Shown: piece after piece, positions 1-64,000 of the stretch
Layout: every line of letters starts with the position of its first letter
Position numbering within the stretch: position 1 is the first letter of the stretch
Source: Cerasicoccus frondis
Lineage (GTDB): Bacteria; Verrucomicrobiota; Verrucomicrobiia; Opitutales; Cerasicoccaceae
Assembly: GCA_031296915.1 (NCBI GenBank)
Contig: JAVDPC010000019.1
Coordinates: forward strand, 81,351 to 145,350
Direction of reading: 5' to 3'
DNA: 64,000 nucleotides
The notes under the pieces: generated by a model
Told to the model about the DNA's origin: nothing
Seen by the model: only the letters and a program-made list of their open reading frames with translations
The model's database searches: none
Translations under genes and position numbers: made by a program

Positions 1-494
1 TAAGCGCCTGCCTTGTCCAGTGGGTTGACGATCTCAAAGTAGCGCTCCATATCTTCACGACTAAGCGGGCGAAACGTCACCTCACTCGTCACAAAATGCG
101 CTTCATCCACCCCGCCATTAAGGGACCGCAGACAAACGCCGGTGTAAACCGTGTGTATACGGCCGGAAAGCTTGGCGAGCATCGCGAATGCATCTTCCAG
201 AGTCGGAGGCTTATGGAGCACTTCATTATCCAAAGCAACCGTGGTGTCGCTGCCAAGCACCAGAGAATCTGGCTGCAAACGGGCAACCTGCTCGGCTTTG
301 ATGCGCGCATTGTGCAGCACTGTCTCACGCGGGCAACTATCCGGCTCCTCATGCTCCTCAACATTTGCCGGGCACACGGTGAACCGCACTCCTAGCTCTT
401 GGAGCAGGTAACTCCGGCGCGGCGATGCGGACGCCAGCACCAAGTAGTCATACTTGGCGCCCGAGGTCACGGGGTCTGTTGTGGTAGTGCTCAC
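1..494 (-). CDS. maf: Maf-like nucleotide pyrophosphatase (3' end cut by window edge)
   Basis: Maf family proteins hydrolyse non-canonical or modified nucleoside triphosphates in the cytoplasm. About 164 codons are visible and the C-terminus lies beyond base 1. The reading frame shows the family signature ASASPRRSYLL near residue 17, followed by a GSDTTVALD-type segment and the TVYTGVCL strand, all expected for Maf. There is no early ATG; the only sensible start is a GTG at 494-492, with an AGGA about five bases upstream. It is followed on the same strand, further upstream, by prmC, so the two may be co-transcribed. Family assignment is firm; the exact substrate (dTTP/UTP or m7GTP type) cannot be told from what is visible. 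Confidence 0.9.
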   Translation of the reverse strand, partial: MSTTTTDPVTSGAKYDYLVLASASPRRSYLLQELGVRFTVCPANVEEHEEPDSCPRETVLHNARIKAEQVARLQPDSLVLGSDTTVALDNEVLHKPPTLEDAFAMLAKLSGRIHTVYTGVCLRSLNGGVDEAHFVTSEVTFRPLSREDMERYFEIVNPLDKAGA

Positions 495-608
495 AAATCC
501 TGAATTTCCAGCAATTAACGGCTCACATTACGCGCCCGCGGATAAAATCCAAGCATGAAGAGGTATTTCGGCCACATTGAATATCGGTCCGCGAATGCCA
601 ACCTCATC

Positions 609-1451
609 CTATGCAGACCAAGCCCAGAAAAAGCGGGACCGCCCATCCAAATCCTTAATCGCCTCCCATTTGGCGAGACCTGCCTCCTCGGCCAAACGCG
701 CCAACTCGCCATGTTGGGCAATGCCGGTTTCGGCGGCAAACAAGCCTCCAGCGGCCAAAAACTTCGGAGCCCCAGCCAGAATAACACGCAGGTCATCCAA
801 GCCATCAGCGCCAGAAACCAATGCAGTTTCCGGCTCATGCGAGATCACTTCCGGCTCTGCAGTCGTCATCTCTGCCTTCGTCAAATATGGTGGGTTGCTG
901 ATGATTAAATCGTATTGCCCCCCTACTCGCTCAAACCAATTCGACTGAATAAACTCAACCCGCTCCAAGCCATTGGCGGTCGCATTTTCCTGCGCCAGCG
1001 CGAGAGCGTCAGGGCTGACGTCCACAGCGGTCACCTGCGCCTCTGGCCAGGCCATCGCAAGGGACAGAGCAAGCGCCCCGGTTCCAGTCCCCAGATCCAG
1101 AACATGGCTCGGATGCTCTTGGCCAAAATGCTGGATGATCAAATCCGCCAGCTCTTCAGTTTCTTGACGCGGGATCAACGCCCGGCGATCACACTTGAGC
1201 TTCAAATCGAGAAACTCAGTTTGGCCTAAGATATACTGCAACGGTTCTCGACGCGCACGCCGGCCAACTAAAGGACGCAGCTTGTCCAACTGCTCCTTCA
1301 CCAGCGGCCGCTCAAACTGCAAATACAGATCTAAACGACTACAGTCCAAAACATGCGCCATGAGCCGCTCGGACTGCAATCTTGCCTCCGGCACGCCTTT
1401 CTCCTCGAAATACGCCGTTGTTTTTTGCAGGATCTCCAGAACGCTTTGCAT
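609..1451 (-). CDS. prmC: Peptide chain release factor N5-glutamine methyltransferase PrmC (HemK)
   Basis: PrmC uses S-adenosylmethionine to methylate the glutamine of the GGQ motif in release factors RF1 and RF2. The 280-residue protein has an N-terminal helical domain (about 1-90), the RQETEE segment at 95-100, the SAM-binding DLGTGTG at 119-125 and the catalytic NPPY at 186-189. Length is normal for the family. The open frame continues upstream to 1766, but that part is antisense to the divergent DUF721 gene, so I start at the ATG at 1451-1449. Only 15 bases separate this start from the start of that divergent gene. I see no clear Shine-Dalgarno sequence. Confidence 0.95.
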   Translation of the reverse strand: MQSVLEILQKTTAYFEEKGVPEARLQSERLMAHVLDCSRLDLYLQFERPLVKEQLDKLRPLVGRRARREPLQYILGQTEFLDLKLKCDRRALIPRQETEELADLIIQHFGQEHPSHVLDLGTGTGALALSLAMAWPEAQVTAVDVSPDALALAQENATANGLERVEFIQSNWFERVGGQYDLIISNPPYLTKAEMTTAEPEVISHEPETALVSGADGLDDLRVILAGAPKFLAAGGLFAAETGIAQHGELARLAEEAGLAKWEAIKDLDGRSRFFWAWSA

Positions 1452-1466
1452 ACACGAGCCAACACG

Positions 1467-1832
1467 ATGCACTTTAGCCGCGAAGTCAATAACCTGATCG
1501 CCAATCTCCGGGGACTGCCCGAAGATCGGGGCCGCTCGGTGTCGCGTCAGGCCAAGCCGATTGACAGCATTGTCGAGGTCATCGTCGAACGCTACAAAAT
1601 CGGCAAGCCGACTGCGGAGGAAATCATCGTCAAAAACTGGAAGGACATCGTCGGCGAGCAAACCGCTCACCGGGCGCGCCCAATGAAAATCGTCAACGGC
1701 AAGCAATTGGTGATTTTGGCCTCGAACTCTGTGATCAAGCAGGAGCTGCTCTTCGCTGAACGACAAATCCTCAAGCGCATCCGCGCCCTCCCCGAGTGTG
1801 GCGCGATCCGCGACGTGAAAATCACCGGTTAA
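1467..1832 (+). CDS. DUF721 / DciA-like protein
   Basis: This 121-residue basic protein matches the DUF721 pattern: a conserved core with the order ...EEIIVKNWKDIVGEQTAHRA... (about residues 49-68), then a LVILASNSVIKQEL strand-helix segment (about 78-91) close to the C-terminus. DUF721 includes DciA, which loads the replicative helicase in bacteria that lack DnaC or DnaI; that role is family knowledge, not seen here. An upstream in-frame ATG at 1353 exists, but it would overlap the 5' part of prmC on the other strand by about 100 bases, so the ATG at 1467 is preferred. It faces away from prmC and converges with the SDR gene nine bases downstream. Confidence 0.8.
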   Translation: MHFSREVNNLIANLRGLPEDRGRSVSRQAKPIDSIVEVIVERYKIGKPTAEEIIVKNWKDIVGEQTAHRARPMKIVNGKQLVILASNSVIKQELLFAERQILKRIRALPECGAIRDVKITG

Positions 1833-1841
1833 GGTGCTGCT

Positions 1842-2555
1842 CTAGAAAGAGGTCTTCGTCGGCGTAATAACTAAATCGCGCACGCAAAGATGTGGCGGCA
1901 ATTCGTAGCAGTAGCTCACGACGTCGGCAAATTCTTCCGCAGTCATGAAATCCGGATGTCCGAGCAATTCGCAATATTCATCAAACGTAATGCCCATGCC
2001 TGCATGGATGTTGGTGCGAATGTAAGCTGGTGATAGATTGATAACACGCACCCCGGCAGCAGCGGCGGCTTCACGCAGTGATTCCGATACGCTGCGCAAG
2101 CCGTATTTACTCGCCGTGTAGCCCACGGCAACCGGACAAGTTTTACGATCAGAGATCGATGTAACGTTGATGATGGTTCCCTTTTTCCGCTCGATCATGC
2201 CATCATATACGGCTCGAGTTCCGTTGAGCGCGCCGAGTAAGTTCGTGCGAATTTCGCGCTCATAATCTTCGGGCTCAACTTTTTCAAAGGGTCGCACATC
2301 CGCAATGCCCGCATTGTTGATCAGGCAGTCCGTTGGCCCAAACTCCGCCTCAGCGTCCTCGATCGCTTTTTTTAGCGGGCCATAATCACCGACATCAACT
2401 TCGGCATAGCTGGCATGCGGCAAGCCGAGATCCACCTTATGCCGCGCAATGAGCAGTAAAGCATACCCATGCGCGGAAAGTTTTTCAGCGATGGCGCGAC
2501 CGATTCCGGAGCTCGCGCCAGTGATTACGACTAATGGCTTTGATGGAGCACTCAC
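1842..2555 (-). CDS. Short-chain dehydrogenase/reductase (SDR)
   Basis: A 237-residue classical SDR, an NAD(P)-dependent cytoplasmic oxidoreductase. Visible motifs are the cofactor-binding TGASSGIG at 12-19, NNAG at 80-83, the catalytic serine region INVTSIS at 129-135 and the YTASK motif with Tyr146 and Lys150. Length and motif spacing are typical. The substrate cannot be deduced; the sequence resembles the YdfG/serine-dehydrogenase-like branch only in a general way. It converges with the DUF721 gene and is downstream of a separate transcription unit on its own strand. Confidence 0.9.
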   Translation of the reverse strand: MSAPSKPLVVITGASSGIGRAIAEKLSAHGYALLLIARHKVDLGLPHASYAEVDVGDYGPLKKAIEDAEAEFGPTDCLINNAGIADVRPFEKVEPEDYEREIRTNLLGALNGTRAVYDGMIERKKGTIINVTSISDRKTCPVAVGYTASKYGLRSVSESLREAAAAAGVRVINLSPAYIRTNIHAGMGITFDEYCELLGHPDFMTAEEFADVVSYCYELPPHLCVRDLVITPTKTSF

Positions 2556-2631
2556 GGTTAATACAAAGTCATCTCAAAGCAAATGATGTCAATGGAATAG
2601 CCAAAGGAGTGCCTGGAGAACTATCCAAATA

Positions 2632-2667
2632 GTACAAAAAATTGCCGCCCTGGCGAACCAGGACGGC
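2632..2667 (-). terminator. Rho-independent terminator after the 2722-3267 gene
   Basis: Read on the minus strand, a stem of about ten base pairs with one mismatch (2658-2667 pairing with 2644-2653, TTCG tetraloop) is followed by AATTTTTTG. It lies 55 bases beyond the stop codon of the secreted protein gene and before the SDR start, so it separates the two units. Confidence 0.75.
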
Positions 2668-2721
2668 TGCGTTTGCTGCTGTTATTTTTTACTAACCCTA
2701 GTTTAGTAAAAAGTTGTTGGC

Positions 2722-3267
2722 TTATTCGAGGCCGTTGCGGGCAAAGCCTTTGCCCTTGGGCCCACGGCCAGGAGGCACGCCGAGTTCACCGGCGATATCG
2801 CTGTCGTTGTGGATCGAGTCGGGGGAGTTGGTGAGGTCGACTCCGGCGTCGGTAATGTCGATGTAAGCGCGCTTGGGCCCATCTTCACGACCTGCCAGAC
2901 GCACGGTGCCGCGTAGTGTCTTGGACTCTGGTCCTTGGCCGCGATCACGCTCCAGGTTGGTGCCGTAACGGCGAATCAAGGTGTCCTTGTCTTCCTTGTC
3001 GGCTACAACGAGTATCGCGCCGCCCTTGGCGACTTCGTCTTCATCGATCGTTGCCGCCCAAAAGAACACGTAAGGAACATCATCAGGGGCATGGCGATTG
3101 ACACGGATAAAGACCACATCGAGGCTAACTTTTTCACCTTCCAGCTCCGGCGCCATGGCCTTCACGTGGGATGCGGTGTTGACGCCTGATGTTCCGGCGA
3201 GTGCAACGAAGGGAGAAAAGCCAATGAAGGCTGCGAGAGCAATTTTGAGAGAGGATTTGATTTTCAT
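2722..3267 (-). CDS. Secreted protein of unknown function
   Basis: I do not recognise this family. With the start at the ATG 3267-3265 the protein has 181 residues and begins with a clear signal peptide (MKIKSSLKIALAAFIGFSPFVA, cleavage near LAG). The mature part is acidic and hydrophilic, contains a short hydrophobic stretch (VPYVFFWAATID) and ends in a glycine- and proline-rich tail (PPGRGPKGKGFARNGLE). An in-frame ATG 13 codons upstream would put a charged leader before the signal peptide and is less likely. It is transcribed alone, with its own terminator downstream. Export to the periplasm or beyond is well supported; the role is unknown. Confidence 0.7.
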   Translation of the reverse strand: MKIKSSLKIALAAFIGFSPFVALAGTSGVNTASHVKAMAPELEGEKVSLDVVFIRVNRHAPDDVPYVFFWAATIDEDEVAKGGAILVVADKEDKDTLIRRYGTNLERDRGQGPESKTLRGTVRLAGREDGPKRAYIDITDAGVDLTNSPDSIHNDSDIAGELGVPPGRGPKGKGFARNGLE

Positions 3268-3352
3268 GATTAAGAGTTGGTTACGCTTTGGAAAACCAAC
3301 CCCCACATGAAAAGTTGCGGAAAAGCAGAAAAAATATTACCAGAAGATTAAT

Positions 3353-5275
3353 CTACCGCGGCAACGTCTGTAATTTAGCCTGGATATCCGCAGCACGCGG
3401 ATGGTTAGGCGCCATCTGGACGAACTCTTCATACAGGAAGCGCGCATTGCGCGTGTTGCCCATGATCACTTCATAGGCGCGCCCCAACGCCAGAGTGATG
3501 TCTGGGCTGTTCGGGAAACGTTCCTTGGCCTTAACCAGTTCTCGCATCAAAGCGTCGCGACTCATCGTGCGCTGAATAGCGCGCAAATAATTTAAGGTGT
3601 AACGGACATCGTTGGGCGCCAGACGGGTTGCTTCCGAAGCATAGATTTCCGCTTCACGGTACTGACCGTTGTTGTAGTAGGCGCGGGAAAGATTATAGGC
3701 CAACTCAGCATTTCGGTAGTCGGAAGCAATGGCTTCCCGGTAAAAACGAATCGCAGTCATGTAGTCCTCAGCCTCATAGGCGAGCTTGGCGCGATCAGCA
3801 GGCGACATATTCGGTGCTGGCGGGTCAATTTCAATGCGGCCTTGTTCAACCTCGATTTCGCCATCCGCCAACTCCTGGGCATCCACCGTCGTCACTTCAA
3901 CGCCGCCATCGGGCGTGCGGGTAATTTTCACTTCCTTCACTTCCGCCACCGTCTCTTCGGTCGGCGCCTCCGCATCTGCTGTGGCAATCGTGACCTCATC
4001 AACTTCCAAGGCGCCTTCATCTTCCGCCATATCCACGGTAGGCGGCGCCTGCATTTCTTCAGTTAAATCCAACTCTTCGACGCTCGGAGTGGGCAATGCT
4101 TTTGCCATCACAAGATCTGGCTCATCATTGACGTTGCCCAAACTGGTTGCCGCTGGCGGTTCTTCCGAATCGGTGTTCGACACGACCAAATCACCTGAAG
4201 CCGTGGGCGTGATCACGCCCTCATTCGTGGCCACTGACACCGATTCAGTCGGTGTAGCCGCAATATTCGTGTCGACCGCAGTCGGAGTTTCTTCAACGGC
4301 TGTAACCTCCGTGACGACGGTTACGTTTTCAGCGACCACGGCTGGCGCCGCAGCGCTGGCAGCCAGCAATTCTTCTTCCGTCATCTCGACTGTTTCGGCC
4401 TCCGCAACAGCAGGCGCCTCAGCTACGGGTTCCTCAACCACTGGTGGTGGCGCGCTCGCGCCAATCGTGCCACGCAAGGCGTTTTGCGCCGAACGCCACT
4501 TGAGCAATTCCTGACGCGCCGAGGCGTAAGGGCCACTCGACAATTCGCCGGGGAATTCCTTCTCAATCTGATCCATCAAATCGGCTGCGTGCGGCCATTG
4601 CTTGTCACGCAGCGCGATCTCGAACAAACCGAGTTGTGCGTTGAGTCGGTCAGCAGGCGCCCCCCCCGGACGCAGGGCCTGCATGTACCACTTCGTGGCT
4701 TGGGCGCGATTATTCAGGGAATGATACAGATGCCCGATCAGGGCCGCCTCTTCGTGGGTTGGTGTTTGGCGGCTGCGGCGAAATGCCTCCAAATAGGCGT
4801 CAAGCGCCGCCTGAGTATGCTTTTGCTCAAACTCCACCTGCCCCAAGGCTTTCCACGCAGCGGCATCGTCGGGATTGAGTTCCAGGTAATCACGGTAAGC
4901 TTGAGTCGCAGCCTTGGCGTTGCCGCTTTCCCGATGAGTCGACGCGGCATAGAGCGCAAGGTCGGCATTGGTCGGATTTAATTGAAACGCCTGATCGAAA
5001 TAAAGCGCCGCCATCATGGGGTCTGGCTGCTTCGCGTAAGCAAATGCCAGCGCTTCGATGACCTGCGGATTTCCCGGCGACTTTGCTTCGAGCTCCTCCA
5101 GACGCTGAATCGCCAAGGGAACCTGGTTTTCGTAAACCAGTTCATTGGCCGCAGAAATGGCCTGTTGGATTGACGCTTCATCCGGCGGACCATCCTTACC
5201 GCCACAAGCGGTTAGAAAAAGTATTGCCAGCAAAAGCCAAAGGCGGGCAAGCTGTGTGCGATATTGCTGTTTCAT
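3353..5275 (-). CDS. TPR-repeat lipoprotein
   Basis: A 640-residue lipoprotein. The signal peptide ends in the lipobox LTAC with the lipidated cysteine at residue 24, so the protein is anchored to a membrane facing the periplasm. Residues of about 30-240 form several tetratricopeptide repeats, then comes a long Ala/Glu/Thr/Val-rich acidic stretch (about 290-480) likely to be a disordered linker, and a second TPR block follows to the end. TPRs mediate protein-protein contacts; no enzymatic domain is visible. The start at 5275 is chosen over 5296 because it places the basic n-region directly before the hydrophobic core. The gene is divergent from the DUF362-like gene, with 52 bases between starts. 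Confidence 0.85.
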   Translation of the reverse strand: MKQQYRTQLARLWLLLAILFLTACGGKDGPPDEASIQQAISAANELVYENQVPLAIQRLEELEAKSPGNPQVIEALAFAYAKQPDPMMAALYFDQAFQLNPTNADLALYAASTHRESGNAKAATQAYRDYLELNPDDAAAWKALGQVEFEQKHTQAALDAYLEAFRRSRQTPTHEEAALIGHLYHSLNNRAQATKWYMQALRPGGAPADRLNAQLGLFEIALRDKQWPHAADLMDQIEKEFPGELSSGPYASARQELLKWRSAQNALRGTIGASAPPPVVEEPVAEAPAVAEAETVEMTEEELLAASAAAPAVVAENVTVVTEVTAVEETPTAVDTNIAATPTESVSVATNEGVITPTASGDLVVSNTDSEEPPAATSLGNVNDEPDLVMAKALPTPSVEELDLTEEMQAPPTVDMAEDEGALEVDEVTIATADAEAPTEETVAEVKEVKITRTPDGGVEVTTVDAQELADGEIEVEQGRIEIDPPAPNMSPADRAKLAYEAEDYMTAIRFYREAIASDYRNAELAYNLSRAYYNNGQYREAEIYASEATRLAPNDVRYTLNYLRAIQRTMSRDALMRELVKAKERFPNSPDITLALGRAYEVIMGNTRNARFLYEEFVQMAPNHPRAADIQAKLQTLPR

Positions 5276-5327
5276 GCAGAGGCAGTTATAAACCACGACC
5301 CTACCGATAACGAGTCAAGCGCTGATA

Positions 5328-6377
5328 ATGTTGGGCACACGTCTATTTACACAATTTTTTGCAGTCATGCTGCTGGCAACCACATCGTGGGGCCAGGATT
5401 ACCGTCCATCGTCGGAGGTAAAGCCATACGTTTGGGAGTATCCCCTGAACGGCTTCACCGAAACCGATTATGATTACGGAGTCGAATCGCTGATTGCGCA
5501 CTGGGAGAAAACCTCGGGTAAAAAACTGACCCCGGGAACAACCGGCCAAGTAGGCATCAAGGTCTACACCGCCTCTGGCCCTGGCCTGATGACGCCTCCA
5601 AACCTGACCAAGGCCGTCATCGACTCGCTCGTGAAGCGTGGTTACTCCAAGAGCTCGCTCTTCATCATAGATAACAATGAACAGCGTCTACGCGAATGCG
5701 GTTACCTGCCATCCCGTGAAGGCATGAGCGAAGAAACCTTCGACGACGTTCCCGTTTACGCCCTGGACACCAACAAAAGCCTCACCAGCGACGTCTGGTT
5801 TTACGACAGCAACCTCCCCTCCCGCGAGCGCATGGCCCGGGCCATTTCCTCCGGCCGCGGCTTCTCCTTCGAGGAAGATCCCAACGACCGCAAAAGCTTC
5901 CTGCCCTCGAAGCTGTTCCTGGACACAGACTTCTGGATCAACCTGCCAACGGTGTCCGACAACGAGGCGCTCGGCGTCAGCGGCGCAATCGCCAACGCCA
6001 CCCTCTGGAATGTGACCAATAATCAGCGCTTTTTCCAGAGTTCGGCGAACGCCCCAGTGGCGGCGGCGGAAATCGGCGCGATTCCCGAGCTTTACGAAAA
6101 GTGGGTGTTCAGCATCGTGTCCCTGGAGCGCTATCAATACCTGGGTGGGCCTCGCTTCAACGCCTACTACACCGGCACAGAAAAACGCCTTTGGCTCAGC
6201 GAGAACCCTGTCGCCATCGACTACTTGATGTGGCGCAAGCTAATGAAGCATCGCCGCGCGGCAAAGTTTGATGTCCAGGAGGGCGAGCCACCGCTCTTTG
6301 AGTACGCCACCACACTCGGCCTCGGGCCGTATAAGCTCAACGAACTCAAACTCCGCAAGCTGGCCTCAGCCAACTAA
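5328..6377 (+). CDS. Secreted DUF362-like protein
   Basis: A 349-residue protein with an N-terminal signal peptide (cleavage near SWG-QDY, about residue 22). The mature region carries a segment typical of DUF362 proteins: a conserved strand, GPGLMTPPNLTKAVIDSLVKRG, then a predicted strand with IIDNN. DUF362 members are often fused to ferredoxin domains, but no CxxCxxC cluster is present here. Function is unknown. The gene stands alone, divergent from the TPR lipoprotein and convergent with the response-regulator gene (17 bases between stop codons). I am confident in the coding call and export, moderately so in the family. Confidence 0.7.
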   Translation: MLGTRLFTQFFAVMLLATTSWGQDYRPSSEVKPYVWEYPLNGFTETDYDYGVESLIAHWEKTSGKKLTPGTTGQVGIKVYTASGPGLMTPPNLTKAVIDSLVKRGYSKSSLFIIDNNEQRLRECGYLPSREGMSEETFDDVPVYALDTNKSLTSDVWFYDSNLPSRERMARAISSGRGFSFEEDPNDRKSFLPSKLFLDTDFWINLPTVSDNEALGVSGAIANATLWNVTNNQRFFQSSANAPVAAAEIGAIPELYEKWVFSIVSLERYQYLGGPRFNAYYTGTEKRLWLSENPVAIDYLMWRKLMKHRRAAKFDVQEGEPPLFEYATTLGLGPYKLNELKLRKLASAN

Positions 6378-6394
6378 AGAGCGCGAGCGCAGCC

Positions 6395-7450
6395 TCAGGT
6401 ATTGGGAAACGCCAAGGTCAAACGGGCCGCGCTGACGCTTTCACGGACCAGAGACACATCCCCGAAGTGACGTTTCAAGATGATGCTGCTCAGGCAAAGC
6501 GGCATATCTGCGGAATTGCCTGAGACATTGCCGCTCAGCTCATGCAGTTCCGGCACATGATCCAGTTGCTCTGGCGAAGCTTCCCAGCAAATTTCCAGTT
6601 GAACGCCATCTGGCGCCGGAGCGGTTTGAACAGTCACGCCGCTTGAAGGCGAAGCCAATGAAATGACCCAAGGCATCAACTGGCCGAGCATCAAGTTGAC
6701 CATCCTCACATCGGCATAAATGTCGGTTTCCTGGTCACCAAGAAACTCTAGTTTGATCCCCTTCTCGGCCAGACAATCATCCCACTGAGTCCAGTCAATT
6801 TCCTGCCAGAGGTTCAACATCGAACGTAAAGTGGCGTCATTGCCCGCGAGCAAATCTCCCCACTGTCGGACATTTGAGAAGAAGCGCTGCAATCCCTCGA
6901 TCTGGCTCGAAGCAATAGCAGGCTCAACACCATTAGCATCCCGGTGCAATGGCTCCCAGCTTACAGACTGGCGCTTCACCTCTTCAATCAACGCCTGACT
7001 AAACACCTTCTGTTCCTGCGCCAGGCGTTGTAGCCGCTTTTGATTGCCATGAGCCTGCAAATGCTGGCGGACGCGCAAGATGAGCTCTTCCTTATCGAAA
7101 GGCTTGATTAAATAATCCGACCCTCCGACTTCCAGACCTCGCACAATCTCTTCTTTGCGCCCAAGCCCCGTCAGGAAAATGACCGGTATATCGCGAAACC
7201 GGGGATCCGAGCGCATTTTTCGGCAAACCTCATAACCACCCATTTCCGGCATCATGATATCGAGCAGGACCAGGTCGATTGGCTGTTCTTCCAGAATTTC
7301 CAGAGCTTTGGCGCCATTTTCCGCTGGAAACAGTCGGCAGCGGTCGTCCTCCAAAAAGCTTTTCAGGATAATCAGGATGCTAGGCGCATCGTCCACAACG
7401 AGCAAATTACCCGATACTTGCGGCAAGGTTCTAGTGGAAGATTTCAGCAT
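6395..7450 (-). CDS. Response regulator with receiver domain and degenerate kinase-like C-terminus
   Basis: The 351-residue protein begins with a full receiver domain: acidic pair VVDD at 18-21, phospho-acceptor Asp64 in LLDIMMPEMGG, the conserved Thr in FLTG and Lys in LIKPFD. A helical linker follows (about 130-165). The remaining 180 residues resemble the dimerisation/ATPase layout of a histidine kinase in secondary-structure pattern only: there is no phospho-acceptor His motif, and no N, G1 or G2 boxes are visible. It therefore probably receives a signal and acts through protein contact. Start chosen at the ATG 7450, because the 27 codons upstream have no receiver homology. No kinase gene is adjacent. 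Confidence 0.8.
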   Translation of the reverse strand: MLKSSTRTLPQVSGNLLVVDDAPSILIILKSFLEDDRCRLFPAENGAKALEILEEQPIDLVLLDIMMPEMGGYEVCRKMRSDPRFRDIPVIFLTGLGRKEEIVRGLEVGGSDYLIKPFDKEELILRVRQHLQAHGNQKRLQRLAQEQKVFSQALIEEVKRQSVSWEPLHRDANGVEPAIASSQIEGLQRFFSNVRQWGDLLAGNDATLRSMLNLWQEIDWTQWDDCLAEKGIKLEFLGDQETDIYADVRMVNLMLGQLMPWVISLASPSSGVTVQTAPAPDGVQLEICWEASPEQLDHVPELHELSGNVSGNSADMPLCLSSIILKRHFGDVSLVRESVSAARLTLAFPNT

Positions 7451-7609
7451 TTCGTCTATGCGATTAGGACGTTTAGTCGATTGAGCGATTATCAATATCG
7501 TCGAGTAACGGGTAAACTTTACAGCAAGCAACTGATTGATGAAGAATACTACATATTTCTATGCGAGTCCATGAACTATATTCCTCACCCGACAGCTAGT
7601 AGCCGTTCA

Positions 7610-7640
7610 ATAAAAACCCCCAGTTCATAGAACCGGGGGT
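7610..7640 (-). terminator. Rho-independent terminator of the bL36-bL31 operon
   Basis: On the minus strand CCCCCGGTTC-TATG-AACTGGGGG forms a strong stem (7616-7640), followed by TTTTTATT. It lies about 30 bases beyond the bL31 stop codon. Confidence 0.9.
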
Positions 7641-7671
7641 AAAAGCACTTAAAAAGTTGTTAAGCAGCGCC

Positions 7672-7920
7672 TTAGCGACGACGGCGGCGGAACTTGCTTT
7701 CGAACTTCTCAACGCGGCCAGCGGTGTCAACAAAACGCTTTTCACCAGTATAGGCCGGATGCGAATCCATCGTCACATCGCAAACGAGAACGCTGTATTC
7801 AACACCGTCAATGGTTTCCTTCTGCTTCGACTTGAGAGTCGAGCGAGTCAGGAACTTCTTGCCGCTGGAAACGTCGACAAAGCAGACCGGATTGTAGGAG
7901 GGATGTAATTCGGTTTTCAC
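7672..7920 (-). CDS. rpmE2: Ribosomal protein bL31, type B (zinc-free form)
   Basis: An 82-residue 50S subunit protein. The sequence starts (M)KTELHPSYNPVCFVD, then GKKFLTRSTLKSK and SHPAYTGEKRFVDTAGRVEKF, which is the bL31 pattern. Only one cysteine near the N-terminus and none of the CxxC pair of zinc-binding bL31 are present, so this is the type B form that does not need zinc. The start is a GTG at 7920-7918; the open frame extends 22 codons further upstream only because it overlaps the end of bL36. It follows bL36 by 19 bases and is almost certainly co-transcribed with it. Confidence 0.93.
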   Translation of the reverse strand: MKTELHPSYNPVCFVDVSSGKKFLTRSTLKSKQKETIDGVEYSVLVCDVTMDSHPAYTGEKRFVDTAGRVEKFESKFRRRRR

Positions 7921-7939
7921 GATAAAAAATGGGTGCTGA

Positions 7940-8065
7940 TTAACCTTGGCGCGCCTTAAAACGCGGGTTGGTTTTGTTAATGACATAGATGCGACCGCGA
8001 CGGCGAACGACTTGGCAGTCCGGGTGGCGGTGCTTCAGCGACTTGATGGAAGATACTACTTTCAT
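7940..8065 (-). CDS. rpmJ: Ribosomal protein bL36, zinc-free form
   Basis: A 41-residue protein, [20 protein letters not shown] followed by [21 protein letters not shown], matches bL36 end to end. The 41-residue length and the presence of one cysteine instead of the C-C-C-H zinc site mark it as the YkgO-like form. It starts at the ATG 8065-8063 and ends at 7940, and is directly upstream of the bL31 type B gene on the same strand. The same pairing is found in the Escherichia coli ykgM-ykgO operon, where it replaces the zinc-binding forms under zinc shortage. Confidence 0.95.
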
Positions 8066-8231
8066 GATTGTGAAAATTTGGAAAAGGGGAGAAAAAAGCT
8101 TTTCGACAACAGACTGTCAATGGCATTTTAGAAGAAATAAAAATTTTTCTTAAAAATGATCTTGCCAATGCGTAAGTCGACCGGCACTTTCGTCCGCTTT
8201 TTATAAGACAAATCTCAACCATTTGGCAACT

Positions 8232-8462
8232 ATGTCCCGAATTTGTTCAGTAACCGGCAAGCGCCCAGTCAAGGGTCGCAGAATTCACCGCAGTGGTCTC
8301 ACCAAGAAAAGCGGCGGCATTGGCACGCACGTCACCAAGACGGTTAAGCGCACCTTCCGCCCGAATCTTCAGCACATCCGCGTGAAGCTGCCCAGCGGCC
8401 AAGTCAAGCGCATGTGGGTTTCCGCTAAGGCCATTAAGGCCGGTAAGGTCGTCAAGGCCTAA
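8232..8462 (+). CDS. rpmB: Ribosomal protein bL28
   Basis: A 76-residue 50S subunit protein beginning MSRICSVTGKRPVKGRRIHR and continuing with KTVKRTFRPNLQHIRVKLPSG, the bL28 pattern. It has only one cysteine, so it lacks the two CxxC pairs of the zinc-binding form. I start at the ATG 8232 although a TTG three codons upstream is in frame. It is divergent from the bL36-bL31 pair with 166 bases between the starts, and has its own strong terminator. Confidence 0.95.
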   Translation: MSRICSVTGKRPVKGRRIHRSGLTKKSGGIGTHVTKTVKRTFRPNLQHIRVKLPSGQVKRMWVSAKAIKAGKVVKA

Positions 8463-8496
8463 CCTTGCGATCCGAACGGAGCTAATGCTTTGAAAC

Positions 8497-8524
8497 AAAC
8501 CGTCGCAATCGCGGCGGTTTTTTT
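8497..8524 (+). terminator. Rho-independent terminator of rpmB
   Basis: AAACCGTCGC-AATC-GCGGCGGTTT forms a stem (one G-T pair) running into seven T residues, 35 bases beyond the bL28 stop codon. Confidence 0.9.
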
Positions 8525-8636
8525 GGCCCACTGCCCTCCCCGCTTGCCCAAGTTGCCGATAACCCATTGATAAAGTCGGGGGTTATGACTTGCCAATCAG
8601 GGAGATAATTCTGAGTGTAACTGCCGGTTTCTACCC

Positions 8637-9599
8637 ATGCCAAGCAAGAGTTTGAATCGTCATTATGCGATCCCCTATCTGGACTTCACAGATTTCTGGG
8701 ATATCTGCGGCTACCTGCTCCGCGTGCAACCACAATTTCCCAAAGTGCGCTACAGCATTTATGCATCCGATGGCGCTATTGTGGAGGACGAGCACGACAT
8801 CTCGCTCATTCTAAAAATCTTACACGACAAGGCCACTTCCGTTTGTCGTTTTCACGCCACGCTCTACAACGGACATATGGACAGTGGCCCCTGCGCTTCG
8901 CTGGATTACGTGACAGAAGAAGGCGACACCAAAACCAGCCCCATGGGCCTTACGGTGGCCACGCCCGAAATTTCGCGACTCAATACCTTCGAATTCGAAG
9001 GCGTGCTGCTGGAAAAATATCAGCTTGAGGCCGACAATGAGCCCCGTATCGAATTCGGCATCCCCTGCGAAGTCCTGACTGCGATCATCGACCTGCGTGG
9101 TTTTTCCGCCTTCTGCGAACAACCACAGATTGAGAGCCCCTACACTTGCGGGCTCATGTACGCCTTTTATCAGAGCGTCGAGCAACGCTTTAACAAGTAC
9201 CGCCCGGACCTGATCAAATACCTGGGCGACGGCGTTTTGACATTGTGGGAGACGACCTACGAAGACCGCCCGGCCGCCTTAGAAGTTTGCCTCAACGGGC
9301 TACGTGAACTGCAAGACCAGTGGGACATCGTCCGCCGGGCGCCGCAATTCAGCCACGGAGCGCCCAATGAGGTCGCCGCTGGGCTGTCCTTCGGTCTAGC
9401 CAGCCAAATTCCGGGCGCGCAGGATTACATCGGTCGCCCGATCAATGTAGCCAGCCGCCTTTGCAGCGTCTGCGGCGGCTCGGAGATACTGGTGGATAAA
9501 TCAGTCCCTGGCATCGATCCCGCAATTCCCAAGGACGATATTTCAGTCCACATTAAGTCTTTCGGACGCTATCAGGTATGGCGCGTGCGCACACGCTAG
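8637..9599 (+). CDS. Class III adenylate/guanylate cyclase-like protein
   Basis: A 320-residue cytoplasmic protein. The C-terminal half has the class III cyclase homology pattern: AIIDLRGFSAF with metal-binding Asp152, DLIKYLGDGVLTLW with Asp198, and IGRPINVASRLC near 264-275, which matches the position of the GxxVNxAaRl helix of active cyclases. The N-terminal 135 residues are not recognised and may sense or regulate. Both catalytic aspartates are present, so cyclic nucleotide synthesis is plausible, but the substrate-specifying residues cannot be assigned by eye. The gene stands alone between the ribosomal locus and a palindrome-rich gap. Confidence 0.75.
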   Translation: MPSKSLNRHYAIPYLDFTDFWDICGYLLRVQPQFPKVRYSIYASDGAIVEDEHDISLILKILHDKATSVCRFHATLYNGHMDSGPCASLDYVTEEGDTKTSPMGLTVATPEISRLNTFEFEGVLLEKYQLEADNEPRIEFGIPCEVLTAIIDLRGFSAFCEQPQIESPYTCGLMYAFYQSVEQRFNKYRPDLIKYLGDGVLTLWETTYEDRPAALEVCLNGLRELQDQWDIVRRAPQFSHGAPNEVAAGLSFGLASQIPGAQDYIGRPINVASRLCSVCGGSEILVDKSVPGIDPAIPKDDISVHIKSFGRYQVWRVRTR

Positions 9600-9675
9600 A
9601 GCACTTTTCATCTAGATAGGCCGATCAGACCGCAGTGATTTTTCGTGTCCAGCAAGGCGGCTTGGGAGTCTAAAA

Positions 9676-9821
9676 ATTAAAGTGAGTAAATTAAAGGTCG
9701 GCAGATGAATTCGGCAGAACATCACGTAAACGGATAATGCAAATCACGCATCCCCGAGCATCTAAAACGACCGACCAGCCGTTTACGCCCGATCTTTAAT
9801 TTTAAATTTGCCCACTTTAAT
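9676..9821. repeat. Imperfect 146-bp palindrome (nested inverted repeats)
   Basis: Left arm 9676-9702 and right arm 9787-9821 are inverted copies that differ by a few substitutions and an insertion of about eight bases in the AT-rich middle. A second perfect pair, CGTAAACGG (9725-9733) and CCGTTTACG (9779-9787), is nested inside. It fills the gap between two convergent genes. It could be a bidirectional terminator-like structure or a remnant of a small mobile element; no transposase is nearby. Confidence 0.65.
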
Positions 9822-9834
9822 CCCCCTCCGCGAG

Positions 9835-10248
9835 CTAACGCGCGTCGGGAAACCAAGATAGAAATGCCGACTTGGGCGCCTTCTCCCACGTCGTCTGATC
9901 GCAACCAAAAATTTCCTGAAAAACGCCAGGGAATTCATCATCGATGCGGGAAAGCGTCTGCTCGTCGCCTTTACCGCCCACATACTGCACTTTGCAGATC
10001 CAGTGATGGCCTTGGAAGGCGTCTGCCCACAGCGTGAAGACCACTTCCGGCATTTCCTTAGAGAGCTTTTTCAACGCCTTGAAAGGCGGTTCCCACTCAC
10101 AGTGGAAGAAAATCCGATCTTCGCTGGTCTGCACTTTATCACCCGCTTCGGCTGCAATTTGCTTCACCGCTTCGAGGGCGGCTTGGCGTTGTTCAGCGTC
10201 TTCAGACGCCACGGCAATTACGTTGTCGATATCAATGTGCAAACTCAT
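9835..10248 (-). CDS. Small cytoplasmic protein of unknown function
   Basis: A 137-residue protein with no signal peptide or membrane segment. It contains the order HCEWEPPFKALKKLSKEMP, then a WADAFQGHHWICKVQYVGGKG strand pair. This is reminiscent of DUF1281/Api92-like ferredoxin-fold proteins, in which a W-x-PP segment precedes a helix and a paired strand, but the match is weak. I start at ATG 10248 because the 32 codons upstream have a different composition and contain no conserved features. It is convergent with the cyclase-like gene and divergent from the sugar isomerase gene. Confidence 0.65.
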   Translation of the reverse strand: MSLHIDIDNVIAVASEDAEQRQAALEAVKQIAAEAGDKVQTSEDRIFFHCEWEPPFKALKKLSKEMPEVVFTLWADAFQGHHWICKVQYVGGKGDEQTLSRIDDEFPGVFQEIFGCDQTTWEKAPKSAFLSWFPDAR

Positions 10249-10499
10249 CTTACAAGCAAAGTCGCGCACTTTGGTGTGGTGACAAAGAATTGGCCAGTCA
10301 AAAAAATGTAGAATGACCGATCCCACATTCCTGCTTCTTTCCACAGTCGCAAAAAATGCTTCAAAAAGGTGAATTCACCCCTCGTTCCAAGGGCAACGTA
10401 ATTTTCCGATTGAATAACAACCTCAAAACGGTTGGATCAAAGTTGCTTACGCAATTCCTCCCTCAGAAACCCTTAAATCCCTCCCCCCATTAAATAGTC

Positions 10500-11537
<1,038 letters not shown>

Positions 11538-11540
11538 GCA

Positions 11541-12599
11541 CTATTTCAGCTTCAACCGATCTGGTTCACTCGCCCAATCCCGCGCTTGGATGAACTCTTC
11601 CTCGCTGCGCCAGGCGCGCTTGAGATAGCGGTTATTCAACAGTTTGAAATATTCATTCGCTTTGCGATGGTCTCCTGTTTTCCAGGCCATGCGCGCAGCT
11701 GTGGATAGCAAGTTTATCGAGTTCGGATACTTCTCCAGCAGGATATCCAACCCTGCACACGTACGCGCCCATGAAGCGTTCGTTTGGCCAAACAGGTTGT
11801 CATAATATCCAGACTGATTTATTACAATTCGGGCATAGACCTCATCGCCCAAGCCATCGAGCCGATTTGCCGTTTCTTCGGCGAACGCCTCCCAATCACC
11901 AGGTTCGCCGTACCATCTGGGCAATAAAGCGAACGCCAGCTCCGTATCATACCCCCAAAAGGTAGGAAACGCTGCATGCGCTTCATCGACTAGTGCTAAA
12001 TAAGCGTCAGCATTCCATCCTTGGCTGCGGGCCAAACGAAGCGCGATCAGATAGAACATCGGATCCTCCCCTGCATGCGCTTCGACCGACTTCAATATTT
12101 CCGACGCCTTGGATAAACGCTCATCAAAAAGACGCCAGCCATCGTCAGATACGGTATCCGCGTATCCGCCTCCACGCGCATTCCAAGCGTAGTCTTCGTA
12201 GAAGTCCGCATAAGCAAGTTTAGCTGTAATCGACTCCGGATACGCGTCAATCCACTCACGGTGTATTTCATCATGAAGCACCCACATTGAGTCCAGCTCA
12301 TCGTCACGCGGGGCAAACGCGGTATAAAAACGGTAGATTTTCCAAGAGCCATTTTCAAAGACCGGATTACCAGAACGCAATTCGTTGGCCATGGCTTCCA
12401 GCGCTTCGAAATCCCGATTATTGTAAAGCATGCGAGCGTCATAGCGCATGAGCTGGATATCCTGCTCGATGGAGTCTTCTACTAGAACCAGCGGCCGACT
12501 TGAACCCTCAGCCTGCTCAGCGCTGTGCTTCGGATTATCGTTGCCACAGCCAACCAATCCCAAAATCACAACAATGACGCCAATTGATCGAAAAAACAT
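11541..12599 (-). CDS. Lipoprotein, possibly DUF4034-like
   Basis: A 352-residue protein with a lipoprotein signal: MFFRSIGVIVVILGLVGC, lipidated Cys at residue 18. The mature part is helical, rich in Trp, Tyr and acidic residues, with TPR-like helix pairs. It has the order AYADFYEDYAWNARGGGYA, then AFPTFWGYDTELAFALLPRWYGEPGDWEAFAEE, resembling DUF4034 proteins in which a WARG segment and an L-P-W-GG/WYG segment are conserved. Function is unknown. The upstream in-frame ATG at 12647 would destroy the lipoprotein signal, so 12599 is preferred. It is divergent from the pqi genes. Confidence 0.75.
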   Translation of the reverse strand: MFFRSIGVIVVILGLVGCGNDNPKHSAEQAEGSSRPLVLVEDSIEQDIQLMRYDARMLYNNRDFEALEAMANELRSGNPVFENGSWKIYRFYTAFAPRDDELDSMWVLHDEIHREWIDAYPESITAKLAYADFYEDYAWNARGGGYADTVSDDGWRLFDERLSKASEILKSVEAHAGEDPMFYLIALRLARSQGWNADAYLALVDEAHAAFPTFWGYDTELAFALLPRWYGEPGDWEAFAEETANRLDGLGDEVYARIVINQSGYYDNLFGQTNASWARTCAGLDILLEKYPNSINLLSTAARMAWKTGDHRKANEYFKLLNNRYLKRAWRSEEEFIQARDWASEPDRLKLK

Positions 12600-12717
12600 A
12601 CAGCATGCTTTCGCACCTCGGCCCGTACGGCAAGTCATGTATTCCAATACTGGGTCATCTCATTTTCATGGGAATCTGCATTGCTACGGCAGAGCAAATC
12701 ACCTTCAATAGGTTCTC

Positions 12718-13362
12718 GTGGAAGATCAGGGGCTGCATACTGGTCGTGAGTGGGTCGCATGTCCAAGCTGCGATGCGCTACATCGTCGACCGAAATCAGA
12801 GATGAGCGGCGATGGGCTTTGCACTTATTGCGGACACAAACTGTTTAGCAGTGGCAAGAACCCAATCCAACGCACATTAGCGCTTTCACTGGCTGGTCTC
12901 GTGCTTTTCATTCCGGCCAATGTATACCCGCTGGTGTCGATCAGTTCATACGGCGTGCATTCTTCCAACGAACTGTTTACCGGACCATTGGACTTGCTGA
13001 ATGTTTATCACATGCCGGCAGTGGCGACCCTGGTCTTTCTCACCAGCATGGTTTTTCCCCTGATATTCCTGCTGGGCATGGCGGCGGTTACCATCTGCGC
13101 TCAACTGGGCAAATATCCCCGCTGGTTCGCCAGACGCCTGCGCTTGACACAAACCCTCAGCCGCTGGGCGATGATCGACGTCTACATCCTCGCGTGTCTG
13201 GTCACTTTTGTGAAGCTGGCCGATCTGGCCGAGGTCGATCCTGGCGAAGGGCTTTTCTGCCTGGGCGGCGTGCTGGCCTGCACCCTGCTCGCCAGCCTGA
13301 GCTTTGACTCAGCGCTTCTCTGGGATCGTTATGCTCAAAATCAACGGAAGGCCTCACGATGA
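12718..13362 (+). CDS. pqiA1: PqiA family inner-membrane protein, first half
   Basis: A 214-residue protein with an N-terminal zinc-ribbon-like CPSCDALHRR...GLCTYCG module and about four membrane segments starting at TLALSLAGLVLFIPANVYPLV, the PqiA domain signature (IPANxxPL). PqiA/LetA proteins sit in the inner membrane and work with PqiB/LetB MCE proteins in lipid transport between the two membranes. Start is a GTG at 12718: an in-frame TAG sits two codons upstream and the next ATG lies beyond the first CxxC, so GTG is required to keep the zinc module. Its stop overlaps the start of the second PqiA gene (ATGA). E. coli PqiA carries two such halves in one protein. Confidence 0.88.
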   Translation: MEDQGLHTGREWVACPSCDALHRRPKSEMSGDGLCTYCGHKLFSSGKNPIQRTLALSLAGLVLFIPANVYPLVSISSYGVHSSNELFTGPLDLLNVYHMPAVATLVFLTSMVFPLIFLLGMAAVTICAQLGKYPRWFARRLRLTQTLSRWAMIDVYILACLVTFVKLADLAEVDPGEGLFCLGGVLACTLLASLSFDSALLWDRYAQNQRKASR

Positions 13363-13988
13363 GTCAGCGCCAAACCGCCCGCAGCCATCAATTAATCGCC
13401 TGTGAAACCTGTGGGCAACTCTCGCGCATGCCCAGCCAACAGCAAGCGGCATACCGATGCCCTACCTGTGGCGGTAAGGTCGAGAGCAGAAACGCCAACA
13501 TGATTGCCCGCACCTGGGCGTTGGTAATTTCTGGATTCATCCTCTACATACCAGCGAATTTATTTCCGGTGATGACGATCAATATGGTCGGCGACGCCGA
13601 GTCGGACACCATCATGACTGGCGTCATTGAACTCTTCCAAAGCGGCATGTGGGCAGTCGGGTTGCTGGTGCTTTGCGCCAGTATTTTCGTGCCGCTGATG
13701 AAACTCATTGGACTCGCCTACCTGCTCATCACTGTCCAAAGCAAAAGTCGCCTGCGCAAACGCGACCGCACCCGGCTTTATCGCATCATTGAGCTCATCG
13801 GTCGCTGGTCGATGCTCGATGTATTCCTGGTTTCCATCCTGATTGCGGTCGTCGACCTCGGACAGGTCGCTACAATTAGCCCGGAAATTGGCGCAGCTTT
13901 TTTTGCCAGCGTGGTCATCCTCACGATGTTCGCCGCAAATATTTTTGACCCGCGCTTAATCTGGGACCACGCCGAATCCTCTCAATAA
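13359..13988 (+). CDS. pqiA2: PqiA family inner-membrane protein, second half
   Basis: A 209-residue PqiA-domain protein with CETCGQLSRM...YRCPTCGG at the N-terminus and four predicted membrane segments, the first containing ILYIPANLFPVMTINM. A charged segment RKRDRTRLYRIIELIGRWSMLDVF before the third membrane segment is typical of PqiA domains. It begins inside the stop codon of the first half (ATGA overlap) and is followed eight bases later by the MCE protein gene, so the three form one operon. Together, the two halves correspond to one E. coli-type PqiA. Confidence 0.9.
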   Translation: MSQRQTARSHQLIACETCGQLSRMPSQQQAAYRCPTCGGKVESRNANMIARTWALVISGFILYIPANLFPVMTINMVGDAESDTIMTGVIELFQSGMWAVGLLVLCASIFVPLMKLIGLAYLLITVQSKSRLRKRDRTRLYRIIELIGRWSMLDVFLVSILIAVVDLGQVATISPEIGAAFFASVVILTMFAANIFDPRLIWDHAESSQ

Positions 13989-13996
13989 ACTTTCCT

Positions 13997-15034
13997 ATGG
14001 AACAAAAAGATAAAGACACCTTGCCAGAAGTCCAACTGACCAAACATCAGCGCTTCTCCATCGTCTGGGTCGTGCCCATCATCGCCATCGCCATCGCCGG
14101 TTGGCTCGCCTACCGTAGCCTCGCCATGCGCGGCCCTGAAATAGAAATCACCTTTAAAGACGGCTCGGGCTTGGTGGCAGGAAAAACCGAGATCCAATAC
14201 CTCGGCATCAAAGTAGGCTCGGTCGACAAAGTTCACCTCGACGAAAAGCTGTCTAAAGTTGTCGTGAAGGCGCGGCTGGAAAAAAGCGCTGCGGAAGCTG
14301 GCATTGCCTCTGAGGGCGCGGCGTTCTGGGTCGTGCGCCCACAGATTGGCATTGGCGGCGTGCGAGGCCTCGACACATTGCTCAGCGGCCCTTACATTGG
14401 CGTTTCTCCAGGCAACGGCGGCAAGACAATCCATCAGTTTTCCGGCCTGCCGGAGCAGCCGCCCGCTGGCCCGCGCGAACCTGGATTGAACATCATTTTG
14501 CAGGCGGAAAAGCTCGGGTCCCTCACCGATGGCGATCCGGTATACTACCGCGAGTTTCAGGTCGGCGAAGTGGATCAGGTTTACCTCGCCAGTGACGCAC
14601 GCACCGTCCATGCCCACATCCATATCAAGGCGGAGTATGCGCCCCTCGTTCGACAGAACACCAAGTTTTGGAATGCCTCCGGAATCGGCATGAGCTTGGG
14701 CTTATTTGGCGCCAAAGTGAAAACTGAATCCCTCAGCTCGATTCTCAAGGGTGGCGTTTCGTTCGCGACTCCGCCTAATGACGAAATGGGCGGATCAGTC
14801 GAGGACAACGATGTTTTCAAGCTCTACGATGAACCCGAGGACGAGTGGAGCGAATGGGCGCCAACCATTCAGCTCACTGACGTCATGGCTCAACTTTCTC
14901 AAGCCGTTTCCGCAGGCGGCATCCCTCCAGAGAAGGATGTCACCGTAGCGGACCCCGCCGGAGCCGCCCCTGTCAAAACTCCGGCGGAGAAAAATTCTCA
15001 GATGCCGACCCGTCCGCCGGGCCATCATGAGTAA
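13997..15034 (+). CDS. pqiB: PqiB/MlaD (MCE-domain) lipid transport protein, short form
   Basis: A 345-residue protein with a single N-terminal membrane anchor (SIVWVVPIIAIAIAGWLAY, about residues 19-37) and periplasmic MCE domains. The first MCE begins at EIEITFKDGSGLVAGKTEIQY with the GIKVG step, the second at GLNIILQAEKLGSLTDGDPVYYREFQVGEV. E. coli PqiB has three MCE domains and about 546 residues, so this protein is shorter by about one domain and lacks a separate pqiC lipoprotein gene downstream. The C-terminus is Pro- and Ala-rich. MCE hexamers form tunnels for lipids; that role is inferred from the family and from the pqiA neighbours. Confidence 0.88.
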   Translation: MEQKDKDTLPEVQLTKHQRFSIVWVVPIIAIAIAGWLAYRSLAMRGPEIEITFKDGSGLVAGKTEIQYLGIKVGSVDKVHLDEKLSKVVVKARLEKSAAEAGIASEGAAFWVVRPQIGIGGVRGLDTLLSGPYIGVSPGNGGKTIHQFSGLPEQPPAGPREPGLNIILQAEKLGSLTDGDPVYYREFQVGEVDQVYLASDARTVHAHIHIKAEYAPLVRQNTKFWNASGIGMSLGLFGAKVKTESLSSILKGGVSFATPPNDEMGGSVEDNDVFKLYDEPEDEWSEWAPTIQLTDVMAQLSQAVSAGGIPPEKDVTVADPAGAAPVKTPAEKNSQMPTRPPGHHE

Positions 15035-15041
15035 TGCACAC

Positions 15042-18000
15042 TCAAGCTTGGGCGTGCGGACGGCGCTTGGTTAAACGGCGTATCATCACGTAAAAGACTG
15101 GCGTGAGGAATATCCCCACGAGCGTGACGAACAGCATACCGCCAAACACTGGCGTGCCGAGCGCCTGACGCATTTCCCAACCGGCGCCGGTTGCGACCAT
15201 GAGCGGGACAACGCCCAGAATGAACGCAAAAGACGTCATCAGGATCGGCCGTAAGCGCAGGCGTGAGGCTTCACTTGCGGCCAGATATGTATCAACGCCC
15301 GCATCCTCCTGTTGCTTGGCGAATTCCACGATGAGAATCGCATTCTTCGCCGCCAGTCCGATCAACACCACAAAGCCAACTTGGTTCAGGATGTTGTTAT
15401 CCATGCCTCGCAAGTAAAGCAGCCAGATGGCGCCAAACAAACACAGTGGAACGATGATGATAACCGCCAGCGGCAGTGACCAATTTTCATACTGGGCCAC
15501 CAAAACAAAGAACACAAACAGCACGGCCAGCGGGAAAATATACAGGGAGGAATTGCCCACCTGCTTTTCCTGATAAGCCAAATCCGTCCACTCAAAGCTC
15601 ATGCCCGGCGGCAGGATTTCATCAGCCAAACGCTCCATCGTCGCCAAAGATTCACCCGTGCTATAGCCAGGTGCGCTCACGCCCTGCAGTTCCGCCGCTG
15701 GATACAGATTATAGCGCACCACGCGGTCCGGGCCAGCCACAGACTTGACATTCACCACCGATCCGAGCGGCACCATGTCCCCGTTCGCATTGCGCGTTTT
15801 CAGGCGCGCAATGTCTTCCTTTTCATCGCGGAATTGGGCATCCGCCTGAGCGGTCAGTCGGTAGGTGCGCCCAAACATATTCACGTCGTTGACAAACAAG
15901 GAACCCAGAAAGACCTGCAGCGTCTCAAACACGTTGTCCAGCGGAACGTCGAGCATCTTGGCTTTCTCCCGGTCGATGTCGACATAGAGCTGCGGCACGT
16001 TGGCGCGGAATGGCGTGAAGACTTGCGTCAATCCTGGCTCCTGATTCGCAGCCATCATGAGCTGCATGGTAGCGTCTTGAAGCGCCGAGTAACCGAGACC
16101 TGCCCGATCCTGGATCTCCATTTTCCAACCACCACCATTGCCAATACCGCGCACTGAAGGCGGAGGAATCACAATCACGAATGCATCGCGAATGTCCGCC
16201 AAGCTCGCCCGGAGTCGACCAAGAATCGCATTACCACTCAGCTCTGGATCTGTGCGCTCATCAAACGGATCATAAGCCACAAAGATCGCAGCTGCATTGG
16301 TCGCGTTGGCAAAAGTTGCACCGTTAAACCCGGCAAAAGCCACGGCATTGCTGATGCCATCAATCTCCAATGCCCGAGCAGCGACTTCCTGAACGAGCGC
16401 ATCAGTGCGATCCAACGACGCGCCATCGGGCAGTTGCAGCACGACAATGCCATACCCCTGGTCAGTCGGTGGCACAAACCCGCCGGGCACCAGCCTGAAG
16501 CCCCAGGCTGTCAGCGCCAGTAAGCCGGCAAAAATCATTGTTGCAATGAAGCCCATTCGCACGAATCGCTTGACCACTGCAGAGTAGCCATTGGTGAAGC
16601 GCGAGAAGACCCAATTAAAGCCCTTGAAAAACCAGCCAAAGCAGAAGTCAATCACCCGCTGTACGAAATCGGGCTTAGCTCCATGAGGCCGGAGCAATAC
16701 AACACCCAGCGCCGGACTCAAGGTCAGTGACACGAAGCCCGAAATCGCAACGGAAAATGCAATCGTCAGCGCGAACTGCCGGTAAAACTGTCCGGTGATG
16801 CCTGGCAAAAATGCGGTTGGGATAAAGATAGCCGCCATCACCAAAGTGGCGGAAATCAGCGGCCCGGTAATCTCCGTCATCGCAGTGCGCGCCGCCTCGC
16901 GGTTGGACAAGCCCTGATCCAAATTGCGCTCAATATTTTCCACCACCACAATGGCGTCGTCCACCACAATGCCAATTGCCAGCACCAGCCCGAACAACGT
17001 CAGATTGTTAATCGAAAAATCAAAAGCCGCCATCGCCGCAAAAGTCCCGATCAGCGATACCGGAATAGCGGTCAATGGGATGAGCGATGCGCGCCATGAC
17101 TGCAGGAAAACAATAATCACCACGACCACAAGAATGATGGCTTCAACAATGGTGTGGAACACCGCGTCAATCGACTCACTGATGAACACGGTTGGGTCGT
17201 AAATGATGTCGTAGGCCAACCCCGGAGGAAAGGCCTTCTCCAGCTCATGCATCTGGGCGCGAATCTCCTGCGCTGTCGCCAGAGCATTTGAACCAGGACG
17301 CTGCTGGATGGGCATGGCGACCGCAGGCGTAGTGCCCATGTAGTTGTTCACGTTGTAGTCGACTGCGCCTAATTCCACTCGCGCCACATCGCGCAGGTAG
17401 ACAATCGTGCCGCCGGGGTCCCGCTTGACGACCACCTCTTCAAATTGCTCCACCTCATTAATGCGCCCCAGCGTGCTGACGTTGAGCTGATAATCACCGG
17501 CGGACCTCATCGGCTGCTGACCGATAATCCCCGCAGCTACCTGCACATTCTGCTCGCGCAATGCGCCCACCACATCACCCGCAGTAATGCTCAGGTTCGC
17601 CATGCGCTCGGGGTCGAGCCAGACACGCATGCTGTATTCGCGGGAGCCAAAAGTACGCACTGCCCCCACCCCATCGATGCGGCGCAGGGATTCACGCACC
17701 TGGCGGATCGCGTAATTACTCACGTATTCCTGATCCAAAGAGTTGTCCGGCGAATACATCTGCACGACCAACAGCAAGTCAGGCACACTTTTTTCAACGG
17801 TCACGCCGATCTGTCGGGTCTGGTCAGGCAATCTCGGCTCAGCAACTGCGACACGGTTTTGCACCAGCACCTGCGCAGTGTCCAGTTCCGTGCCGAGTTT
17901 AAAGGTAATGGTAATCTGCACCGTGCCGTCAGCCGTACTCGACGAGGCCATGTAGAGCATGTTTTCAACACCGTTAATTTCCTGCTCCAATGGCGCGGAA

Positions 18001-18188
18001 ACAGTATCAGCCAAAATCTCAGGCGTGGCGCCGGGCAAGCTGGCCCGCACCACAATTGTCGGCGGCGAAACCTCCGGAAACTGAGCCATCGGCAGGCTGA
18101 AATAAGTCAAACCACCGATGATGATGATGACGAGCGACAGCACCACGGCAAAGCGTGGCCGGTCAATGAAGTAATGTGAAATATTCAT
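15042..18188 (-). CDS. RND multidrug efflux permease (HAE1 family, AcrB-like)
   Basis: A 1048-residue inner-membrane proton/drug antiporter. It starts with MNISHYFIDRPRFAVVLSLVIIIIGG, the usual first membrane helix, and has twelve predicted membrane segments and two large periplasmic loops. The proton-relay aspartates are in GLVLAIGIVVDDAIVVVENIER in TM4. Length is typical of AcrB/MexB. It is the last gene of a four-gene locus: TetR regulator, outer-membrane factor, membrane-fusion protein, permease, all on the minus strand with short gaps (19 bases before this gene). It converges with pqiB with seven bases between stops. Exported compounds cannot be predicted. Confidence 0.96.
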   Translation of the reverse strand: MNISHYFIDRPRFAVVLSLVIIIIGGLTYFSLPMAQFPEVSPPTIVVRASLPGATPEILADTVSAPLEQEINGVENMLYMASSSTADGTVQITITFKLGTELDTAQVLVQNRVAVAEPRLPDQTRQIGVTVEKSVPDLLLVVQMYSPDNSLDQEYVSNYAIRQVRESLRRIDGVGAVRTFGSREYSMRVWLDPERMANLSITAGDVVGALREQNVQVAAGIIGQQPMRSAGDYQLNVSTLGRINEVEQFEEVVVKRDPGGTIVYLRDVARVELGAVDYNVNNYMGTTPAVAMPIQQRPGSNALATAQEIRAQMHELEKAFPPGLAYDIIYDPTVFISESIDAVFHTIVEAIILVVVVIIVFLQSWRASLIPLTAIPVSLIGTFAAMAAFDFSINNLTLFGLVLAIGIVVDDAIVVVENIERNLDQGLSNREAARTAMTEITGPLISATLVMAAIFIPTAFLPGITGQFYRQFALTIAFSVAISGFVSLTLSPALGVVLLRPHGAKPDFVQRVIDFCFGWFFKGFNWVFSRFTNGYSAVVKRFVRMGFIATMIFAGLLALTAWGFRLVPGGFVPPTDQGYGIVVLQLPDGASLDRTDALVQEVAARALEIDGISNAVAFAGFNGATFANATNAAAIFVAYDPFDERTDPELSGNAILGRLRASLADIRDAFVIVIPPPSVRGIGNGGGWKMEIQDRAGLGYSALQDATMQLMMAANQEPGLTQVFTPFRANVPQLYVDIDREKAKMLDVPLDNVFETLQVFLGSLFVNDVNMFGRTYRLTAQADAQFRDEKEDIARLKTRNANGDMVPLGSVVNVKSVAGPDRVVRYNLYPAAELQGVSAPGYSTGESLATMERLADEILPPGMSFEWTDLAYQEKQVGNSSLYIFPLAVLFVFFVLVAQYENWSLPLAVIIIVPLCLFGAIWLLYLRGMDNNILNQVGFVVLIGLAAKNAILIVEFAKQQEDAGVDTYLAASEASRLRLRPILMTSFAFILGVVPLMVATGAGWEMRQALGTPVFGGMLFVTLVGIFLTPVFYVMIRRLTKRRPHAQA

Positions 18189-18207
18189 AGCGACAGATAG
18201 TCGTAAA

Positions 18208-19347
18208 TTATTCAGCAGCAGCGCGTGGCGTCACCGGCATCCCTGGCTGCAGAAACTGCAAGCCCGATACGGCGATACGCTCACCAGGCTCCAACCCGGA
18301 GCGTATAATGCGCTTTTTCTCGTGCAGAGGCCCCACCTGGACAGTGCGACGCTGCACCACGTTATCCGGCCCAACGACCCAAACATATTTCAGTTCCTGA
18401 TCGGTCAACACCGCTAAATCGGGCGCCAACAAACGCTCTGCTTCCTTCGAAGCAGGTGTGCGCACACGGGCAAACATGCCAGGCGTCAGGAAGCCATCCG
18501 GATTCTGAATCAGCCCGCGAAGACGCATGGTGGCAGTATTAGTGTCGAGTTGATTGTTCTTAAAATTAATAACTCCAGAGTGCCCGAACGTGTCTTCGTC
18601 AGATAGCTGGATCTCCACTGGAAGACTGTTCTTATCGCCGCGTCCCGGAAGCTCGCCCGATTGAATCCGACGCAATCCTTCGAGGTAGGTTCGCTCGTCG
18701 ATATCGAAGTAGACATAGATGGGGTTCTGCGGCACGATCGTAGTCAAGAGCGTCGCATCGGCACTCCCGCCTTGCACCAGATTTCCCTCGGTCAGCCCGT
18801 AGCGCCCGGCGATGCCGCTGATAGGAGCGGTGATCTTCGTGAACTCCAAATCCAGCTGAGCCCGGTCGACCTCGGCTTGCGCAGCGAGTTCATCTGCCTC
18901 CGCCTGTAGCGCCTCACTGTTGCGGATGTCCAATTGCTCGCGGGAAATGGCGTTGGACTTGATGAGATCTTCCGCGCGCTTTTTATTGGCGTCGGCCAGG
19001 GTTTTCGCGGCCTGCGCCTGCGCTAATCGAGCCTTGGCGGAGTTAACTTCAGCCTCGAACGGCCTCGGGTCGATTTCAAATAGCAGGTCGCCTTTCTGGA
19101 CTTCCTGTCCTTCTTCGAAATTAACCGATTGCAGGTAACCGCTCACGCGAGCACGGATCTCGACCTGCTCAACGGCTTCCAACCGCCCCGTGAAGATGGC
19201 CCATTCCGTAAGTGTTTCCAACGTAGGCTCCACCACGTTAATATCCAAAGGCGGATGCTCGGCTGCGGCCGGAGCCTGCTCTTTGCAACCTGCCCCAAAC
19301 AGCGCCAAGGCAAGTGATGTTGTGTAAAATAGCTTCTGTGCTTTCAT
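18208..19347 (-). CDS. RND efflux periplasmic adaptor (membrane fusion protein)
   Basis: A 379-residue AcrA/MexA-like adaptor. The signal peptide ends in a lipobox (FGAGC, Cys21), so it is anchored in the inner membrane. Then come the lipoyl-like half RVSGYLQSVNFEEGQEVQKGDLLFEIDPRPFEAEVNSAKARLAQAQ, an alpha-helical hairpin (about 105-160), the second lipoyl half ITAPISGIAGRYGLTEGNLV, and the beta-barrel and membrane-proximal domains. It links the permease to the outer-membrane channel. It lies between the outer-membrane factor gene (27 bases) and the permease gene (19 bases), so one operon is likely. Confidence 0.95.
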   Translation of the reverse strand: MKAQKLFYTTSLALALFGAGCKEQAPAAAEHPPLDINVVEPTLETLTEWAIFTGRLEAVEQVEIRARVSGYLQSVNFEEGQEVQKGDLLFEIDPRPFEAEVNSAKARLAQAQAAKTLADANKKRAEDLIKSNAISREQLDIRNSEALQAEADELAAQAEVDRAQLDLEFTKITAPISGIAGRYGLTEGNLVQGGSADATLLTTIVPQNPIYVYFDIDERTYLEGLRRIQSGELPGRGDKNSLPVEIQLSDEDTFGHSGVINFKNNQLDTNTATMRLRGLIQNPDGFLTPGMFARVRTPASKEAERLLAPDLAVLTDQELKYVWVVGPDNVVQRRTVQVGPLHEKKRIIRSGLEPGERIAVSGLQFLQPGMPVTPRAAAE

Positions 19348-19374
19348 GTCAGATAGGAGTCAAATTTTGTGTGT

Positions 19375-20784
19375 TTACCAACTGCCGCCGATGGCTCGAA
19401 CCAGGAGCACGGCATTTTCGTATTCTGCGCCAATGGCGACCGCCAACCTACGCTGACTTTCAAGCGCGGTCCGCTCGGAGTCCAAGGCGGTGATGAAATC
19501 AATGAGTCCGCCGTCGTACTGCTGGGCGGAAATATTTTGGGCGCGGATTGCAGCGTCACTGGAACGCGCCTCTGCCTCACGCTCCTGCTTCAGCCATCTC
19601 CACGAGTCGACAGCGTCCTCTACTTCAGCGAAAGCCGTCAACACAGTCTCCTCGTAATCCGCAACTTGCTGGGCATATGCCAGCTTGGATTCGTCTAGAT
19701 TAGCCCGCAGGCGGCCCCCTTCGAAAAGCGGTAGCGAAACCTGTGGAGAAATTGCCCAAAAGCCTGCGCTCGATTTCATCCACTGCGCGGCGTCCAAGGC
19801 AGATAGCCCGATGTCGCCAGCAATGACGAAACGTGGATAAAAATTGGCCGTAGCAACGCCTATGCGCGCATTGGCTGCCTGCAGCAATCGCTCGCTCTGC
19901 CGGATGTCTGGACGCCGCAACAACAGCTCGGATGGCACCCCGGCTGGAATATCAGGCGGCGTCCCCTCCAGTGGCTTAGCCGACACTTCGAATTCGGAAG
20001 CAGGCTGCCCCGTTAATACAGAAAGCGCATTGATTAAAATGGCCTGCTGACGCTTCAAACGAGCGTAATCGGCCCGGGTGCCCGCCAACAAAGATTCCGC
20101 CTGGGCGACGTCCAAATCACTCACGGCTCCGCCCTCAAAACGCTTGGTAACCACCTCTAGCGACTTTTCCCGCGTGCCCAAACTTTCTTCCACGTAAACA
20201 AGCTCCGCCTCGGTCGCACAGATTTGAAAATACGTAATCGCAACCTGCGTCTCGATGTAAAGTTGCAAGTCGGCCAAAGCTTCCCGTTCAGCGTCGGCAT
20301 CTGCCGACGCCGCTTCAACCAAGCGCCGGACGCGACCAAACAAGTCCAATTCCATTGAGGCGGCAGCACCAACGTTGTAAACATTTTGAGTCGTATCGCC
20401 GCCTTGTAGCAGGGTTTCTTCGCTCAAACGCTCTCGCGTGTAACTCGCCTCCGCGCCGACCTGTGGCAGCCCTTCTGCTTTTTCCCGGCGGATCAATGTT
20501 TCCGCCCGCAGCCAACGATTATAGGCTGCCCGCAAGGAGCGATTTTCCGCTGCGGCCTGGGTGATTAGCTCGTTGAGCGCTGCGTCGTTAAAGACAAGCC
20601 ACCACTGCCCGGCCTCAGGCATCGCCAAGGGGGCGCCCCCCTGGTCCTGCAAGCCAGAATACCCTGCAGGCGCAGCAAATTCGGGAGCCTGATAATCAGG
20701 CCCGACCGTGCACCCAGTGGCAAAAATTCCCAACGCTCCCCCTAGCAGCAGCAACGAGGTTTTCGATTGCAATAAATCAAACAT
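19375..20784 (-). CDS. Outer-membrane efflux channel lipoprotein (NodT/OprM family)
   Basis: A 469-residue outer-membrane factor. The signal ends in ATGC, giving a lipidated Cys at residue 25, followed by TVGPDYQAP, the hallmark start of NodT-family channels. The rest shows the two repeats of long coiled helices (ALNELITQAAAENRSLRAA..., GVPSELLLRRPDIRQSERLLQAANARIGVATANFYPRFV), typical of TolC/OprM. It is the first gene of the efflux operon; a palindromic site probably bound by the adjacent TetR regulator lies 14-28 bases before its start. Confidence 0.95.
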   Translation of the reverse strand: MFDLLQSKTSLLLLGGALGIFATGCTVGPDYQAPEFAAPAGYSGLQDQGGAPLAMPEAGQWWLVFNDAALNELITQAAAENRSLRAAYNRWLRAETLIRREKAEGLPQVGAEASYTRERLSEETLLQGGDTTQNVYNVGAAASMELDLFGRVRRLVEAASADADAEREALADLQLYIETQVAITYFQICATEAELVYVEESLGTREKSLEVVTKRFEGGAVSDLDVAQAESLLAGTRADYARLKRQQAILINALSVLTGQPASEFEVSAKPLEGTPPDIPAGVPSELLLRRPDIRQSERLLQAANARIGVATANFYPRFVIAGDIGLSALDAAQWMKSSAGFWAISPQVSLPLFEGGRLRANLDESKLAYAQQVADYEETVLTAFAEVEDAVDSWRWLKQEREAEARSSDAAIRAQNISAQQYDGGLIDFITALDSERTALESQRRLAVAIGAEYENAVLLVRAIGGSW

Positions 20785-20797
20785 CTGTTTTAATAGA

Positions 20798-20812
20798 TGA
20801 CTAGTTAGTCAA
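20798..20812 (-). promoter_or_regulatory. Putative TetR operator of the RND efflux operon
   Basis: On the minus strand TTGACTAACTAGTCA is a palindrome centred on GACTA-TAGTC and includes a -35-like TTGACT. It agrees at 13 of 15 positions with a site in the same orientation upstream of the TetR gene (21482-21496). Binding by TetR is inferred. Confidence 0.65.
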
Positions 20813-20856
20813 CAAAACGAGTATTTCAAGCAAACGAATGAAAAAAAGATAACTTT

Positions 20857-21465
20857 TTACGCAGTTGGCGCATTTACCCCAAGAATGCGCAGGTAACTGC
20901 CCTTGAGGTCCTTCATTACTTCTGGGTCATTGGTAATGCGCGCACGGGAATACATCCCCTCAAAGCAACTGTAAATACAGTTGGCAAGCCCCTCGATATC
21001 GTCTGTTTCGATCAACCCTTCGCTAGCGGCGTCACGCACCGCTGTAGTAAAATAGCGCATGTGCATCTCCATGAAACCGTTGATCGCATCACGCAATTCC
21101 TGATCCACATTGCACATTTCCTGGCCAACCGTAAAAATGCAGCACGCCAAGCATTTACCGTGCTTTTCTTTGATTTCCCTAGTGCGCTGGAGCTTGAAAT
21201 CGGCGTGGTCGATTAGTCGCTGAACCCCATTCTTACTAGGTGAAAAAATCGAATCCAACACCGAACGTATATTCTCCTCCCAGTAGGCATTGAGCGCATC
21301 CAAAGTCAGCTCAGTCTTCGATTTGTAGAAGTAGTAAAAGCTGCCTTTTTTCACATCAGCATGCTGGCATATCTGATCGATCGTCACCATCCCGTACGAA
21401 CGTTCCCACATTAAATCAATAATGGCTTCAATGAGTCGCGTTTTGGCGTTACTGGATCGTCCCAT
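20857..21465 (-). CDS. TetR family transcriptional regulator
   Basis: A 202-residue regulator. The N-terminal helix-turn-helix reads TRLIEAIIDLMWERSYGMVTIDQICQHADVKKGSFYYFYKSKTEL, a very typical TetR DNA-binding domain (about residues 8-52). The C-terminal ligand domain contains GKCLACCIFTVGQEM, as in the YcdC/TetR_C subgroup. Start set at ATG 21465, directly before GRSSNAKTRLIEAI; the longer frame to 21525 adds no domain. It lies upstream of the RND efflux genes on the same strand, 72 bases before the first. Both its own promoter and the efflux promoter carry the same palindrome, so it probably represses both and is released by a pump substrate. Confidence 0.92.
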   Translation of the reverse strand: MGRSSNAKTRLIEAIIDLMWERSYGMVTIDQICQHADVKKGSFYYFYKSKTELTLDALNAYWEENIRSVLDSIFSPSKNGVQRLIDHADFKLQRTREIKEKHGKCLACCIFTVGQEMCNVDQELRDAINGFMEMHMRYFTTAVRDAASEGLIETDDIEGLANCIYSCFEGMYSRARITNDPEVMKDLKGSYLRILGVNAPTA

Positions 21466-21481
21466 AAGGGTATAAGATACT

Positions 21482-21496
21482 TGACTATTTAGTAAA
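21482..21496 (-). promoter_or_regulatory. Putative TetR operator at the regulator's own promoter
   Basis: On the minus strand TTTACTAAATAGTCA matches the efflux-operon site at 13 of 15 positions. A -10-like TTATAC/TATACC follows 15-16 bases after the TTTACT, so the palindrome would sit between the promoter elements. Autorepression is inferred. Confidence 0.6.
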
Positions 21497-21525
21497 GTAA
21501 AGCCCGCCGAGTAATTTGGGTGCAA

Positions 21526-21958
21526 AAGTAGAATTTACGAAAACAGGCATTATCCAGGTGAATTCTTAGACCAGAGCACAAGCATTAGTCACTCCTTAAT
21601 GTTCGGATAATCGCCACCTCTACCACCAATGCCTCATCTCCAGCAGAATTAAGCGGAATTCAATGAAAAAAAGAATGGCATGACAGGAGGAAACTCCAAG
21701 CCGCCACATAGCCCATAAGCCACTGATAACAATTACCTTACACAAAAAAAGACAATCCTCAAACTTTACGTTAACGCCCTTAGCATGCTGAAGCAGGTCA
21801 GCAGACCCGTAAGACGGGCTGGCTTGCCTCCATGCGGACATTGTTTCGCAGTTTAACGGCAAAACCATTTAGCAGTGGCCAGTCGACAAGCACATCACAT
21901 CCGCCTGCATCCATCCACGAAATTAAATTCGATCAAATAGCGCAATCAACAGCCTAAA
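21526..21958. other. Gap without a recognised gene
   Basis: Between the TetR gene and the TPR protein gene I see no convincing coding frame, RNA gene or terminator. The 82-codon minus-strand frame at 21620-21868 has no recognisable domain or start signal and mixed composition. Two pyrimidine-free A-rich runs near 21665 and 21740 are the only features. Confidence 0.5.
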
Positions 21959-23665
21959 CTACTCCTGCTTGGTCGTCAGCGAGAGCTTGGCAGCTTGATA
22001 CAGCTCCAGCTCCTCCGGCAGAAGATCGTTTACTTGAAGCCCTTGCATAAATTTTTGCGCGATGTCGGTATCTCCCTGAGCCTTCGCAATGAGCATCCCC
22101 AAAAGGCGGCAACTAGGCACTTGATAAAACTTCGGGTCCAGACGCGCGTAAAATTTCTCTGCCTCATCTGTCTTACCCTGTTGGTATAAACAAAAGGCCA
22201 ATGCCGAATTGAGCGCATTGGGCCCCCCTTGATCCAGCATTGTCTTCAATTTTTCTATATCCTTCTCGTTGGGTCCCTGCAAAAGCGCCTGCAAATAGAC
22301 ACGGTTATTCACCATGGAAATATTGGCGGGTTCAAAACGCAGTGCTAGATTCGTGAGCTCCAGCATCTTCTGGGTATTACCATTTTTCTCCAAAAACAAC
22401 AGGGCGCTCGGAATTAGCCTAAGCTTATCATCGGAACTGGAATATGTCTCGATTGCAGCCACCGTAGCCTCTTCCGCCTCCTGACTCCAGCCCTGCTGAA
22501 GCGCCAATGCCCCCAGTGCCTCAAGCGCCTCGGCATCTTCCTGGGCTGTGGCCAGCTCAAAGGCTGCCAGCCAAGGCTCTGATGGCTCCAACTGCCTTGG
22601 CGCCATGCTGGCCGAGGCATAAGCCAGCAGCATTGATCGGCTGACCTCATCCATTGGCAAATCACTATCTGCGGTCAGGTAACGAACGCACTCCGGGTCG
22701 CGCCCCATCGTCGCGAGCAAGTCCATATTCCAATCACCACCCTGCATGACGTTCTGTCCGTTTGAACTGTGTAAATAGGCCCCAAGCGCTTCATAGGCCT
22801 GCTGCCCAATCAACCACTGGACAAGGAGTTCAGGCTCATCTTTTCCTTCACGTTTGACGGCGTCTCGTATCACGCCAACTCGCATCAAAGGCTGCATGAT
22901 GATTCGTTGTGAATCAGCCAACAAACGCTTCGTTGCGGTGCTGGAACGCGGATCGCTTAGCTGGCGAATCAGCCATTCACGATCACTGTCAAACATCGGC
23001 AAATCGGGGGTCGTCGCCAGCAGGACAAGAGCCTCGAAACTCAAAGGATCCTGTAAACTGGCCACTTGGCGCAAGCTAGCCTTAGCCTGGATTCGAGCCG
23101 CGCGGTTATCGCTGTCGAGTAAGATCTGAGCACGCAAAAAATGCCCCTCCGCACTGTTCGGATTCATCGTCGTTAGGCTGTCAATGCTCCTCAGCGCCCG
23201 ATCAAAGTCTTTGCGACTGATCGCTATTTTGGCCATGAGCAGTTGGAAATCCGGGTCCGCAGACATCGACTCCTCCATTCGCTTACTGAGAGCATACGCA
23301 GGCTCAAACTGCTCAGCATCAACCAGATACTCCAGCATACCCATGCTAATTTGCGGGTAGTCTCGGACGTCTTCTTCCAGCAACAACGCCATGACCTCCC
23401 GGTTCGCCCGCTCCGGGTCCATCAATACGAGCGCGCGCAGGCGCAACTTCTGCGCCCGTTGGCGATCTGGACCAAACGCAATCAGGCGATCAGCATAAGG
23501 AATGACTTCCCGGTAGTTGCGCTCGCTCATGAGGCGATCGGCGCGAAAAAACGAAAAAGCCTGCCAGAGCCAATACCCTCCCCCCAACAGTGTCACCAAA
23601 AGTAGCAAAGCCAACACTTGCGGCAACCAACGTACGAATATGGATCGATCTGAATCGGATGACAT
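21959..23665 (-). CDS. Membrane-anchored TPR protein
   Basis: A 568-residue protein with one membrane segment near the N-terminus (WLPQVLALLLLVTLLGGGYWLW, about residues 13-34) and a long helical body of degenerate TPR-like repeats (for example RDYPQISMGMLEYLVDAEQF, ISRKDFDRALRSIDSLTTMNPNSAEGHFLRAQILL, YQQGKTDEAEKFYARLD). The body would face the periplasm. No catalytic motif is seen. Verrucomicrobial genomes often carry such large TPR proteins of unknown role. It is divergent from the zinc-ribbon gene, with 111 bases between starts. Confidence 0.8.
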   Translation of the reverse strand: MSSDSDRSIFVRWLPQVLALLLLVTLLGGGYWLWQAFSFFRADRLMSERNYREVIPYADRLIAFGPDRQRAQKLRLRALVLMDPERANREVMALLLEEDVRDYPQISMGMLEYLVDAEQFEPAYALSKRMEESMSADPDFQLLMAKIAISRKDFDRALRSIDSLTTMNPNSAEGHFLRAQILLDSDNRAARIQAKASLRQVASLQDPLSFEALVLLATTPDLPMFDSDREWLIRQLSDPRSSTATKRLLADSQRIIMQPLMRVGVIRDAVKREGKDEPELLVQWLIGQQAYEALGAYLHSSNGQNVMQGGDWNMDLLATMGRDPECVRYLTADSDLPMDEVSRSMLLAYASASMAPRQLEPSEPWLAAFELATAQEDAEALEALGALALQQGWSQEAEEATVAAIETYSSSDDKLRLIPSALLFLEKNGNTQKMLELTNLALRFEPANISMVNNRVYLQALLQGPNEKDIEKLKTMLDQGGPNALNSALAFCLYQQGKTDEAEKFYARLDPKFYQVPSCRLLGMLIAKAQGDTDIAQKFMQGLQVNDLLPEELELYQAAKLSLTTKQE

Positions 23666-23776
23666 ACCAAACCGTTAAACAATCTTAAGGCAACGCAAAG
23701 AATAAAAAGCGCCGGAATCAGCTCGCGCCCCTTACCTAGTTGAATAATGTAAACTCCGGCTCTCCTAAAAATACTG

Positions 23777-24067
23777 ATGAATTCCAACTTTGCATGCCCA
23801 ATCTGCGGCGCCTCGGTCAAAGCGAATGCGCTCTCCTGCCCCGAGTGTGGGGCAGATGAACGCACCGGGCTCTATCGGACAGACAACGCCAGTGAATCCA
23901 TTTACGACGGCTTGGATCTACCCGAAGACGACACCTTTGATTATGATGAGTTTGCCGAACGGGAATTCGGCACAGCCCGCCCAAAATCCGGCAAGGAAAT
24001 CATCATCAAAATTACCGCAGTGATTCTAATCCTTATCTTTGCGGCGATTTTCGTCTTCTGGCCGTGA
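23777..24067 (+). CDS. Small zinc-ribbon membrane protein
   Basis: A 96-residue protein. The N-terminus FACPICGASVKANALSCPECGADE is a double CxxC zinc ribbon (about residues 5-26), a very acidic linker follows (DLPEDDTFDYDEFAE), and the last 22 residues form one membrane helix (IIIKITAVILILIFAAIFVFWP). The layout suggests a cytoplasmic zinc ribbon tethered to the inner membrane. Such proteins are common and uncharacterised. It converges with the ParB-like gene 21 bases downstream. Confidence 0.8.
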   Translation: MNSNFACPICGASVKANALSCPECGADERTGLYRTDNASESIYDGLDLPEDDTFDYDEFAEREFGTARPKSGKEIIIKITAVILILIFAAIFVFWP

Positions 24068-24088
24068 GCTCGTTCATCGCGAGGCGCA

Positions 24089-24877
24089 TCAAACCAAGCC
24101 CGGAATCTTCGACTTGAGTCGCTTGAGGTCAGCCGGCGTAAATTCCTTCCCTTCCAAGACGAGAATCAGCGCCTTCAAATCTGCGTTATCGAGCTCGTAG
24201 CGAGCCTTGGGCGCTGCTTTGGCCATGTCTGAAATACGCGTCTTGGCAGAGCGGAAATTGAGCGGCTTTTTCGGCTTCTTTTCCTTGAGCTCTTTTTCCG
24301 CCTTTGCCGCGGCCTCGTCTTCTTCGCCCGCCGGGGCCTTGATCAGCTTTTGGCAAGCGGCCTTCGCGCGGTTCCAACTCGTTTCGCCGTCAGACAGCAT
24401 TTGATGAATCTTGGGCGGCATGACGGGCGCATAGCGGAGGATTTCCTCCACCCAAGCCGTACTGCGATCAAGGAATTCGGCAATGCGATCCGTGGACCAG
24501 TTAACGTTGTTCAAGTAGATCACTGTATCGAAGTAGTCCGTGATCTTCGTGTCCACTCGGTCGGCGTTGAGCTTAAGGTTCAGCGCACGCATTTCATCAG
24601 CAGACCCCGCCACTACGCGCACGTCTACGCGGTCGAAATAGCCCGGGTTTTGCTCACGAATCTTGTAAATCGCATTGATGCGATGAAAACCGCCGATGAG
24701 GTAAAACTCACCAGGTGATTTCTCCCACACCACCAGCGGTTCCAACAAGCCGTTGGCCAGGATGTCCTTGGAGTAGTGATCCACCTTGGACAGGTTCAGG
24801 TTGCGGTGGTTGACCACCGTCGGGTGCATCTGGATCTTGTTAATGCCCAGATAATCGAAGCGTTTTGTCGTAATCAT
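24089..24877 (-). CDS. ParB/Srx-fold nuclease-domain protein (not the partition ParB)
   Basis: A 262-residue protein whose N-terminal 110 residues follow the ParB N-terminal (Srx-like) domain: VDHYSKDILANGLLEPLVVWEKSPGEFYLIGGFHRINAIYKI with the GGFHR motif at about 62-66. A helix-turn-helix-like part follows (WSTDRIAEFLDRSTAWVEEILRYAP), then a Lys/Glu-rich linker and a helical C-terminus. It lacks the arginine-rich GERR box typical of chromosomal ParB and there is no parA neighbour, so it is more likely a regulator of another kind. Some proteins with this domain bind or hydrolyse CTP; that cannot be judged here. Start at ATG 24877; the longer frame to 24922 adds only 15 unlike residues. Confidence 0.75.
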   Translation of the reverse strand: MITTKRFDYLGINKIQMHPTVVNHRNLNLSKVDHYSKDILANGLLEPLVVWEKSPGEFYLIGGFHRINAIYKIREQNPGYFDRVDVRVVAGSADEMRALNLKLNADRVDTKITDYFDTVIYLNNVNWSTDRIAEFLDRSTAWVEEILRYAPVMPPKIHQMLSDGETSWNRAKAACQKLIKAPAGEEDEAAAKAEKELKEKKPKKPLNFRSAKTRISDMAKAAPKARYELDNADLKALILVLEGKEFTPADLKRLKSKIPGLV

Positions 24878-25360
24878 GGTTAGTAGCGGTAGCGAACAGA
24901 CACCCAACTGATGCCGTTTCACCGATGAGGAAACAGCAGATTTCTTGCCCGTGCGAACTTAAAGTTCCTCCCGGCGAACATGATTTCACCCAAATTTTGT
25001 CTGCACATGACGAGGGCTTCTCAAAAGTTGCTCGATTGGCGCCCCGGGGGGGGGGTAAAACCGCCGCAAATAGATTTCAAAGAACACTGCCCTACCCGCC
25101 CGCTCGCCGGGACGAGGCGCAGGTGGGGCGCAGGCGGCTCAGGGGCTGCCTACCGGAGCGGCGGATAACTCCGTTGCTCACACGTCGACGCGGCGCTGAC
25201 CAGGCTGGCATAGGGCGTCGTGCAAAGAGTGGGTCGGACAAAACTGGGCGTCGCGAGGCTGGTTGCTGTCACCAAGTCAGCCTCCGAATAAGCCCGCTTG
25301 TCCGTCACGCAATGCACGTGGCCCGAATGGCCCCGCATGGCGTCGACTAGGATACCTCAG

Positions 25361-25402
25361 CCAACGTGCCGTTGGATCCAGAGTTTGCCGCAATGCGGCA
25401 AA
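25361..25402 (-). repeat. Twin-hairpin element, copy 1
   Basis: Hairpin CCAACG-TGC-CGTTGG (25361-25375), an 8-base linker, then hairpin TTTGCCGC-AAT-GCGGCAAA (25384-25402). Read on the minus strand, it has the same order as the elements at 38764 and 51609, with compensating base changes in both stems. Confidence 0.7.
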
Positions 25403-25500
25403 GGCGAAATTGATGGGAGTGTGGTGCATGGAATGGGGGGAATGTGGGTAAGGTTTGTAGGGTGAGTAATGTGGGTAAGGTTCTGGGGAGGTGCATTGGC

Positions 25501-25568
25501 CGTAGCATAGGCGTCCCGCCTGTGCCCTACTCCATCTAACTGCGCACAGGCGGGACGCCTATGCTACG
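25501..25568. repeat. Perfect 24-bp inverted repeat with 20-bp spacer
   Basis: Arms 25501-25524 and 25545-25568 are exact reverse complements (24 of 24). Each arm contains its own small hairpin, AGGCG-TCC-CGCCT. The arrangement, two small hairpins in opposite orientation, is like a bacterial BIME built from two REP units. It is not followed by a T run, and no gene ends close to it. Confidence 0.9.
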
Positions 25569-25966
25569 TCTGAGAGGCAACGCCGAATGGGGAAATAAGG
25601 TGATCAATAACACACTATCCATACAGCACCTGATCACAACCTAAAAGTGAACGCACGAGCATTTTATTAGTGAGTAGCTTTCACTATTAACTCGCACTGG
25701 TAATCAACGACTTACACAGGCGAAAACGGCGATTCCAACCATCTCCTGAGCCTGTAAGCAGCAAGAATCGCCGATTCAACTCCTTGCAAAAGCACACATC
25801 CCCTCTCGCCTTTCACGGCCTCTGCGCTCTCCGCGTCCTCTGCGCTCTCTACAGTTTCCCCACACACATGATGAGCTTCAGGCAGAAAACGACTTGAAAC
25901 CTGCCCGCAGATTCTTTCAGTTAGCGGGTTTAGCCATTTTCAAATAAACCCAACGCATAAATAACC

Positions 25967-27823
25967 ATGAGCACAACCGCGCCCGAAACCCACGAATTCC
26001 AGGCCGAAGTCAAGCAGGTGCTGGATATCGTCATCCATTCCCTCTACACCGACAAGGAAATCTTCATCCGCGAGTTGGTGTCCAACGCTTCTGACGCGCT
26101 GGAAAAACTGCGTCACACCCAGCTGACCGAGAAGACCATCCACGACGACAGCCTCGCGCTGGAAATCAACATCACCTCCGACGAAGAAGCCGGCACGATC
26201 ACGATCCAGGACCACGGCATCGGCATGACCCGCGATGACCTCGTCGAAAACCTCGGCACCATCGCCCACTCTGGCACCAAGGCATTCCTCAACGCCGTCA
26301 AGGAATCCGGCGGCGCCAACGAAGCGCTGATCGGCCAGTTCGGCGTCGGCTTCTACTCCGTCTTCATGTGCGCCGACGAGGTGAAAGTCTACACCCGCAA
26401 CTGGCAGAGCGACGGCGCCGGCTGGTGCTGGACGAGCGAAGGCGCTGGTAGCTACACCATTGAAGAAGCTGAAGGCCTCAACCGCGGCACCAAGATCGTC
26501 ATCAAGCTCAAGGAAGACGCCAAGGAGTTCGCCACGGACTACCGCGTGAAGAGCATCGTCGAGCGCTACTCGGCCTACGTCGATTTCCCAATCAACCTGA
26601 ACGGCGAAAAGGTCAACACCCAGCAGGCCATCTGGCTCAAGGACAAGTCCGAGATTACCGAAGAGGACTACAAGGAGTTCTATAAGTATCAGGCCAAGGC
26701 TTTCGACGAGCCGCTCGACTGGATGCACTTCCAGGCCGACGCCCCGCTCGACATCCACACCCTGCTCTACATCCCCGGCTCCAATCCGGAAATGCCCGGC
26801 TTTGGCCGCATCGAGCCCGGCGTCGCCCTGCATTGCCGCAAGGTGCTGATCGACCCGCAGCCGAAGAAGCTCCTGCCCGAGTGGCTACGCTTTATCAAGG
26901 GCGTCGTCGACTCCGCCGACCTGCCGCTCAACATTTCCCGCGAGTCCATGCAGGACAGCGCGCTGCTCAACAAGATCGGCACGGTCATCACCAAGCGCCT
27001 CCTTAAGCACCTTGAGAAGATTGCCAAGAAGGACGCCGAAAAGTATGAGAAGTTCTGGCAGCAGTTTGGCTTCTTCATGAAGGAAGGCGCCATCAGCGAC
27101 TTCACTTACCGCGAGCAAACCTCCGAGCTCCTGCGCTTTGAGTCCTCCATGCTCGAAAAGGGCAAGCTGACTTCGTTCGCCGAATACCTCGACCGCGCCA
27201 AGGACGGTCAAAAGGAAATTTACTACCTGATCGGGCCGAGCCGCGCGGCGCTCGAAAGCGGTCCGTATTTGGAAGCGTTCAAGGCCCGCGGTCTGGAAGT
27301 GCTCTTCCTCTACGAGCCAATCGACGAATACTTGATGACCAATCTCCGCGAATACAAGGAGAAGCAGCTCAAGTCCGCCGACGCCGACGATCTCGAGCTA
27401 GAAGACGCCGAAGTCGAAGGCGAGCCGCTGCCCGAAGATCAGGTCAACGCCCTCTGCGAGTGGCTCAAGACTTCCCTCGGCGAAGAGCGCGTCAAGAAGG
27501 TTGCCGCCGGCAAGCGCTTGGTCGACAGCCCCATCGTCGCCACCAACGCCGACGCCATGATGTCCGCCCAAATGCGCCAGATGATGCGCGCCATGGGCCG
27601 TAATGACGAGATGCCCGATGATCAGGTTTCCGTGAACTTGGAAATCAACCCGCGCCACGGCCTCATCAAGCACCTGTCCGCGCTCAGCCAGTCCAACGAA
27701 GACACCGCAAAGCTCATCGCCGAGCAGCTCCTGGACAACGCGCTGATCAGCGCCGGTCTGCTCGACGACCCGCGCAGCATGATCAACCGCCTCAACGCCA
27801 TCCTTGAAAAGGTGGCCAAGTAA
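25967..27823 (+). CDS. htpG: Hsp90 chaperone HtpG
   Basis: A 618-residue ATP-dependent cytoplasmic chaperone. The N-terminal GHKL ATPase domain shows IRELVSNASDALEKLRH (Glu and Asn of the ATP site), IQDHGIGMTRDDLVENLGTIAHSGTKAF and GQFGVGFYSVFM. The middle domain has LPLNISRESMQ, with the catalytic Arg loop, and the C-terminal dimerisation domain includes an acidic linker and NPRHGLIKHL. Length is normal. Codon use is strongly biased to C-ending codons relative to neighbours, as in highly expressed genes. It is a single-gene unit with a strong terminator downstream. Confidence 0.98.
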   Translation: MSTTAPETHEFQAEVKQVLDIVIHSLYTDKEIFIRELVSNASDALEKLRHTQLTEKTIHDDSLALEINITSDEEAGTITIQDHGIGMTRDDLVENLGTIAHSGTKAFLNAVKESGGANEALIGQFGVGFYSVFMCADEVKVYTRNWQSDGAGWCWTSEGAGSYTIEEAEGLNRGTKIVIKLKEDAKEFATDYRVKSIVERYSAYVDFPINLNGEKVNTQQAIWLKDKSEITEEDYKEFYKYQAKAFDEPLDWMHFQADAPLDIHTLLYIPGSNPEMPGFGRIEPGVALHCRKVLIDPQPKKLLPEWLRFIKGVVDSADLPLNISRESMQDSALLNKIGTVITKRLLKHLEKIAKKDAEKYEKFWQQFGFFMKEGAISDFTYREQTSELLRFESSMLEKGKLTSFAEYLDRAKDGQKEIYYLIGPSRAALESGPYLEAFKARGLEVLFLYEPIDEYLMTNLREYKEKQLKSADADDLELEDAEVEGEPLPEDQVNALCEWLKTSLGEERVKKVAAGKRLVDSPIVATNADAMMSAQMRQMMRAMGRNDEMPDDQVSVNLEINPRHGLIKHLSALSQSNEDTAKLIAEQLLDNALISAGLLDDPRSMINRLNAILEKVAK

Positions 27824-27852
27824 GCAGCGCAGCTTAGCGATTCCTTTCAACG

Positions 27853-27882
27853 GGGGCGGTCCAGTCGGGCCGTCCCTTTTTT
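27853..27882 (+). terminator. Rho-independent terminator of htpG
   Basis: GGGGCGGTCC-AGTC-GGGCCGTCCC forms a ten-base-pair stem with wobble or mismatch positions and runs into six T residues, about 30 bases after the htpG stop. Confidence 0.9.
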
Positions 27883-27971
27883 GTGCATAGCGGCTGACAG
27901 AAGCAGCGCTAATTGATTTTATAAAATTCAGATTGGAATACAGGGACTAAGTACTGTATCTAATCTAGGAA

Positions 27972-30900
27972 ATGCTTCGGGTGCTGCTACTGCTTCCCTG
28001 CGCCCTGGGCGCTCAGTCGGTAAATTATCTTTACGATGCGACGTTGCTCGATCCCAACCCGATCGAGCAAGGTTGGGGCAGCAGCGAAGTCACGGCGCCA
28101 GGCGCGGATGCAGCCCCCGTCGATGGACTCATCGACGCGCCCGCCAATGTCGGCCCGATCAATGACGCGCAAGGCGCCTCCTGGCAGATCGTTGACCAAC
28201 TATCGGCAACCAGCCTGGACTCGCCCGCGTATCCCATCACCTTCGAGCCGGGGCAGTTCGAGGCCCTCTACGATCACGGCTGGGAATACGAGTTCACCGT
28301 CAAGGCCGTGCAGGAAACCGACTTTTCTGGCTTCACCGGCTGGGGGCTCACCGCCGCCAACGACCCCGGCTGGGGCTTCTCCGGCAGCTCGGCGCGCGTT
28401 GGGTTTTTCTTTGGCGTGAACGACAACAACAGCTTCTGGGTCAGCATCAACAGTGGCACGAAGCACTACGTCCTCGAGTCGGGTGACGACTTCCACACCG
28501 TCCGCGCAATCGGCGCGCCCGAGTCGACGGAGTTTGAGTGGTTCATCGACGGCGTCAGTCAGGGCATTGGCAACCTGGAAAGCATCGGTGCGCACGAGGG
28601 CCTCATTTTTCAGGCGGGCTCCTCTCCCCGCATTGGCGGCGCGGCGAACTGGAAAAAAGTCTCCCTGCAAAGCCTGGATGCGGAAACCGTTTACCCCACC
28701 ACGCCGATCACGGGGACGGTGCTCTTTGGCGGCGACGAAGATTATTTCAACGAAAACGGCGTCGAAGGCCTGCTGACATTGTCCCCCGCCACGAGCGAGG
28801 GTGTGGTCATCGAAGAAGCTTACAGCGACTCGGGCTATTACCGCCTGAATATCCTCGGGGTGAACGACGTAAGCTCCGGCGCGCTGCTGACCAGCGTCGC
28901 GCAAAACGGCCGATTTCAGACGGTGCCCAGCGGGAGTGATTTTGCGACGAATTCCATCCTGCCGCTCGCGAGCCTTGAGCGCTACGCCATCGTTACGAGC
29001 CGCACCAGTGATTTTGAGGAGTACAATATCGACGCCGCCTTTGGCTGGTTTCCCTACAGCGCCTACCTCGCGGGCGTAGCCAGCGGCGTGGGCGCCAATC
29101 CTCCCCTCACGCAGCTCACCGCATCGGCTGGCATCGAACTGGGCGAAGAAGTGACCGCCACCGGAACCGGCGTCGCGGTCGTCGATTTGACCAGCCTCGG
29201 CGCCAGCTCGGCTGACGGCATCCTGCTGGCCTCGGCGGCGGAGAGCGATGACAACATCGCCCTCGTCACGGCGGAAGCCAACGGCACGTTCACCGTTCAC
29301 GTGCGCCAGAATAATTCATCAGCTCTGGAGCAAGGCGCGTTCTCTTTCGTCTACCTGCCCTTTGCCGACGCCGGTGCGCCGGACCAAACCCTGACCGCGC
29401 TCGGTCGCGTACGCAGTGATGGCGCGGCCCCGGAATCCGGCGGTAACTTCGTCATCACCAAGCATAGCGTCGGCCGCTGGTTGCTCGCGATTCCCGGGCA
29501 GACGAACGACACCGGCGCCCTGCTCGTGACGCCGGCTGGCAGCGGGCCAGACAACGCCGACAACATCGTCACCTACGAATGGGACGACAGCCAGGGCGGA
29601 TGGTTCATCGAATGCCGCGACGGAGACTTTGCCAACTTCGGCCTCGACGATGGCGCCACCGACGACGAGGTGATGTTTAACTTTGCCTTCTTCGCACTGG
29701 AGCCGCCTACCCCTGTTGAGCTGCCGCCGATGCTAGACCATCAGGCCGCGCGGGAACTGCGCGCCAACTCCGACAGCCTGATCGGCAACGGCATCGATAC
29801 GGCCAGCGGCGCACTCGTGCGCGGCGTTGAACTGCTGCGGATCGAAGGCGTGCGCCCCATCACGTTTGAGATCGAATACAACTCGCTTCTGACGAGCTTC
29901 GACGGGCCCGTCGGCCCAAGCTGGAGCCATAATTATCAGGCGCGCCTTTACGGAACCAACGGCGGAGAGATCACCGTTTTTTGGAACCAGCACCGCTACT
30001 CGCGCTTCGAGTATTTGGACGAGCCGGAGCACGGCCTCACCTACCGCGGGCTCGATGAGGACGTCCGCTACGCGAGCCTTGTCGCGCGCACGCCCGACAG
30101 CGAATACCCGGACTCCTTCTGGATCCTGGCCACGCCCGAAGGCGAGGCGTATCACTTCGGCGTGGACGGGCGGCTCGTGCTGATGGAGAACGTCATCGGC
30201 CAGCCAATCGAGCTTACCTACAACGACGCCGATCAACTCACCCAGCTGACCGATCCCTTCACCGAAGCCTACATCAGCATCGGCTACAATGAGGATGGCC
30301 GCATCTCGATGGTGTCCGATGAGCTGGGCCGCCAAGTTCTTCTGACTTACAACGCCGCGGGCAATTTAATCACCCTGCCCGCCGCCGTAATGCGCGAAGC
30401 CATCAGTTGGGGCGAGCCGTTTGTCGCGATGCCGATTCCGGATAACAACCCCGCTGGTATTAGCGTGCCGATCGACGTCACTGAAGGCGGCTACGTGAGC
30501 GGCCTGACGTTTGACGCGCTGGAAATCCAGCACAGCGATCCCGAGCAGTTGGAGGCTTACCTGACCACGCCAAGCGGCAGGGAAATTTCTCTCCCGCTCA
30601 CCGTGATGCCGCCCGACACGATCAACCTGGCAGGCCTGTCCTTCACGCAAATGCCCGAAGAGGATCGCATGGGCGAATGGACCCTGCACATCGTCGACAA
30701 CGAGCCCACGCTCACGGGAACGCTTCATGCCTACGAGCTGTCGTTCTACAGCTCGCGCCGCGCGGTCACTTATATTTACGACAGCGAGAACCGCATCACC
30801 CAAGCCATCGACACGGTGGGTGATCAGCTCTTTGCAGCAGACTACGACGCGCAAGGCCGCATCGTTCGCCAAGCAGATGGTCGGCCTGAAACGCCGGACG

Positions 30901-33900
30901 CGACCGTGGCCTACAACGCCATTTCCGACAGCATTGAGACGGTTTACACCGACCCGCTGGGCAACAACTGGCGCTTTGTCCACGACGCGGAGCACCATAT
31001 CTTGTCGGTGGAGAATCCGCTCGGCGGAACGGGCTCGTTTACCTACGACGAAAACGGCAACCGCCTGACCCTCACGGATGCGCTCGATCGCACCACGACC
31101 TTTACCTACACCGAGCGCGGCGACATCGCCACAATGGAAGACCCGCTGGGCAACACCACCACGTTTACCTACGGCGACGCGCACGACCTGTTATCGATCA
31201 CCGACGCACTCGAACGCACCACAACGTTTACGCGCGAGCAAGGCCGTCTGCGGACCGTTACCGACGCGCTGGATTATAGCCAGTCCCGCGACTACTACGC
31301 CAACGGGCAGGTATCGAGCTACACCAGTCCCGATGGCGCCACGGTGCATTACGGACTCGACAGCAAAGAGCGCGTCAACACCGCGACCAACCCGCGAAAT
31401 GGCGAAGTCGGTCTACCGGATTCCGAGCAAGAGGCCAGCTACGATCTAGCCGGGCGTACGATCTCGCAGATCGATTACGGCGGCAACGTCACCACAACCG
31501 TTTACACACCGACCGATGAAGTGCGTTCGCAAACGGACCCCGACCTCAACACCTCGCGCAATGATTACGATTACCGCGGCCACCTCATGCGCAGCATCGA
31601 TAAGCTAAACGCAACCACCACTTACACTTACGATGGCAATGGCAACATCCTGACCGCCACCAACGCCATCGGCGAAGTCACCACCTTTGACTACGACCAC
31701 GACGACCGCCTGACCAGCATCACCAATGCGCGCGGCTCGACCGTGAGCTACGAATACGATGCGCTGGGCCGCTTGACAAACACCACGGACCCGCTGGGCC
31801 GCACCGACGAGGTCGTCTACGATGCCGTGGACAACATCATTGCGCGCTACGATCCATCCGGCACGCGCATGCTGCTCATCGAATACGATGCGCGCGACTT
31901 GCCCGTCCGCATGGAGGACGCGCTGGGCCACGTGATCACTGCGGAGTACGACGCCGTCATGCGGAAGGTCAGCTCAACGGATGAGCTTGGCCGCACGACC
32001 ACGTTTGAATACGACGCGCTCGACCGCCTCATTTCCGTGACCGATCCCGAGGGCCGCACCAGCGCCAACACCTACGCGCGCGACGACATGCTCGACACGT
32101 TCACCCAACCCGGCGCGTCAACGCATTACACCATCGTCTATGATAATGGGAACAACCCGATCTTCATTGTCGACCCCTTGAACGGCACAGAGGATTTTGC
32201 CTTCAACACGCGTAACCTGCTCACGCAGGACAACAAGGATTCCGGGCGCGAAGTCGTTTTCGATTACGACGATGTGGGCCGCCTGTTAACGTCCACGCCA
32301 GACAGCCCAACGGCCAACGACTACCCCCGCAGTTACACCTACGATGCCGACAACAAACTGCTCGAAGTGAGCGCCGAAATCGATGGCGTTGACACGCTCC
32401 GCACCAAGCGCACCTACGACGCCATTGGCCGCATCGCCACCTACACCAGCTACCGCATTGAAGGCGGCGCTACCATCGGCGAGACGCTTATTTATGGTTA
32501 CGATGAAGCAGGGAATCTGTCGCGTTTGATTTACCCCGATGGCGCGGACGTTCGCTACGAATACGACGCCGCCGACCGCCTCGTAAAAGTCATCGACTGG
32601 GTCGACCGCGAGACGCTCATCACCTGGGACAATCAAGACCGCATCGCGCGCATTGATTTCCCCAACGGCGCTCAGCGCAACATCCGCTACGACGCAGCGG
32701 GCAATGTCATTTACCGCGAAGACCTCGCCAGCGACAGCTCGATCATCATTGCCTACGCGTATAGCTATGACGCCGCCGGGCGGCTGCAATCGGAGCACGC
32801 CACGCCGGAAGTTTCCACCCTCGCCCCAACCGAGGCGACCTACAGCTATGACGAGCGTAACTGGATGACGCAGTTCAACGGCAACAGCGTGTCATCCGAT
32901 CCCTACGGCTACCTGCAAAACGCTAGCACGCCGACGCTGAACAACGTGCAGTTCAACAACCGCGGCCGCTTGATCAGAACGCAGGGTTACGCGTTTATCA
33001 ACGACGAGGAAGATCGCCTCAACGGCTGGCAACCGTTTGGCAGCGCCGAATCGCAGCGCACGAATTTCTTCATCAACCCCGAGGCAGGCATGAGCCAAGT
33101 GCTGCTGCAAACGGGCCCCAGCCAATCCAAGCGCTACGTTTATGGCGTCGGTCTTTTCTACGAAGAAGACGCGACCACGGGCGAAATCAAGGTGCTGCAT
33201 TACGACAACCGCGGCAGCACCGTGGCCATCAGCAACGACAGCGGAGAGCTCGTTGGCCAGATCGCGTATTCGCCCTACGGCGAGATCACCGAGCGCATGG
33301 GCGACACCGACACGCTCTTTTTGTACAACGGCATGTTCGGCGTGATGACCTCGCCCGATGGCCTTAACTACATGCGCTTCCGTTGGTATTCGCCCAAGCT
33401 GCGCCGCTTCATCAGCCAGGACGCGCACTATGGCTCGATCCGCGATTTAAACACGCTCAACCGCTACGCTTACGCGGGCGGAAATCCGGTGATGATGGTC
33501 GACCCTGAAGGCGAATTCTGGTGGATTGCCGGAGGCGCGGCAGCAGGCGCAGCGGTCGGCCTGACCGTTACCTTTGTCGTCGATTTGGTGGACGACGGGC
33601 AGATCAATACACCCGGCGAACAATACGCAGCCGCCGCCATCGGCGGTGCGGTGACCGGCGCGATTCTTTCAACCGGCGTCGGCCTGACCGGGGGCGCGGG
33701 ATTTGCGGTGGCGGCCTTGGCCGGAGGCGCCGGAGCGGCGGCCGAGAACTTGTCCCACGCCGGGCTGACCGGCACGAAAGTCGACGGCAAACAGCTCGCC
33801 ATTGAGACCATCACCGGCGCTGTGCTGGGCGCCGCCAGCCATGGCGCGGGTAAGGTGGTCAGCAAGGCCGGATCGAAGTTTTACGCCAAGAGTTTCGGCA

Positions 33901-34298
33901 GCACGAATCGCTTCATCAAGTTCGCCAGCTCCCTAGCACGCCCGGACAAAGTCTCGCGCCGCCTCGCCGTCAGCAGCTACAGCAACCTCGTGAAACGCAG
34001 CGCCAAGAAGGAAGTCATCCAAGGCGCGCTGAGCGTTTTCAAGAAACTGCCCGGCGGTTTGTATCAAGGTTTTCAAAGCGCGAACAGCATCTCCGGCGAA
34101 CCAACATCGATCACTCAGGATGGCGGGCAACGCGGCGCGGGCGTCTTCAACATTCGCAGCGAAGCCCTCGGCGAAGTCAGCATGAATCAGTCGCGCCAAT
34201 ACGGCGAATACATTCACTACAATTTCTTCCTGGAAGCCGTGCAGTTGACCAGCCAGCCCGTGCCCAACCACCCGACCCACACGTTATCCGGTTTTTAA
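27972..34298 (+). CDS. Giant secreted RHS/YD-repeat protein with inserted P-domain
   Basis: A 2108-residue protein with a short signal peptide (MLRVLLLLPCALGAQS). Domains in order: a lectin/LamG-like region (about 20-235); a region of unknown beta-rich repeats (about 245-580); a DUF6531-like entry module (GNGIDTASGALV..., ...GPSWSHNYQARL, about 595-665); first YD repeats (from about 730); a proprotein-convertase P-domain-like segment (AGISVPIDVTEGG to GTLHAYELSFYSS, about 828-930) set inside the YD array; many further YD repeats to about 1790; the RHS core ending FRWYSPKLRRFISQDAHYG...YAYAGGNPVMMVDPEGE (about 1800-1850). The last 260 residues are a variable tail with three glycine- and alanine-rich, membrane-like stretches. 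An in-frame TAG two codons upstream fixes the ATG. RHS shells enclose and deliver C-terminal effectors in other bacteria; I cannot assign toxin activity to this tail, and no type VI genes are nearby. Confidence 0.9.
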   Translation: MLRVLLLLPCALGAQSVNYLYDATLLDPNPIEQGWGSSEVTAPGADAAPVDGLIDAPANVGPINDAQGASWQIVDQLSATSLDSPAYPITFEPGQFEALYDHGWEYEFTVKAVQETDFSGFTGWGLTAANDPGWGFSGSSARVGFFFGVNDNNSFWVSINSGTKHYVLESGDDFHTVRAIGAPESTEFEWFIDGVSQGIGNLESIGAHEGLIFQAGSSPRIGGAANWKKVSLQSLDAETVYPTTPITGTVLFGGDEDYFNENGVEGLLTLSPATSEGVVIEEAYSDSGYYRLNILGVNDVSSGALLTSVAQNGRFQTVPSGSDFATNSILPLASLERYAIVTSRTSDFEEYNIDAAFGWFPYSAYLAGVASGVGANPPLTQLTASAGIELGEEVTATGTGVAVVDLTSLGASSADGILLASAAESDDNIALVTAEANGTFTVHVRQNNSSALEQGAFSFVYLPFADAGAPDQTLTALGRVRSDGAAPESGGNFVITKHSVGRWLLAIPGQTNDTGALLVTPAGSGPDNADNIVTYEWDDSQGGWFIECRDGDFANFGLDDGATDDEVMFNFAFFALEPPTPVELPPMLDHQAARELRANSDSLIGNGIDTASGALVRGVELLRIEGVRPITFEIEYNSLLTSFDGPVGPSWSHNYQARLYGTNGGEITVFWNQHRYSRFEYLDEPEHGLTYRGLDEDVRYASLVARTPDSEYPDSFWILATPEGEAYHFGVDGRLVLMENVIGQPIELTYNDADQLTQLTDPFTEAYISIGYNEDGRISMVSDELGRQVLLTYNAAGNLITLPAAVMREAISWGEPFVAMPIPDNNPAGISVPIDVTEGGYVSGLTFDALEIQHSDPEQLEAYLTTPSGREISLPLTVMPPDTINLAGLSFTQMPEEDRMGEWTLHIVDNEPTLTGTLHAYELSFYSSRRAVTYIYDSENRITQAIDTVGDQLFAADYDAQGRIVRQADGRPETPDATVAYNAISDSIETVYTDPLGNNWRFVHDAEHHILSVENPLGGTGSFTYDENGNRLTLTDALDRTTTFTYTERGDIATMEDPLGNTTTFTYGDAHDLLSITDALERTTTFTREQGRLRTVTDALDYSQSRDYYANGQVSSYTSPDGATVHYGLDSKERVNTATNPRNGEVGLPDSEQEASYDLAGRTISQIDYGGNVTTTVYTPTDEVRSQTDPDLNTSRNDYDYRGHLMRSIDKLNATTTYTYDGNGNILTATNAIGEVTTFDYDHDDRLTSITNARGSTVSYEYDALGRLTNTTDPLGRTDEVVYDAVDNIIARYDPSGTRMLLIEYDARDLPVRMEDALGHVITAEYDAVMRKVSSTDELGRTTTFEYDALDRLISVTDPEGRTSANTYARDDMLDTFTQPGASTHYTIVYDNGNNPIFIVDPLNGTEDFAFNTRNLLTQDNKDSGREVVFDYDDVGRLLTSTPDSPTANDYPRSYTYDADNKLLEVSAEIDGVDTLRTKRTYDAIGRIATYTSYRIEGGATIGETLIYGYDEAGNLSRLIYPDGADVRYEYDAADRLVKVIDWVDRETLITWDNQDRIARIDFPNGAQRNIRYDAAGNVIYREDLASDSSIIIAYAYSYDAAGRLQSEHATPEVSTLAPTEATYSYDERNWMTQFNGNSVSSDPYGYLQNASTPTLNNVQFNNRGRLIRTQGYAFINDEEDRLNGWQPFGSAESQRTNFFINPEAGMSQVLLQTGPSQSKRYVYGVGLFYEEDATTGEIKVLHYDNRGSTVAISNDSGELVGQIAYSPYGEITERMGDTDTLFLYNGMFGVMTSPDGLNYMRFRWYSPKLRRFISQDAHYGSIRDLNTLNRYAYAGGNPVMMVDPEGEFWWIAGGAAAGAAVGLTVTFVVDLVDDGQINTPGEQYAAAAIGGAVTGAILSTGVGLTGGAGFAVAALAGGAGAAAENLSHAGLTGTKVDGKQLAIETITGAVLGAASHGAGKVVSKAGSKFYAKSFGSTNRFIKFASSLARPDKVSRRLAVSSYSNLVKRSAKKEVIQGALSVFKKLPGGLYQGFQSANSISGEPTSITQDGGQRGAGVFNIRSEALGEVSMNQSRQYGEYIHYNFFLEAVQLTSQPVPNHPTHTLSGF

Positions 34299-34299
34299 C

Positions 34300-35025
34300 A
34301 TGCGCTTCCGTCTCACAGTTTTGATCAGCCTTTTTTGCATCGCCCAAATCGCGCACGCGGTAACGCATGTTTACGACGATGCCAACCGACTAACGCAGAC
34401 CATTCGCGAAGACGGCAGCGCCACGCTTTACGTTTACGACGATGCGAACAACCTCCTTTCGGTGACGAATATCAACGTGCCCAGCGCGCCGCAGAACTTC
34501 TCCGCCACACTCGCCAGCACCACGTCGGCAACGCTGATTTGGGAAGATACTTCGGACAGCGAAACGGGCTACTACATCGAGCGACGCAACGCCCGTAACT
34601 ACGAGTGGGCGCTGATCGCGGCGCTTCCAGCGAACACCACGACCTACACCGACTCGCCACTCGACCCGCTCGAGACCTACGTCTACCGCGTCTATGCTGT
34701 TGGCGCGGCGCAAGGCAGCACGCCAATCCAGTCCGCCTATTCCGCGGAAGCCGTCGCCGCCGGCGCCGAAAGTGAAGTCTTTACGATCCGATCCTTCCGC
34801 AAAACCGGCGACCGACTGGAGCTGAGCTTCAACGCGCAGGCTGACACGACTTATTACTTACTATCCAACTTTACATTGGAGGAGGAATCTTGGTTTTTGG
34901 CGAACTTCTCGCTGACGCCATTTGGCGAATCCGACAGCAGCAACATCAGCGGCGTCAGCGGCCCGGTAGTCATCTATGTTGATATGCCCGAGGGCAGCCA
35001 GCAGTTTTATCGGCTGATAAGATAA
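34300..35025 (+). CDS. Small secreted RHS-repeat plus fibronectin type III protein
   Basis: A 241-residue protein whose ATG begins one base after the stop codon of the giant RHS gene, so the two are translationally coupled or at least co-transcribed. A signal peptide (MRFRLTVLISLFCIAQIAHA) is followed by two YD repeats (VTHVYDDANRLTQTIREDGS and TLYVYDDANNLLSVTN), then an FN3 domain (VPSAPQNFSATLASTTSATLIWED...TYVYRVYAVG), and about 75 residues resembling the C-terminal beta modules of secreted proteins. As it is exported, it is not a cytoplasmic immunity protein; it may be a surface partner or an RHS fragment. Confidence 0.85.
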   Translation: MRFRLTVLISLFCIAQIAHAVTHVYDDANRLTQTIREDGSATLYVYDDANNLLSVTNINVPSAPQNFSATLASTTSATLIWEDTSDSETGYYIERRNARNYEWALIAALPANTTTYTDSPLDPLETYVYRVYAVGAAQGSTPIQSAYSAEAVAAGAESEVFTIRSFRKTGDRLELSFNAQADTTYYLLSNFTLEEESWFLANFSLTPFGESDSSNISGVSGPVVIYVDMPEGSQQFYRLIR

Positions 35026-35125
35026 AAGACATATAGCACTATCCCAAACCACATTAGGTTAAATTTTAATTCAAAAAACCCATCTCACGGAGTCCTCCGC
35101 AGCAGTTCAGGGACTGCCTCATTTT

Positions 35126-37540
35126 TCAATCAAACACATCAATCTGATTTTCACCCGGAGCAAGACTTAGCTGCGTCTTGCCCCAAATGAAGGCGCCCGA
35201 AGTCTCGCCGGGCAATTGGACGGAGCCAACACATTGCCCATCCTTAAATTCCAGATTGAGCCGAATCTCCCCTTGGGGATGCGTGACTGAAACGTTCATA
35301 TCCTTCAGTAATCCCGGCTGGGGCTTTATGTGCACTTTGCTAAATCCGGGCGCAGCGGGTTGAATTCCTGCGATGCCCGCAAAGCCCCAAAACCAGGGAT
35401 GGCTCCCCCAGGCATGACAATCAGATCGACTCGGTTCTGGGCGTTCCCATGGCGTGCGGGCCCCGGCCTCAAGCATGCCAAACCAATCTGACAAGTTGTC
35501 GAAACACAACTCCGGCGCGTCGCATTGAAACGCAACTTGAAATAAATAATGCCTGAAGTAAACGGCAGTTTGGTGCAGCTCTTGATCATACTTCAATCCA
35601 TGAAGAGCACCGCTCTGTTGCCCCTCGTCAAGACCACCGGCTAATAGTGCGAGAATCTGCGCATGCTGGCTGTAGGAGCTGCGTTCTGCGTCATCAGCCA
35701 TCAATTTTCTATCATCGGACCAAAATCGATCAATCACCAGTTTCAATAGATCATCACATATCTCATCCAATGCCTCTGCGCGTGCTGCGCTACCCACTGA
35801 CCGCTCGACATACGCAGCCTGACGCAAGGCCCAGGCATACAACAGATTGATCACCGAAGAGCAGCCTGCCAACGCGCCTGGAGGCACGCCGTTGTCCCAG
35901 GTAGCGCACCAGTCAACAAACTGCCAACCAGGCAAGCCCGATACTAAGCCACCGGCATTGCGGTAAAGCTCAAAGCGATCGATTACAATGCGCATTCCCG
36001 GCAACAAAGACCGGACAAAATCAACTTCACCTCGCCAGTCCAAGTGATCCCGAATCATCGCCACCCAAATCAGACTAAAAGTAGGCAAGCTTGAGGGCAT
36101 ATTGGAAGGATATCTCCCCGCCGTAAAGTAGCCTCCCTGACCACTTCGGGACCAGTCTCCAAGCAGTAATGCCTTGCGCTGCAAACTGGCGTCACCAACC
36201 GTTACGTAAACGCACAACGCCTGCACTCGCGTATCGCCAAAATACAACATCTGCTCATAGTATGGACAATCAACAAATGTCTCATGCGCACAAGATTCAA
36301 TACCTCGACGACAGAGCTGAAACAAATCGTCATAGGCAGTCGAAGTAGAGGTAAAGTCAGACTTAAAATCGAGCGGCATGCCTGTGCTGGAAATATACCA
36401 GTCGTTGAGCGTGAGCTCTTTTTCCGCAGTCTGAATTCGCATGAGTAAGTAGCGGCCAGAGCGCCACCACAGGTTGCCCCATTTTCGATTTAACCCACCA
36501 TCGGCAATGCAGGCATCGCCGAATCCATAAAAGTATTTTTGATTTATTTCATTACGATTACCCTTGGAAGATCGAATCATATCCCCTTCGCTCTGGCGCT
36601 CGTCATAAAGGGCTTCAGCCCATTCGATCGCAAGGTTAGCGCCTTCGCCCTGACTAATCTCTGCAAATGCATAACCGCAGAAATACTCCCCTAAATCCCA
36701 CAACACCGCGACTTGTGTGTTCGCTGGAATCTGCAAAGGTCGCGACGCGTGAATGAGCTCATTCCAAAGATCAATTTCCGCATCATCCAGCGCGCCTTCG
36801 GGCACTTTTGAAACATCGCCAGCCAATCCGACGTCGACATGCCAGATTGCACGAATTCCACCGCTCCGCACAATTTGTCGTTTCTGCTCAGGTAAGACCG
36901 CAGGGTGCATCACTCGCTCAGAGAAACGCAGCCCCCACTCCCAACCCCAACCTTGAACCTGCGGTTCAGAAACGACCGCCGTCGCCCATCGTTCCGGCTC
37001 AGCACAGGTTTTCACCAAGTCGCTCGCCACCGCCGAACCAACCAAGTGGGCGCCAGGTAGATTCCGCTGTTTGGTGAATTCATAGCCCGCAATTTCCGCC
37101 CATTTCCATTCCGCCGCTCCGGTGTTCAGCAGCGATGCCCATGGGCCTTCTGCGGCAAGGATGAATCCCGGGCGCAATGCCGAATGCGCCTCAGGAGCAT
37201 GCTCCCCCAGTGACCAGACAACCGCCATAAAACGATGCTTCCCACTCGTGGGCTTAATTTCGAAACTCGAAAAGCTCCAGTGGGCAACATCACAAGCCTC
37301 AGGGCCGCAACTGATGAGTTCGTCGTCCAAATACAGCTCGTAGCGTTGATCCGCGCTAACGTGTATGAGGATCGGCGCGCACTCCTGCCCGACTTCGAAG
37401 TCTAATTTTAAACGCGCAACGATAGGAGAATTCCCCTGCACATCTCCCCATATCCACTCCGCAGTTTCGATGGGGTATTGTTGATGAACACCTGCAGCGT
37501 CTGGATTACCTGGTGATAAAATAATTTTCGTGGCAGTCAT
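35126..37540 (-). CDS. Alpha-L-rhamnosidase-like glycoside hydrolase (GH78)
   Basis: An 804-residue protein. The N-terminal half has beta-sandwich modules (AEWIWGDVQGNSPIVARLKLDFEV..., RYELYLDDELISCGPE) as in bacterial GH78 enzymes. The (alpha/alpha)6 barrel begins near residue 400 with ETFVDCPYYEQMLYFGDTRVQALCVY, the counterpart of the GH78 DCPQREERLGWTGDAQ motif in which catalytic acids lie. SGLPGWQFVDWCATW and WGSHPWFWGFAGIAGIQPAAPGF match later conserved parts. No signal peptide is seen, so it may act in the cytoplasm on imported rhamnosides. I start at ATG 37540, although an ATG ten codons upstream is also open. Confidence 0.82.
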   Translation of the reverse strand: MTATKIILSPGNPDAAGVHQQYPIETAEWIWGDVQGNSPIVARLKLDFEVGQECAPILIHVSADQRYELYLDDELISCGPEACDVAHWSFSSFEIKPTSGKHRFMAVVWSLGEHAPEAHSALRPGFILAAEGPWASLLNTGAAEWKWAEIAGYEFTKQRNLPGAHLVGSAVASDLVKTCAEPERWATAVVSEPQVQGWGWEWGLRFSERVMHPAVLPEQKRQIVRSGGIRAIWHVDVGLAGDVSKVPEGALDDAEIDLWNELIHASRPLQIPANTQVAVLWDLGEYFCGYAFAEISQGEGANLAIEWAEALYDERQSEGDMIRSSKGNRNEINQKYFYGFGDACIADGGLNRKWGNLWWRSGRYLLMRIQTAEKELTLNDWYISSTGMPLDFKSDFTSTSTAYDDLFQLCRRGIESCAHETFVDCPYYEQMLYFGDTRVQALCVYVTVGDASLQRKALLLGDWSRSGQGGYFTAGRYPSNMPSSLPTFSLIWVAMIRDHLDWRGEVDFVRSLLPGMRIVIDRFELYRNAGGLVSGLPGWQFVDWCATWDNGVPPGALAGCSSVINLLYAWALRQAAYVERSVGSAARAEALDEICDDLLKLVIDRFWSDDRKLMADDAERSSYSQHAQILALLAGGLDEGQQSGALHGLKYDQELHQTAVYFRHYLFQVAFQCDAPELCFDNLSDWFGMLEAGARTPWERPEPSRSDCHAWGSHPWFWGFAGIAGIQPAAPGFSKVHIKPQPGLLKDMNVSVTHPQGEIRLNLEFKDGQCVGSVQLPGETSGAFIWGKTQLSLAPGENQIDVFD

Positions 37541-37705
37541 CACCTTTCGATCAGCCAAGAGAATCAGCATGTCAAGTGATCCAGACTCCGAAGACGAATA
37601 ACTGGTCTAATAATGCTTCTCCAGGGCGCTTGTTGCGACAGCGAGTGTCGGTAAAAAATCCGCTTGGATGGCGCGCAAGGCTTTGTCATGTTCAACACAC
37701 GCTCA

Positions 37706-38659
37706 ATGACCAAGCTCATCCTCAGACGCCTGCTTGAAACCATTCCAGTGCTCATCCTGCTGGCCACGATGGCGTTCTTCATGATGCGCGCCGCTCCCGG
37801 CACACCGTTTGACAAGGAACGGGAAGTCGCGACGCACATCCGCGAAGCTTACGAAAAGCAATACGGCCTCGATCAACCGCTCATCGTGCAATACGGCCAA
37901 TTCATGGGCATTGCGCCCCGCCCCAATGGCGAAGTTCGAGGCCTGCTCCAAGGAGATCTTGGCGCTTCAACAACCTACACCGGTTGGGATGTCGATGAAC
38001 TCATGGCGCAGAAAATTCCCATTTCGCTCGAGCTTGGGCTCTACTCGCTCCTCATAGCGATCATCATCGGCGTCAGCGCCGGCGTGCTTGCAGCATGGCG
38101 TCCTCACACGCTTACCGATCACCTGCCAATGAGCCTGGCGATGCTCGGCATTTGCTTGCCAACCTTCGTGATCGGGCCGCTCTTACTCCTCTACTTCGCA
38201 CTGGACTTGCAATGGTTCAATGTCTCGGGTTGGGAATTCGCGGGAGATCGCGTGCTGCCATCGCTAACCCTCGGCTTGTTTTACGCTGCCTACCTCGCCC
38301 GCCTCACACGTGGCAGCATGCTCGAAGTGCGCAACCAGGACTACATGCGCACTGCCTTGGCCAAGGGCGTCAGCGGCTGGCGAGTTTACGGCGTTCACGG
38401 CCTGCGCAACGGGATTCTACCGATCGTGTCTTTTCTGGGACCAGCAGCAGCCGGACTGATCAGTGGTTCGTTTGTGGTGGAAACCATTTTCCGCATCCCT
38501 GGCCTGGGACGCTTCTTTGTCGAGGCTGCAATCAACCGCGATGCGATGCTCGTCATCGGCTGCGCGCTGTTTTACGCGGTCTTACTGGTGATGCTCAATC
38601 TGCTCGCGGAAATCCTCCAAGCCGTCATGAATCCCAAGCTGCGCCTCGCGATTGGCTAA
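37706..38659 (+). CDS. oppB: Peptide ABC transporter permease, OppB-like
   Basis: A 317-residue inner-membrane permease. The start MTKLILRRLLETIPVLILLATMAFFMMRAAPGTPF and the region GLLQGDLGASTTYTGWDVDELMAQKIPISLELGL match OppB/DppB closely. The EAA-like cytoplasmic loop is YMRTALAKGVSGWRVYGVHGLRNGILPIVSFLGP. About six membrane segments are predicted. Normally oppB is followed by oppC, oppD and oppF and preceded by oppA; here the downstream gene lies on the other strand and none of these are in the window near it. Two in-frame ATGs upstream (37664, 37688) exist; 37706 fits the family start best. Confidence 0.88.
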   Translation: MTKLILRRLLETIPVLILLATMAFFMMRAAPGTPFDKEREVATHIREAYEKQYGLDQPLIVQYGQFMGIAPRPNGEVRGLLQGDLGASTTYTGWDVDELMAQKIPISLELGLYSLLIAIIIGVSAGVLAAWRPHTLTDHLPMSLAMLGICLPTFVIGPLLLLYFALDLQWFNVSGWEFAGDRVLPSLTLGLFYAAYLARLTRGSMLEVRNQDYMRTALAKGVSGWRVYGVHGLRNGILPIVSFLGPAAAGLISGSFVVETIFRIPGLGRFFVEAAINRDAMLVIGCALFYAVLLVMLNLLAEILQAVMNPKLRLAIG

Positions 38660-38763
38660 CGCTTTATTTGTTGTTACACTGTGAATAGTCCCCCTCCTCT
38701 GCATGAACGGATAAAACTGCGGATCGAGACCATCCGCGCCTCCAAATACAGTTGGATTAACCA

Positions 38764-38804
38764 TTTGCCCAATGGGCAAATCCATCGGTCCAGCGGGACG
38801 CTGG
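38764..38804 (+). repeat. Twin-hairpin element, copy 2
   Basis: Hairpin TTTGCCC-AAT-GGGCAAA (38764-38780), a nine-base linker, then hairpin CCAGCG-GGA-CGCTGG (38790-38804). It lies between the convergent oppB and SulP genes and leads into a short tandem array. Confidence 0.8.
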
Positions 38805-38863
38805 GGCAAATCTAACGGTCCAGCGGGACGCTGGGGCAAATCTAACGGTCCAGCGGGACGCTG
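38774..38863 (+). repeat. Three tandem 30-bp repeats
   Basis: Units at 38774-38803, 38804-38833 and 38834-38863; units 2 and 3 are identical and unit 1 differs at two bases. Each unit starts GGGCAAATC and ends in the hairpin CCAGCG-GGA-CGCTG(G). The last unit ends seven bases before the SulP stop codon, so the array is the 3' flank of both convergent genes. Confidence 0.95.
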
Positions 38864-38869
38864 GCTGGG

Positions 38870-40570
38870 TTAGTCAAAACGGTCGGTGGCGACGTGGTAT
38901 TGCGGGTCTTCAGAACGGTTAACTTCGACCATATCCCCAGCTTTGTCGAGCAGCTTGCGGCACTCTGGCGACAGATGCGTGAGGTGCAGGCGCTTACCCA
39001 AAGCACGGTATTTTTCAGCGAGGCCATTGATCGCTTCCAAGCCAGACTGATCATACACGCGCGTGAAATAGAAGTCGATCACCACGTCGTCGGGATCGTT
39101 TTTCGGATCGAACAATTCCTTGAACGAGGCCACCGATGCAAAGAACAACGGGCCGTGTAGCTGATAGGTTTTGCTGCCCTTTTCATTGACGTATTCCTCG
39201 GCTCCTAGGTGCGTGGCATGCTGCCAGGCAAAGACCAACGCCGAAATAATCACGCCCAAAATCACCGCCGTCGCCAAGTCATGCATGAAGACCGTGTATG
39301 CAGTCACCACGAGCATCACGAGCACGTCGCTCTTCGGGATTTTCTTCCAGGTGTGCAGCGTGGCCCATTCAAAGGTGCCAATCACCACCATGAACATCAC
39401 GCCGACCAGTGCGGCCATGGGGATCATTTCAATCCACGGAGCCAGCACCAAAACGAAGAGCAGCAGGCACACCGCCGCCGTGATCCCCGAGGCGCGACCA
39501 CGCCCACCCGAGTTCACATTGATCAGCGACTGGCCAATCATCGCACAACCACCCATACCGCCAAACAAGCCGCAAATGGTGTTCGCCAAGCCTTGGCCAA
39601 AGCACTCACGGTTGCCGCGCCCGCGCGTCTCGGTGATCTCGTCGATCAGCGTCAGCGTCATGAGGGACTCGATTAGGCCAACGCCTGCCATCGTCAGCGC
39701 AAACGGCAGGATAATCCACAAGGTGTGGAGGTTCATTGGCGGCAAGAATTCATACTGATCATCGAGGAAAAACAGCTTCGGCAAACCTGCAGAAATACCG
39801 CTATTTGCTTCAACTTCCTGCGCAATGTATGCCTCAACTGCCTCCGGCGCAGCATCTTCACCAACTTCCTTCGGCGCTTCAGCGGTAGCCTTGGCAATGG
39901 TGTTTGTCTTCAACATGTCGCCCACGGTCAGGAGCACATTGTCCTGATTCTGGGCTGCCCAAGATTCGGGACCGGCTTTGTTTACAGCAATCGAAATCCC
40001 CGTCACCACCAGGATTGCGGCCAGAGAGGCTGGCACGGCGCGGGTGAACTTGGGCAACAGCCAAATGATCGCCATAGTCAGCGCCACCAGCGCCAACATA
40101 ATCCACAATGCCGGCCCTGCCATGGTGACCAATTCGCCCACATCGTTGACCGTGTTGAAGCTGCCAAACTGCGCCATGAAGATCACAATCGCCAAACCAT
40201 TGACGAAGCCCAGCATCACCGAATGCGGCACCATGCGGATAAATTGCCCCAGCTTTCCGAGGCCAGCCGCAATCTGTATCAGCCCACACAATACCACCGC
40301 TGGAAACAGATACTCTACGCCATGAATCGCCACCAACCCGACAACCACCACGGCCATCGCCCCAGTAGCGCCTGAAATCATGCCCGGTCGCCCACCGAAG
40401 ATCGCCGTGAGCAGGCCCATGAAGAAGGCCGAATACAGTCCAATGATCGGCGACACGCCCGCCACGAACGCAAATGCGATCGCCTCGGGCACCAGCGCCA
40501 AGGCCACTGTCAGCCCTGACAGCAGGTCGTCTTTTAGGTTAGCGGAACGTTTCCGGAAAAAATCGAGCAT
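38870..40570 (-). CDS. SulP family anion transporter with STAS domain
   Basis: A 566-residue inner-membrane transporter (SLC26/SulP) for sulfate, bicarbonate or related anions. The start [40 protein letters not shown] is the family signature, and [43 protein letters not shown] matches the conserved central region. The C-terminal STAS domain (about 445-545) includes [21 protein letters not shown] and [19 protein letters not shown]. An unusually long loop rich in Ala and Glu (about 215-255) interrupts the membrane part. Ten to twelve membrane segments are predicted. Substrate is not deducible. Confidence 0.92.
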
Positions 40571-40747
40571 GTCCTTCTTTGATTGAGTCTGTCCACAGGG
40601 TAGATCGACAGGCTAACGCACAACAGAAGGGGCGATGTAGTTAAGGAACGCTACTGGCTTTGTAAAGGCTTATTCTGGCAGAGCCACCTTGAGGAGGACG
40701 CAAAGATTTTAATTTACCGCGCAGTGAAATTTCATAGGAATCACTAC

Positions 40748-41743
40748 ATGCCATCTCGTTCTTTACTGATCACCGCCCTCCTCTGCCTAAGTGCTTTCGT
40801 TGCGCGCGGAGAAATGCGTGAATGGATAGATCGTCAGGGGCGCAGCTTTCGCGGAGAGCTCTATGAAGTCGATGAGGCAATGGTTAAAGTCCGCCGTGAG
40901 AGCGATTTCCGCATTTTCGAGCTCCAGCTCAATCAACTCAGCGACGCCGACCAACAGTGGATCGCCGACCAGCAGAAGCCAAAGAAATTGCCACCGCTAG
41001 CTGCCCCGCCAGAGCCTGAATATCCGACCAAGGAATTGGACCGTAGCTTAATACCAAGCTACAACCAAAACGACTTTCGTAACAATGGCACTTGTGGCCC
41101 ATCTGCCCTGATGAATTTTATGATGTGGTGGGGAGATCAACTCTACCCGGAAATTTTGGCAAGTGGTAGTTTGGACACAAAAGCAACACGAACCATGCAG
41201 AGACTCATCCGAACTTGCGACACCAGTGGCGGCACACATGTGAGAAATTTAGACAAAGGCCTACGAGAATATTTCGACCGCTACTCACCAGAATACAGTG
41301 TTGATATCGAATGGGAGGCAAAGCCGGATACTCAATGGCTGGAACAAGCTACACAGGGAAACAACCTGGTAGTGCTAACATTGAGCTATTTCCCGAGTCT
41401 TGATGGCGGACGCCAAGACGCCGGCCATTTTGTAAGTTTAGCAACCTCTTCCGGCGACGTCGGGACAGTTCATACCTGGGGAAAAATCTACCAAGTGAAA
41501 TACGTCTCGATGGGAAAACAACAATTCAGCAACTACTATTGGCCACCAGGCATGATTCGCGCGGACTATGATGCGCTCCGCTGGAAGCCTTACTTACAGG
41601 CCTACCGCGTTCCAATGGATGGCGAAGATCCTGATCGCGCGGGCCTCTGGAATGAGCATGTGGGCATCATCAGTTGCGCCATGCTGGCCAAAATCCGCCC
41701 AGCCACCGAAGCGGAAATCGCCGAACGCGCCAAGCAACGATAA
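40748..41743 (+). CDS. Secreted C39-like cysteine peptidase with SHD1-like N-terminal domain
   Basis: A 331-residue protein with a signal peptide (MPSRSLLITALLCLSAFVARG). The segment REWIDRQGRSFRGELYEVDEAMVKVRRESDFRIFELQLNQLSDADQQWI (about 23-72) resembles the SHD1-like domain common in secreted proteins of Planctomycetes and Verrucomicrobia. The C-terminal part has the papain-like layout of C39-type peptidases: GTCGPSALMNFMMWWG with the putative catalytic Cys near residue 116, and DAGHFVSLATSSG with the His near 230. Substrate unknown. Start at 40748; the ATG eight codons upstream would lengthen the n-region. Single-gene unit, convergent with the NAGGN operon. Confidence 0.75.
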   Translation: MPSRSLLITALLCLSAFVARGEMREWIDRQGRSFRGELYEVDEAMVKVRRESDFRIFELQLNQLSDADQQWIADQQKPKKLPPLAAPPEPEYPTKELDRSLIPSYNQNDFRNNGTCGPSALMNFMMWWGDQLYPEILASGSLDTKATRTMQRLIRTCDTSGGTHVRNLDKGLREYFDRYSPEYSVDIEWEAKPDTQWLEQATQGNNLVVLTLSYFPSLDGGRQDAGHFVSLATSSGDVGTVHTWGKIYQVKYVSMGKQQFSNYYWPPGMIRADYDALRWKPYLQAYRVPMDGEDPDRAGLWNEHVGIISCAMLAKIRPATEAEIAERAKQR

Positions 41744-41749
41744 GCGCCC

Positions 41750-43009
41750 CTACTTCGCCTTGGGTGCGAGGCGCTCGGGGGGCGGGACTTGGGCCGTGGA
41801 CTCGGTTTGCTCTAGCTGGGTGAGCTCGACATCGGTCACTTTGACCTTCGGGAAGTCCTTGATTGAAGTCAGATTCTTCTTCTGACGCTTGTAAACCAAG
41901 TGGCTCTGAGCATAGGCCACGATCAATTGCGTCACCGAAATCAATGAATCAATGTGCGTCCGCTCGTAGCCATGCGACGCGTCGAGGCCAAAAGTGACCA
42001 GCGCCGTGCGGATGTCGTTGCCAGCCTCTAAAGCCGAGGCGCTGTCGCAGCGGTAGTATTTAAAAATATCGCGCTGGTGGTTGATCACGTTTTTCTTGCA
42101 GAGATTGAGCAAGTGATGCGTCAGGTGGTAATCGAAGGGACCGGACGAGTCGCCCATCGCAATCGTCGCGCCTTTCTCGCTTGAGTTCTGGCCCGGTGCG
42201 CAGGTGCCGTTGTCAATAGACACGAGCTCGGCCACGTCACCATGCAAAATCGCCGAAGCGCCGGAACCGACTTCTTCCGAAATCGTGAACAACAGATGGC
42301 ACTCCACTGGCAATTCAATATCGTGCTCCTTGATGTATTTCGCGGCAGCCAGCATCGCGGCGACACCTGCCTTGTCATCGAGGTGACGCGAGTTCAGGTA
42401 GCCATTACTGAGGAATTCGGCGCCGGAATCCACGCCCACGAAATCGCCGATTTGGCAGCCAAGCTCTTCCAAGTCAGCAGCGGACGCGGAGTCCTGATCC
42501 AGGCGCAGTTCAACGTGCTCCCAGTCGGTCGGTTGGGTGTCGATTTCCTCATTGTAAACATGCCCCGAGGCCTTCAGCGGAAGAATCGTGCCGCGGTAAA
42601 CGGTCTTGTCCGTGTAAACGGAAACGCGGGCGCCTTCGGCAAAGCGCGAGGACCAGGTGCCCAGCGGCACAAGGCGCAAGCGGCCATTGTCCTTGAGTCC
42701 TTTGACCATGGCGCCGAGCGTGTCGACGTGGCCAACGATGGCGCGGTCGGGGCTGTAGGCGCGCCCAGGCAAAGTCGCACGAACGGCGCCGCGACGGGTC
42801 AGCTCATACTTCAGGCCGAGCGCATCGAGTTCGTGGCAAAGCTCACGCACAATGGGGTCGGTGTAGCCGCTGGGGCTATGAATGCTCAGCAGCTTGAGCA
42901 GCGTTTGCTGCAGGTAAACTTCGTCGATCAGCAAGGGGGCCGGTTTGGGCGCTTTCTCCTTGGTGACGGACTTCTCAACTTTCTTTTCTGTGACTTTTGC
43001 TTTGCTCAT
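41750..43009 (-). CDS. M42 family metallopeptidase of the NAGGN osmoprotectant system
   Basis: A 419-residue cytoplasmic di-metal aminopeptidase-like protein. Metal-site motifs are VGHVDTLGAMV, SRHLDDKAGVAAMLAA, ISEEVGSGAS with the catalytic Glu, and SHGYERTHIDSL near the C-terminus. This type of M42 hydrolase is found as the third member of the N-acetylglutaminylglutamine amide gene trio in other bacteria; its role there, possibly turnover or processing, is not settled. Its ATG overlaps the stop of the GNAT/ATP-grasp gene by four bases (ATGA), so the two are translationally coupled. The N-terminus has a Lys-rich leader of about 25 residues. Confidence 0.9.
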   Translation of the reverse strand: MSKAKVTEKKVEKSVTKEKAPKPAPLLIDEVYLQQTLLKLLSIHSPSGYTDPIVRELCHELDALGLKYELTRRGAVRATLPGRAYSPDRAIVGHVDTLGAMVKGLKDNGRLRLVPLGTWSSRFAEGARVSVYTDKTVYRGTILPLKASGHVYNEEIDTQPTDWEHVELRLDQDSASAADLEELGCQIGDFVGVDSGAEFLSNGYLNSRHLDDKAGVAAMLAAAKYIKEHDIELPVECHLLFTISEEVGSGASAILHGDVAELVSIDNGTCAPGQNSSEKGATIAMGDSSGPFDYHLTHHLLNLCKKNVINHQRDIFKYYRCDSASALEAGNDIRTALVTFGLDASHGYERTHIDSLISVTQLIVAYAQSHLVYKRQKKNLTSIKDFPKVKVTDVELTQLEQTESTAQVPPPERLAPKAK

Positions 43010-44706
43010 GCAGTGGGTAAATTTTCTTCGTCCACAGGTTGCGGTCCATTGGGTATAATGCTCTGTGGGAAGAGGAAATCGATAAATTTCTCGGCGGTCG
43101 GTTGGGGTTCGTGGTTGGCCAAACCAGGACGTTCGTTCCCCTCGATGATCACGTAGTCCGGCTGATCCGGAGCCTTGACCATCAGGTCGAGCCCGACAAC
43201 CGGCATTTCGAGCACCGTCGCCGCGCGGATGGACGCCTCAGCCAGAACCTTGTGGAGCTTGTCCGTGACGTCGTGGATCGTGCCGCCGGTGTGCAAGTTG
43301 GCCGTCTTGCGCACGGCAATGACCTCTTCTTTTTCCAATATGTCGTCGAGTGTGTAGCCCGCCATTTTGACGCAACGCTCGGTCTCTTCGTCCAGCGGGA
43401 TCTTGCTCTCGCCTCCAGTCGCAGCGGAGCGGCGACGGCTCAGCTTTTCGATGAGTTCGCGCACCGTCAGCTCTCCAGTGCCAATGACAGTCGGTGGGCG
43501 GCGAATCGCGGCAGCAACGACCTCCTGGTTGATCACGATGACGCGTAAATCATGGCCCTCCACATACTGCTCGATGATGACTTTTTCCCCGTGCTCGCAA
43601 GCCTTCTCTACGGCCTTTTCGAGTGTCTCCTGCGAGCGCACATCGACGGAGATGCCGAGCCCCTGCTCGCCCGCAACTGGCTTAACGACCACGCTCTTGT
43701 GCCGGTTGAGGAATTGCACGTTCTTGCGTGGATCGTCGGCCATGATTTGGTCGGGCACCGAAAGGCCTGCCTTGGCCAGCACTTCGTGCGTAAACTGTTT
43801 ATCCTCCGCACGTTTGAGCGCGATGGCGGAGGTCATCGTCGTCAATGATTCCCAGCAAGTCACCGAGCGACCACCCAGGCTCAAGCGGAAGTAATTGCGC
43901 TCGGGCGAAATCGGGTCCACCGCAATGCCGCGGCGCAGGGCCTCGTTGATGATGATTGCCGCGTATGGGTTGTAGCCCTCCGGCGCCGGTGCGCCCACGA
44001 ACAATCGCTCGTTGATGCGGTTGCGGCGCTTGGCGGCAAAGATGTAGCAACGTTCGAAGCCCATCTTCTCATAAAGGCGCTGGGCCATCTCGTTGTCGTG
44101 AATCACGGACACGTCCATGAAGTCGCGGCCGAGCGATTGGTAGTGCTCGATAATGTGGCGGCACAGGCTCGTGCCAACGCCAGGCAACTCTGCCTGCGGG
44201 TCCACGCCCACCGCCCAAAGGCTACAGCTATTGGGCATGTGCTCGCCGCAGGCCTGGTGATCCGCGCCCATCGCGACGCCCAGCACATCGCCAGTCTCGT
44301 CCTTAACCGCGATGAAAAACGTAAACTGCTCGGCGTGGCGGTTTTCCCAAACGTAGTCCGTCTTGAGTGGCACCATCTTGAGCGTGGAATAAATGCGGTT
44401 AATCTCGTCAAGTTGCTCCTTGTGCTCGAGCTTCTTGACCGAAAACCCGATCGGCTGCTTATCGGATGGCTGGTAGTTCGCCATGTTAAGCCGGTAGGTG
44501 TTCGACGGATCAAGGAATATCTGCTGCGGCGCGCAGTTGAGCACCAGATGCGGATCCACAATATAAAGCGCAATATCGCGCTGATCCTGATGCTCTGAGA
44601 GAATTGCGTCAGCCAGCGCCTCCGGCTTGGGAAACGTGTCCGCAAAGATGAGTCGGCCCCAGCCACATTGCAGCATGGTGCCGGGTTCAGTTTTTAGAGA
44701 TTCCAT
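43006..44706 (-). CDS. ngg: N-acetylglutaminylglutamine synthetase (GNAT/ATP-grasp)
   Basis: A 566-residue bifunctional enzyme that forms the acetylated dipeptide N-acetylglutaminylglutamine, precursor of the osmoprotectant NAGGN. The N-terminal part carries a GNAT acetyltransferase domain (about 100-215: FFIAVKDETGDVLGVAMG..., WAVGVDPQAELPGVGTSLCRHIIEH, MAQRLYEKMGFERCY). The C-terminal part is an ATP-grasp ligase (FTHEVLAKAGLSVPDQIM, VVVKPVAGEQGLGISVDV, KVIIEQYVEGHDLRVIVI, VVGLDLMVKAP, VIIEGNERPGLANHEPQP). It lies between the amidotransferase gene (117 bases upstream) and the M42 gene (overlapping). Confidence 0.93.
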   Translation of the reverse strand: MESLKTEPGTMLQCGWGRLIFADTFPKPEALADAILSEHQDQRDIALYIVDPHLVLNCAPQQIFLDPSNTYRLNMANYQPSDKQPIGFSVKKLEHKEQLDEINRIYSTLKMVPLKTDYVWENRHAEQFTFFIAVKDETGDVLGVAMGADHQACGEHMPNSCSLWAVGVDPQAELPGVGTSLCRHIIEHYQSLGRDFMDVSVIHDNEMAQRLYEKMGFERCYIFAAKRRNRINERLFVGAPAPEGYNPYAAIIINEALRRGIAVDPISPERNYFRLSLGGRSVTCWESLTTMTSAIALKRAEDKQFTHEVLAKAGLSVPDQIMADDPRKNVQFLNRHKSVVVKPVAGEQGLGISVDVRSQETLEKAVEKACEHGEKVIIEQYVEGHDLRVIVINQEVVAAAIRRPPTVIGTGELTVRELIEKLSRRRSAATGGESKIPLDEETERCVKMAGYTLDDILEKEEVIAVRKTANLHTGGTIHDVTDKLHKVLAEASIRAATVLEMPVVGLDLMVKAPDQPDYVIIEGNERPGLANHEPQPTAEKFIDFLFPQSIIPNGPQPVDEENLPTA

Positions 44707-44751
44707 TGGTAGAGAGGTGTGGGAAAATCGATGTCGCGATCGGATTCGCTT

Positions 44752-44790
44752 TCGTCATCGAACAGCCTTCGATAGCGATTGCGATGACGA
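44752..44790 (-). promoter_or_regulatory. Hairpin in the asnO-ngg intergenic space
   Basis: TCGTCATCG (44752-44760) and CGATGACGA (44782-44790) are exact inverted copies around a 21-base loop, with more imperfect pairing outside. It has no T run, so it is not a clear terminator; it could be a processing or attenuation structure between the first and second NAGGN genes. Confidence 0.45.
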
Positions 44791-44823
44791 CAACGAGAGC
44801 GATTTATTCATGAGAGATTGCTT

Positions 44824-46599
44824 TTAACCGACGCCATGGGTTTGCAGCCACAGCTCAAGCAACGCGAGTTGCCACAGCTTAGAACCGCGCAACGGCGTGA
44901 TGTGCTTCTCGGGATCAGCGAGCAGCTTTTCCACGTAGGCGGGCTGGAAGAGGCCACGCTGCTTGGCGGTGTCGTTGAGCACGGCGTCGCGCGCCAAGTC
45001 GAGGAACGGCCCCCGCAGGTATTTCAGCGCTGGCACCGGGAAGTAGCCCTTCGGCCGGTCGATCACCTCGTGCGGGATCACCTTGCGCCCGGCTTCCTGC
45101 AAAATGTATTTGCCGCCGTTCTGGATTTTCAGCTCCGGGGGAACACGGGCGGCGAACTCCACCACCTCGTGATCTAGGAACGGCACGCGCGCTTCAAGGC
45201 TGGCGGCCATCGTGTTGTTGTCCACGCGCTTGACGGGGTCGTCGACGAGCATCACGAGCGCATCGAGGCGCATGGCCTTGTCGATCGGCGCTTCGGCGCC
45301 CGGCATCGAGAAGTGCGCCTTCACGAAATCCCGGGCGTAGTCTTCCTGCACCCACTTACTCTGCATGAGCTGCTGGTAGTCGGGGAAGTCGCGGTCGAAG
45401 AACGCCTTGCTGTAGCTCTCCAGCGGATCGGTCGCGGTCATCATCGGCGGATACCAGTGATAGCCACCAAATATCTCGTCGGCCCCCTGCCCGCTTTGGA
45501 CCACCTTTACGTGCTGCGCGACCTTCTGGCTAAGCAGGTAGAAACCGACGTTGTCGTGGCTGACCATCGGCTCGGACATTTGCCCGATGCAATCCTTGAG
45601 AGCGGGCAACGCCTTCTGCGAATCGATGTGCAGCTTGTGGTGGCTCGTCTTGAAGCGGTCGACAATGATGTCCGAGTATTTAAACTCGTCGCCGACTTCG
45701 TCACCCACGGTCTCGAAGCCGATGGAAAAAGTATTAATCTGCTGGCTTTCGTGCTCGGCGAGCAGGCCTACGATCAAGCTGGAGTCGAGGCCGCCTGACA
45801 GCAATACGCCCACAGGCACGTCGGCCACGAGGCGGCGTTTCACCGCGCGGCGCAGCACATCGAGAGTGGCGTCTTCCCATTGGTCCTTGGTCCAGGATTG
45901 CTGTTCCTCGGTCGCGCCGTATTCGAGCGTCCAGTAGGTGGACTGCGTCATCGTGCCATCGGGCTCGACCACGGCCACCGTGGCGGGCGGCAGCTTTTTA
46001 ATGCCGTTCAGGATCGTGCGCTCGGGCGGCACAATCGAGTGGAACGACATGTAGTAATTCAGCGCAACGGGATCGAGCGAGGTGTCAACATCGCCCGCTT
46101 CGACGAGGCCCGGCAGGCTGGAACACCAACGCAGGCGGCCCGGCGCCTTCGAATAATAAAGCGGCTTAATGCCCACGCGGTCACGGGCCATAATCAGGCG
46201 ACCGGTGTCGCGCTCGTAAATCGAAAACGCGAACATGCCGTTGAGGTGTTGCACGCAGTCGGCGCCCCACTCCTTATAGGCCTTAAGAATGACTTCCGTG
46301 TCGCCGTGGCTGAAAAATCGATAGCCTTTGCCGATCAACTCTTCCCGCAGCTCCGGATAATTGTAAATGCAGCCGTTGAAGGCAATGGTCAGCCCGTGCT
46401 CCGAGTCGACCATCGGCTGCTGCGCCGCCTCTGAGAGGTCGATAATTTTCAGGCGTTGGTGCCCCAAGGCGACGGGGCCCCGCACAACCATGCCATTACC
46501 ATCAGGGCCCCGGGGGACCATCTGACACATCATTCGCGCAACAGCCGCCGTGTCGGGCGCCTGCGCATCAAAACGCATTTCTCCTGCAATTCCACACAT
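44824..46599 (-). CDS. asnO: N-acetylglutaminylglutamine amidotransferase (asparagine synthase-like)
   Basis: A 591-residue class II glutamine amidotransferase of the AsnB family. MCGIAGEMRF gives the N-terminal nucleophile Cys2 and fixes the start. GPDGNGMVVRG and FNGCIYNYPELREEL are glutaminase motifs, and the synthetase domain has the PP-loop VLLSGGLDSSLIVGL (about 260-275) and VVQSGQGADEIFGGYHWY. In this gene context, it amidates the dipeptide made by the ngg product to give N-acetylglutaminylglutamine amide, an osmolyte known from Sinorhizobium and Pseudomonas. It is the first gene of the three-gene operon. Confidence 0.93.
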   Translation of the reverse strand: MCGIAGEMRFDAQAPDTAAVARMMCQMVPRGPDGNGMVVRGPVALGHQRLKIIDLSEAAQQPMVDSEHGLTIAFNGCIYNYPELREELIGKGYRFFSHGDTEVILKAYKEWGADCVQHLNGMFAFSIYERDTGRLIMARDRVGIKPLYYSKAPGRLRWCSSLPGLVEAGDVDTSLDPVALNYYMSFHSIVPPERTILNGIKKLPPATVAVVEPDGTMTQSTYWTLEYGATEEQQSWTKDQWEDATLDVLRRAVKRRLVADVPVGVLLSGGLDSSLIVGLLAEHESQQINTFSIGFETVGDEVGDEFKYSDIIVDRFKTSHHKLHIDSQKALPALKDCIGQMSEPMVSHDNVGFYLLSQKVAQHVKVVQSGQGADEIFGGYHWYPPMMTATDPLESYSKAFFDRDFPDYQQLMQSKWVQEDYARDFVKAHFSMPGAEAPIDKAMRLDALVMLVDDPVKRVDNNTMAASLEARVPFLDHEVVEFAARVPPELKIQNGGKYILQEAGRKVIPHEVIDRPKGYFPVPALKYLRGPFLDLARDAVLNDTAKQRGLFQPAYVEKLLADPEKHITPLRGSKLWQLALLELWLQTHGVG

Positions 46600-46707
46600 A
46601 ACTTATAGGTAGCCGCGCCAAGATAGTTGGAGTTGGCGCAGGGTCGCAAAGACCATCCTCAAAACCATGCAGGGTGTCAAAGGCTAATGGGCTTTTTTGC
46701 CCAATCC

Positions 46708-47463
46708 TCAACCACGCGCGCGACGTCGCATCCAATAAAACACCAAGCCGCCTCCCAGCGCCATCAGCACATAGGTCGAAGGCTCGGGCACGCCCTGGAC
46801 ACCGTTGATGCGGACATCGTCCAGCTCAGTCTCGGTCAGCGCCTGATCATAAATAAAAACATTATCTATGATTCCGCTGAAAGCTTCACCGGTCAAACCG
46901 GGGTTCGTGCCAATGGCGATGTAAGTCATGCCGCTGTCGCTAAAATAGCCACTGCTCAAAGTCTGTACCGTCCCCACTGAATAATCGTAAGTGTAGAGCA
47001 AGGTGCTATTGCTGGACATATCATAGGACACAGCGACAAACGTCCAGTTGTTCAACGTAGCGTCGGTCTTGCCCAGAACGCCAGTCCCGTTAAATGTCGC
47101 CCAGCCATACGCTGGGCCCGAGCCGCGGGGATCGAGTCCTAAGCTGCGATCAAATGCGCCGTTGTCGTGGGATATCACCTGCCGTGCACCGCTCGCTAGA
47201 TTGGTCTGCACCCAGGCGCCCATGGTCATCGAAGGCAGAACGGAAGAGTTAATGTCAATCAACGCAGTTATCCAACTAGCGGCATCGAATGAGTAAGCAT
47301 TTCCCGTAAAGCCAGTCGTCTGCGTGACGTTGCCATTAACCGTCCCCGTAACACCCCCCACGATGTCGTTGGTGTTGTTATCAAACGGGAAGTAATGAAT
47401 TGGCACAACTGCGCTTGACATTAAAGCCCCAAAAATCTGGCTAGTAAGTAGAAACTTTATCAT
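46708..47463 (-). CDS. PEP-CTERM LamG-domain secreted protein
   Basis: A 251-residue exported protein: N-terminal signal peptide (MIKFLLTSQIFGALMSSAVV), a LamG/concanavalin-like domain (HYFPFDNNTNDIVGGVTGTVNGNV..., SMTMGAWVQTNL..., NNWTFVAVSYD..., FSGIIDNVFIYDQALTETELDDV) and a C-terminal PEP-CTERM sorting signal, VPEPSTYVLMALGGGLVFYW followed by MRRRARG. PEP-CTERM proteins are processed by an exosortase and often end up in the outer surface or biofilm matrix. No exosortase gene is in this window. Ligand unknown. Confidence 0.9.
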   Translation of the reverse strand: MIKFLLTSQIFGALMSSAVVPIHYFPFDNNTNDIVGGVTGTVNGNVTQTTGFTGNAYSFDAASWITALIDINSSVLPSMTMGAWVQTNLASGARQVISHDNGAFDRSLGLDPRGSGPAYGWATFNGTGVLGKTDATLNNWTFVAVSYDMSSNSTLLYTYDYSVGTVQTLSSGYFSDSGMTYIAIGTNPGLTGEAFSGIIDNVFIYDQALTETELDDVRINGVQGVPEPSTYVLMALGGGLVFYWMRRRARG

Positions 47464-47573
47464 TATAACGCTACATTATGAAATAAAGCATTCGAAAGTC
47501 TAGAAGCTAAACCAATAAATAGAGACAGCAAGAATTCTGAGACGATCTAGTCATCGGCTTCGCCCACTCTTTC

Positions 47574-47903
47574 TTACGGTCCAGTCCCTTCAGCATTTTT
47601 CTGAGAAGTTGCCACAGCAGTAGCCGACAGAAATCCCAATAGAGCTCCGAGGACGACATTGAAAGATTGGGCCGCCAATTCTTTTCGCGCCTTAAAAGCA
47701 GAGCTTTCTACCCGGATAGCATCCAAAATGTGATTCGCAACAGTAGGGTCTTGTAAAAGCTTTATGTTTTTCTCACCTAAGTCAGCAGCCGGGTTATATC
47801 TTTCCTGAAAGAAGGCTAAATATCCAGTAGCAAATACCAGCATAATGTAAGCTGCCAGTATCGCCACAAGCATGGGTGTCTGAGATTTTTTTAAACGTAG
47901 CAT
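47574..47903 (-). CDS. Small membrane protein of unknown function
   Basis: A 109-residue protein with two predicted membrane helices: SQTPMLVAILAAYIMLVFATGYLAFF near the N-terminus and FNVVLGALLGFLSATAVATS near the C-terminus, with a charged helical loop of about 45 residues between. I do not recognise the family. Start set at ATG 47903, six codons inside the longest frame. It stands alone between the PEP-CTERM gene and the divergent OPT transporter. Confidence 0.6.
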   Translation of the reverse strand: MLRLKKSQTPMLVAILAAYIMLVFATGYLAFFQERYNPAADLGEKNIKLLQDPTVANHILDAIRVESSAFKARKELAAQSFNVVLGALLGFLSATAVATSQKNAEGTGP

Positions 47904-48062
47904 TTTTATAAGTATGCACAATCAACTCATAATTGAAATATTTTTATTACAACAAGTCATTAAAAAATAAAAATAGCCTTTTAGGGATTAAACTGATATT
48001 CTAAAACCTAATTATTTGACATAAGCCCTTGCCATTCTGCAACATCGTCCAATATCCAGAGC

Positions 48063-49886
48063 ATGGCCTCCCCGGAACGACAACTCACCGTGCGCGCCAT
48101 CGCAACCGGCTTTTTGCTGGGCGCGTTGCTGGCCCCGTGCAACATCTACACTGGCCTGAAGATTGGCTTTTCATTCAATATGTCGATCGCCGCGGCGCTC
48201 GTCAGCTACGCCTTCTGGAACAGTCTCGCGCACTTCGGCAAAGGCCCACGCTGGGGACTCCTGGAGAACAACATTAACCAGACGGCCGCCTCCGCCGCCG
48301 CATCGATACTCTCCGCCGGCCTCGTGGCGCCGATCCCCGCACTTCAATTGATCACTGGTGAGCCTTTTCACTACCCCATGCTGGTTACCTGGGTGTTTGT
48401 CGTCAGCTTTGCGGGCATAATTTGCGCATTGGCTGTCCGCCGCCAAATGCTTGACCGAGACAACCTGCCTTTCCCTAACGGCGTCGCCACTGCCGAGACG
48501 ATCACCGAGATTTACGCACACGGCAAAGAGGCCGCGTTCCGCATTAAACTGCTGCTCAGCGCCGGGTTGTTGGCTGGCGGCGTGAAACTCTACCAATCGT
48601 TCGCGCCGCAAAACTGGACGATCCCATCGCGGGGACTGCCTGAGAGCTGGGGCTTCAAGCCGGGCGAAAACGTCATCCAGAAAGGTTTGGATTTCGTCAG
48701 CTACCGCTCGCTAGGCGTAGAGCTTCAGCCCTCGCTGCTACTCTACGGTTTTGGCGCCATTGTCGGCCCGCGGGTCGGCGTTTCCCTGCTGCTCGGCACA
48801 CTGATCGGCTGGATGATGCTGCCGGAAAAACTCCTCGCCGAAGGCTGGATCGAACCCGCGCTCGACGGCGCCTGGTATGGCAAGATTTACGAATGGACCA
48901 TCTGGCCTGGCGTCACGCTCATGGCTGCCGCAGCGCTGATGTCATTCTTCATTTCTCTGGCGCGTATCTTCTGGCAAAAGCAGCAGGCTAAATCCGCCGC
49001 TGAAGCCGCCGCAGTTGACGACAATGCGGACTACGAACCCGGCGGCGAACGCCACTTTCCGCGCAGTTGGTTCATCGCGGGCTGCGCCATTGCCCTCTTG
49101 CTGAGCGTCATTGCGCAAAAGGCGTTTTTCGATATCCCGATCTGGCTCGGCGTCATCGCCTTTGCGCTGTCGTTTATTTTGGCGATCATCGCGGGCCGCG
49201 TCTCCGGCGAGACGGGCATTCCACCAATTGGCGCACTGGGCAAAATCACGCAGGTCACCTTCGGCTTCCTCGCCCCCGCCAACATGACGACGAATCTCAT
49301 GGCCGCCAATGTGACTGGTGGCGCTGCGGGCCAATGCTCCGACATGCTGCACGATTTAAAGACTGGCAAGCTCATCGGCGCAAACATGAAGGCGCAGGCT
49401 ATCGCACAGGTATTTGGCATTATTTCAGGCTCCATCGCTGGCTGCGCCGCCTACAAAATACTGATCCCCGATCCACAAACTCAACTGCTCACCGAGCAAT
49501 GGCCGGCGCCCGCAGTCGCCGCATGGAAAACCATAGCCGAGGTTCTCGCCGAAGGCTTTCACGCCGTGCCCGAGGGCGCCCGTGAGGCGATGATGATTGC
49601 GCTCATCATTGGCATTGCCCTGGCCGTCGCCGAAGCCATGGTGCCGGAAAAGCACAAGAAATTCGTCCCCAGCGCCTCGGCTCTCGGCTTCGCGTTGATC
49701 ATCCCGCCGTTCATCAACTTGGCCATGTTCATTGGCTCAATGATCGGCGAGCTAGCCAAGCTGATCAACAAGCACTGGGCGGCAAAATACGTCATTGTCA
49801 TCGCCGCTGGCCTCGTTGCCGGTGAATCGCTGGCTGGCGTGCTCGAAGCCATCCCAGAGTTCATCGGGCATTTTCTCAAAAAATAG
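48063..49886 (+). CDS. OPT family oligopeptide/metal-chelate transporter
   Basis: A 607-residue inner-membrane transporter with about 14-16 membrane segments. The N-terminal RAIATGFLLGALLAPCNIYTGLKIGFSFNMSIAAALVSYAFW and DNLPFPNGVATAETITEIYAHGKEA are OPT signatures, as are ANMTTNLMAANVTGGAAGQCSDMLHDLKTGKLIGANMKAQAIAQVFG. OPT proteins import small peptides, glutathione conjugates or iron-siderophore complexes by proton symport. No partner gene is next to it, and the substrate cannot be inferred. Confidence 0.93.
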   Translation: MASPERQLTVRAIATGFLLGALLAPCNIYTGLKIGFSFNMSIAAALVSYAFWNSLAHFGKGPRWGLLENNINQTAASAAASILSAGLVAPIPALQLITGEPFHYPMLVTWVFVVSFAGIICALAVRRQMLDRDNLPFPNGVATAETITEIYAHGKEAAFRIKLLLSAGLLAGGVKLYQSFAPQNWTIPSRGLPESWGFKPGENVIQKGLDFVSYRSLGVELQPSLLLYGFGAIVGPRVGVSLLLGTLIGWMMLPEKLLAEGWIEPALDGAWYGKIYEWTIWPGVTLMAAAALMSFFISLARIFWQKQQAKSAAEAAAVDDNADYEPGGERHFPRSWFIAGCAIALLLSVIAQKAFFDIPIWLGVIAFALSFILAIIAGRVSGETGIPPIGALGKITQVTFGFLAPANMTTNLMAANVTGGAAGQCSDMLHDLKTGKLIGANMKAQAIAQVFGIISGSIAGCAAYKILIPDPQTQLLTEQWPAPAVAAWKTIAEVLAEGFHAVPEGAREAMMIALIIGIALAVAEAMVPEKHKKFVPSASALGFALIIPPFINLAMFIGSMIGELAKLINKHWAAKYVIVIAAGLVAGESLAGVLEAIPEFIGHFLKK

Positions 49887-49936
49887 GTAGGCATTACCCG
49901 CTTCCCGACTGCCTGATAAAATGATACGAATACAGT

Positions 49937-50434
49937 ATGCATTCTCAGAAGTATTTAAGGGCCGTCACGAACCTCATCTTGCTGCTCGCGGCTGGCTTCG
50001 CTCATGCCACTCCCCTACTCTCATTTAAAACGATCTCCTACGTCCACGCTCCGGAGGACACGCTCACGATCAAGTCCGTTCGCTTAGTCCAAGGCGAGGA
50101 ATTGGCCATCGATAGCGTCATCGAAGTCACCGGAGACTATACGTTGGCGTCCGTAGAAAACGCACGGTTGGGCCTGTCCATTTCGTCCCGCGAAAAAGGT
50201 GGTAAGCACGTGTGGCAGGACTGGGAAATCATAGCGATCAAGGCTGGCAAAGGAACGTTTACTCTCCGTCGAGAAATCGACCGCCACGGCGAAATCCATG
50301 TGTCCATCTACCCGGAAACCCCGCCTGGCATAGCCAGCGCCTCCACCACCCGGCTCGTCTTCTTAACCAGCGCCTCGCTGGACCGTAAAAAGCACGCTGA
50401 GCGCCAATGCGGCGCCGCTACTTGTCCGGATTAG
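49937..50434 (+). CDS. Secreted protein of unknown function
   Basis: A 165-residue protein with a signal peptide (YLRAVTNLILLLAAGFAHA, cleavage near AHA-TP). The mature part appears all-beta (LTIKSVRLVQGEELAIDSVIEVTGDYTLASVENARLGLSISS..., GTFTLRREIDRHGEIHVSIYP), like an immunoglobulin-type sandwich. I do not recognise the family. Its 3' end overlaps the end of the convergent gene on the other strand by 17 bases. Confidence 0.65.
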   Translation: MHSQKYLRAVTNLILLLAAGFAHATPLLSFKTISYVHAPEDTLTIKSVRLVQGEELAIDSVIEVTGDYTLASVENARLGLSISSREKGGKHVWQDWEIIAIKAGKGTFTLRREIDRHGEIHVSIYPETPPGIASASTTRLVFLTSASLDRKKHAERQCGAATCPD

Positions 50435-51416
50435 GGTTGAGGCCCGCGTTCAGGCGCACGGAGTAAATCGTCTGCTCTGGCGACTCGCCCAGGAAATGCC
50501 AGGGAAATTGCGTGACCGCAGTCCCAAGCTTTTCCATGACAAAGGCCACGTCTTCCGACTGTCCCATCATTTGGAGGCAGAAGCCAAACGAGTTGTAGAA
50601 GCGCGCATGCTGCCACGGCTCAACATTATCCGTGAACGGCTGAGACTTTTGATAAGCCTCGGCCAGCGATTGAAAGACCTCCGGTCGTTTGAAGTATTGG
50701 GCAGCTGCTTCTTTCTTTTCCTCGAGTAAGAGCTGGCCCCATTCTTCGATGTGGGCATTGGCGATAAGAGTCGTCAGGAAGCTGCCGCGCTCGGGCCCAG
50801 AGGCCTTGTCCCGCGCGAACGCAAACATCGACTCACGAGTACCGCCCCACTTCGGCGCCAGAAAAGTCATCACCTGATTGATCCCCGGGTAAAAGCCAGC
50901 CGAGGCCCGCTCCATCTTTGCGCACAGAATGAGCAGCGTCTCCTCATCCATACGCCGCCCACCAAAACCCAGAATCAAATTAAAAAATACAATCGGATTG
51001 CCTGGATAGACTTGCGCCGCCTTCAGATTGACCTCCTCAGCTCGAGCCAGAATACGGCCAAAGCTTTCAAACTGTTCATTCGATGTTATCGAGGAGACAG
51101 CAGTCCCGCGGTGCTGATAGGCCCGGCGCACAAGCTCGTGCCCCTCGATGAAAGGAATCAATGGGCTCTCCACGCGCTCCTTTTTATAGAGTCCGAAGAA
51201 GTGATCGAAACCAGTGTGCTCTATGAGCATTTCCAGCGAATGATACTGACGAATGAACGACAGATTCATCAACTTTTCTTCGAACTGATCCCAACTGCGA
51301 GAGATGAAAAAATGCAGTGTCTGCGGTGCATCGGGATCCGCAATAAACTTGCGGCACGTGAAATTAGGCTCCGGCGAGCCCAATGCCTTTGTAAACATCG
51401 AAAGGAATTTAAACAT
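50418..51416 (-). CDS. Helical protein, possibly DUF4034-like
   Basis: A 332-residue protein without signal peptide or membrane helix. It is helical with TPR-like spacing, and contains LKAAQVYPGNPIVFFNLILGFGGRRMDEE and INQVMTFLAPKWGGTRESMFAFARDKASG. The L-x-P-K-W-G-G segment resembles that of DUF4034-type proteins and the corresponding L-P-R-W-Y-G part of the lipoprotein at 11541-12599. Function unknown. It overlaps the convergent secreted-protein gene at the 3' end by 17 bases. Confidence 0.75.
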   Translation of the reverse strand: MFKFLSMFTKALGSPEPNFTCRKFIADPDAPQTLHFFISRSWDQFEEKLMNLSFIRQYHSLEMLIEHTGFDHFFGLYKKERVESPLIPFIEGHELVRRAYQHRGTAVSSITSNEQFESFGRILARAEEVNLKAAQVYPGNPIVFFNLILGFGGRRMDEETLLILCAKMERASAGFYPGINQVMTFLAPKWGGTRESMFAFARDKASGPERGSFLTTLIANAHIEEWGQLLLEEKKEAAAQYFKRPEVFQSLAEAYQKSQPFTDNVEPWQHARFYNSFGFCLQMMGQSEDVAFVMEKLGTAVTQFPWHFLGESPEQTIYSVRLNAGLNPNPDK

Positions 51417-51608
51417 AGTAGCAAAGTGTGTTTAGCAGGTAATCTGAATAAAATGCAACCATGAGAAATCGTCAATAGAACACAACCGAACCTTCATATT
51501 TTGAGATAAAGATCATGAAACAATCGCTATGACAGTACTAACCAAGGAATAAGTTACAAATTCGACCAATGCCTCTCTCTCGAAAAAAGAAAGATCAGTC
51601 CAAGCCAT

Positions 51609-51650
51609 TTGTCCGATGGGCAACTTTATGGATGCAACGGGACGTTTGCT
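51609..51650 (+). repeat. Twin-hairpin element, copy 3
   Basis: TTTGTCC-GAT-GGGCAAC (51609-51625, six pairs including one G-T), a nine-base linker, then GCAACG-GGA-CGTTTGC (51635-51650, one bulged base). Same order and spacing as the element at 38764-38804. It ends at the stop codon of the MFS gene, i.e. again at a gene 3' end. Confidence 0.7.
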
Positions 51651-53208
51651 AGTGGGCGGAGGGCGCTGGCGCGCTGCGGTCAGGATTTTTCCGCATAAAC
51701 ACCACTAGTGGGAGCGCCACGACCAAGGCCAAACCGAAGATGGTGAAGATGCGGTCAAATGCGATGCTCGTTGCCTGCTGATGTGAGTAGTTCTGCAGAA
51801 GCTGGATGGAAATAAAATGCGCAGTCGGATCGGTGATGCCCTCCAAGTGAAGCTCCCCCATGACCTGTTGTCCAGTGTAAGTCAGTTCGGGCGACCCAGA
51901 GCTTGAGGCGTCGACAATCTTCGCTTCGAACTCACCCTGCATTGAGCCTAACACCGCTGCGGCCACAGCCACGCCAACACTGGCGCCAAACTGGCGCGTA
52001 AGGTTGAGCAGGCCCGTCGCAGCCGCATGCTTATCCGGCGTTAAATCGGCCACAGCTAAAGCGTTGAGCGGCACAAAAATCATCCCAAGCCCGATCCCCC
52101 GCAGGAGCAGCGGCCAGGTAAAAGCAGTCTTTGGCGTCAACGCGTCGAAGTAACTGTAGCGCCACATCGCATAGAGGAAAATCGCCACACCGATGAAGAT
52201 GAGCGCATAGGGATTACAACGGTGGGAAATCTTGCCGACAACGAACATCACCAAGCTCGTCCCCACCGCCACCGGCAGCATGATCAGCCCCGTTTCCAGC
52301 GCGGTATACCCCATCAGATCCAAAAGCAAAAGCGGCGTTACAAACACAATTGCCAACGTGCATAAAGCCTGGACGAAAGTGAAAATGCAGCAGGCCGTGA
52401 ACTGCAGATTGCCCACAATGCGTAAGTCAACCACCGGGCTGCCGAACGTCAGCTCACGCCAGATGAACAGCCCCAAACAAAACAAGGTGAGCCCACCTAG
52501 TTCCAAGCCGGCAACCGATGAAAACCAACCAATTCGATTGCCGTCCTCCAGCAGCATTTGGCAGGCGCCAATGCCAATCGCCAACAGCACGAGGCCAAGG
52601 AAATCGACCTGCTTGACCTTCTCGCGATATTTGGAGTCGGGCACCAGCATGACCACCATGACCAACGCCAAAATGCAAATGGGAATATTGATGTAAAAGA
52701 TCCAAGGCCAGGAAAGCCGCTCAGTCAAATAGCCGCCCAACACCGGACCCATTGCCGGACCAACCATAATGCCCATGCCCCACACCGCCATCGCGCGTGA
52801 GTGCTCTTTGGGCGGGAAAACTTCATACAAAATCGCCTGAGACGTCGCAACCAAGGCCCCTCCCCCTATGCCTTGAACGATGCGCCAGAAAACCAGCGAT
52901 TCCAGCGTTCCCGCATGGCCACACATAAAGCTGGCCACTGTAAAGAGCACCAATGAACCCGTAAAATAGCGTTTACGACCAAAAAGCGCCGCAAGCCAAC
53001 CGGTCAGCGGAATGATGATAACATTCGATAAAATATACCCAGTGGACACCCAGGCAATTGCGTCCAATGACACGCCCAGGCTCCCCATCATCTGTGGCAC
53101 CGACACGTTGACAACCGAGGTATCCAACCCCTCGACCAACGAAGCCAGAGTCACCGCCAACGCAATCCAGTAACGTCGGGGATCGGCAGCCTGCTCCTCA
53201 CCCACCAT
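51649..53208 (-). CDS. emrB: MFS drug transporter, DHA2 family (EmrB-like)
   Basis: A 519-residue inner-membrane proton antiporter with about 14 membrane segments. Motifs are LDTSVVNVSVPQMMGSLG (DHA2 first helix with the LDxTxVNVALP pattern), GWLAALFGRKRYF (motif A) and GIMVGPAMGPVLGGYL (motif C). EmrB-type proteins work with a HlyD/EmrA adaptor, and that gene is directly upstream. I start at ATG 53208, overlapping the adaptor's stop by 11 bases; an open ATG at 53289 would add 27 basic residues and overlap further. Substrate unknown. Confidence 0.92.
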   Translation of the reverse strand: MVGEEQAADPRRYWIALAVTLASLVEGLDTSVVNVSVPQMMGSLGVSLDAIAWVSTGYILSNVIIIPLTGWLAALFGRKRYFTGSLVLFTVASFMCGHAGTLESLVFWRIVQGIGGGALVATSQAILYEVFPPKEHSRAMAVWGMGIMVGPAMGPVLGGYLTERLSWPWIFYINIPICILALVMVVMLVPDSKYREKVKQVDFLGLVLLAIGIGACQMLLEDGNRIGWFSSVAGLELGGLTLFCLGLFIWRELTFGSPVVDLRIVGNLQFTACCIFTFVQALCTLAIVFVTPLLLLDLMGYTALETGLIMLPVAVGTSLVMFVVGKISHRCNPYALIFIGVAIFLYAMWRYSYFDALTPKTAFTWPLLLRGIGLGMIFVPLNALAVADLTPDKHAAATGLLNLTRQFGASVGVAVAAAVLGSMQGEFEAKIVDASSSGSPELTYTGQQVMGELHLEGITDPTAHFISIQLLQNYSHQQATSIAFDRIFTIFGLALVVALPLVVFMRKNPDRSAPAPSAH

Positions 53209-54532
53209 GCGCAGTTTGGGCTGATTCGGCTTTGGCGTCGGTAGTATTCGTCGACGTTTTATCGGTCGAGGAATCGTCCTTAGCCTCATCGTCTGTTGAC
53301 GAATCGGGGGTCGGGACCGCTCCTGCCACTGAGTTCGCGTCTTGCTTTGGACTCTGAGGCGCAGCGGTTACGCCGTCCGTGTTATCCTCGCTCTTTGCTT
53401 TGGATGGATCTGTCATCGGGGACCACTTGCGCTTGGGGTCGATGGAGATATTTACTTCCGCGCTCATGCCTGGCACAAGTTTCGCGACGTCCTGACTCGG
53501 CTCGGTAAAGCGAATGACAACCGGTATCAGCGCCTCAACCTTGATGAAGTTGCCACTGGCGTAATTGCGAGGAATAATGCTGAACTGATTCCCGGCGGCA
53601 GGCGCCATGCTGTCCACCACCCCCTTGAAATCCGTGCCAGGAAAAGCATCAATGGTGATGTCGACCAAATCACCAATAAAGATACGTTCAAATTGAGTTT
53701 CCTTAATGTTAGCAACGAGCCACTTATCATCATAGGAGACAACTGTCATCAGGTACTGGCTTTGCTCAACGGTTGTGCCAGGGTTCACTTTTAGCTGTGC
53801 AACGTTGCCGCTGATGGGAGCCTTGATCTCCGTGGAGTCCAAATTCACCTGTGCTTGCGCCAACTCTGCCTTCGCCTCTTCGATGTTGTAGTCCAAGAGC
53901 TGCGCATTCGCCATTGCTTCCTGCACCTGCTGTTGAGCGGCGTAGGCTTCCTTTTGCAAGGTGAGCAATTTGGCGTTGGCTTGATTGGAAGTCGCCGTCG
54001 CCATATCCAGTTGCGCTTGAACAAACGAGGCGCTGGTTTGACTGCTTTTGACGCGGGTCAACTTGTCATTGGCCTGATCTGCACTGGATTGAGCTTCCGC
54101 GAGCTCAGCTTGAATGACTTCGAGATTTGCCTTGGCGGTCGCTAGCTTTGCCTGCGCCAAGCCGCCACCTGGGCCTGCATTGGTGTCACTTCCCTTTTGC
54201 GCGACCAATGCGTTTAAGCGCGCCTGCGCTCGCTCGACCTCAAGCTTATAATAGCGGTTTTCCAGCTCGGCCAAGAGCTCGCCCTCCTTAACCGGCTGAT
54301 TTTCCTGCACCGTAACTTGCGTCAACCATCCACGTTCCGGAGACAGGATTTTAATCATCTGCCCCTGGACCTGGGCATTATCCGTGACAATGTGCAGTTG
54401 GTCAAACTGGTAGCGCTGATAGGAATAGACGCCAGCGCCAATCAAGCCCAGAACAGCCACTGGCCAGATCAACCAGTTAAACTTTGAGCGAGTAGGTGTA
54501 GCCGCGGTTTCTTGCTTCGAATTTTCCGCCAT
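53198..54532 (-). CDS. emrA: HlyD/EmrA-family membrane fusion protein
   Basis: A 444-residue adaptor. One N-terminal membrane helix (FNWLIWPVAVLGLIGAGVYSY) is followed by the lipoyl half GQMIKILSPERGWLTQVTVQENQPVKEGELLAELENRYYKLEVERAQARLNALV, a long coiled coil (about 95-215), the second lipoyl half STEIKAPISGNVAQLKVNPGTTV and a beta-barrel domain with VDITIDAFPGTDFKGVVDSMAP. The final 75 residues (SKAKSEDNTDG...) are low-complexity, Asp/Ser/Thr-rich and unusual for the family. It pairs with the EmrB-like gene downstream (overlapping stop and start). Confidence 0.92.
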   Translation of the reverse strand: MAENSKQETAATPTRSKFNWLIWPVAVLGLIGAGVYSYQRYQFDQLHIVTDNAQVQGQMIKILSPERGWLTQVTVQENQPVKEGELLAELENRYYKLEVERAQARLNALVAQKGSDTNAGPGGGLAQAKLATAKANLEVIQAELAEAQSSADQANDKLTRVKSSQTSASFVQAQLDMATATSNQANAKLLTLQKEAYAAQQQVQEAMANAQLLDYNIEEAKAELAQAQVNLDSTEIKAPISGNVAQLKVNPGTTVEQSQYLMTVVSYDDKWLVANIKETQFERIFIGDLVDITIDAFPGTDFKGVVDSMAPAAGNQFSIIPRNYASGNFIKVEALIPVVIRFTEPSQDVAKLVPGMSAEVNISIDPKRKWSPMTDPSKAKSEDNTDGVTAAPQSPKQDANSVAGAVPTPDSSTDDEAKDDSSTDKTSTNTTDAKAESAQTAHGG

Positions 54533-54591
54533 GCATAACTGATGCGGAAAAAGTGTACTACGGGCAAGTATTCAATTGCCCAATCCGCCAT

Positions 54592-55353
54592 CTAACCCAT
54601 ACGTCCCCAGAATACCCGGGTGTCGTATTCCAAAGTAACGCGATTGGCGAGCTGGTGCTTGAGGAATATCTGCTCCAGACGGCGCAACATTGGCAGACAG
54701 TCGGGATCCCCCGGCGCTGGCACAAAAGAGCAGGACAACAATCTCCCGCGCAGTTGTTCCCAATTGCACTCCTGACGATTAGGGAAAATACGGGACTCAA
54801 CTGGATTGTCGCCCAGGAATTCCGAAAAGTCCTGTCGTGATGGCCCACGGTGGTCGACCGAATGGTAATCTGTGCCAAACTCTTCCAAAAGGCACTCAAA
54901 GGCCCGCTGGAAAGCAGAGCCTTCCATCCGACGATGGTTCCAGATAATGTAAACCCAGCCACCTGGCTTCAGAATGCGACGAAACTCCCGACGCGTCGCC
55001 GCTTGGTCAAACCAATGAAACGCCTGCGCCACACTAACCGCCTCAAGGGTGCGGTCCGGCAAACCAGTCTCTTCCGCGCGTCCGTCCCAACTTTGAAACA
55101 AGGGATAGCACCGCAGTTGACGCGCGCACGTTTCGCGCATTTCGCGGTTGGGCTCAACGCCGATTACGCGAAAACCCTGGCGCAGCAGCAAACGTGAAAA
55201 GATGCCTGTCCCTGCTCCGATATCGGCAATGGGCGCTCCAGGCTGCAATCCACACTCATCACGTAGAATTGCCGCAGCGGCGCTTGGATATCCGGGACGG
55301 TATTTCGCATAATCATCTACGCGCTGACTGAAACGCTGGGTTGGCTCACTCAT
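54592..55353 (-). CDS. Class I SAM-dependent methyltransferase
   Basis: A 253-residue cytoplasmic enzyme. The SAM-binding motif I is IADIGAGTGIFSRLLL (about residues 42-57), followed by VIGVEPNREM and the post-motif EAVSVAQAFHWFDQAATRREFRRILKPGGWVYIIWNH, typical of methyltransferase type 11. The AQAFHWFD element is found in a group of small-molecule or SAM methyltransferases of unknown substrate. It lies upstream of the EmrAB-like pair on the same strand with a 59-base gap, so co-transcription is possible. Confidence 0.87.
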   Translation of the reverse strand: MSEPTQRFSQRVDDYAKYRPGYPSAAAAILRDECGLQPGAPIADIGAGTGIFSRLLLRQGFRVIGVEPNREMRETCARQLRCYPLFQSWDGRAEETGLPDRTLEAVSVAQAFHWFDQAATRREFRRILKPGGWVYIIWNHRRMEGSAFQRAFECLLEEFGTDYHSVDHRGPSRQDFSEFLGDNPVESRIFPNRQECNWEQLRGRLLSCSFVPAPGDPDCLPMLRRLEQIFLKHQLANRVTLEYDTRVFWGRMG

Positions 55354-55550
55354 GGGAAATATGCTTTAGGCTATCATGCTTTGTAACGGGCGCAAGCCAA
55401 TCGTCATCAATGGGAATAAAAATTTCTAATTCTCCTGATCGCGGGAAGAAAGTCCCATCTACAAGAGCCGTAAGGCACGCTTTTCATTCCAATTATTCGT
55501 CATAATTAAACCCCGGAAAACAAAGTTTGGTTCCATAAATTAAATCCTTG

Positions 55551-55599
55551 CAAACGTTTGATTAAACTGAACAGTGTTCATTTATGCCAAACACTGTTC
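55551..55599 (+). promoter_or_regulatory. Putative IclR operator over its own start codon
   Basis: GAACAGTGTT (55569-55578) and AACACTGTTC (55590-55599) are exact inverted copies with the ATG (55584) between them. A second palindrome, CAAACGTTTG, lies at 55551-55560. This arrangement suggests autorepression of the IclR gene and its downstream operon. Confidence 0.6.
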
Positions 55600-56315
55600 A
55601 GTCTGTTGAGCGCGCGCTCACCTTGTTGGAAATAGTTGTAGACCGCCTAAACGGCATTGGTGTGCGAGAGTTGGCGCGTGAAACAAAGCTCAAGGCGCCG
55701 ACCGCACAACAGTTGCTAAAAACACTACAAGGTCGTAGCTACTTGCATTTCGATCTGGATACCCGTCGCTATCATCCAGGACAGGCCCTGGCGAAACTCT
55801 GTCAGCAAATCGATCCACTCGCCACGTTGCGGCAATCCATACGTGGAGCACTTAAAGAATTCCACGATCAGTTAGGAGAGACCCTGATCGCCCAGACGAT
55901 GAGCAACGGCGAAGCGCGTATCCTGCTCGAATTTACCGGAAGCCATCCGTTGACCGTGCGTCACGGCGAAGTCGTCATTGAAAATCCCCACTTGTGGGCT
56001 TCAGGCAGTGTCGTGCTCGCCTGGCAGAGTCCGGAATATCTAGAGCACTACGCAAACACCCGGAAATGGAGCAGAACTGAGTTGGCGGACTACCAACGGG
56101 TTCTAAGCAAAATCCGCGCTGACGGCCTGGCAGAAATGGTCAACCTCGCAGACAGCGGAGTCGCAGCACTGGGAGCGCCCGTCCTTGATCGCAAGGGGGC
56201 ATTCGTCTGCGCACTGGGGTGCAGCGTGCCAATGAATCGTTGGGACGATGAGCGCCGCGCCTACATGGTGAAAGGCCTCTCCTCTGTCGCGCAGAAGATC
56301 AGCAAACAGTTTTAA
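55584..56315 (+). CDS. IclR family transcriptional regulator
   Basis: A 243-residue regulator. The N-terminal winged helix-turn-helix is VQSVERALTLLEIVVDRLNGIGVRELARETKLKAPTAQQLLKTLQGRSYLHFD (about 5-57). The C-terminal effector-binding domain has GETLIAQTMSNGEARILLEFTG and GVAALGAPVLDRKGAFVCALGCSVP, characteristic of IclR. Length is normal. It is the first gene of an operon with the isomerase-like gene (13 bases) and the 838-residue protein, so its effector is probably a sugar of that pathway. The inverted repeat across its start codon suggests that it controls itself. Confidence 0.9.
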   Translation: MPNTVQSVERALTLLEIVVDRLNGIGVRELARETKLKAPTAQQLLKTLQGRSYLHFDLDTRRYHPGQALAKLCQQIDPLATLRQSIRGALKEFHDQLGETLIAQTMSNGEARILLEFTGSHPLTVRHGEVVIENPHLWASGSVVLAWQSPEYLEHYANTRKWSRTELADYQRVLSKIRADGLAEMVNLADSGVAALGAPVLDRKGAFVCALGCSVPMNRWDDERRAYMVKGLSSVAQKISKQF

Positions 56316-56328
56316 TCTGAAATCATCT

Positions 56329-57783
56329 ATGAGCATCCCCCGCATAAAACCCCTCACCGCCAAAGTCGGCGTTATCGGCGTAGGCCACCACACATACTGG
56401 GCTCAGTTTGACGGCCTGCTGGACGAAATGCGCCGCAAGCAGGATGTCCTGGTCAACCGCCTTAAAGCCAATGAAGTCGAAGTCGAGGACTTCGGCCTCG
56501 TCGATAATGCGAAGAGCTCGTATTCAGCTCTTCCTCGAATCAAAGCCGCCGACCTCGACGTGCTTTTCGTCGACATGGTGACTTACGCCACGTCCTCTAC
56601 CTTTGGGTGCATCGTGCGCGAAATCGATTGCCCGATTGTCTTGGTCGCGATGCAACCCATGTCTGCGATGGACTATCCCAATGGCACTACCTACATGCAG
56701 TTGTGCAACGACGATTACTGCTCGGTCCCAGAGTTTACTGGCGTCGCAATTCGCTTTGGAAAACCCGCTCCCCACATCATCCTTGGTCACGAAAATGACG
56801 ACCCAGTTGTCGACGAAGAGTTAGCGCGTTGGTGCGGCATTGCCAAGGCTCGACACGATCTCCGCAAAGGACGAGTTGGCCTCATGGGCCACGTCCTTGA
56901 GTCGATGCTCGACATGCACGCCGACCCGGCAGCGATCACCACCGCATTTGGCTGCCATGTGCCGCTCATCGAGCCGCACGATCTCTATCGACATTACCAA
57001 TCCGCAGATGCTGTTAAAATTGAAGAGAAGAAAAAAATCATCCTGGGCTTCTTTGACACGCCAGATCCCATCAGCGATCCGCTGACCGAAAAGCTCACCG
57101 AAGCGGACCTCCACGAAGCCGCCAAATGCGCCGTTGCGCTCGATGGCCTCATTGAGGAATACGAACTCACCGGCCTCGCGTATTACTACGAAGGCGAGCC
57201 CGGTTCCGACTTACGTAAGATGGTCACCAACCTCATTGTTGGCAATTCACTGCTTCAGGGCGCAGGCTTCCCGATGTGCGGCGAGTTCGACATCAAAAAC
57301 TGTATCGCGATGCTTATTTTTGACCGGCTTGACATCGGCGGAAGTTTTGCGGAATTCCATCCGGTCGATTTCGAGCAAGACACCGTCCTGGTAGGACATG
57401 ACGGGCCGCACCACATCAACATCGCCGAAGGCAAACCCGTCCTACGCAGCCTAAAGAAATATCATGGCAAACCAGGCAGTGGCGCGGGTGTTGAATTTCA
57501 GATTAAAGAAGGTCCCATCACGATGATGAGCATCGGACAGACTGCGCAAGGCAAGTTCAAGTTTGTCATTGCCGAAGGAGAATCCGAACGGCGTCCCATC
57601 CCCCCAACTGGCAACACCAACACCCATGGGCGCTTCGGCAAGGATGTGCGGAAGTTCTTGATCGACTGGGTTCGCGAAGGGCCAACGCACCACTTCGCGC
57701 TTGGCATCGGCCACCATGCCGACACCTTGGTGACGCTGGCCGAAACGCTGGGCATCGAAGCGGTGGTCGTCCGCAAAGCCTGA
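56329..57783 (+). CDS. L-arabinose/L-fucose isomerase-like protein
   Basis: A 484-residue cytoplasmic protein of the AraA/FucI superfamily. The N-terminal Rossmann-like part starts KVGVIGVGHHTYWAQFDGL; the central domain has YYYEGEPGSD and MCGEFDIKNCIAM, with the two candidate metal-binding glutamates, then LVGHDGPHHINIAEGKPVLRSL with His, and HHFALGIGHHADTL near the end with the last His. These line up with the Glu, Glu, His, His metal site of arabinose isomerase. It would convert an aldose into a ketose, but substrate loops differ from classical AraA, so the sugar is open. It sits between the IclR gene and the orphan 838-residue protein. Confidence 0.8.
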   Translation: MSIPRIKPLTAKVGVIGVGHHTYWAQFDGLLDEMRRKQDVLVNRLKANEVEVEDFGLVDNAKSSYSALPRIKAADLDVLFVDMVTYATSSTFGCIVREIDCPIVLVAMQPMSAMDYPNGTTYMQLCNDDYCSVPEFTGVAIRFGKPAPHIILGHENDDPVVDEELARWCGIAKARHDLRKGRVGLMGHVLESMLDMHADPAAITTAFGCHVPLIEPHDLYRHYQSADAVKIEEKKKIILGFFDTPDPISDPLTEKLTEADLHEAAKCAVALDGLIEEYELTGLAYYYEGEPGSDLRKMVTNLIVGNSLLQGAGFPMCGEFDIKNCIAMLIFDRLDIGGSFAEFHPVDFEQDTVLVGHDGPHHINIAEGKPVLRSLKKYHGKPGSGAGVEFQIKEGPITMMSIGQTAQGKFKFVIAEGESERRPIPPTGNTNTHGRFGKDVRKFLIDWVREGPTHHFALGIGHHADTLVTLAETLGIEAVVVRKA

Positions 57784-57813
57784 TCGATTGAACTTTGCGA
57801 TACAAAGCTTCCG

Positions 57814-60330
57814 ATGCCCCACCAACTATTCCCCTACCCCGATGGCTACCCCTGGCGCGATGTGCAGTTGGAAATGTCGCTCAAGCCATTCGTCGACAAC
57901 AGTCCGGAAACGCGAGAGGCCGTCATCCGCGAAGTCTTTACTCAATGGAACGCACTGACCCGCCACGCTGAAAGCATTTCGGTAATGCTCTGGATCGCGG
58001 AAGGTTCGGAAATACTGGAGTATGACGGCAATCCTCAGACTGAGTTTGAATGGGCCAAATATCACGGAGCCCCGAATCGACATCGCGGCTTTGAACTCGT
58101 GGAAGCCGAAGACGCCGACAAAGACCCTGATCATGCGGGGATCGGCGGCAATGTCTTTGCTGGCGATCCGGAGCGCATTGGCATCCATGCCCGCGCCTAC
58201 CTATACCGGCAAAACCCAGCGGTATTTAACTTCGCCTGGCTGCGCGAGCTAGTCGCCGACATTAAACGCATTGGTGCAGCCATGACTGGTAAAAAAATAC
58301 TGGTGGGCGAAACGTTTGACATCGGCCCCGAGTTTGCAAAGTCGCGCTTCAAGTTTGAATGGCATCGTGAAATCCTGGGCGACGGTCCTGTCTTCAAAGA
58401 TGAGTTCGTCTCTTGTGAAGCGATTCTCGATGGAGACCAACGCGCCTATGCAGCCTACCCGAACGGCATCCCCGACCGAACTCGATTCGGCACATTCCTC
58501 GGTAAACAGGCCAATCGATTCTTCGTCGACATAGGCTTCGATTTTTTGTGGTTGTCCAATGGGTTTGGCTTCTCACTGGAGCCCTGGGCTCTGGTGGGCG
58601 AAGTCTTTGATGGAGCTCAATACCATACAGATCGTTACGACGGAATACAGCAGCGGGTATTGCAATTTTGGAAAGACCTGCGCGCGGAATTTCCACGACA
58701 ATTCCATATCCGCACCCGCGGCACCAATCTCGCAACAGGCATTGATCTGGGCTCGGACGCCTCGCCTCTCAAACAGATTTATGAAGGCAGTTTCGGTCTC
58801 GACGCTCCTGTAAACTCTCCCTGGGCCGCACTGGATGGCGACTTCGGTTTGGAGCTTTCCGGCTGGATGAGCCATATCGTGCGACATCCCGGAGATACAT
58901 TTCGATTTCGCTTCTACATTCACGATCCCTGGTGGCTGAATAGCCCGTGGCTCGACCGCTATTCGCGCCAACCTCACGACATCTATTTACCAACATCCGT
59001 CAGTCGCCTAACCGCTGAGGGCAAGGTTGAAATACCGCGTGACCTCGCCCTATTAACCGTCGATGACTCCTACGGCCAGATGCCGCTTTCCGTGCCCAAT
59101 GAAGTGATTGCGCACATTCTAAAAGCACGTGAAAAGGCGCCCGACGCTCCTGCCCCTTTCCTCTGGGTTTATCCCTTCGATGAGTTTCACGAAACGGCCA
59201 GAAGCCGACCCGACATTACGCTACACGCCGACGCGTATATCGGCGCGGCAATCAATGAAGGCTTGCCCCTCAACACGGTTGTTGACGCTCAGCATCTCAA
59301 GGCCGCGATTGCTGCCAGCGGCCAGCAAGATGCAGTATTGGTTACGCCAGCACCAGCTCCCGGCTCACGCCTGGAAAGCGATCTAGTCGAACTACTAAGT
59401 GATGACTTCGACCTCATGCTCTATGGACCGATACTACCAGGTTCAGTATTTCTGGACCTACTTGGCCTTAAACTCACGGAACCTCTTGATGGTGACTTTG
59501 TATTGCAAAGTTCGAAGTTGGAAACCGCTGATAGCGGCAACATCATTCGCCACACCAGTTTTCTATCTGGAGGCGCCTGGACGGAAACTTTGCATCGCAA
59601 AGCAACGCATGCGATCTCCGCTGAGGCTGTCCAAGGCAAAGAACGGCGCACGGCAATGATCGTTACGGAAACATCCGGCGGACGCCTAGCCTGGACACGC
59701 GCCCCGCTGAGCACCGCTGAGTATAATCCCGACAAACCACAACCGATCAAAGGCCCCATTCTAAAACCGATGGATCGGACTAAATATTATCCCGCAGGTA
59801 GATTACTACGTAATTGCCTGGGCGCTTTCGGGTGGCTCATTGACAGTGACGAAACCCTCAACGAATCACGCCCACCCTACCTAACTGTTCATCGTTGGAA
59901 AAATGCGTATGTCCTTTCGGGGCACAGCCGAGACGAGAATGCAGTGCTCTCTGTGCGTCTCCCTCTAGGTGCGCCCCTACGGATGAACCAGACCACCATT
60001 ATTTCGGACGGCGCCGCAGAGATAACGGGAGAAATCGCCTGGACCAGTGAAGTACGTTTCTTTGCAAAAACCGAAAGGGGCGTGATCAAGTGCCTGGAGG
60101 CCCCCCAACTCATGCACGGCGTCCACCGTCGAGTGGTCATCTCAGGATGCGAAGACACGGAGCTTAAGTTTCTAGTCGAACCTGGTCACATCAATAAGAT
60201 CCGCATTTTGCTTAACCCAACCTTTCCATACTTCGTTGGAGAGTTTGTGGAGCCAGTGATTGAAGAAACGCCCTTCGGCCCCTGCATTACCGTTCATCCT
60301 GTAACCGACTCCATCTTGTTTGAATGGTAA
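57814..60330 (+). CDS. Large protein of unknown function, candidate glycoside hydrolase
   Basis: I do not recognise this 838-residue family. There is no signal peptide or membrane helix. The first 450 residues are rich in Trp, Phe, Asp and Glu and have strand-helix alternation like a TIM barrel (VQLEMSLKPFVDN, SISVMLWIAEGSEILEYDG, KILVGETFDIGPEF, RFFVDIGFDFLWLSNGFGFS, LELSGWMSH, RFRFYIHDPWW). Several conserved-looking acids end strands (EMS, GET, DFLWLSNG, WVYPFDEFHE). The last 250 residues look beta-rich. Acidic residues at strand ends and its place behind an isomerase gene suggest an intracellular sugar-active enzyme; this is inference only. Start at 57814, 30 bases after the isomerase stop. 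Confidence 0.75.
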   Translation: MPHQLFPYPDGYPWRDVQLEMSLKPFVDNSPETREAVIREVFTQWNALTRHAESISVMLWIAEGSEILEYDGNPQTEFEWAKYHGAPNRHRGFELVEAEDADKDPDHAGIGGNVFAGDPERIGIHARAYLYRQNPAVFNFAWLRELVADIKRIGAAMTGKKILVGETFDIGPEFAKSRFKFEWHREILGDGPVFKDEFVSCEAILDGDQRAYAAYPNGIPDRTRFGTFLGKQANRFFVDIGFDFLWLSNGFGFSLEPWALVGEVFDGAQYHTDRYDGIQQRVLQFWKDLRAEFPRQFHIRTRGTNLATGIDLGSDASPLKQIYEGSFGLDAPVNSPWAALDGDFGLELSGWMSHIVRHPGDTFRFRFYIHDPWWLNSPWLDRYSRQPHDIYLPTSVSRLTAEGKVEIPRDLALLTVDDSYGQMPLSVPNEVIAHILKAREKAPDAPAPFLWVYPFDEFHETARSRPDITLHADAYIGAAINEGLPLNTVVDAQHLKAAIAASGQQDAVLVTPAPAPGSRLESDLVELLSDDFDLMLYGPILPGSVFLDLLGLKLTEPLDGDFVLQSSKLETADSGNIIRHTSFLSGGAWTETLHRKATHAISAEAVQGKERRTAMIVTETSGGRLAWTRAPLSTAEYNPDKPQPIKGPILKPMDRTKYYPAGRLLRNCLGAFGWLIDSDETLNESRPPYLTVHRWKNAYVLSGHSRDENAVLSVRLPLGAPLRMNQTTIISDGAAEITGEIAWTSEVRFFAKTERGVIKCLEAPQLMHGVHRRVVISGCEDTELKFLVEPGHINKIRILLNPTFPYFVGEFVEPVIEETPFGPCITVHPVTDSILFEW

Positions 60331-60367
60331 TTAAACCGCATCGCTTTAGCTAACGTGATATTTTCGT

Positions 60368-60397
60368 TTGACAAGTGGCTAGGCCACTAGCCAATTT
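60368..60397 (+). promoter_or_regulatory. Promoter with putative GntR operator
   Basis: TTGACA (60368-60373) is followed by the perfect palindrome TGGCTAG-GCCA-CTAGCCA (60376-60393) and a -10-like CAATTT (60392-60397) at 18 bases. The operator fills the spacer, so binding should block transcription of the adjacent gntR and deoC genes. Confidence 0.65.
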
Positions 60398-60404
60398 ACC
60401 AAAC

Positions 60405-61166
60405 ATGATCGAAACGCGTAACATCTACGTCCAACTCATTGAATTGTGCCAACAGCAGCTGGCGGAGGGCAAATGGGACATTGGAGCGCGCTTTCCATCG
60501 GAACGGGAACTGGCGGCAGAATATGGCGTCAGCCGTGCAACTGTGAATAAAGTGCTCTCCAAGCTGGTCAGCGAGGGTTGGCTGGAAATTCGACGTGGCG
60601 CAGGTTGTTTCGTCGCCGAACGCCCGACCCTGTTTTCCGAGCTGCGCCAGTTGGACAGCTTTACCGACTTTGCGCGAGCCAATGGCTTAACGCCTGAGAC
60701 CAAGGTCACCGCATTCAATGCGAACAGCGATGTCGATGCGTTAATTCGTGACAAACTGTTGCTCGCCAATAAAGACCGCGTCATCTGCGTAGAGCGGCAG
60801 CGATTGTTGAATGGTCATCTTGTCATTCATGAAAAACGCTGGCTGCCAGGCAAACGCTACCCGCGCTTGAAATCCAAAGACTTGGAAGGATCATTCTACG
60901 CCGTTTGCCGAGAGCGTTACGGTCTCCACGCCACGAGGGAAGACGCCACGCTCAGCGCGGAATTACCGCCCAAAGAAACCAAGATGTCATCGCCAACGCT
61001 ATGCTTGAATGGCGCTGCCTTTGACTCAGACAACGCCCCAATCTGGTTGCAATTGCTTCACTATAATGGGGGATGCTTCGAAGTGCGCCACTCCGCAGAG
61101 GACCTAGCCTCATTTCCTCGACTCAGCCTCCGCCTGCGCGAAACGTTCCTTCAACAAATTTCCTGA
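60405..61166 (+). CDS. GntR family regulator with UTRA domain (HutC type)
   Basis: A 253-residue regulator. The winged-helix domain is IYVQLIELCQQQLAEGKWDIGARFPSERELAAEYGVSRATVNKVLSKLVSEGWLEIRRGAGCFVAER (about 6-72), and the UTRA ligand domain begins around 90 (TKVTAFNANSDVDALIRDKL..., RVICVERQRLLNGHLVIHEKRWLP). UTRA proteins bind sugar phosphates or related metabolites. I choose the ATG at 60405: the alternative GTG at 60375 lies within the promoter palindrome. With a -10-like box only a few bases upstream, the messenger may be almost leaderless. It precedes deoC by 27 bases and probably controls that aldolase. Confidence 0.88.
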   Translation: MIETRNIYVQLIELCQQQLAEGKWDIGARFPSERELAAEYGVSRATVNKVLSKLVSEGWLEIRRGAGCFVAERPTLFSELRQLDSFTDFARANGLTPETKVTAFNANSDVDALIRDKLLLANKDRVICVERQRLLNGHLVIHEKRWLPGKRYPRLKSKDLEGSFYAVCRERYGLHATREDATLSAELPPKETKMSSPTLCLNGAAFDSDNAPIWLQLLHYNGGCFEVRHSAEDLASFPRLSLRLRETFLQQIS

Positions 61167-61193
61167 TAAAGAAAAACGCATACCCATTCCCCC

Positions 61194-61940
61194 ATGACTC
61201 AACCCTCGATTAACGAACTGGCCAAAATGATTGACCACTCCCTGCTGCATCCAACCATGACGGATGCAGACATCCAAGCGGGCTGCGAATTAGCACGCGA
61301 CTACAACGTCGCCACCGCCTGCGTTAAGCCTTACTCAATCCGGCAGGCGCTCGATATTTTCGCCGGAACCGATGTCATGGTCTGCGCGGTGATTGGATTT
61401 CCCCACGGAAATAGCACCACTGGCATCAAAGTCATCGAAGCGGAATCCGCCGCGCTGGCTGGCGCTAAGGAAATCGATATGGTCGTCAACAATGGCAAAG
61501 TGAAAGGTGGCGATTGGGCTTACGTTCAGCGTGAGATCGACCTCATCAATCAAGCTGTCGTCGGAGCAGGATCGATCCTGAAGGTCATTTTCGAAAACGA
61601 CTTTTTGACCGAAGAAGAAATCATTCGCTTGTGCCACCTTTGCGCGGAAGTCGATGTCGCATTTGTTAAAACGTCTTCCGGCTACGGTTTTGTAAAAAGC
61701 GACGATGGCAAATACAGCTACCAGGGCGCAACCCTGGAACACCTGAAGCTCATGCGTAAGCATACCCCGGAACACATCCAAATAAAGGCAGCTGGCGGAG
61801 TCCGCACTCTGGACGACTTACTGGCCGTGCGCGAAATCGGCGTCACCCGCATTGGGGCCACTGCGACAAAGGCGATGCTGGACGAGGCTTTCGAGCGAGG
61901 ATTCTCTGGCGCCCTGCCAATTTTTCAGGCCGTTCCCTGA
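61194..61940 (+). CDS. deoC: Deoxyribose-phosphate aldolase
   Basis: A 248-residue class I aldolase that splits 2-deoxyribose 5-phosphate into glyceraldehyde 3-phosphate and acetaldehyde. MIDHSLLHPTMTDADI, VCAVIGFPHGNSTTGIKVIEAE and KEIDMVVNNGKVKGGDW are DeoC segments. The Schiff-base lysine is in VDVAFVKTSSGYGF (about residue 161), and the second lysine is in IKAAGGVRTLDDL. It follows the GntR gene and precedes an aldehyde dehydrogenase gene, which could oxidise the aldehyde product. A strong terminator follows, so the dehydrogenase has at least some separate transcription. Confidence 0.95.
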   Translation: MTQPSINELAKMIDHSLLHPTMTDADIQAGCELARDYNVATACVKPYSIRQALDIFAGTDVMVCAVIGFPHGNSTTGIKVIEAESAALAGAKEIDMVVNNGKVKGGDWAYVQREIDLINQAVVGAGSILKVIFENDFLTEEEIIRLCHLCAEVDVAFVKTSSGYGFVKSDDGKYSYQGATLEHLKLMRKHTPEHIQIKAAGGVRTLDDLLAVREIGVTRIGATATKAMLDEAFERGFSGALPIFQAVP

Positions 61941-61962
61941 CTTTGCCACGAAAATGTAACAG

Positions 61963-61987
61963 AAAGCGGCGCATTGCCGCTTTTTTT
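61963..61987 (+). terminator. Rho-independent terminator of gntR-deoC
   Basis: AAAGCGGC-GCATT-GCCGCTTT followed by a run of seven T, 23 bases after the deoC stop codon. It separates deoC from the aldehyde dehydrogenase gene. Confidence 0.92.
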
Positions 61988-62084
61988 ATTCAAGAAAGCT
62001 GGCAAACTTCGAGTCAAAGAGTTGACGCAAGGTTGGCACACTACTTTGCTGAAGCCGACTCATACGAAACAGATTGCCATTTTC

Positions 62085-63452
62085 ATGCCCCTCCAATCCA
62101 TTAATCCAGCTACCGGCGAATTAGTCCGCGAATTTCCGGCAATGGACATTGCAGAAATACTGCGCATTCTGGATGCGGTTAAGGCAGATGCAGAAAAGTG
62201 GCGAGAAAGCACGTTCGAAGACCGCGCCCAATGTCTCTTTAAAGCAGCCGAAATGCTGCGCGCAAACAAAGAAGCCTACGGCAAGACCATGTCCCTGGAA
62301 ATGGGCAAGCCGATCCGAGAGGCCATTGCCGAAGCGGAAAAATGCGCCACGGTTTGCGAATTCTATGCTGAAAATGGCGCCGCTTTCCTGCAAGACGAAC
62401 CCCTTGAGAGCGCCGGAGCGAAAGCCTTTGCAACCTTTCAACCCTTGGGATGCGTCTTCGCCATCATGCCGTGGAACTTTCCATTCTGGCAGGTATTCCG
62501 CGCTGCGGCGCCCGCATTGATGGCTGGTAATGCGGTCGTCATGAAGCATGCCTCCAATGTCCCCCAGTGCGCACTCACGATTGAAGCCATTTTCCAGCAA
62601 GCAGGTTTTCCCCTGAACGTGTTCCGCAGCTTAATGATCGGCACTGATGGCGCGGCCGTAGCGATCGCCCATCCAGTTGTCAGCGCGGTGACCCTGACCG
62701 GTTCGACTGCCGCTGGTGAGAAAGTGGCGGCCATGGCGGGCTCCCAAATCAAAAAGTGCGTGCTCGAGCTGGGTGGATCGGATGCCTACATTGTCCTTGA
62801 GGACGCAGACTTGGACCTTGCGGCCGAAAAAATAGTCGCCGGACGCATGCTCAACGGCGGGCAAAGCTGCATTTCGGTTAAGCGAGTCATCGTGCTCCCC
62901 GAAATTCGCGAAGCATTTGAACAAAAGGTGGTTGCAGCACTGAAGGATTTGTCGATGGGCGATCCGATGGACCCGAAAACCCAACTCGGCCCCATGTCGC
63001 GCGTTGACCTGCGTGATGAATTACATGAACAAGTGCGCCAAAGCGTCAAAGCTGGGGCCAAGTTGCTCCTTGGCGGCGAAATTCCCGAGCAAGCTGGGGC
63101 GTGGTATCCGGCAACGGTCCTCTCGGGGGCTCAACCCGGATCGCCTGCCTATGATGAAGAAATGTTTGGCCCAGTCTTATCCATCATTGAAGCATCGGAC
63201 GAGGCCGACGCGATCCGCATTGCCAATAGCAGCGAATATGGCCTGGGCGGCGGAATCTTCACGCAGGACCATGAACGCGGCTTGAAAATTGCTCGGGAGA
63301 AACTCGAAACAGGCTGCGTATTTATCAATGATTTCGTAAAATCAGATCCGCGCTTGCCCTTCGGCGGCGTGAAACGATCCGGTTATGGACGCGAGTTGTC
63401 CCACTATGGCATTAAAGAGTTTGTCAACATCAAGACCGTCCTTTTGGCTTGA
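62085..63452 (+). CDS. NAD(P)-dependent aldehyde dehydrogenase (succinate-semialdehyde dehydrogenase-like)
   Basis: A 455-residue aldehyde dehydrogenase. It starts MPLQSINPATGELVREFPA, as in YneI/GabD-type enzymes of about 455 residues. PWNFPFWQVFRAAAPALMAGN is the cofactor site, VTLTGSTAAG the Rossmann turn, LELGGSDAYIVLEDADLD carries the general base Glu (about 228), and NGGQSCISVKR carries the catalytic Cys (about 262). FGGVKRSGYGRELSHYGIKEFVN is the usual end. The open frame extends upstream to 61974 through the terminator, so the ATG at 62085 is chosen. Downstream of deoC it may oxidise acetaldehyde or another aldehyde from sugar breakdown, or succinate semialdehyde. Confidence 0.9.
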   Translation: MPLQSINPATGELVREFPAMDIAEILRILDAVKADAEKWRESTFEDRAQCLFKAAEMLRANKEAYGKTMSLEMGKPIREAIAEAEKCATVCEFYAENGAAFLQDEPLESAGAKAFATFQPLGCVFAIMPWNFPFWQVFRAAAPALMAGNAVVMKHASNVPQCALTIEAIFQQAGFPLNVFRSLMIGTDGAAVAIAHPVVSAVTLTGSTAAGEKVAAMAGSQIKKCVLELGGSDAYIVLEDADLDLAAEKIVAGRMLNGGQSCISVKRVIVLPEIREAFEQKVVAALKDLSMGDPMDPKTQLGPMSRVDLRDELHEQVRQSVKAGAKLLLGGEIPEQAGAWYPATVLSGAQPGSPAYDEEMFGPVLSIIEASDEADAIRIANSSEYGLGGGIFTQDHERGLKIAREKLETGCVFINDFVKSDPRLPFGGVKRSGYGRELSHYGIKEFVNIKTVLLA

Positions 63453-63511
63453 GGACTTGTTATTTCAACAGATACTTCTTCCCCTAGATAATTTACGACC
63501 CAAGAAGCGCG

Positions 63512-63901
63512 ATGAGTAATTTTTTCCCACACGAAACAGCAAAGGTATACCAGCTCGGCATTGACTGGGTAGTCATGGTAGAAAATTTCATCGAGGGGGA
63601 CACACGCCGCAAAGGCCTGGCAGAGCAGTTGGACAGCATTTCCAACACGATCCCCATTCACATCGTGGCCGCACTGGGAAAAAATTCCGCCAGCGAACGA
63701 GTCAAGGCTTTCGACGCCGCCAAAAGCCAAGTCCTGGCCTGCTCAGCGGTGCTGGACATGATGGTCGCACGCAATGTGATGGAGTCAGGCGACGCGATTC
63801 GTGGCAAACGTCATCTGTCCGAGATGGCGCGCATCCTGAACGGTATGATTCAGTCTGCAAACACCAACGAACTGATCCGCAACCGCCTTCAAGTTTCGTA
63901 G
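63512..63901 (+). CDS. Four-helix-bundle protein (S23/IVS-type)
   Basis: A 129-residue helical protein. The layout ETAKVYQLGIDWVVMVENFIEG...RKGLAEQLDSISNTIPIHIVAALGKNSASERVKAFDAAKSQVLACSAVLDMM...HLSEMARILNGMI matches the four-helix-bundle family first found in intervening sequences of 23S rRNA and now seen throughout many genomes. Function is unknown. There is no rRNA gene nearby. It is a separate short gene 59 bases after the dehydrogenase. Confidence 0.82.
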   Translation: MSNFFPHETAKVYQLGIDWVVMVENFIEGDTRRKGLAEQLDSISNTIPIHIVAALGKNSASERVKAFDAAKSQVLACSAVLDMMVARNVMESGDAIRGKRHLSEMARILNGMIQSANTNELIRNRLQVS

Positions 63902-64000
63902 CTAGAGCAACTGCATCTTTTCTCTAGTGTGGTGTCAGCGAAGTTTATCTCAAAATAAGCTGTACTTTTTCGGAGAGCCCATTCATGCTCTTTTGCATGG

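Follow-up and report, generated by a model that had tools for sequence, protein, structure and literature searches.

What kind of element places two short hairpins in succession at three loci of a 64-kb stretch of Cerasicoccus frondis DNA (hereafter the window), and how do their stems come to differ by paired changes? The first-pass annotation of this stretch proposed a REP-like family, perhaps structured in RNA, of which the folded form would be selected or generated as a unit. We examined these proposals from the window copies outwards, through the genus and related genomes, considering the pairing within the hairpins, their position relative to genes, the fate of the same gene ends in different species and the transposases that might have carried them.

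Copies in the window and in the genus

The exact copy of the element lies on the forward strand and is composed of a first hairpin (hp1, 38763..38781, ATTTGCCC-AAT-GGGCAAAT, 8 bp with a 3-nt loop), a linker (38782..38789, CCATCGGT), the final four bases of which (CGGT) constitute a foot tetranucleotide of the form S-G-R-T, and a second hairpin (hp2, 38790..38804, CCAGCG-GGA-CGCTGG). Here hp2 is repeated three times (38790, 38820 and 38850), each time preceded by CGGT, in a 30-bp tandem array (38774..38864, forward strand) that ends 5 nt short of the stop codon (TTA, 38870-38872) of a minus-strand gene (38870-40570) with Pfam Sulfate_transp and STAS domains. No inverted repeats of length 12 were found in 38690-38900, since the hairpin arms are shorter. 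A second copy, on the minus strand (25358..25405), carries hp1 at 25384-25402 (TTTGCCGC-ATT-GCGGCAAA), the foot GGAT and hp2 at 25361-25375 (CCAACG-GCA-CGTTGG in minus-strand reading). It is enclosed in a dispersed repeat of ~0.7 kb (~25036..25762), with five other loci in the same genome aligned over 709-786 nt at 71-88%, and is therefore not an independent insertion. The third copy (51604..51651, forward strand) is degenerate, with a mismatched hp1 (51607-51625, TTTGTCC-GAT-GGGCAAC) and an hp2 (51634-51649) that contains a one-base bulge and whose last base overlaps the stop codon (CTA, 51649-51651) of a minus-strand gene (51649-53289) assigned to Pfam MFS_1. Its fold falls within chance (z -1.46, 14 of 200 shuffles equally good), and those of the two other copies reach z -3.4 and -4.2, with 0 of 200 shuffles as good.

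The layout initially described for the three loci is indeed present at all of them, with hp1, an 8-nt linker and hp2, but it is exact at 38764 only and degenerate at 51609; likewise, the GGA loop attributed to hp2 holds at 38764, while the 25361 copy has GCA and the 51609 hp2 is bulged. In the window alone, the hp2 pattern exceeds chance (38 occurrences vs 14.7 expected), and that of hp1, when up to 2 mismatches are allowed, does not (8 vs 4.9 expected).

At the genome scale, CCARCGNNNCGYTGG was found at 39 places of the C. frondis genome vs 2 for the reversed control. A twin-hairpin covariance model built from 10 copies returned 124 matches at E <= 10 in this genome, a number that includes hp1 alone on the other strand, and 79 at E < 0.05. 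Without any model, the foot and hp2 pattern was recovered at 69 places in the same genome (G000), and at 52, 172 and 11 places in three other Cerasicoccus genomes (G001, G003 and G002, respectively), vs 0 for its reversed control. The element appears restricted to this genus: among the matches listed, the 10-copy model detected 4 of 54 related genomes, all Cerasicoccus, under a stricter filter by which weak matches are lost, and, out of 372 genomes of the order, a second model built from 123 copies matched 4, each belonging to the window's genus, also with a filter that loses weak matches. Furthermore, an exact 20-mer retrieved 24 stretches in a named genome collection, 20 of them from Cerasicoccus maritimus or C. 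arenae; the other four, from Oscillospiraceae and Christensenella, have different flanks and are read as chance or an unrelated repeat.

To describe the family, 80 of the 124 own-genome rows were kept, the 44 dropped being weak, partial or overlapping matches or matches of an isolated hp1 on the opposite strand, together with 95 of 124 rows from a second match table, the stretches covered amounting to 40 of 63 for G003, 20 of 29 for G001 and 0 of 8 for G002. The resulting 175 rows include 161 copies with an intact hp2, and 124 that are exactly 48 nt long with enough flank. These 48-nt units are nearly all unlike (123 distinct), giving no sign of a recent burst. Just 4 of the 161 copies lie inside a called gene, and the element is, in the broad sense, a REP, i.e. 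a short, dispersed and extragenic palindrome. In addition, hp1, hp2, an extra hairpin (CGGATGC..GCATCCG) and outer hairpins occur in one array, as in BIME-like mosaics.

Pairing within the stems and between foot and hairpin

The compensating changes noticed in the three window copies extend to the whole family. Across the 123 distinct copies aligned without gaps, pairing is kept in 97.7% of stem cells, 9 of the 14 stem pairs have changed on both sides, and the stem covariation score amounts to 0.419, vs 0.110 when shuffled and at most 0.088 when slid. After four stem pairs, the strongest mutual information is that between linker base 5 and hp2 loop base 2, followed by that between linker base 7 and stem position 4. 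Treated as pairs, these two contacts between foot and hairpin are standard pairs in 95.5% of cases and reach a score of 0.726, vs 0.259 shuffled and at most 0.170 slid.

These associations can be stated as two rules, the first base of S-G-R-T matching the middle loop base of hp2 (C with G, G with C), and the third following the fourth stem pair of hp2 (G with G-C, A with A-T). Each rule is obeyed at 125 of 132 places of a pattern-defined set in which these matches were left free, a tally drawn from the G000, G001 and G002 rows and excluding the 172 of G003. When reduced to distinct 19-mers, 26 of 33 obey each rule (Fisher P 1.4e-5 on the 28 whose loop carries C or G for the first, and 1.3e-3 for the second), these being counts of sequences and not of independent events, as subtypes share ancestry. 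All four combinations of the two rules were observed, in several stems, and the foot is CGGT, CGAT, GGGT or GGAT in 144 of the 161 copies.

The tetranucleotide located 5' of hp2 covaries with the loop and the stem of that hairpin, which is new here: among the papers listed in a survey of the open-licence literature, covering text and not figures, none was found to describe this family, or a tetranucleotide that covaries with the hairpin whose foot it forms. From these patterns we infer a possible loop pair and base triple, in which the middle loop base would pair with the first foot base, and the fourth stem pair would form a triple with the third, yielding a minimal triplex or pseudoknot. One step further, the element may represent a new class of REP in which each hairpin reads its own foot, and this self-matching fold, in place of a fixed tag, would be recognised by a putative single-strand DNA enzyme; stop codons would be favoured by this enzyme or by its insertion. 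We propose this extension tentatively and hold it for possible rather than probable; if true, it would leave the stems free to change while foot and hairpin change together.

Seat at stop codons and gene ends shared between species

Gene ends, taken from codon-scored gene calls, revealed a second trait of the family. In 62 of the 161 intact copies, hp2 begins at most 1 base from the stop of the gene whose transcript would include it, at exactly zero in 45 of them. The abutting stops comprise 38 TAG, 23 TAA and 1 TGA, for background frequencies of 34%, 47% and 19%, and a TAG in the linker serves as the stop of 10 more genes. At 24 of the 161 copies, hp2 faces a 5' end. In 101 copies, genes are called to the left and right and the one next to hp2 presents its 3' end; abutment concerns 53 of these, vs 1.8 expected if positions were uniform and 31 if all TTA and CTA of the same strand were targeted with equal chance. 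The latter scenario, simulated 20,000 times, never gave as many as 53, so that sequence-targeted insertion is not the full explanation. The stop codon does not appear to be carried by the unit either, since TTA or CTA follows hp2 in just 5 of the 99 non-abutting copies. The dinucleotide CT is found directly 3' of hp2 in 61 of 160 copies, 30 of them among the 62 that abut a stop and 31 among the 98 that do not. CTGG stubs contribute to this signal, the tail being CTG in 16 of 99. After hp1, CT is found in 79 of 123. Together with the genome-wide excess over controls, this position upholds the initial description of a REP-like family dispersed near gene 3' ends.

Such a location could also be that of transcription signals. 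Intrinsic terminators recurring through convergent use would account for the 80 copies, out of 155 that have a called gene next to hp2, that lie between convergent gene ends, but T-runs behind the hairpins do not clearly exceed the control. At least 4 T in the following 8 nt were counted, on the sense strand, after 0 hp2 and 3 hp1 of 122 (control 12), i.e. below control, and on the other strand after 14 hp2 and 6 hp1 (control 11). Moreover, neither hp1 nor hp2 is among the 14 terminator-like sites listed within 36000-53000 of the window, and linker and foot are conserved here, unlike in terminators, making this explanation extremely improbable.

A functional 3'-UTR RNA deserves more attention, given the seat of hp2 at the stop of the transcribing gene and the frequent conservation of sites and stop positions between species. 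In sense order, the stop codon would be followed by hp2, an ACCG-type tail and hp1, and the tail, whose matches to the loop and the stem are compatible with such a geometry, would fold into the hp2 groove as a tiny pseudoknot acting on termination or mRNA decay. Stem mismatches speak against it: on the hp1-to-hp2 strand they comprise 22 G-T and 16 A-C, numbers that may in truth be closer, as the search model and the hp1 filter admit G-T and not A-C on that strand. Read on the sense strand, this gives 16 G-U vs 22 A-C, with no excess of the former. With both counts so similar, selection on one RNA strand is not apparent, and the strand-specific conservation of pairing that characterises structured RNAs is absent from these mismatches. 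This reading also has against it the scarcity of T-rich stretches on the sense strand, the copies in which hp2 faces a 5' end, and the Rfam scan of the window, which gave 0 matches at the gathering threshold for the copies it contains. We consider such an RNA unlikely, and the first-pass suggestion of a structure in RNA is not supported, no clear T-rich excess over control having been detected on either strand.

The history of the element was then approached through the same gene ends in G000, G001 and G003, compared where stretches overlap. Among 49 comparison rows, 32 were kept, after dropping repeated pairs, alignments not within 8 nt of the stop and unparsed query hairpins. In 25 of these 32 comparisons hp2 is located at the stop in both species, and in 7 it is not. 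Removal of one misparsed row and one repeated pair from the 25 left 23 hp2 comparisons, in which stems differ by 11 double vs 3 single changes; for hp1, 15 comparisons contain 15 double, 5 single and 2 other changes. Some of these comparisons share a genome, and are in this respect not independent. In the clearest case, the gene ends C5:259220 and L194:3849 are alike from the last five codons through hp1, except for hp1 itself, where one reads ATTGTCGC and the other ATTTGCCC, both arms being complementary in either version. At a gene end available in three species (L187:11257, C16:112070 and L223:9058), hp2 and foot differ jointly in G003 vs the two others, and hp1 differs in G000 vs the two others. 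With many sites common to species at the same stop codon, and stems that differ there mostly by double changes, the hairpins look exchanged or rebuilt as units. The replacement of hairpins as units between species is, on this comparative evidence, a well-supported reading. The initial proposal that the folded form is selected or generated as a unit is thus supported, and between species it is generation that the predominance of double changes evokes. Template switching, conversion or an enzyme may each be the mechanism.

Three other sites inform on the arrival of the element. At L190:7855 it abuts a TAG, and G000 (L074) has TAA at the same codon, without the element, forming an empty site. The gene at L195:782 stops two codons before its relative in the window, and at C31:56493 the gene reads through hp2 to the linker TAG, its G001 relative (L227) appearing to keep its own TAA. 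These last two cases argue against a simple insertion after the stop.

Mutation alone might produce such patterns, if arm-to-arm template switching or conversion between copies kept the hairpins perfect, covariation being then a by-product of stem formation, with no recognition or selection involved. The excess of double over single changes at orthologous sites, which includes G-C to C-G replacements impossible through a G-T step, fits this proposal, as do the similar numbers of G-T and A-C mismatches and the multibase compensatory changes that template switching can produce according to PMC8794818. Arm-to-arm switching predicts neither that unpaired foot bases track a loop base or the fourth stem pair, nor the seat at stop codons; conversion of whole subtypes might take the foot along. 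We consider mutation alone rather unlikely.

Known transposable systems and origin of the family

REPs are commonly connected to Y1 transposases of the RAYT type, and the first-pass annotation had reported none in the window. This is confirmed, the three Y1_Tnp matches of the genome (G000) being all on other contigs. G001 has 8 matches, G002 has 0 and G003 has 2 partial ones (62 and 41 of 121 positions). In 10 genomes of the family, 6 have a Y1 match, for a total of 25 loci, and the covariance model and the hp1 and hp2 patterns detected the element at 0 of these 25, over up to ~1.5 kb on each side. The hairpins that a simple scan found near some Y1 genes are others, e.g. CGGGGGTTGAAACCCCCG or GGCGACGACGGAGCGTCGCC. 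Copy number does not track these genes, as G003 has the most copies and two partial Y1, and G002 has copies and no Y1. Ordinary REPs mobilised by resident Y1 transposases would be in line with the matches present in three of the genomes and with hairpins at gene ends, which are typical of REPs (PMC3733652), but the foreign hairpins beside the Y1 genes, the 25 loci devoid of hp1 and hp2, and the copies of G002 make them quite improbable. None of the 25 Y1 loci is flanked by the same hairpin, as it would be in a RAYT-associated REP (REPtron), and most copies carry a tag other than GTAG, both of which speak against membership of RAYT-borne REPs. The element is REP-like in anatomy and place, but has neither the tag nor, at the loci searched, the transposase of the RAYT-associated class.

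Our best explanation, with a probability of about one half, is an orphan, genus-specific and REP/BIME-like mosaic of single-strand DNA hairpins, which would have spread in the ancestor of the genus and would now be mostly inherited. Hairpins would have spread at that stage as single-strand DNA by means of a putative foot-reading enzyme of HUH/Y1 type, an idea suggested by the position of the foot, which is that of the guides of IS200/IS605 and TnpAREP, and by the CT observed after hp2. TnpAREP is described as cutting at CT, with a guide position 5' of the hairpin foot (PMC8266576, PMC6006769). The enzyme would since have been lost or may have gone unrecognised, and the present copies would persist by descent, presumably kept perfect by hairpin template switching or inter-copy conversion. 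The Y1 loci without the element, a copy number unrelated to Y1 and a foot that is not GTAG stand against this explanation, as do the near absence of identical 48-nt units and an abutment beyond what TTA/CTA targeting yields. Any benefit for the host, e.g. through protected mRNA 3' ends, is hypothetical.

On the spread of REPs and the upkeep of their perfect stems, this family offers, within a small genus, three features that lend themselves to testing: a self-covarying foot, a seat at stop codons often kept between species, and stems differing as paired units. It constitutes a natural case for telling selection on folding from mutational template switching, and for seeking a non-Y1 enzyme behind orphan REPs.

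Several of these traits have precedents. GTAG and CGTC REPs, alternative complementary stem residues and seats near gene 3' ends were reported by Di Nocera et al. 2013 (PMC3733652), in which Opitutus terrae, also of the Verrucomicrobia, is described as rich in GTAG REPs and REP TAG termini as able to serve as stop codons; REPs at stop codons and compensating stems were thus already known from that report. The GTAG REPs and their BIME/REPIN arrays, associated with RAYT/TnpAREP, resemble the Cerasicoccus element by their short stems (mostly 6-9 bp), loops of 2-3 nt in many families, subfamilies with alternative complementary stems, positions at gene 3' ends, TAG stops, and dimers and clusters (PMC3733652), as well as by a tetranucleotide 5' of the hairpin foot (PMC6006769). 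They differ by their fixed GTAG, whereas the Cerasicoccus foot S-G-R-T varies with its hairpin, and the Cerasicoccus element is made of two unlike hairpins, head to tail, and flanks none of the tested Y1 loci. Identification as a GTAG REP was rejected, the hp2 foot being, in place of GTAG or GTRG, one of the four S-G-R-T forms in 144 of the 161 copies, and the tag before hp1, read in sense, being GTAG in 10 and ATAG in 42 of 123 copies. Furthermore, the stop at Cerasicoccus copies is often the gene's own (L190:7855 vs L074), and the element can stand in place of the gene end of another species (C31:56493 vs L227, L195:782 vs the window).

The ends of IS200/IS605 elements (IS608, ISDra2) also have a tetranucleotide 5' of a hairpin, engaged in base pairing and base triples (PMC6006769). 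As described there, this guide pairs with a separate cleavage site, whereas the Cerasicoccus tetranucleotide matches its own hairpin and has no transposase attached. The CGTC REPs, finally, are REP-like and described in PMC3733652 as having no dedicated transposase gene, a trait common to the element studied here, but with loops of 4-5 nt and tails that mostly fit CCA. The aligned Cerasicoccus copies have 3-nt loops and the S-G-R-T foot, and this assignment was discarded as well. CGTC itself occurs in some copies, and only before the extra hairpin.

Apparent hairpin remnants at gene ends

Inspection by eye of the boundary between intact copies of hairpin 2, the second hairpin of the twin-hairpin element, and the stop codon revealed apparent right halves of older hairpin 2 copies in the fetched genomic stretches L213 and L200 (both at 8001) and L017 (at 1240-1287), an arrangement that looks, from the sequences, as if exchange had occurred in the loop. 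In another fetched stretch (L034 1696-1743, locus C51:1696), an older hairpin 2 and its linker, also identified by eye, apparently lie in frame within the gene end, the stop codon being the TAG of this apparent older unit, which a newer hairpin 2 abuts.

Additional hairpins and inverted repeats

Upstream of the twin-hairpin element, the window carries an outer hairpin-like sequence, GCGGATCGAGACCATCCGC (38719-38737). Similar outer hairpins also precede other copies of the element, so that the full array comprises additional modules. The window further contains a perfect inverted repeat of 25 bp with an 18-nt spacer at 25501-25568 (CGTAGCATAGGCGTCCCGCCTGTGC), and CACAGGCGRGACGCCTGTG hairpins, akin to this repeat, were found again at other fetched loci of the same genome.

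Hairpins of Y1_Tnp loci and a shared 20-mer

The Y1_Tnp (Y1 transposase) genes at L035 and L152 have their own flanking hairpins, corresponding to CGGGGGTTGAAACCCCCG or close variants, while that at L173 is flanked by its own hairpin GGCGACGACGGAGCGTCGCC. Hairpins resembling the latter adjoin some twin-hairpin copies. Outside Cerasicoccus, the exact 20-mer TCGGTCCAGCGGGACGCTGG is also present in Oscillospiraceae and Christensenella genomes (L107, L111, L114 and L124); in Christensenella it forms a small repeat with different flanks.
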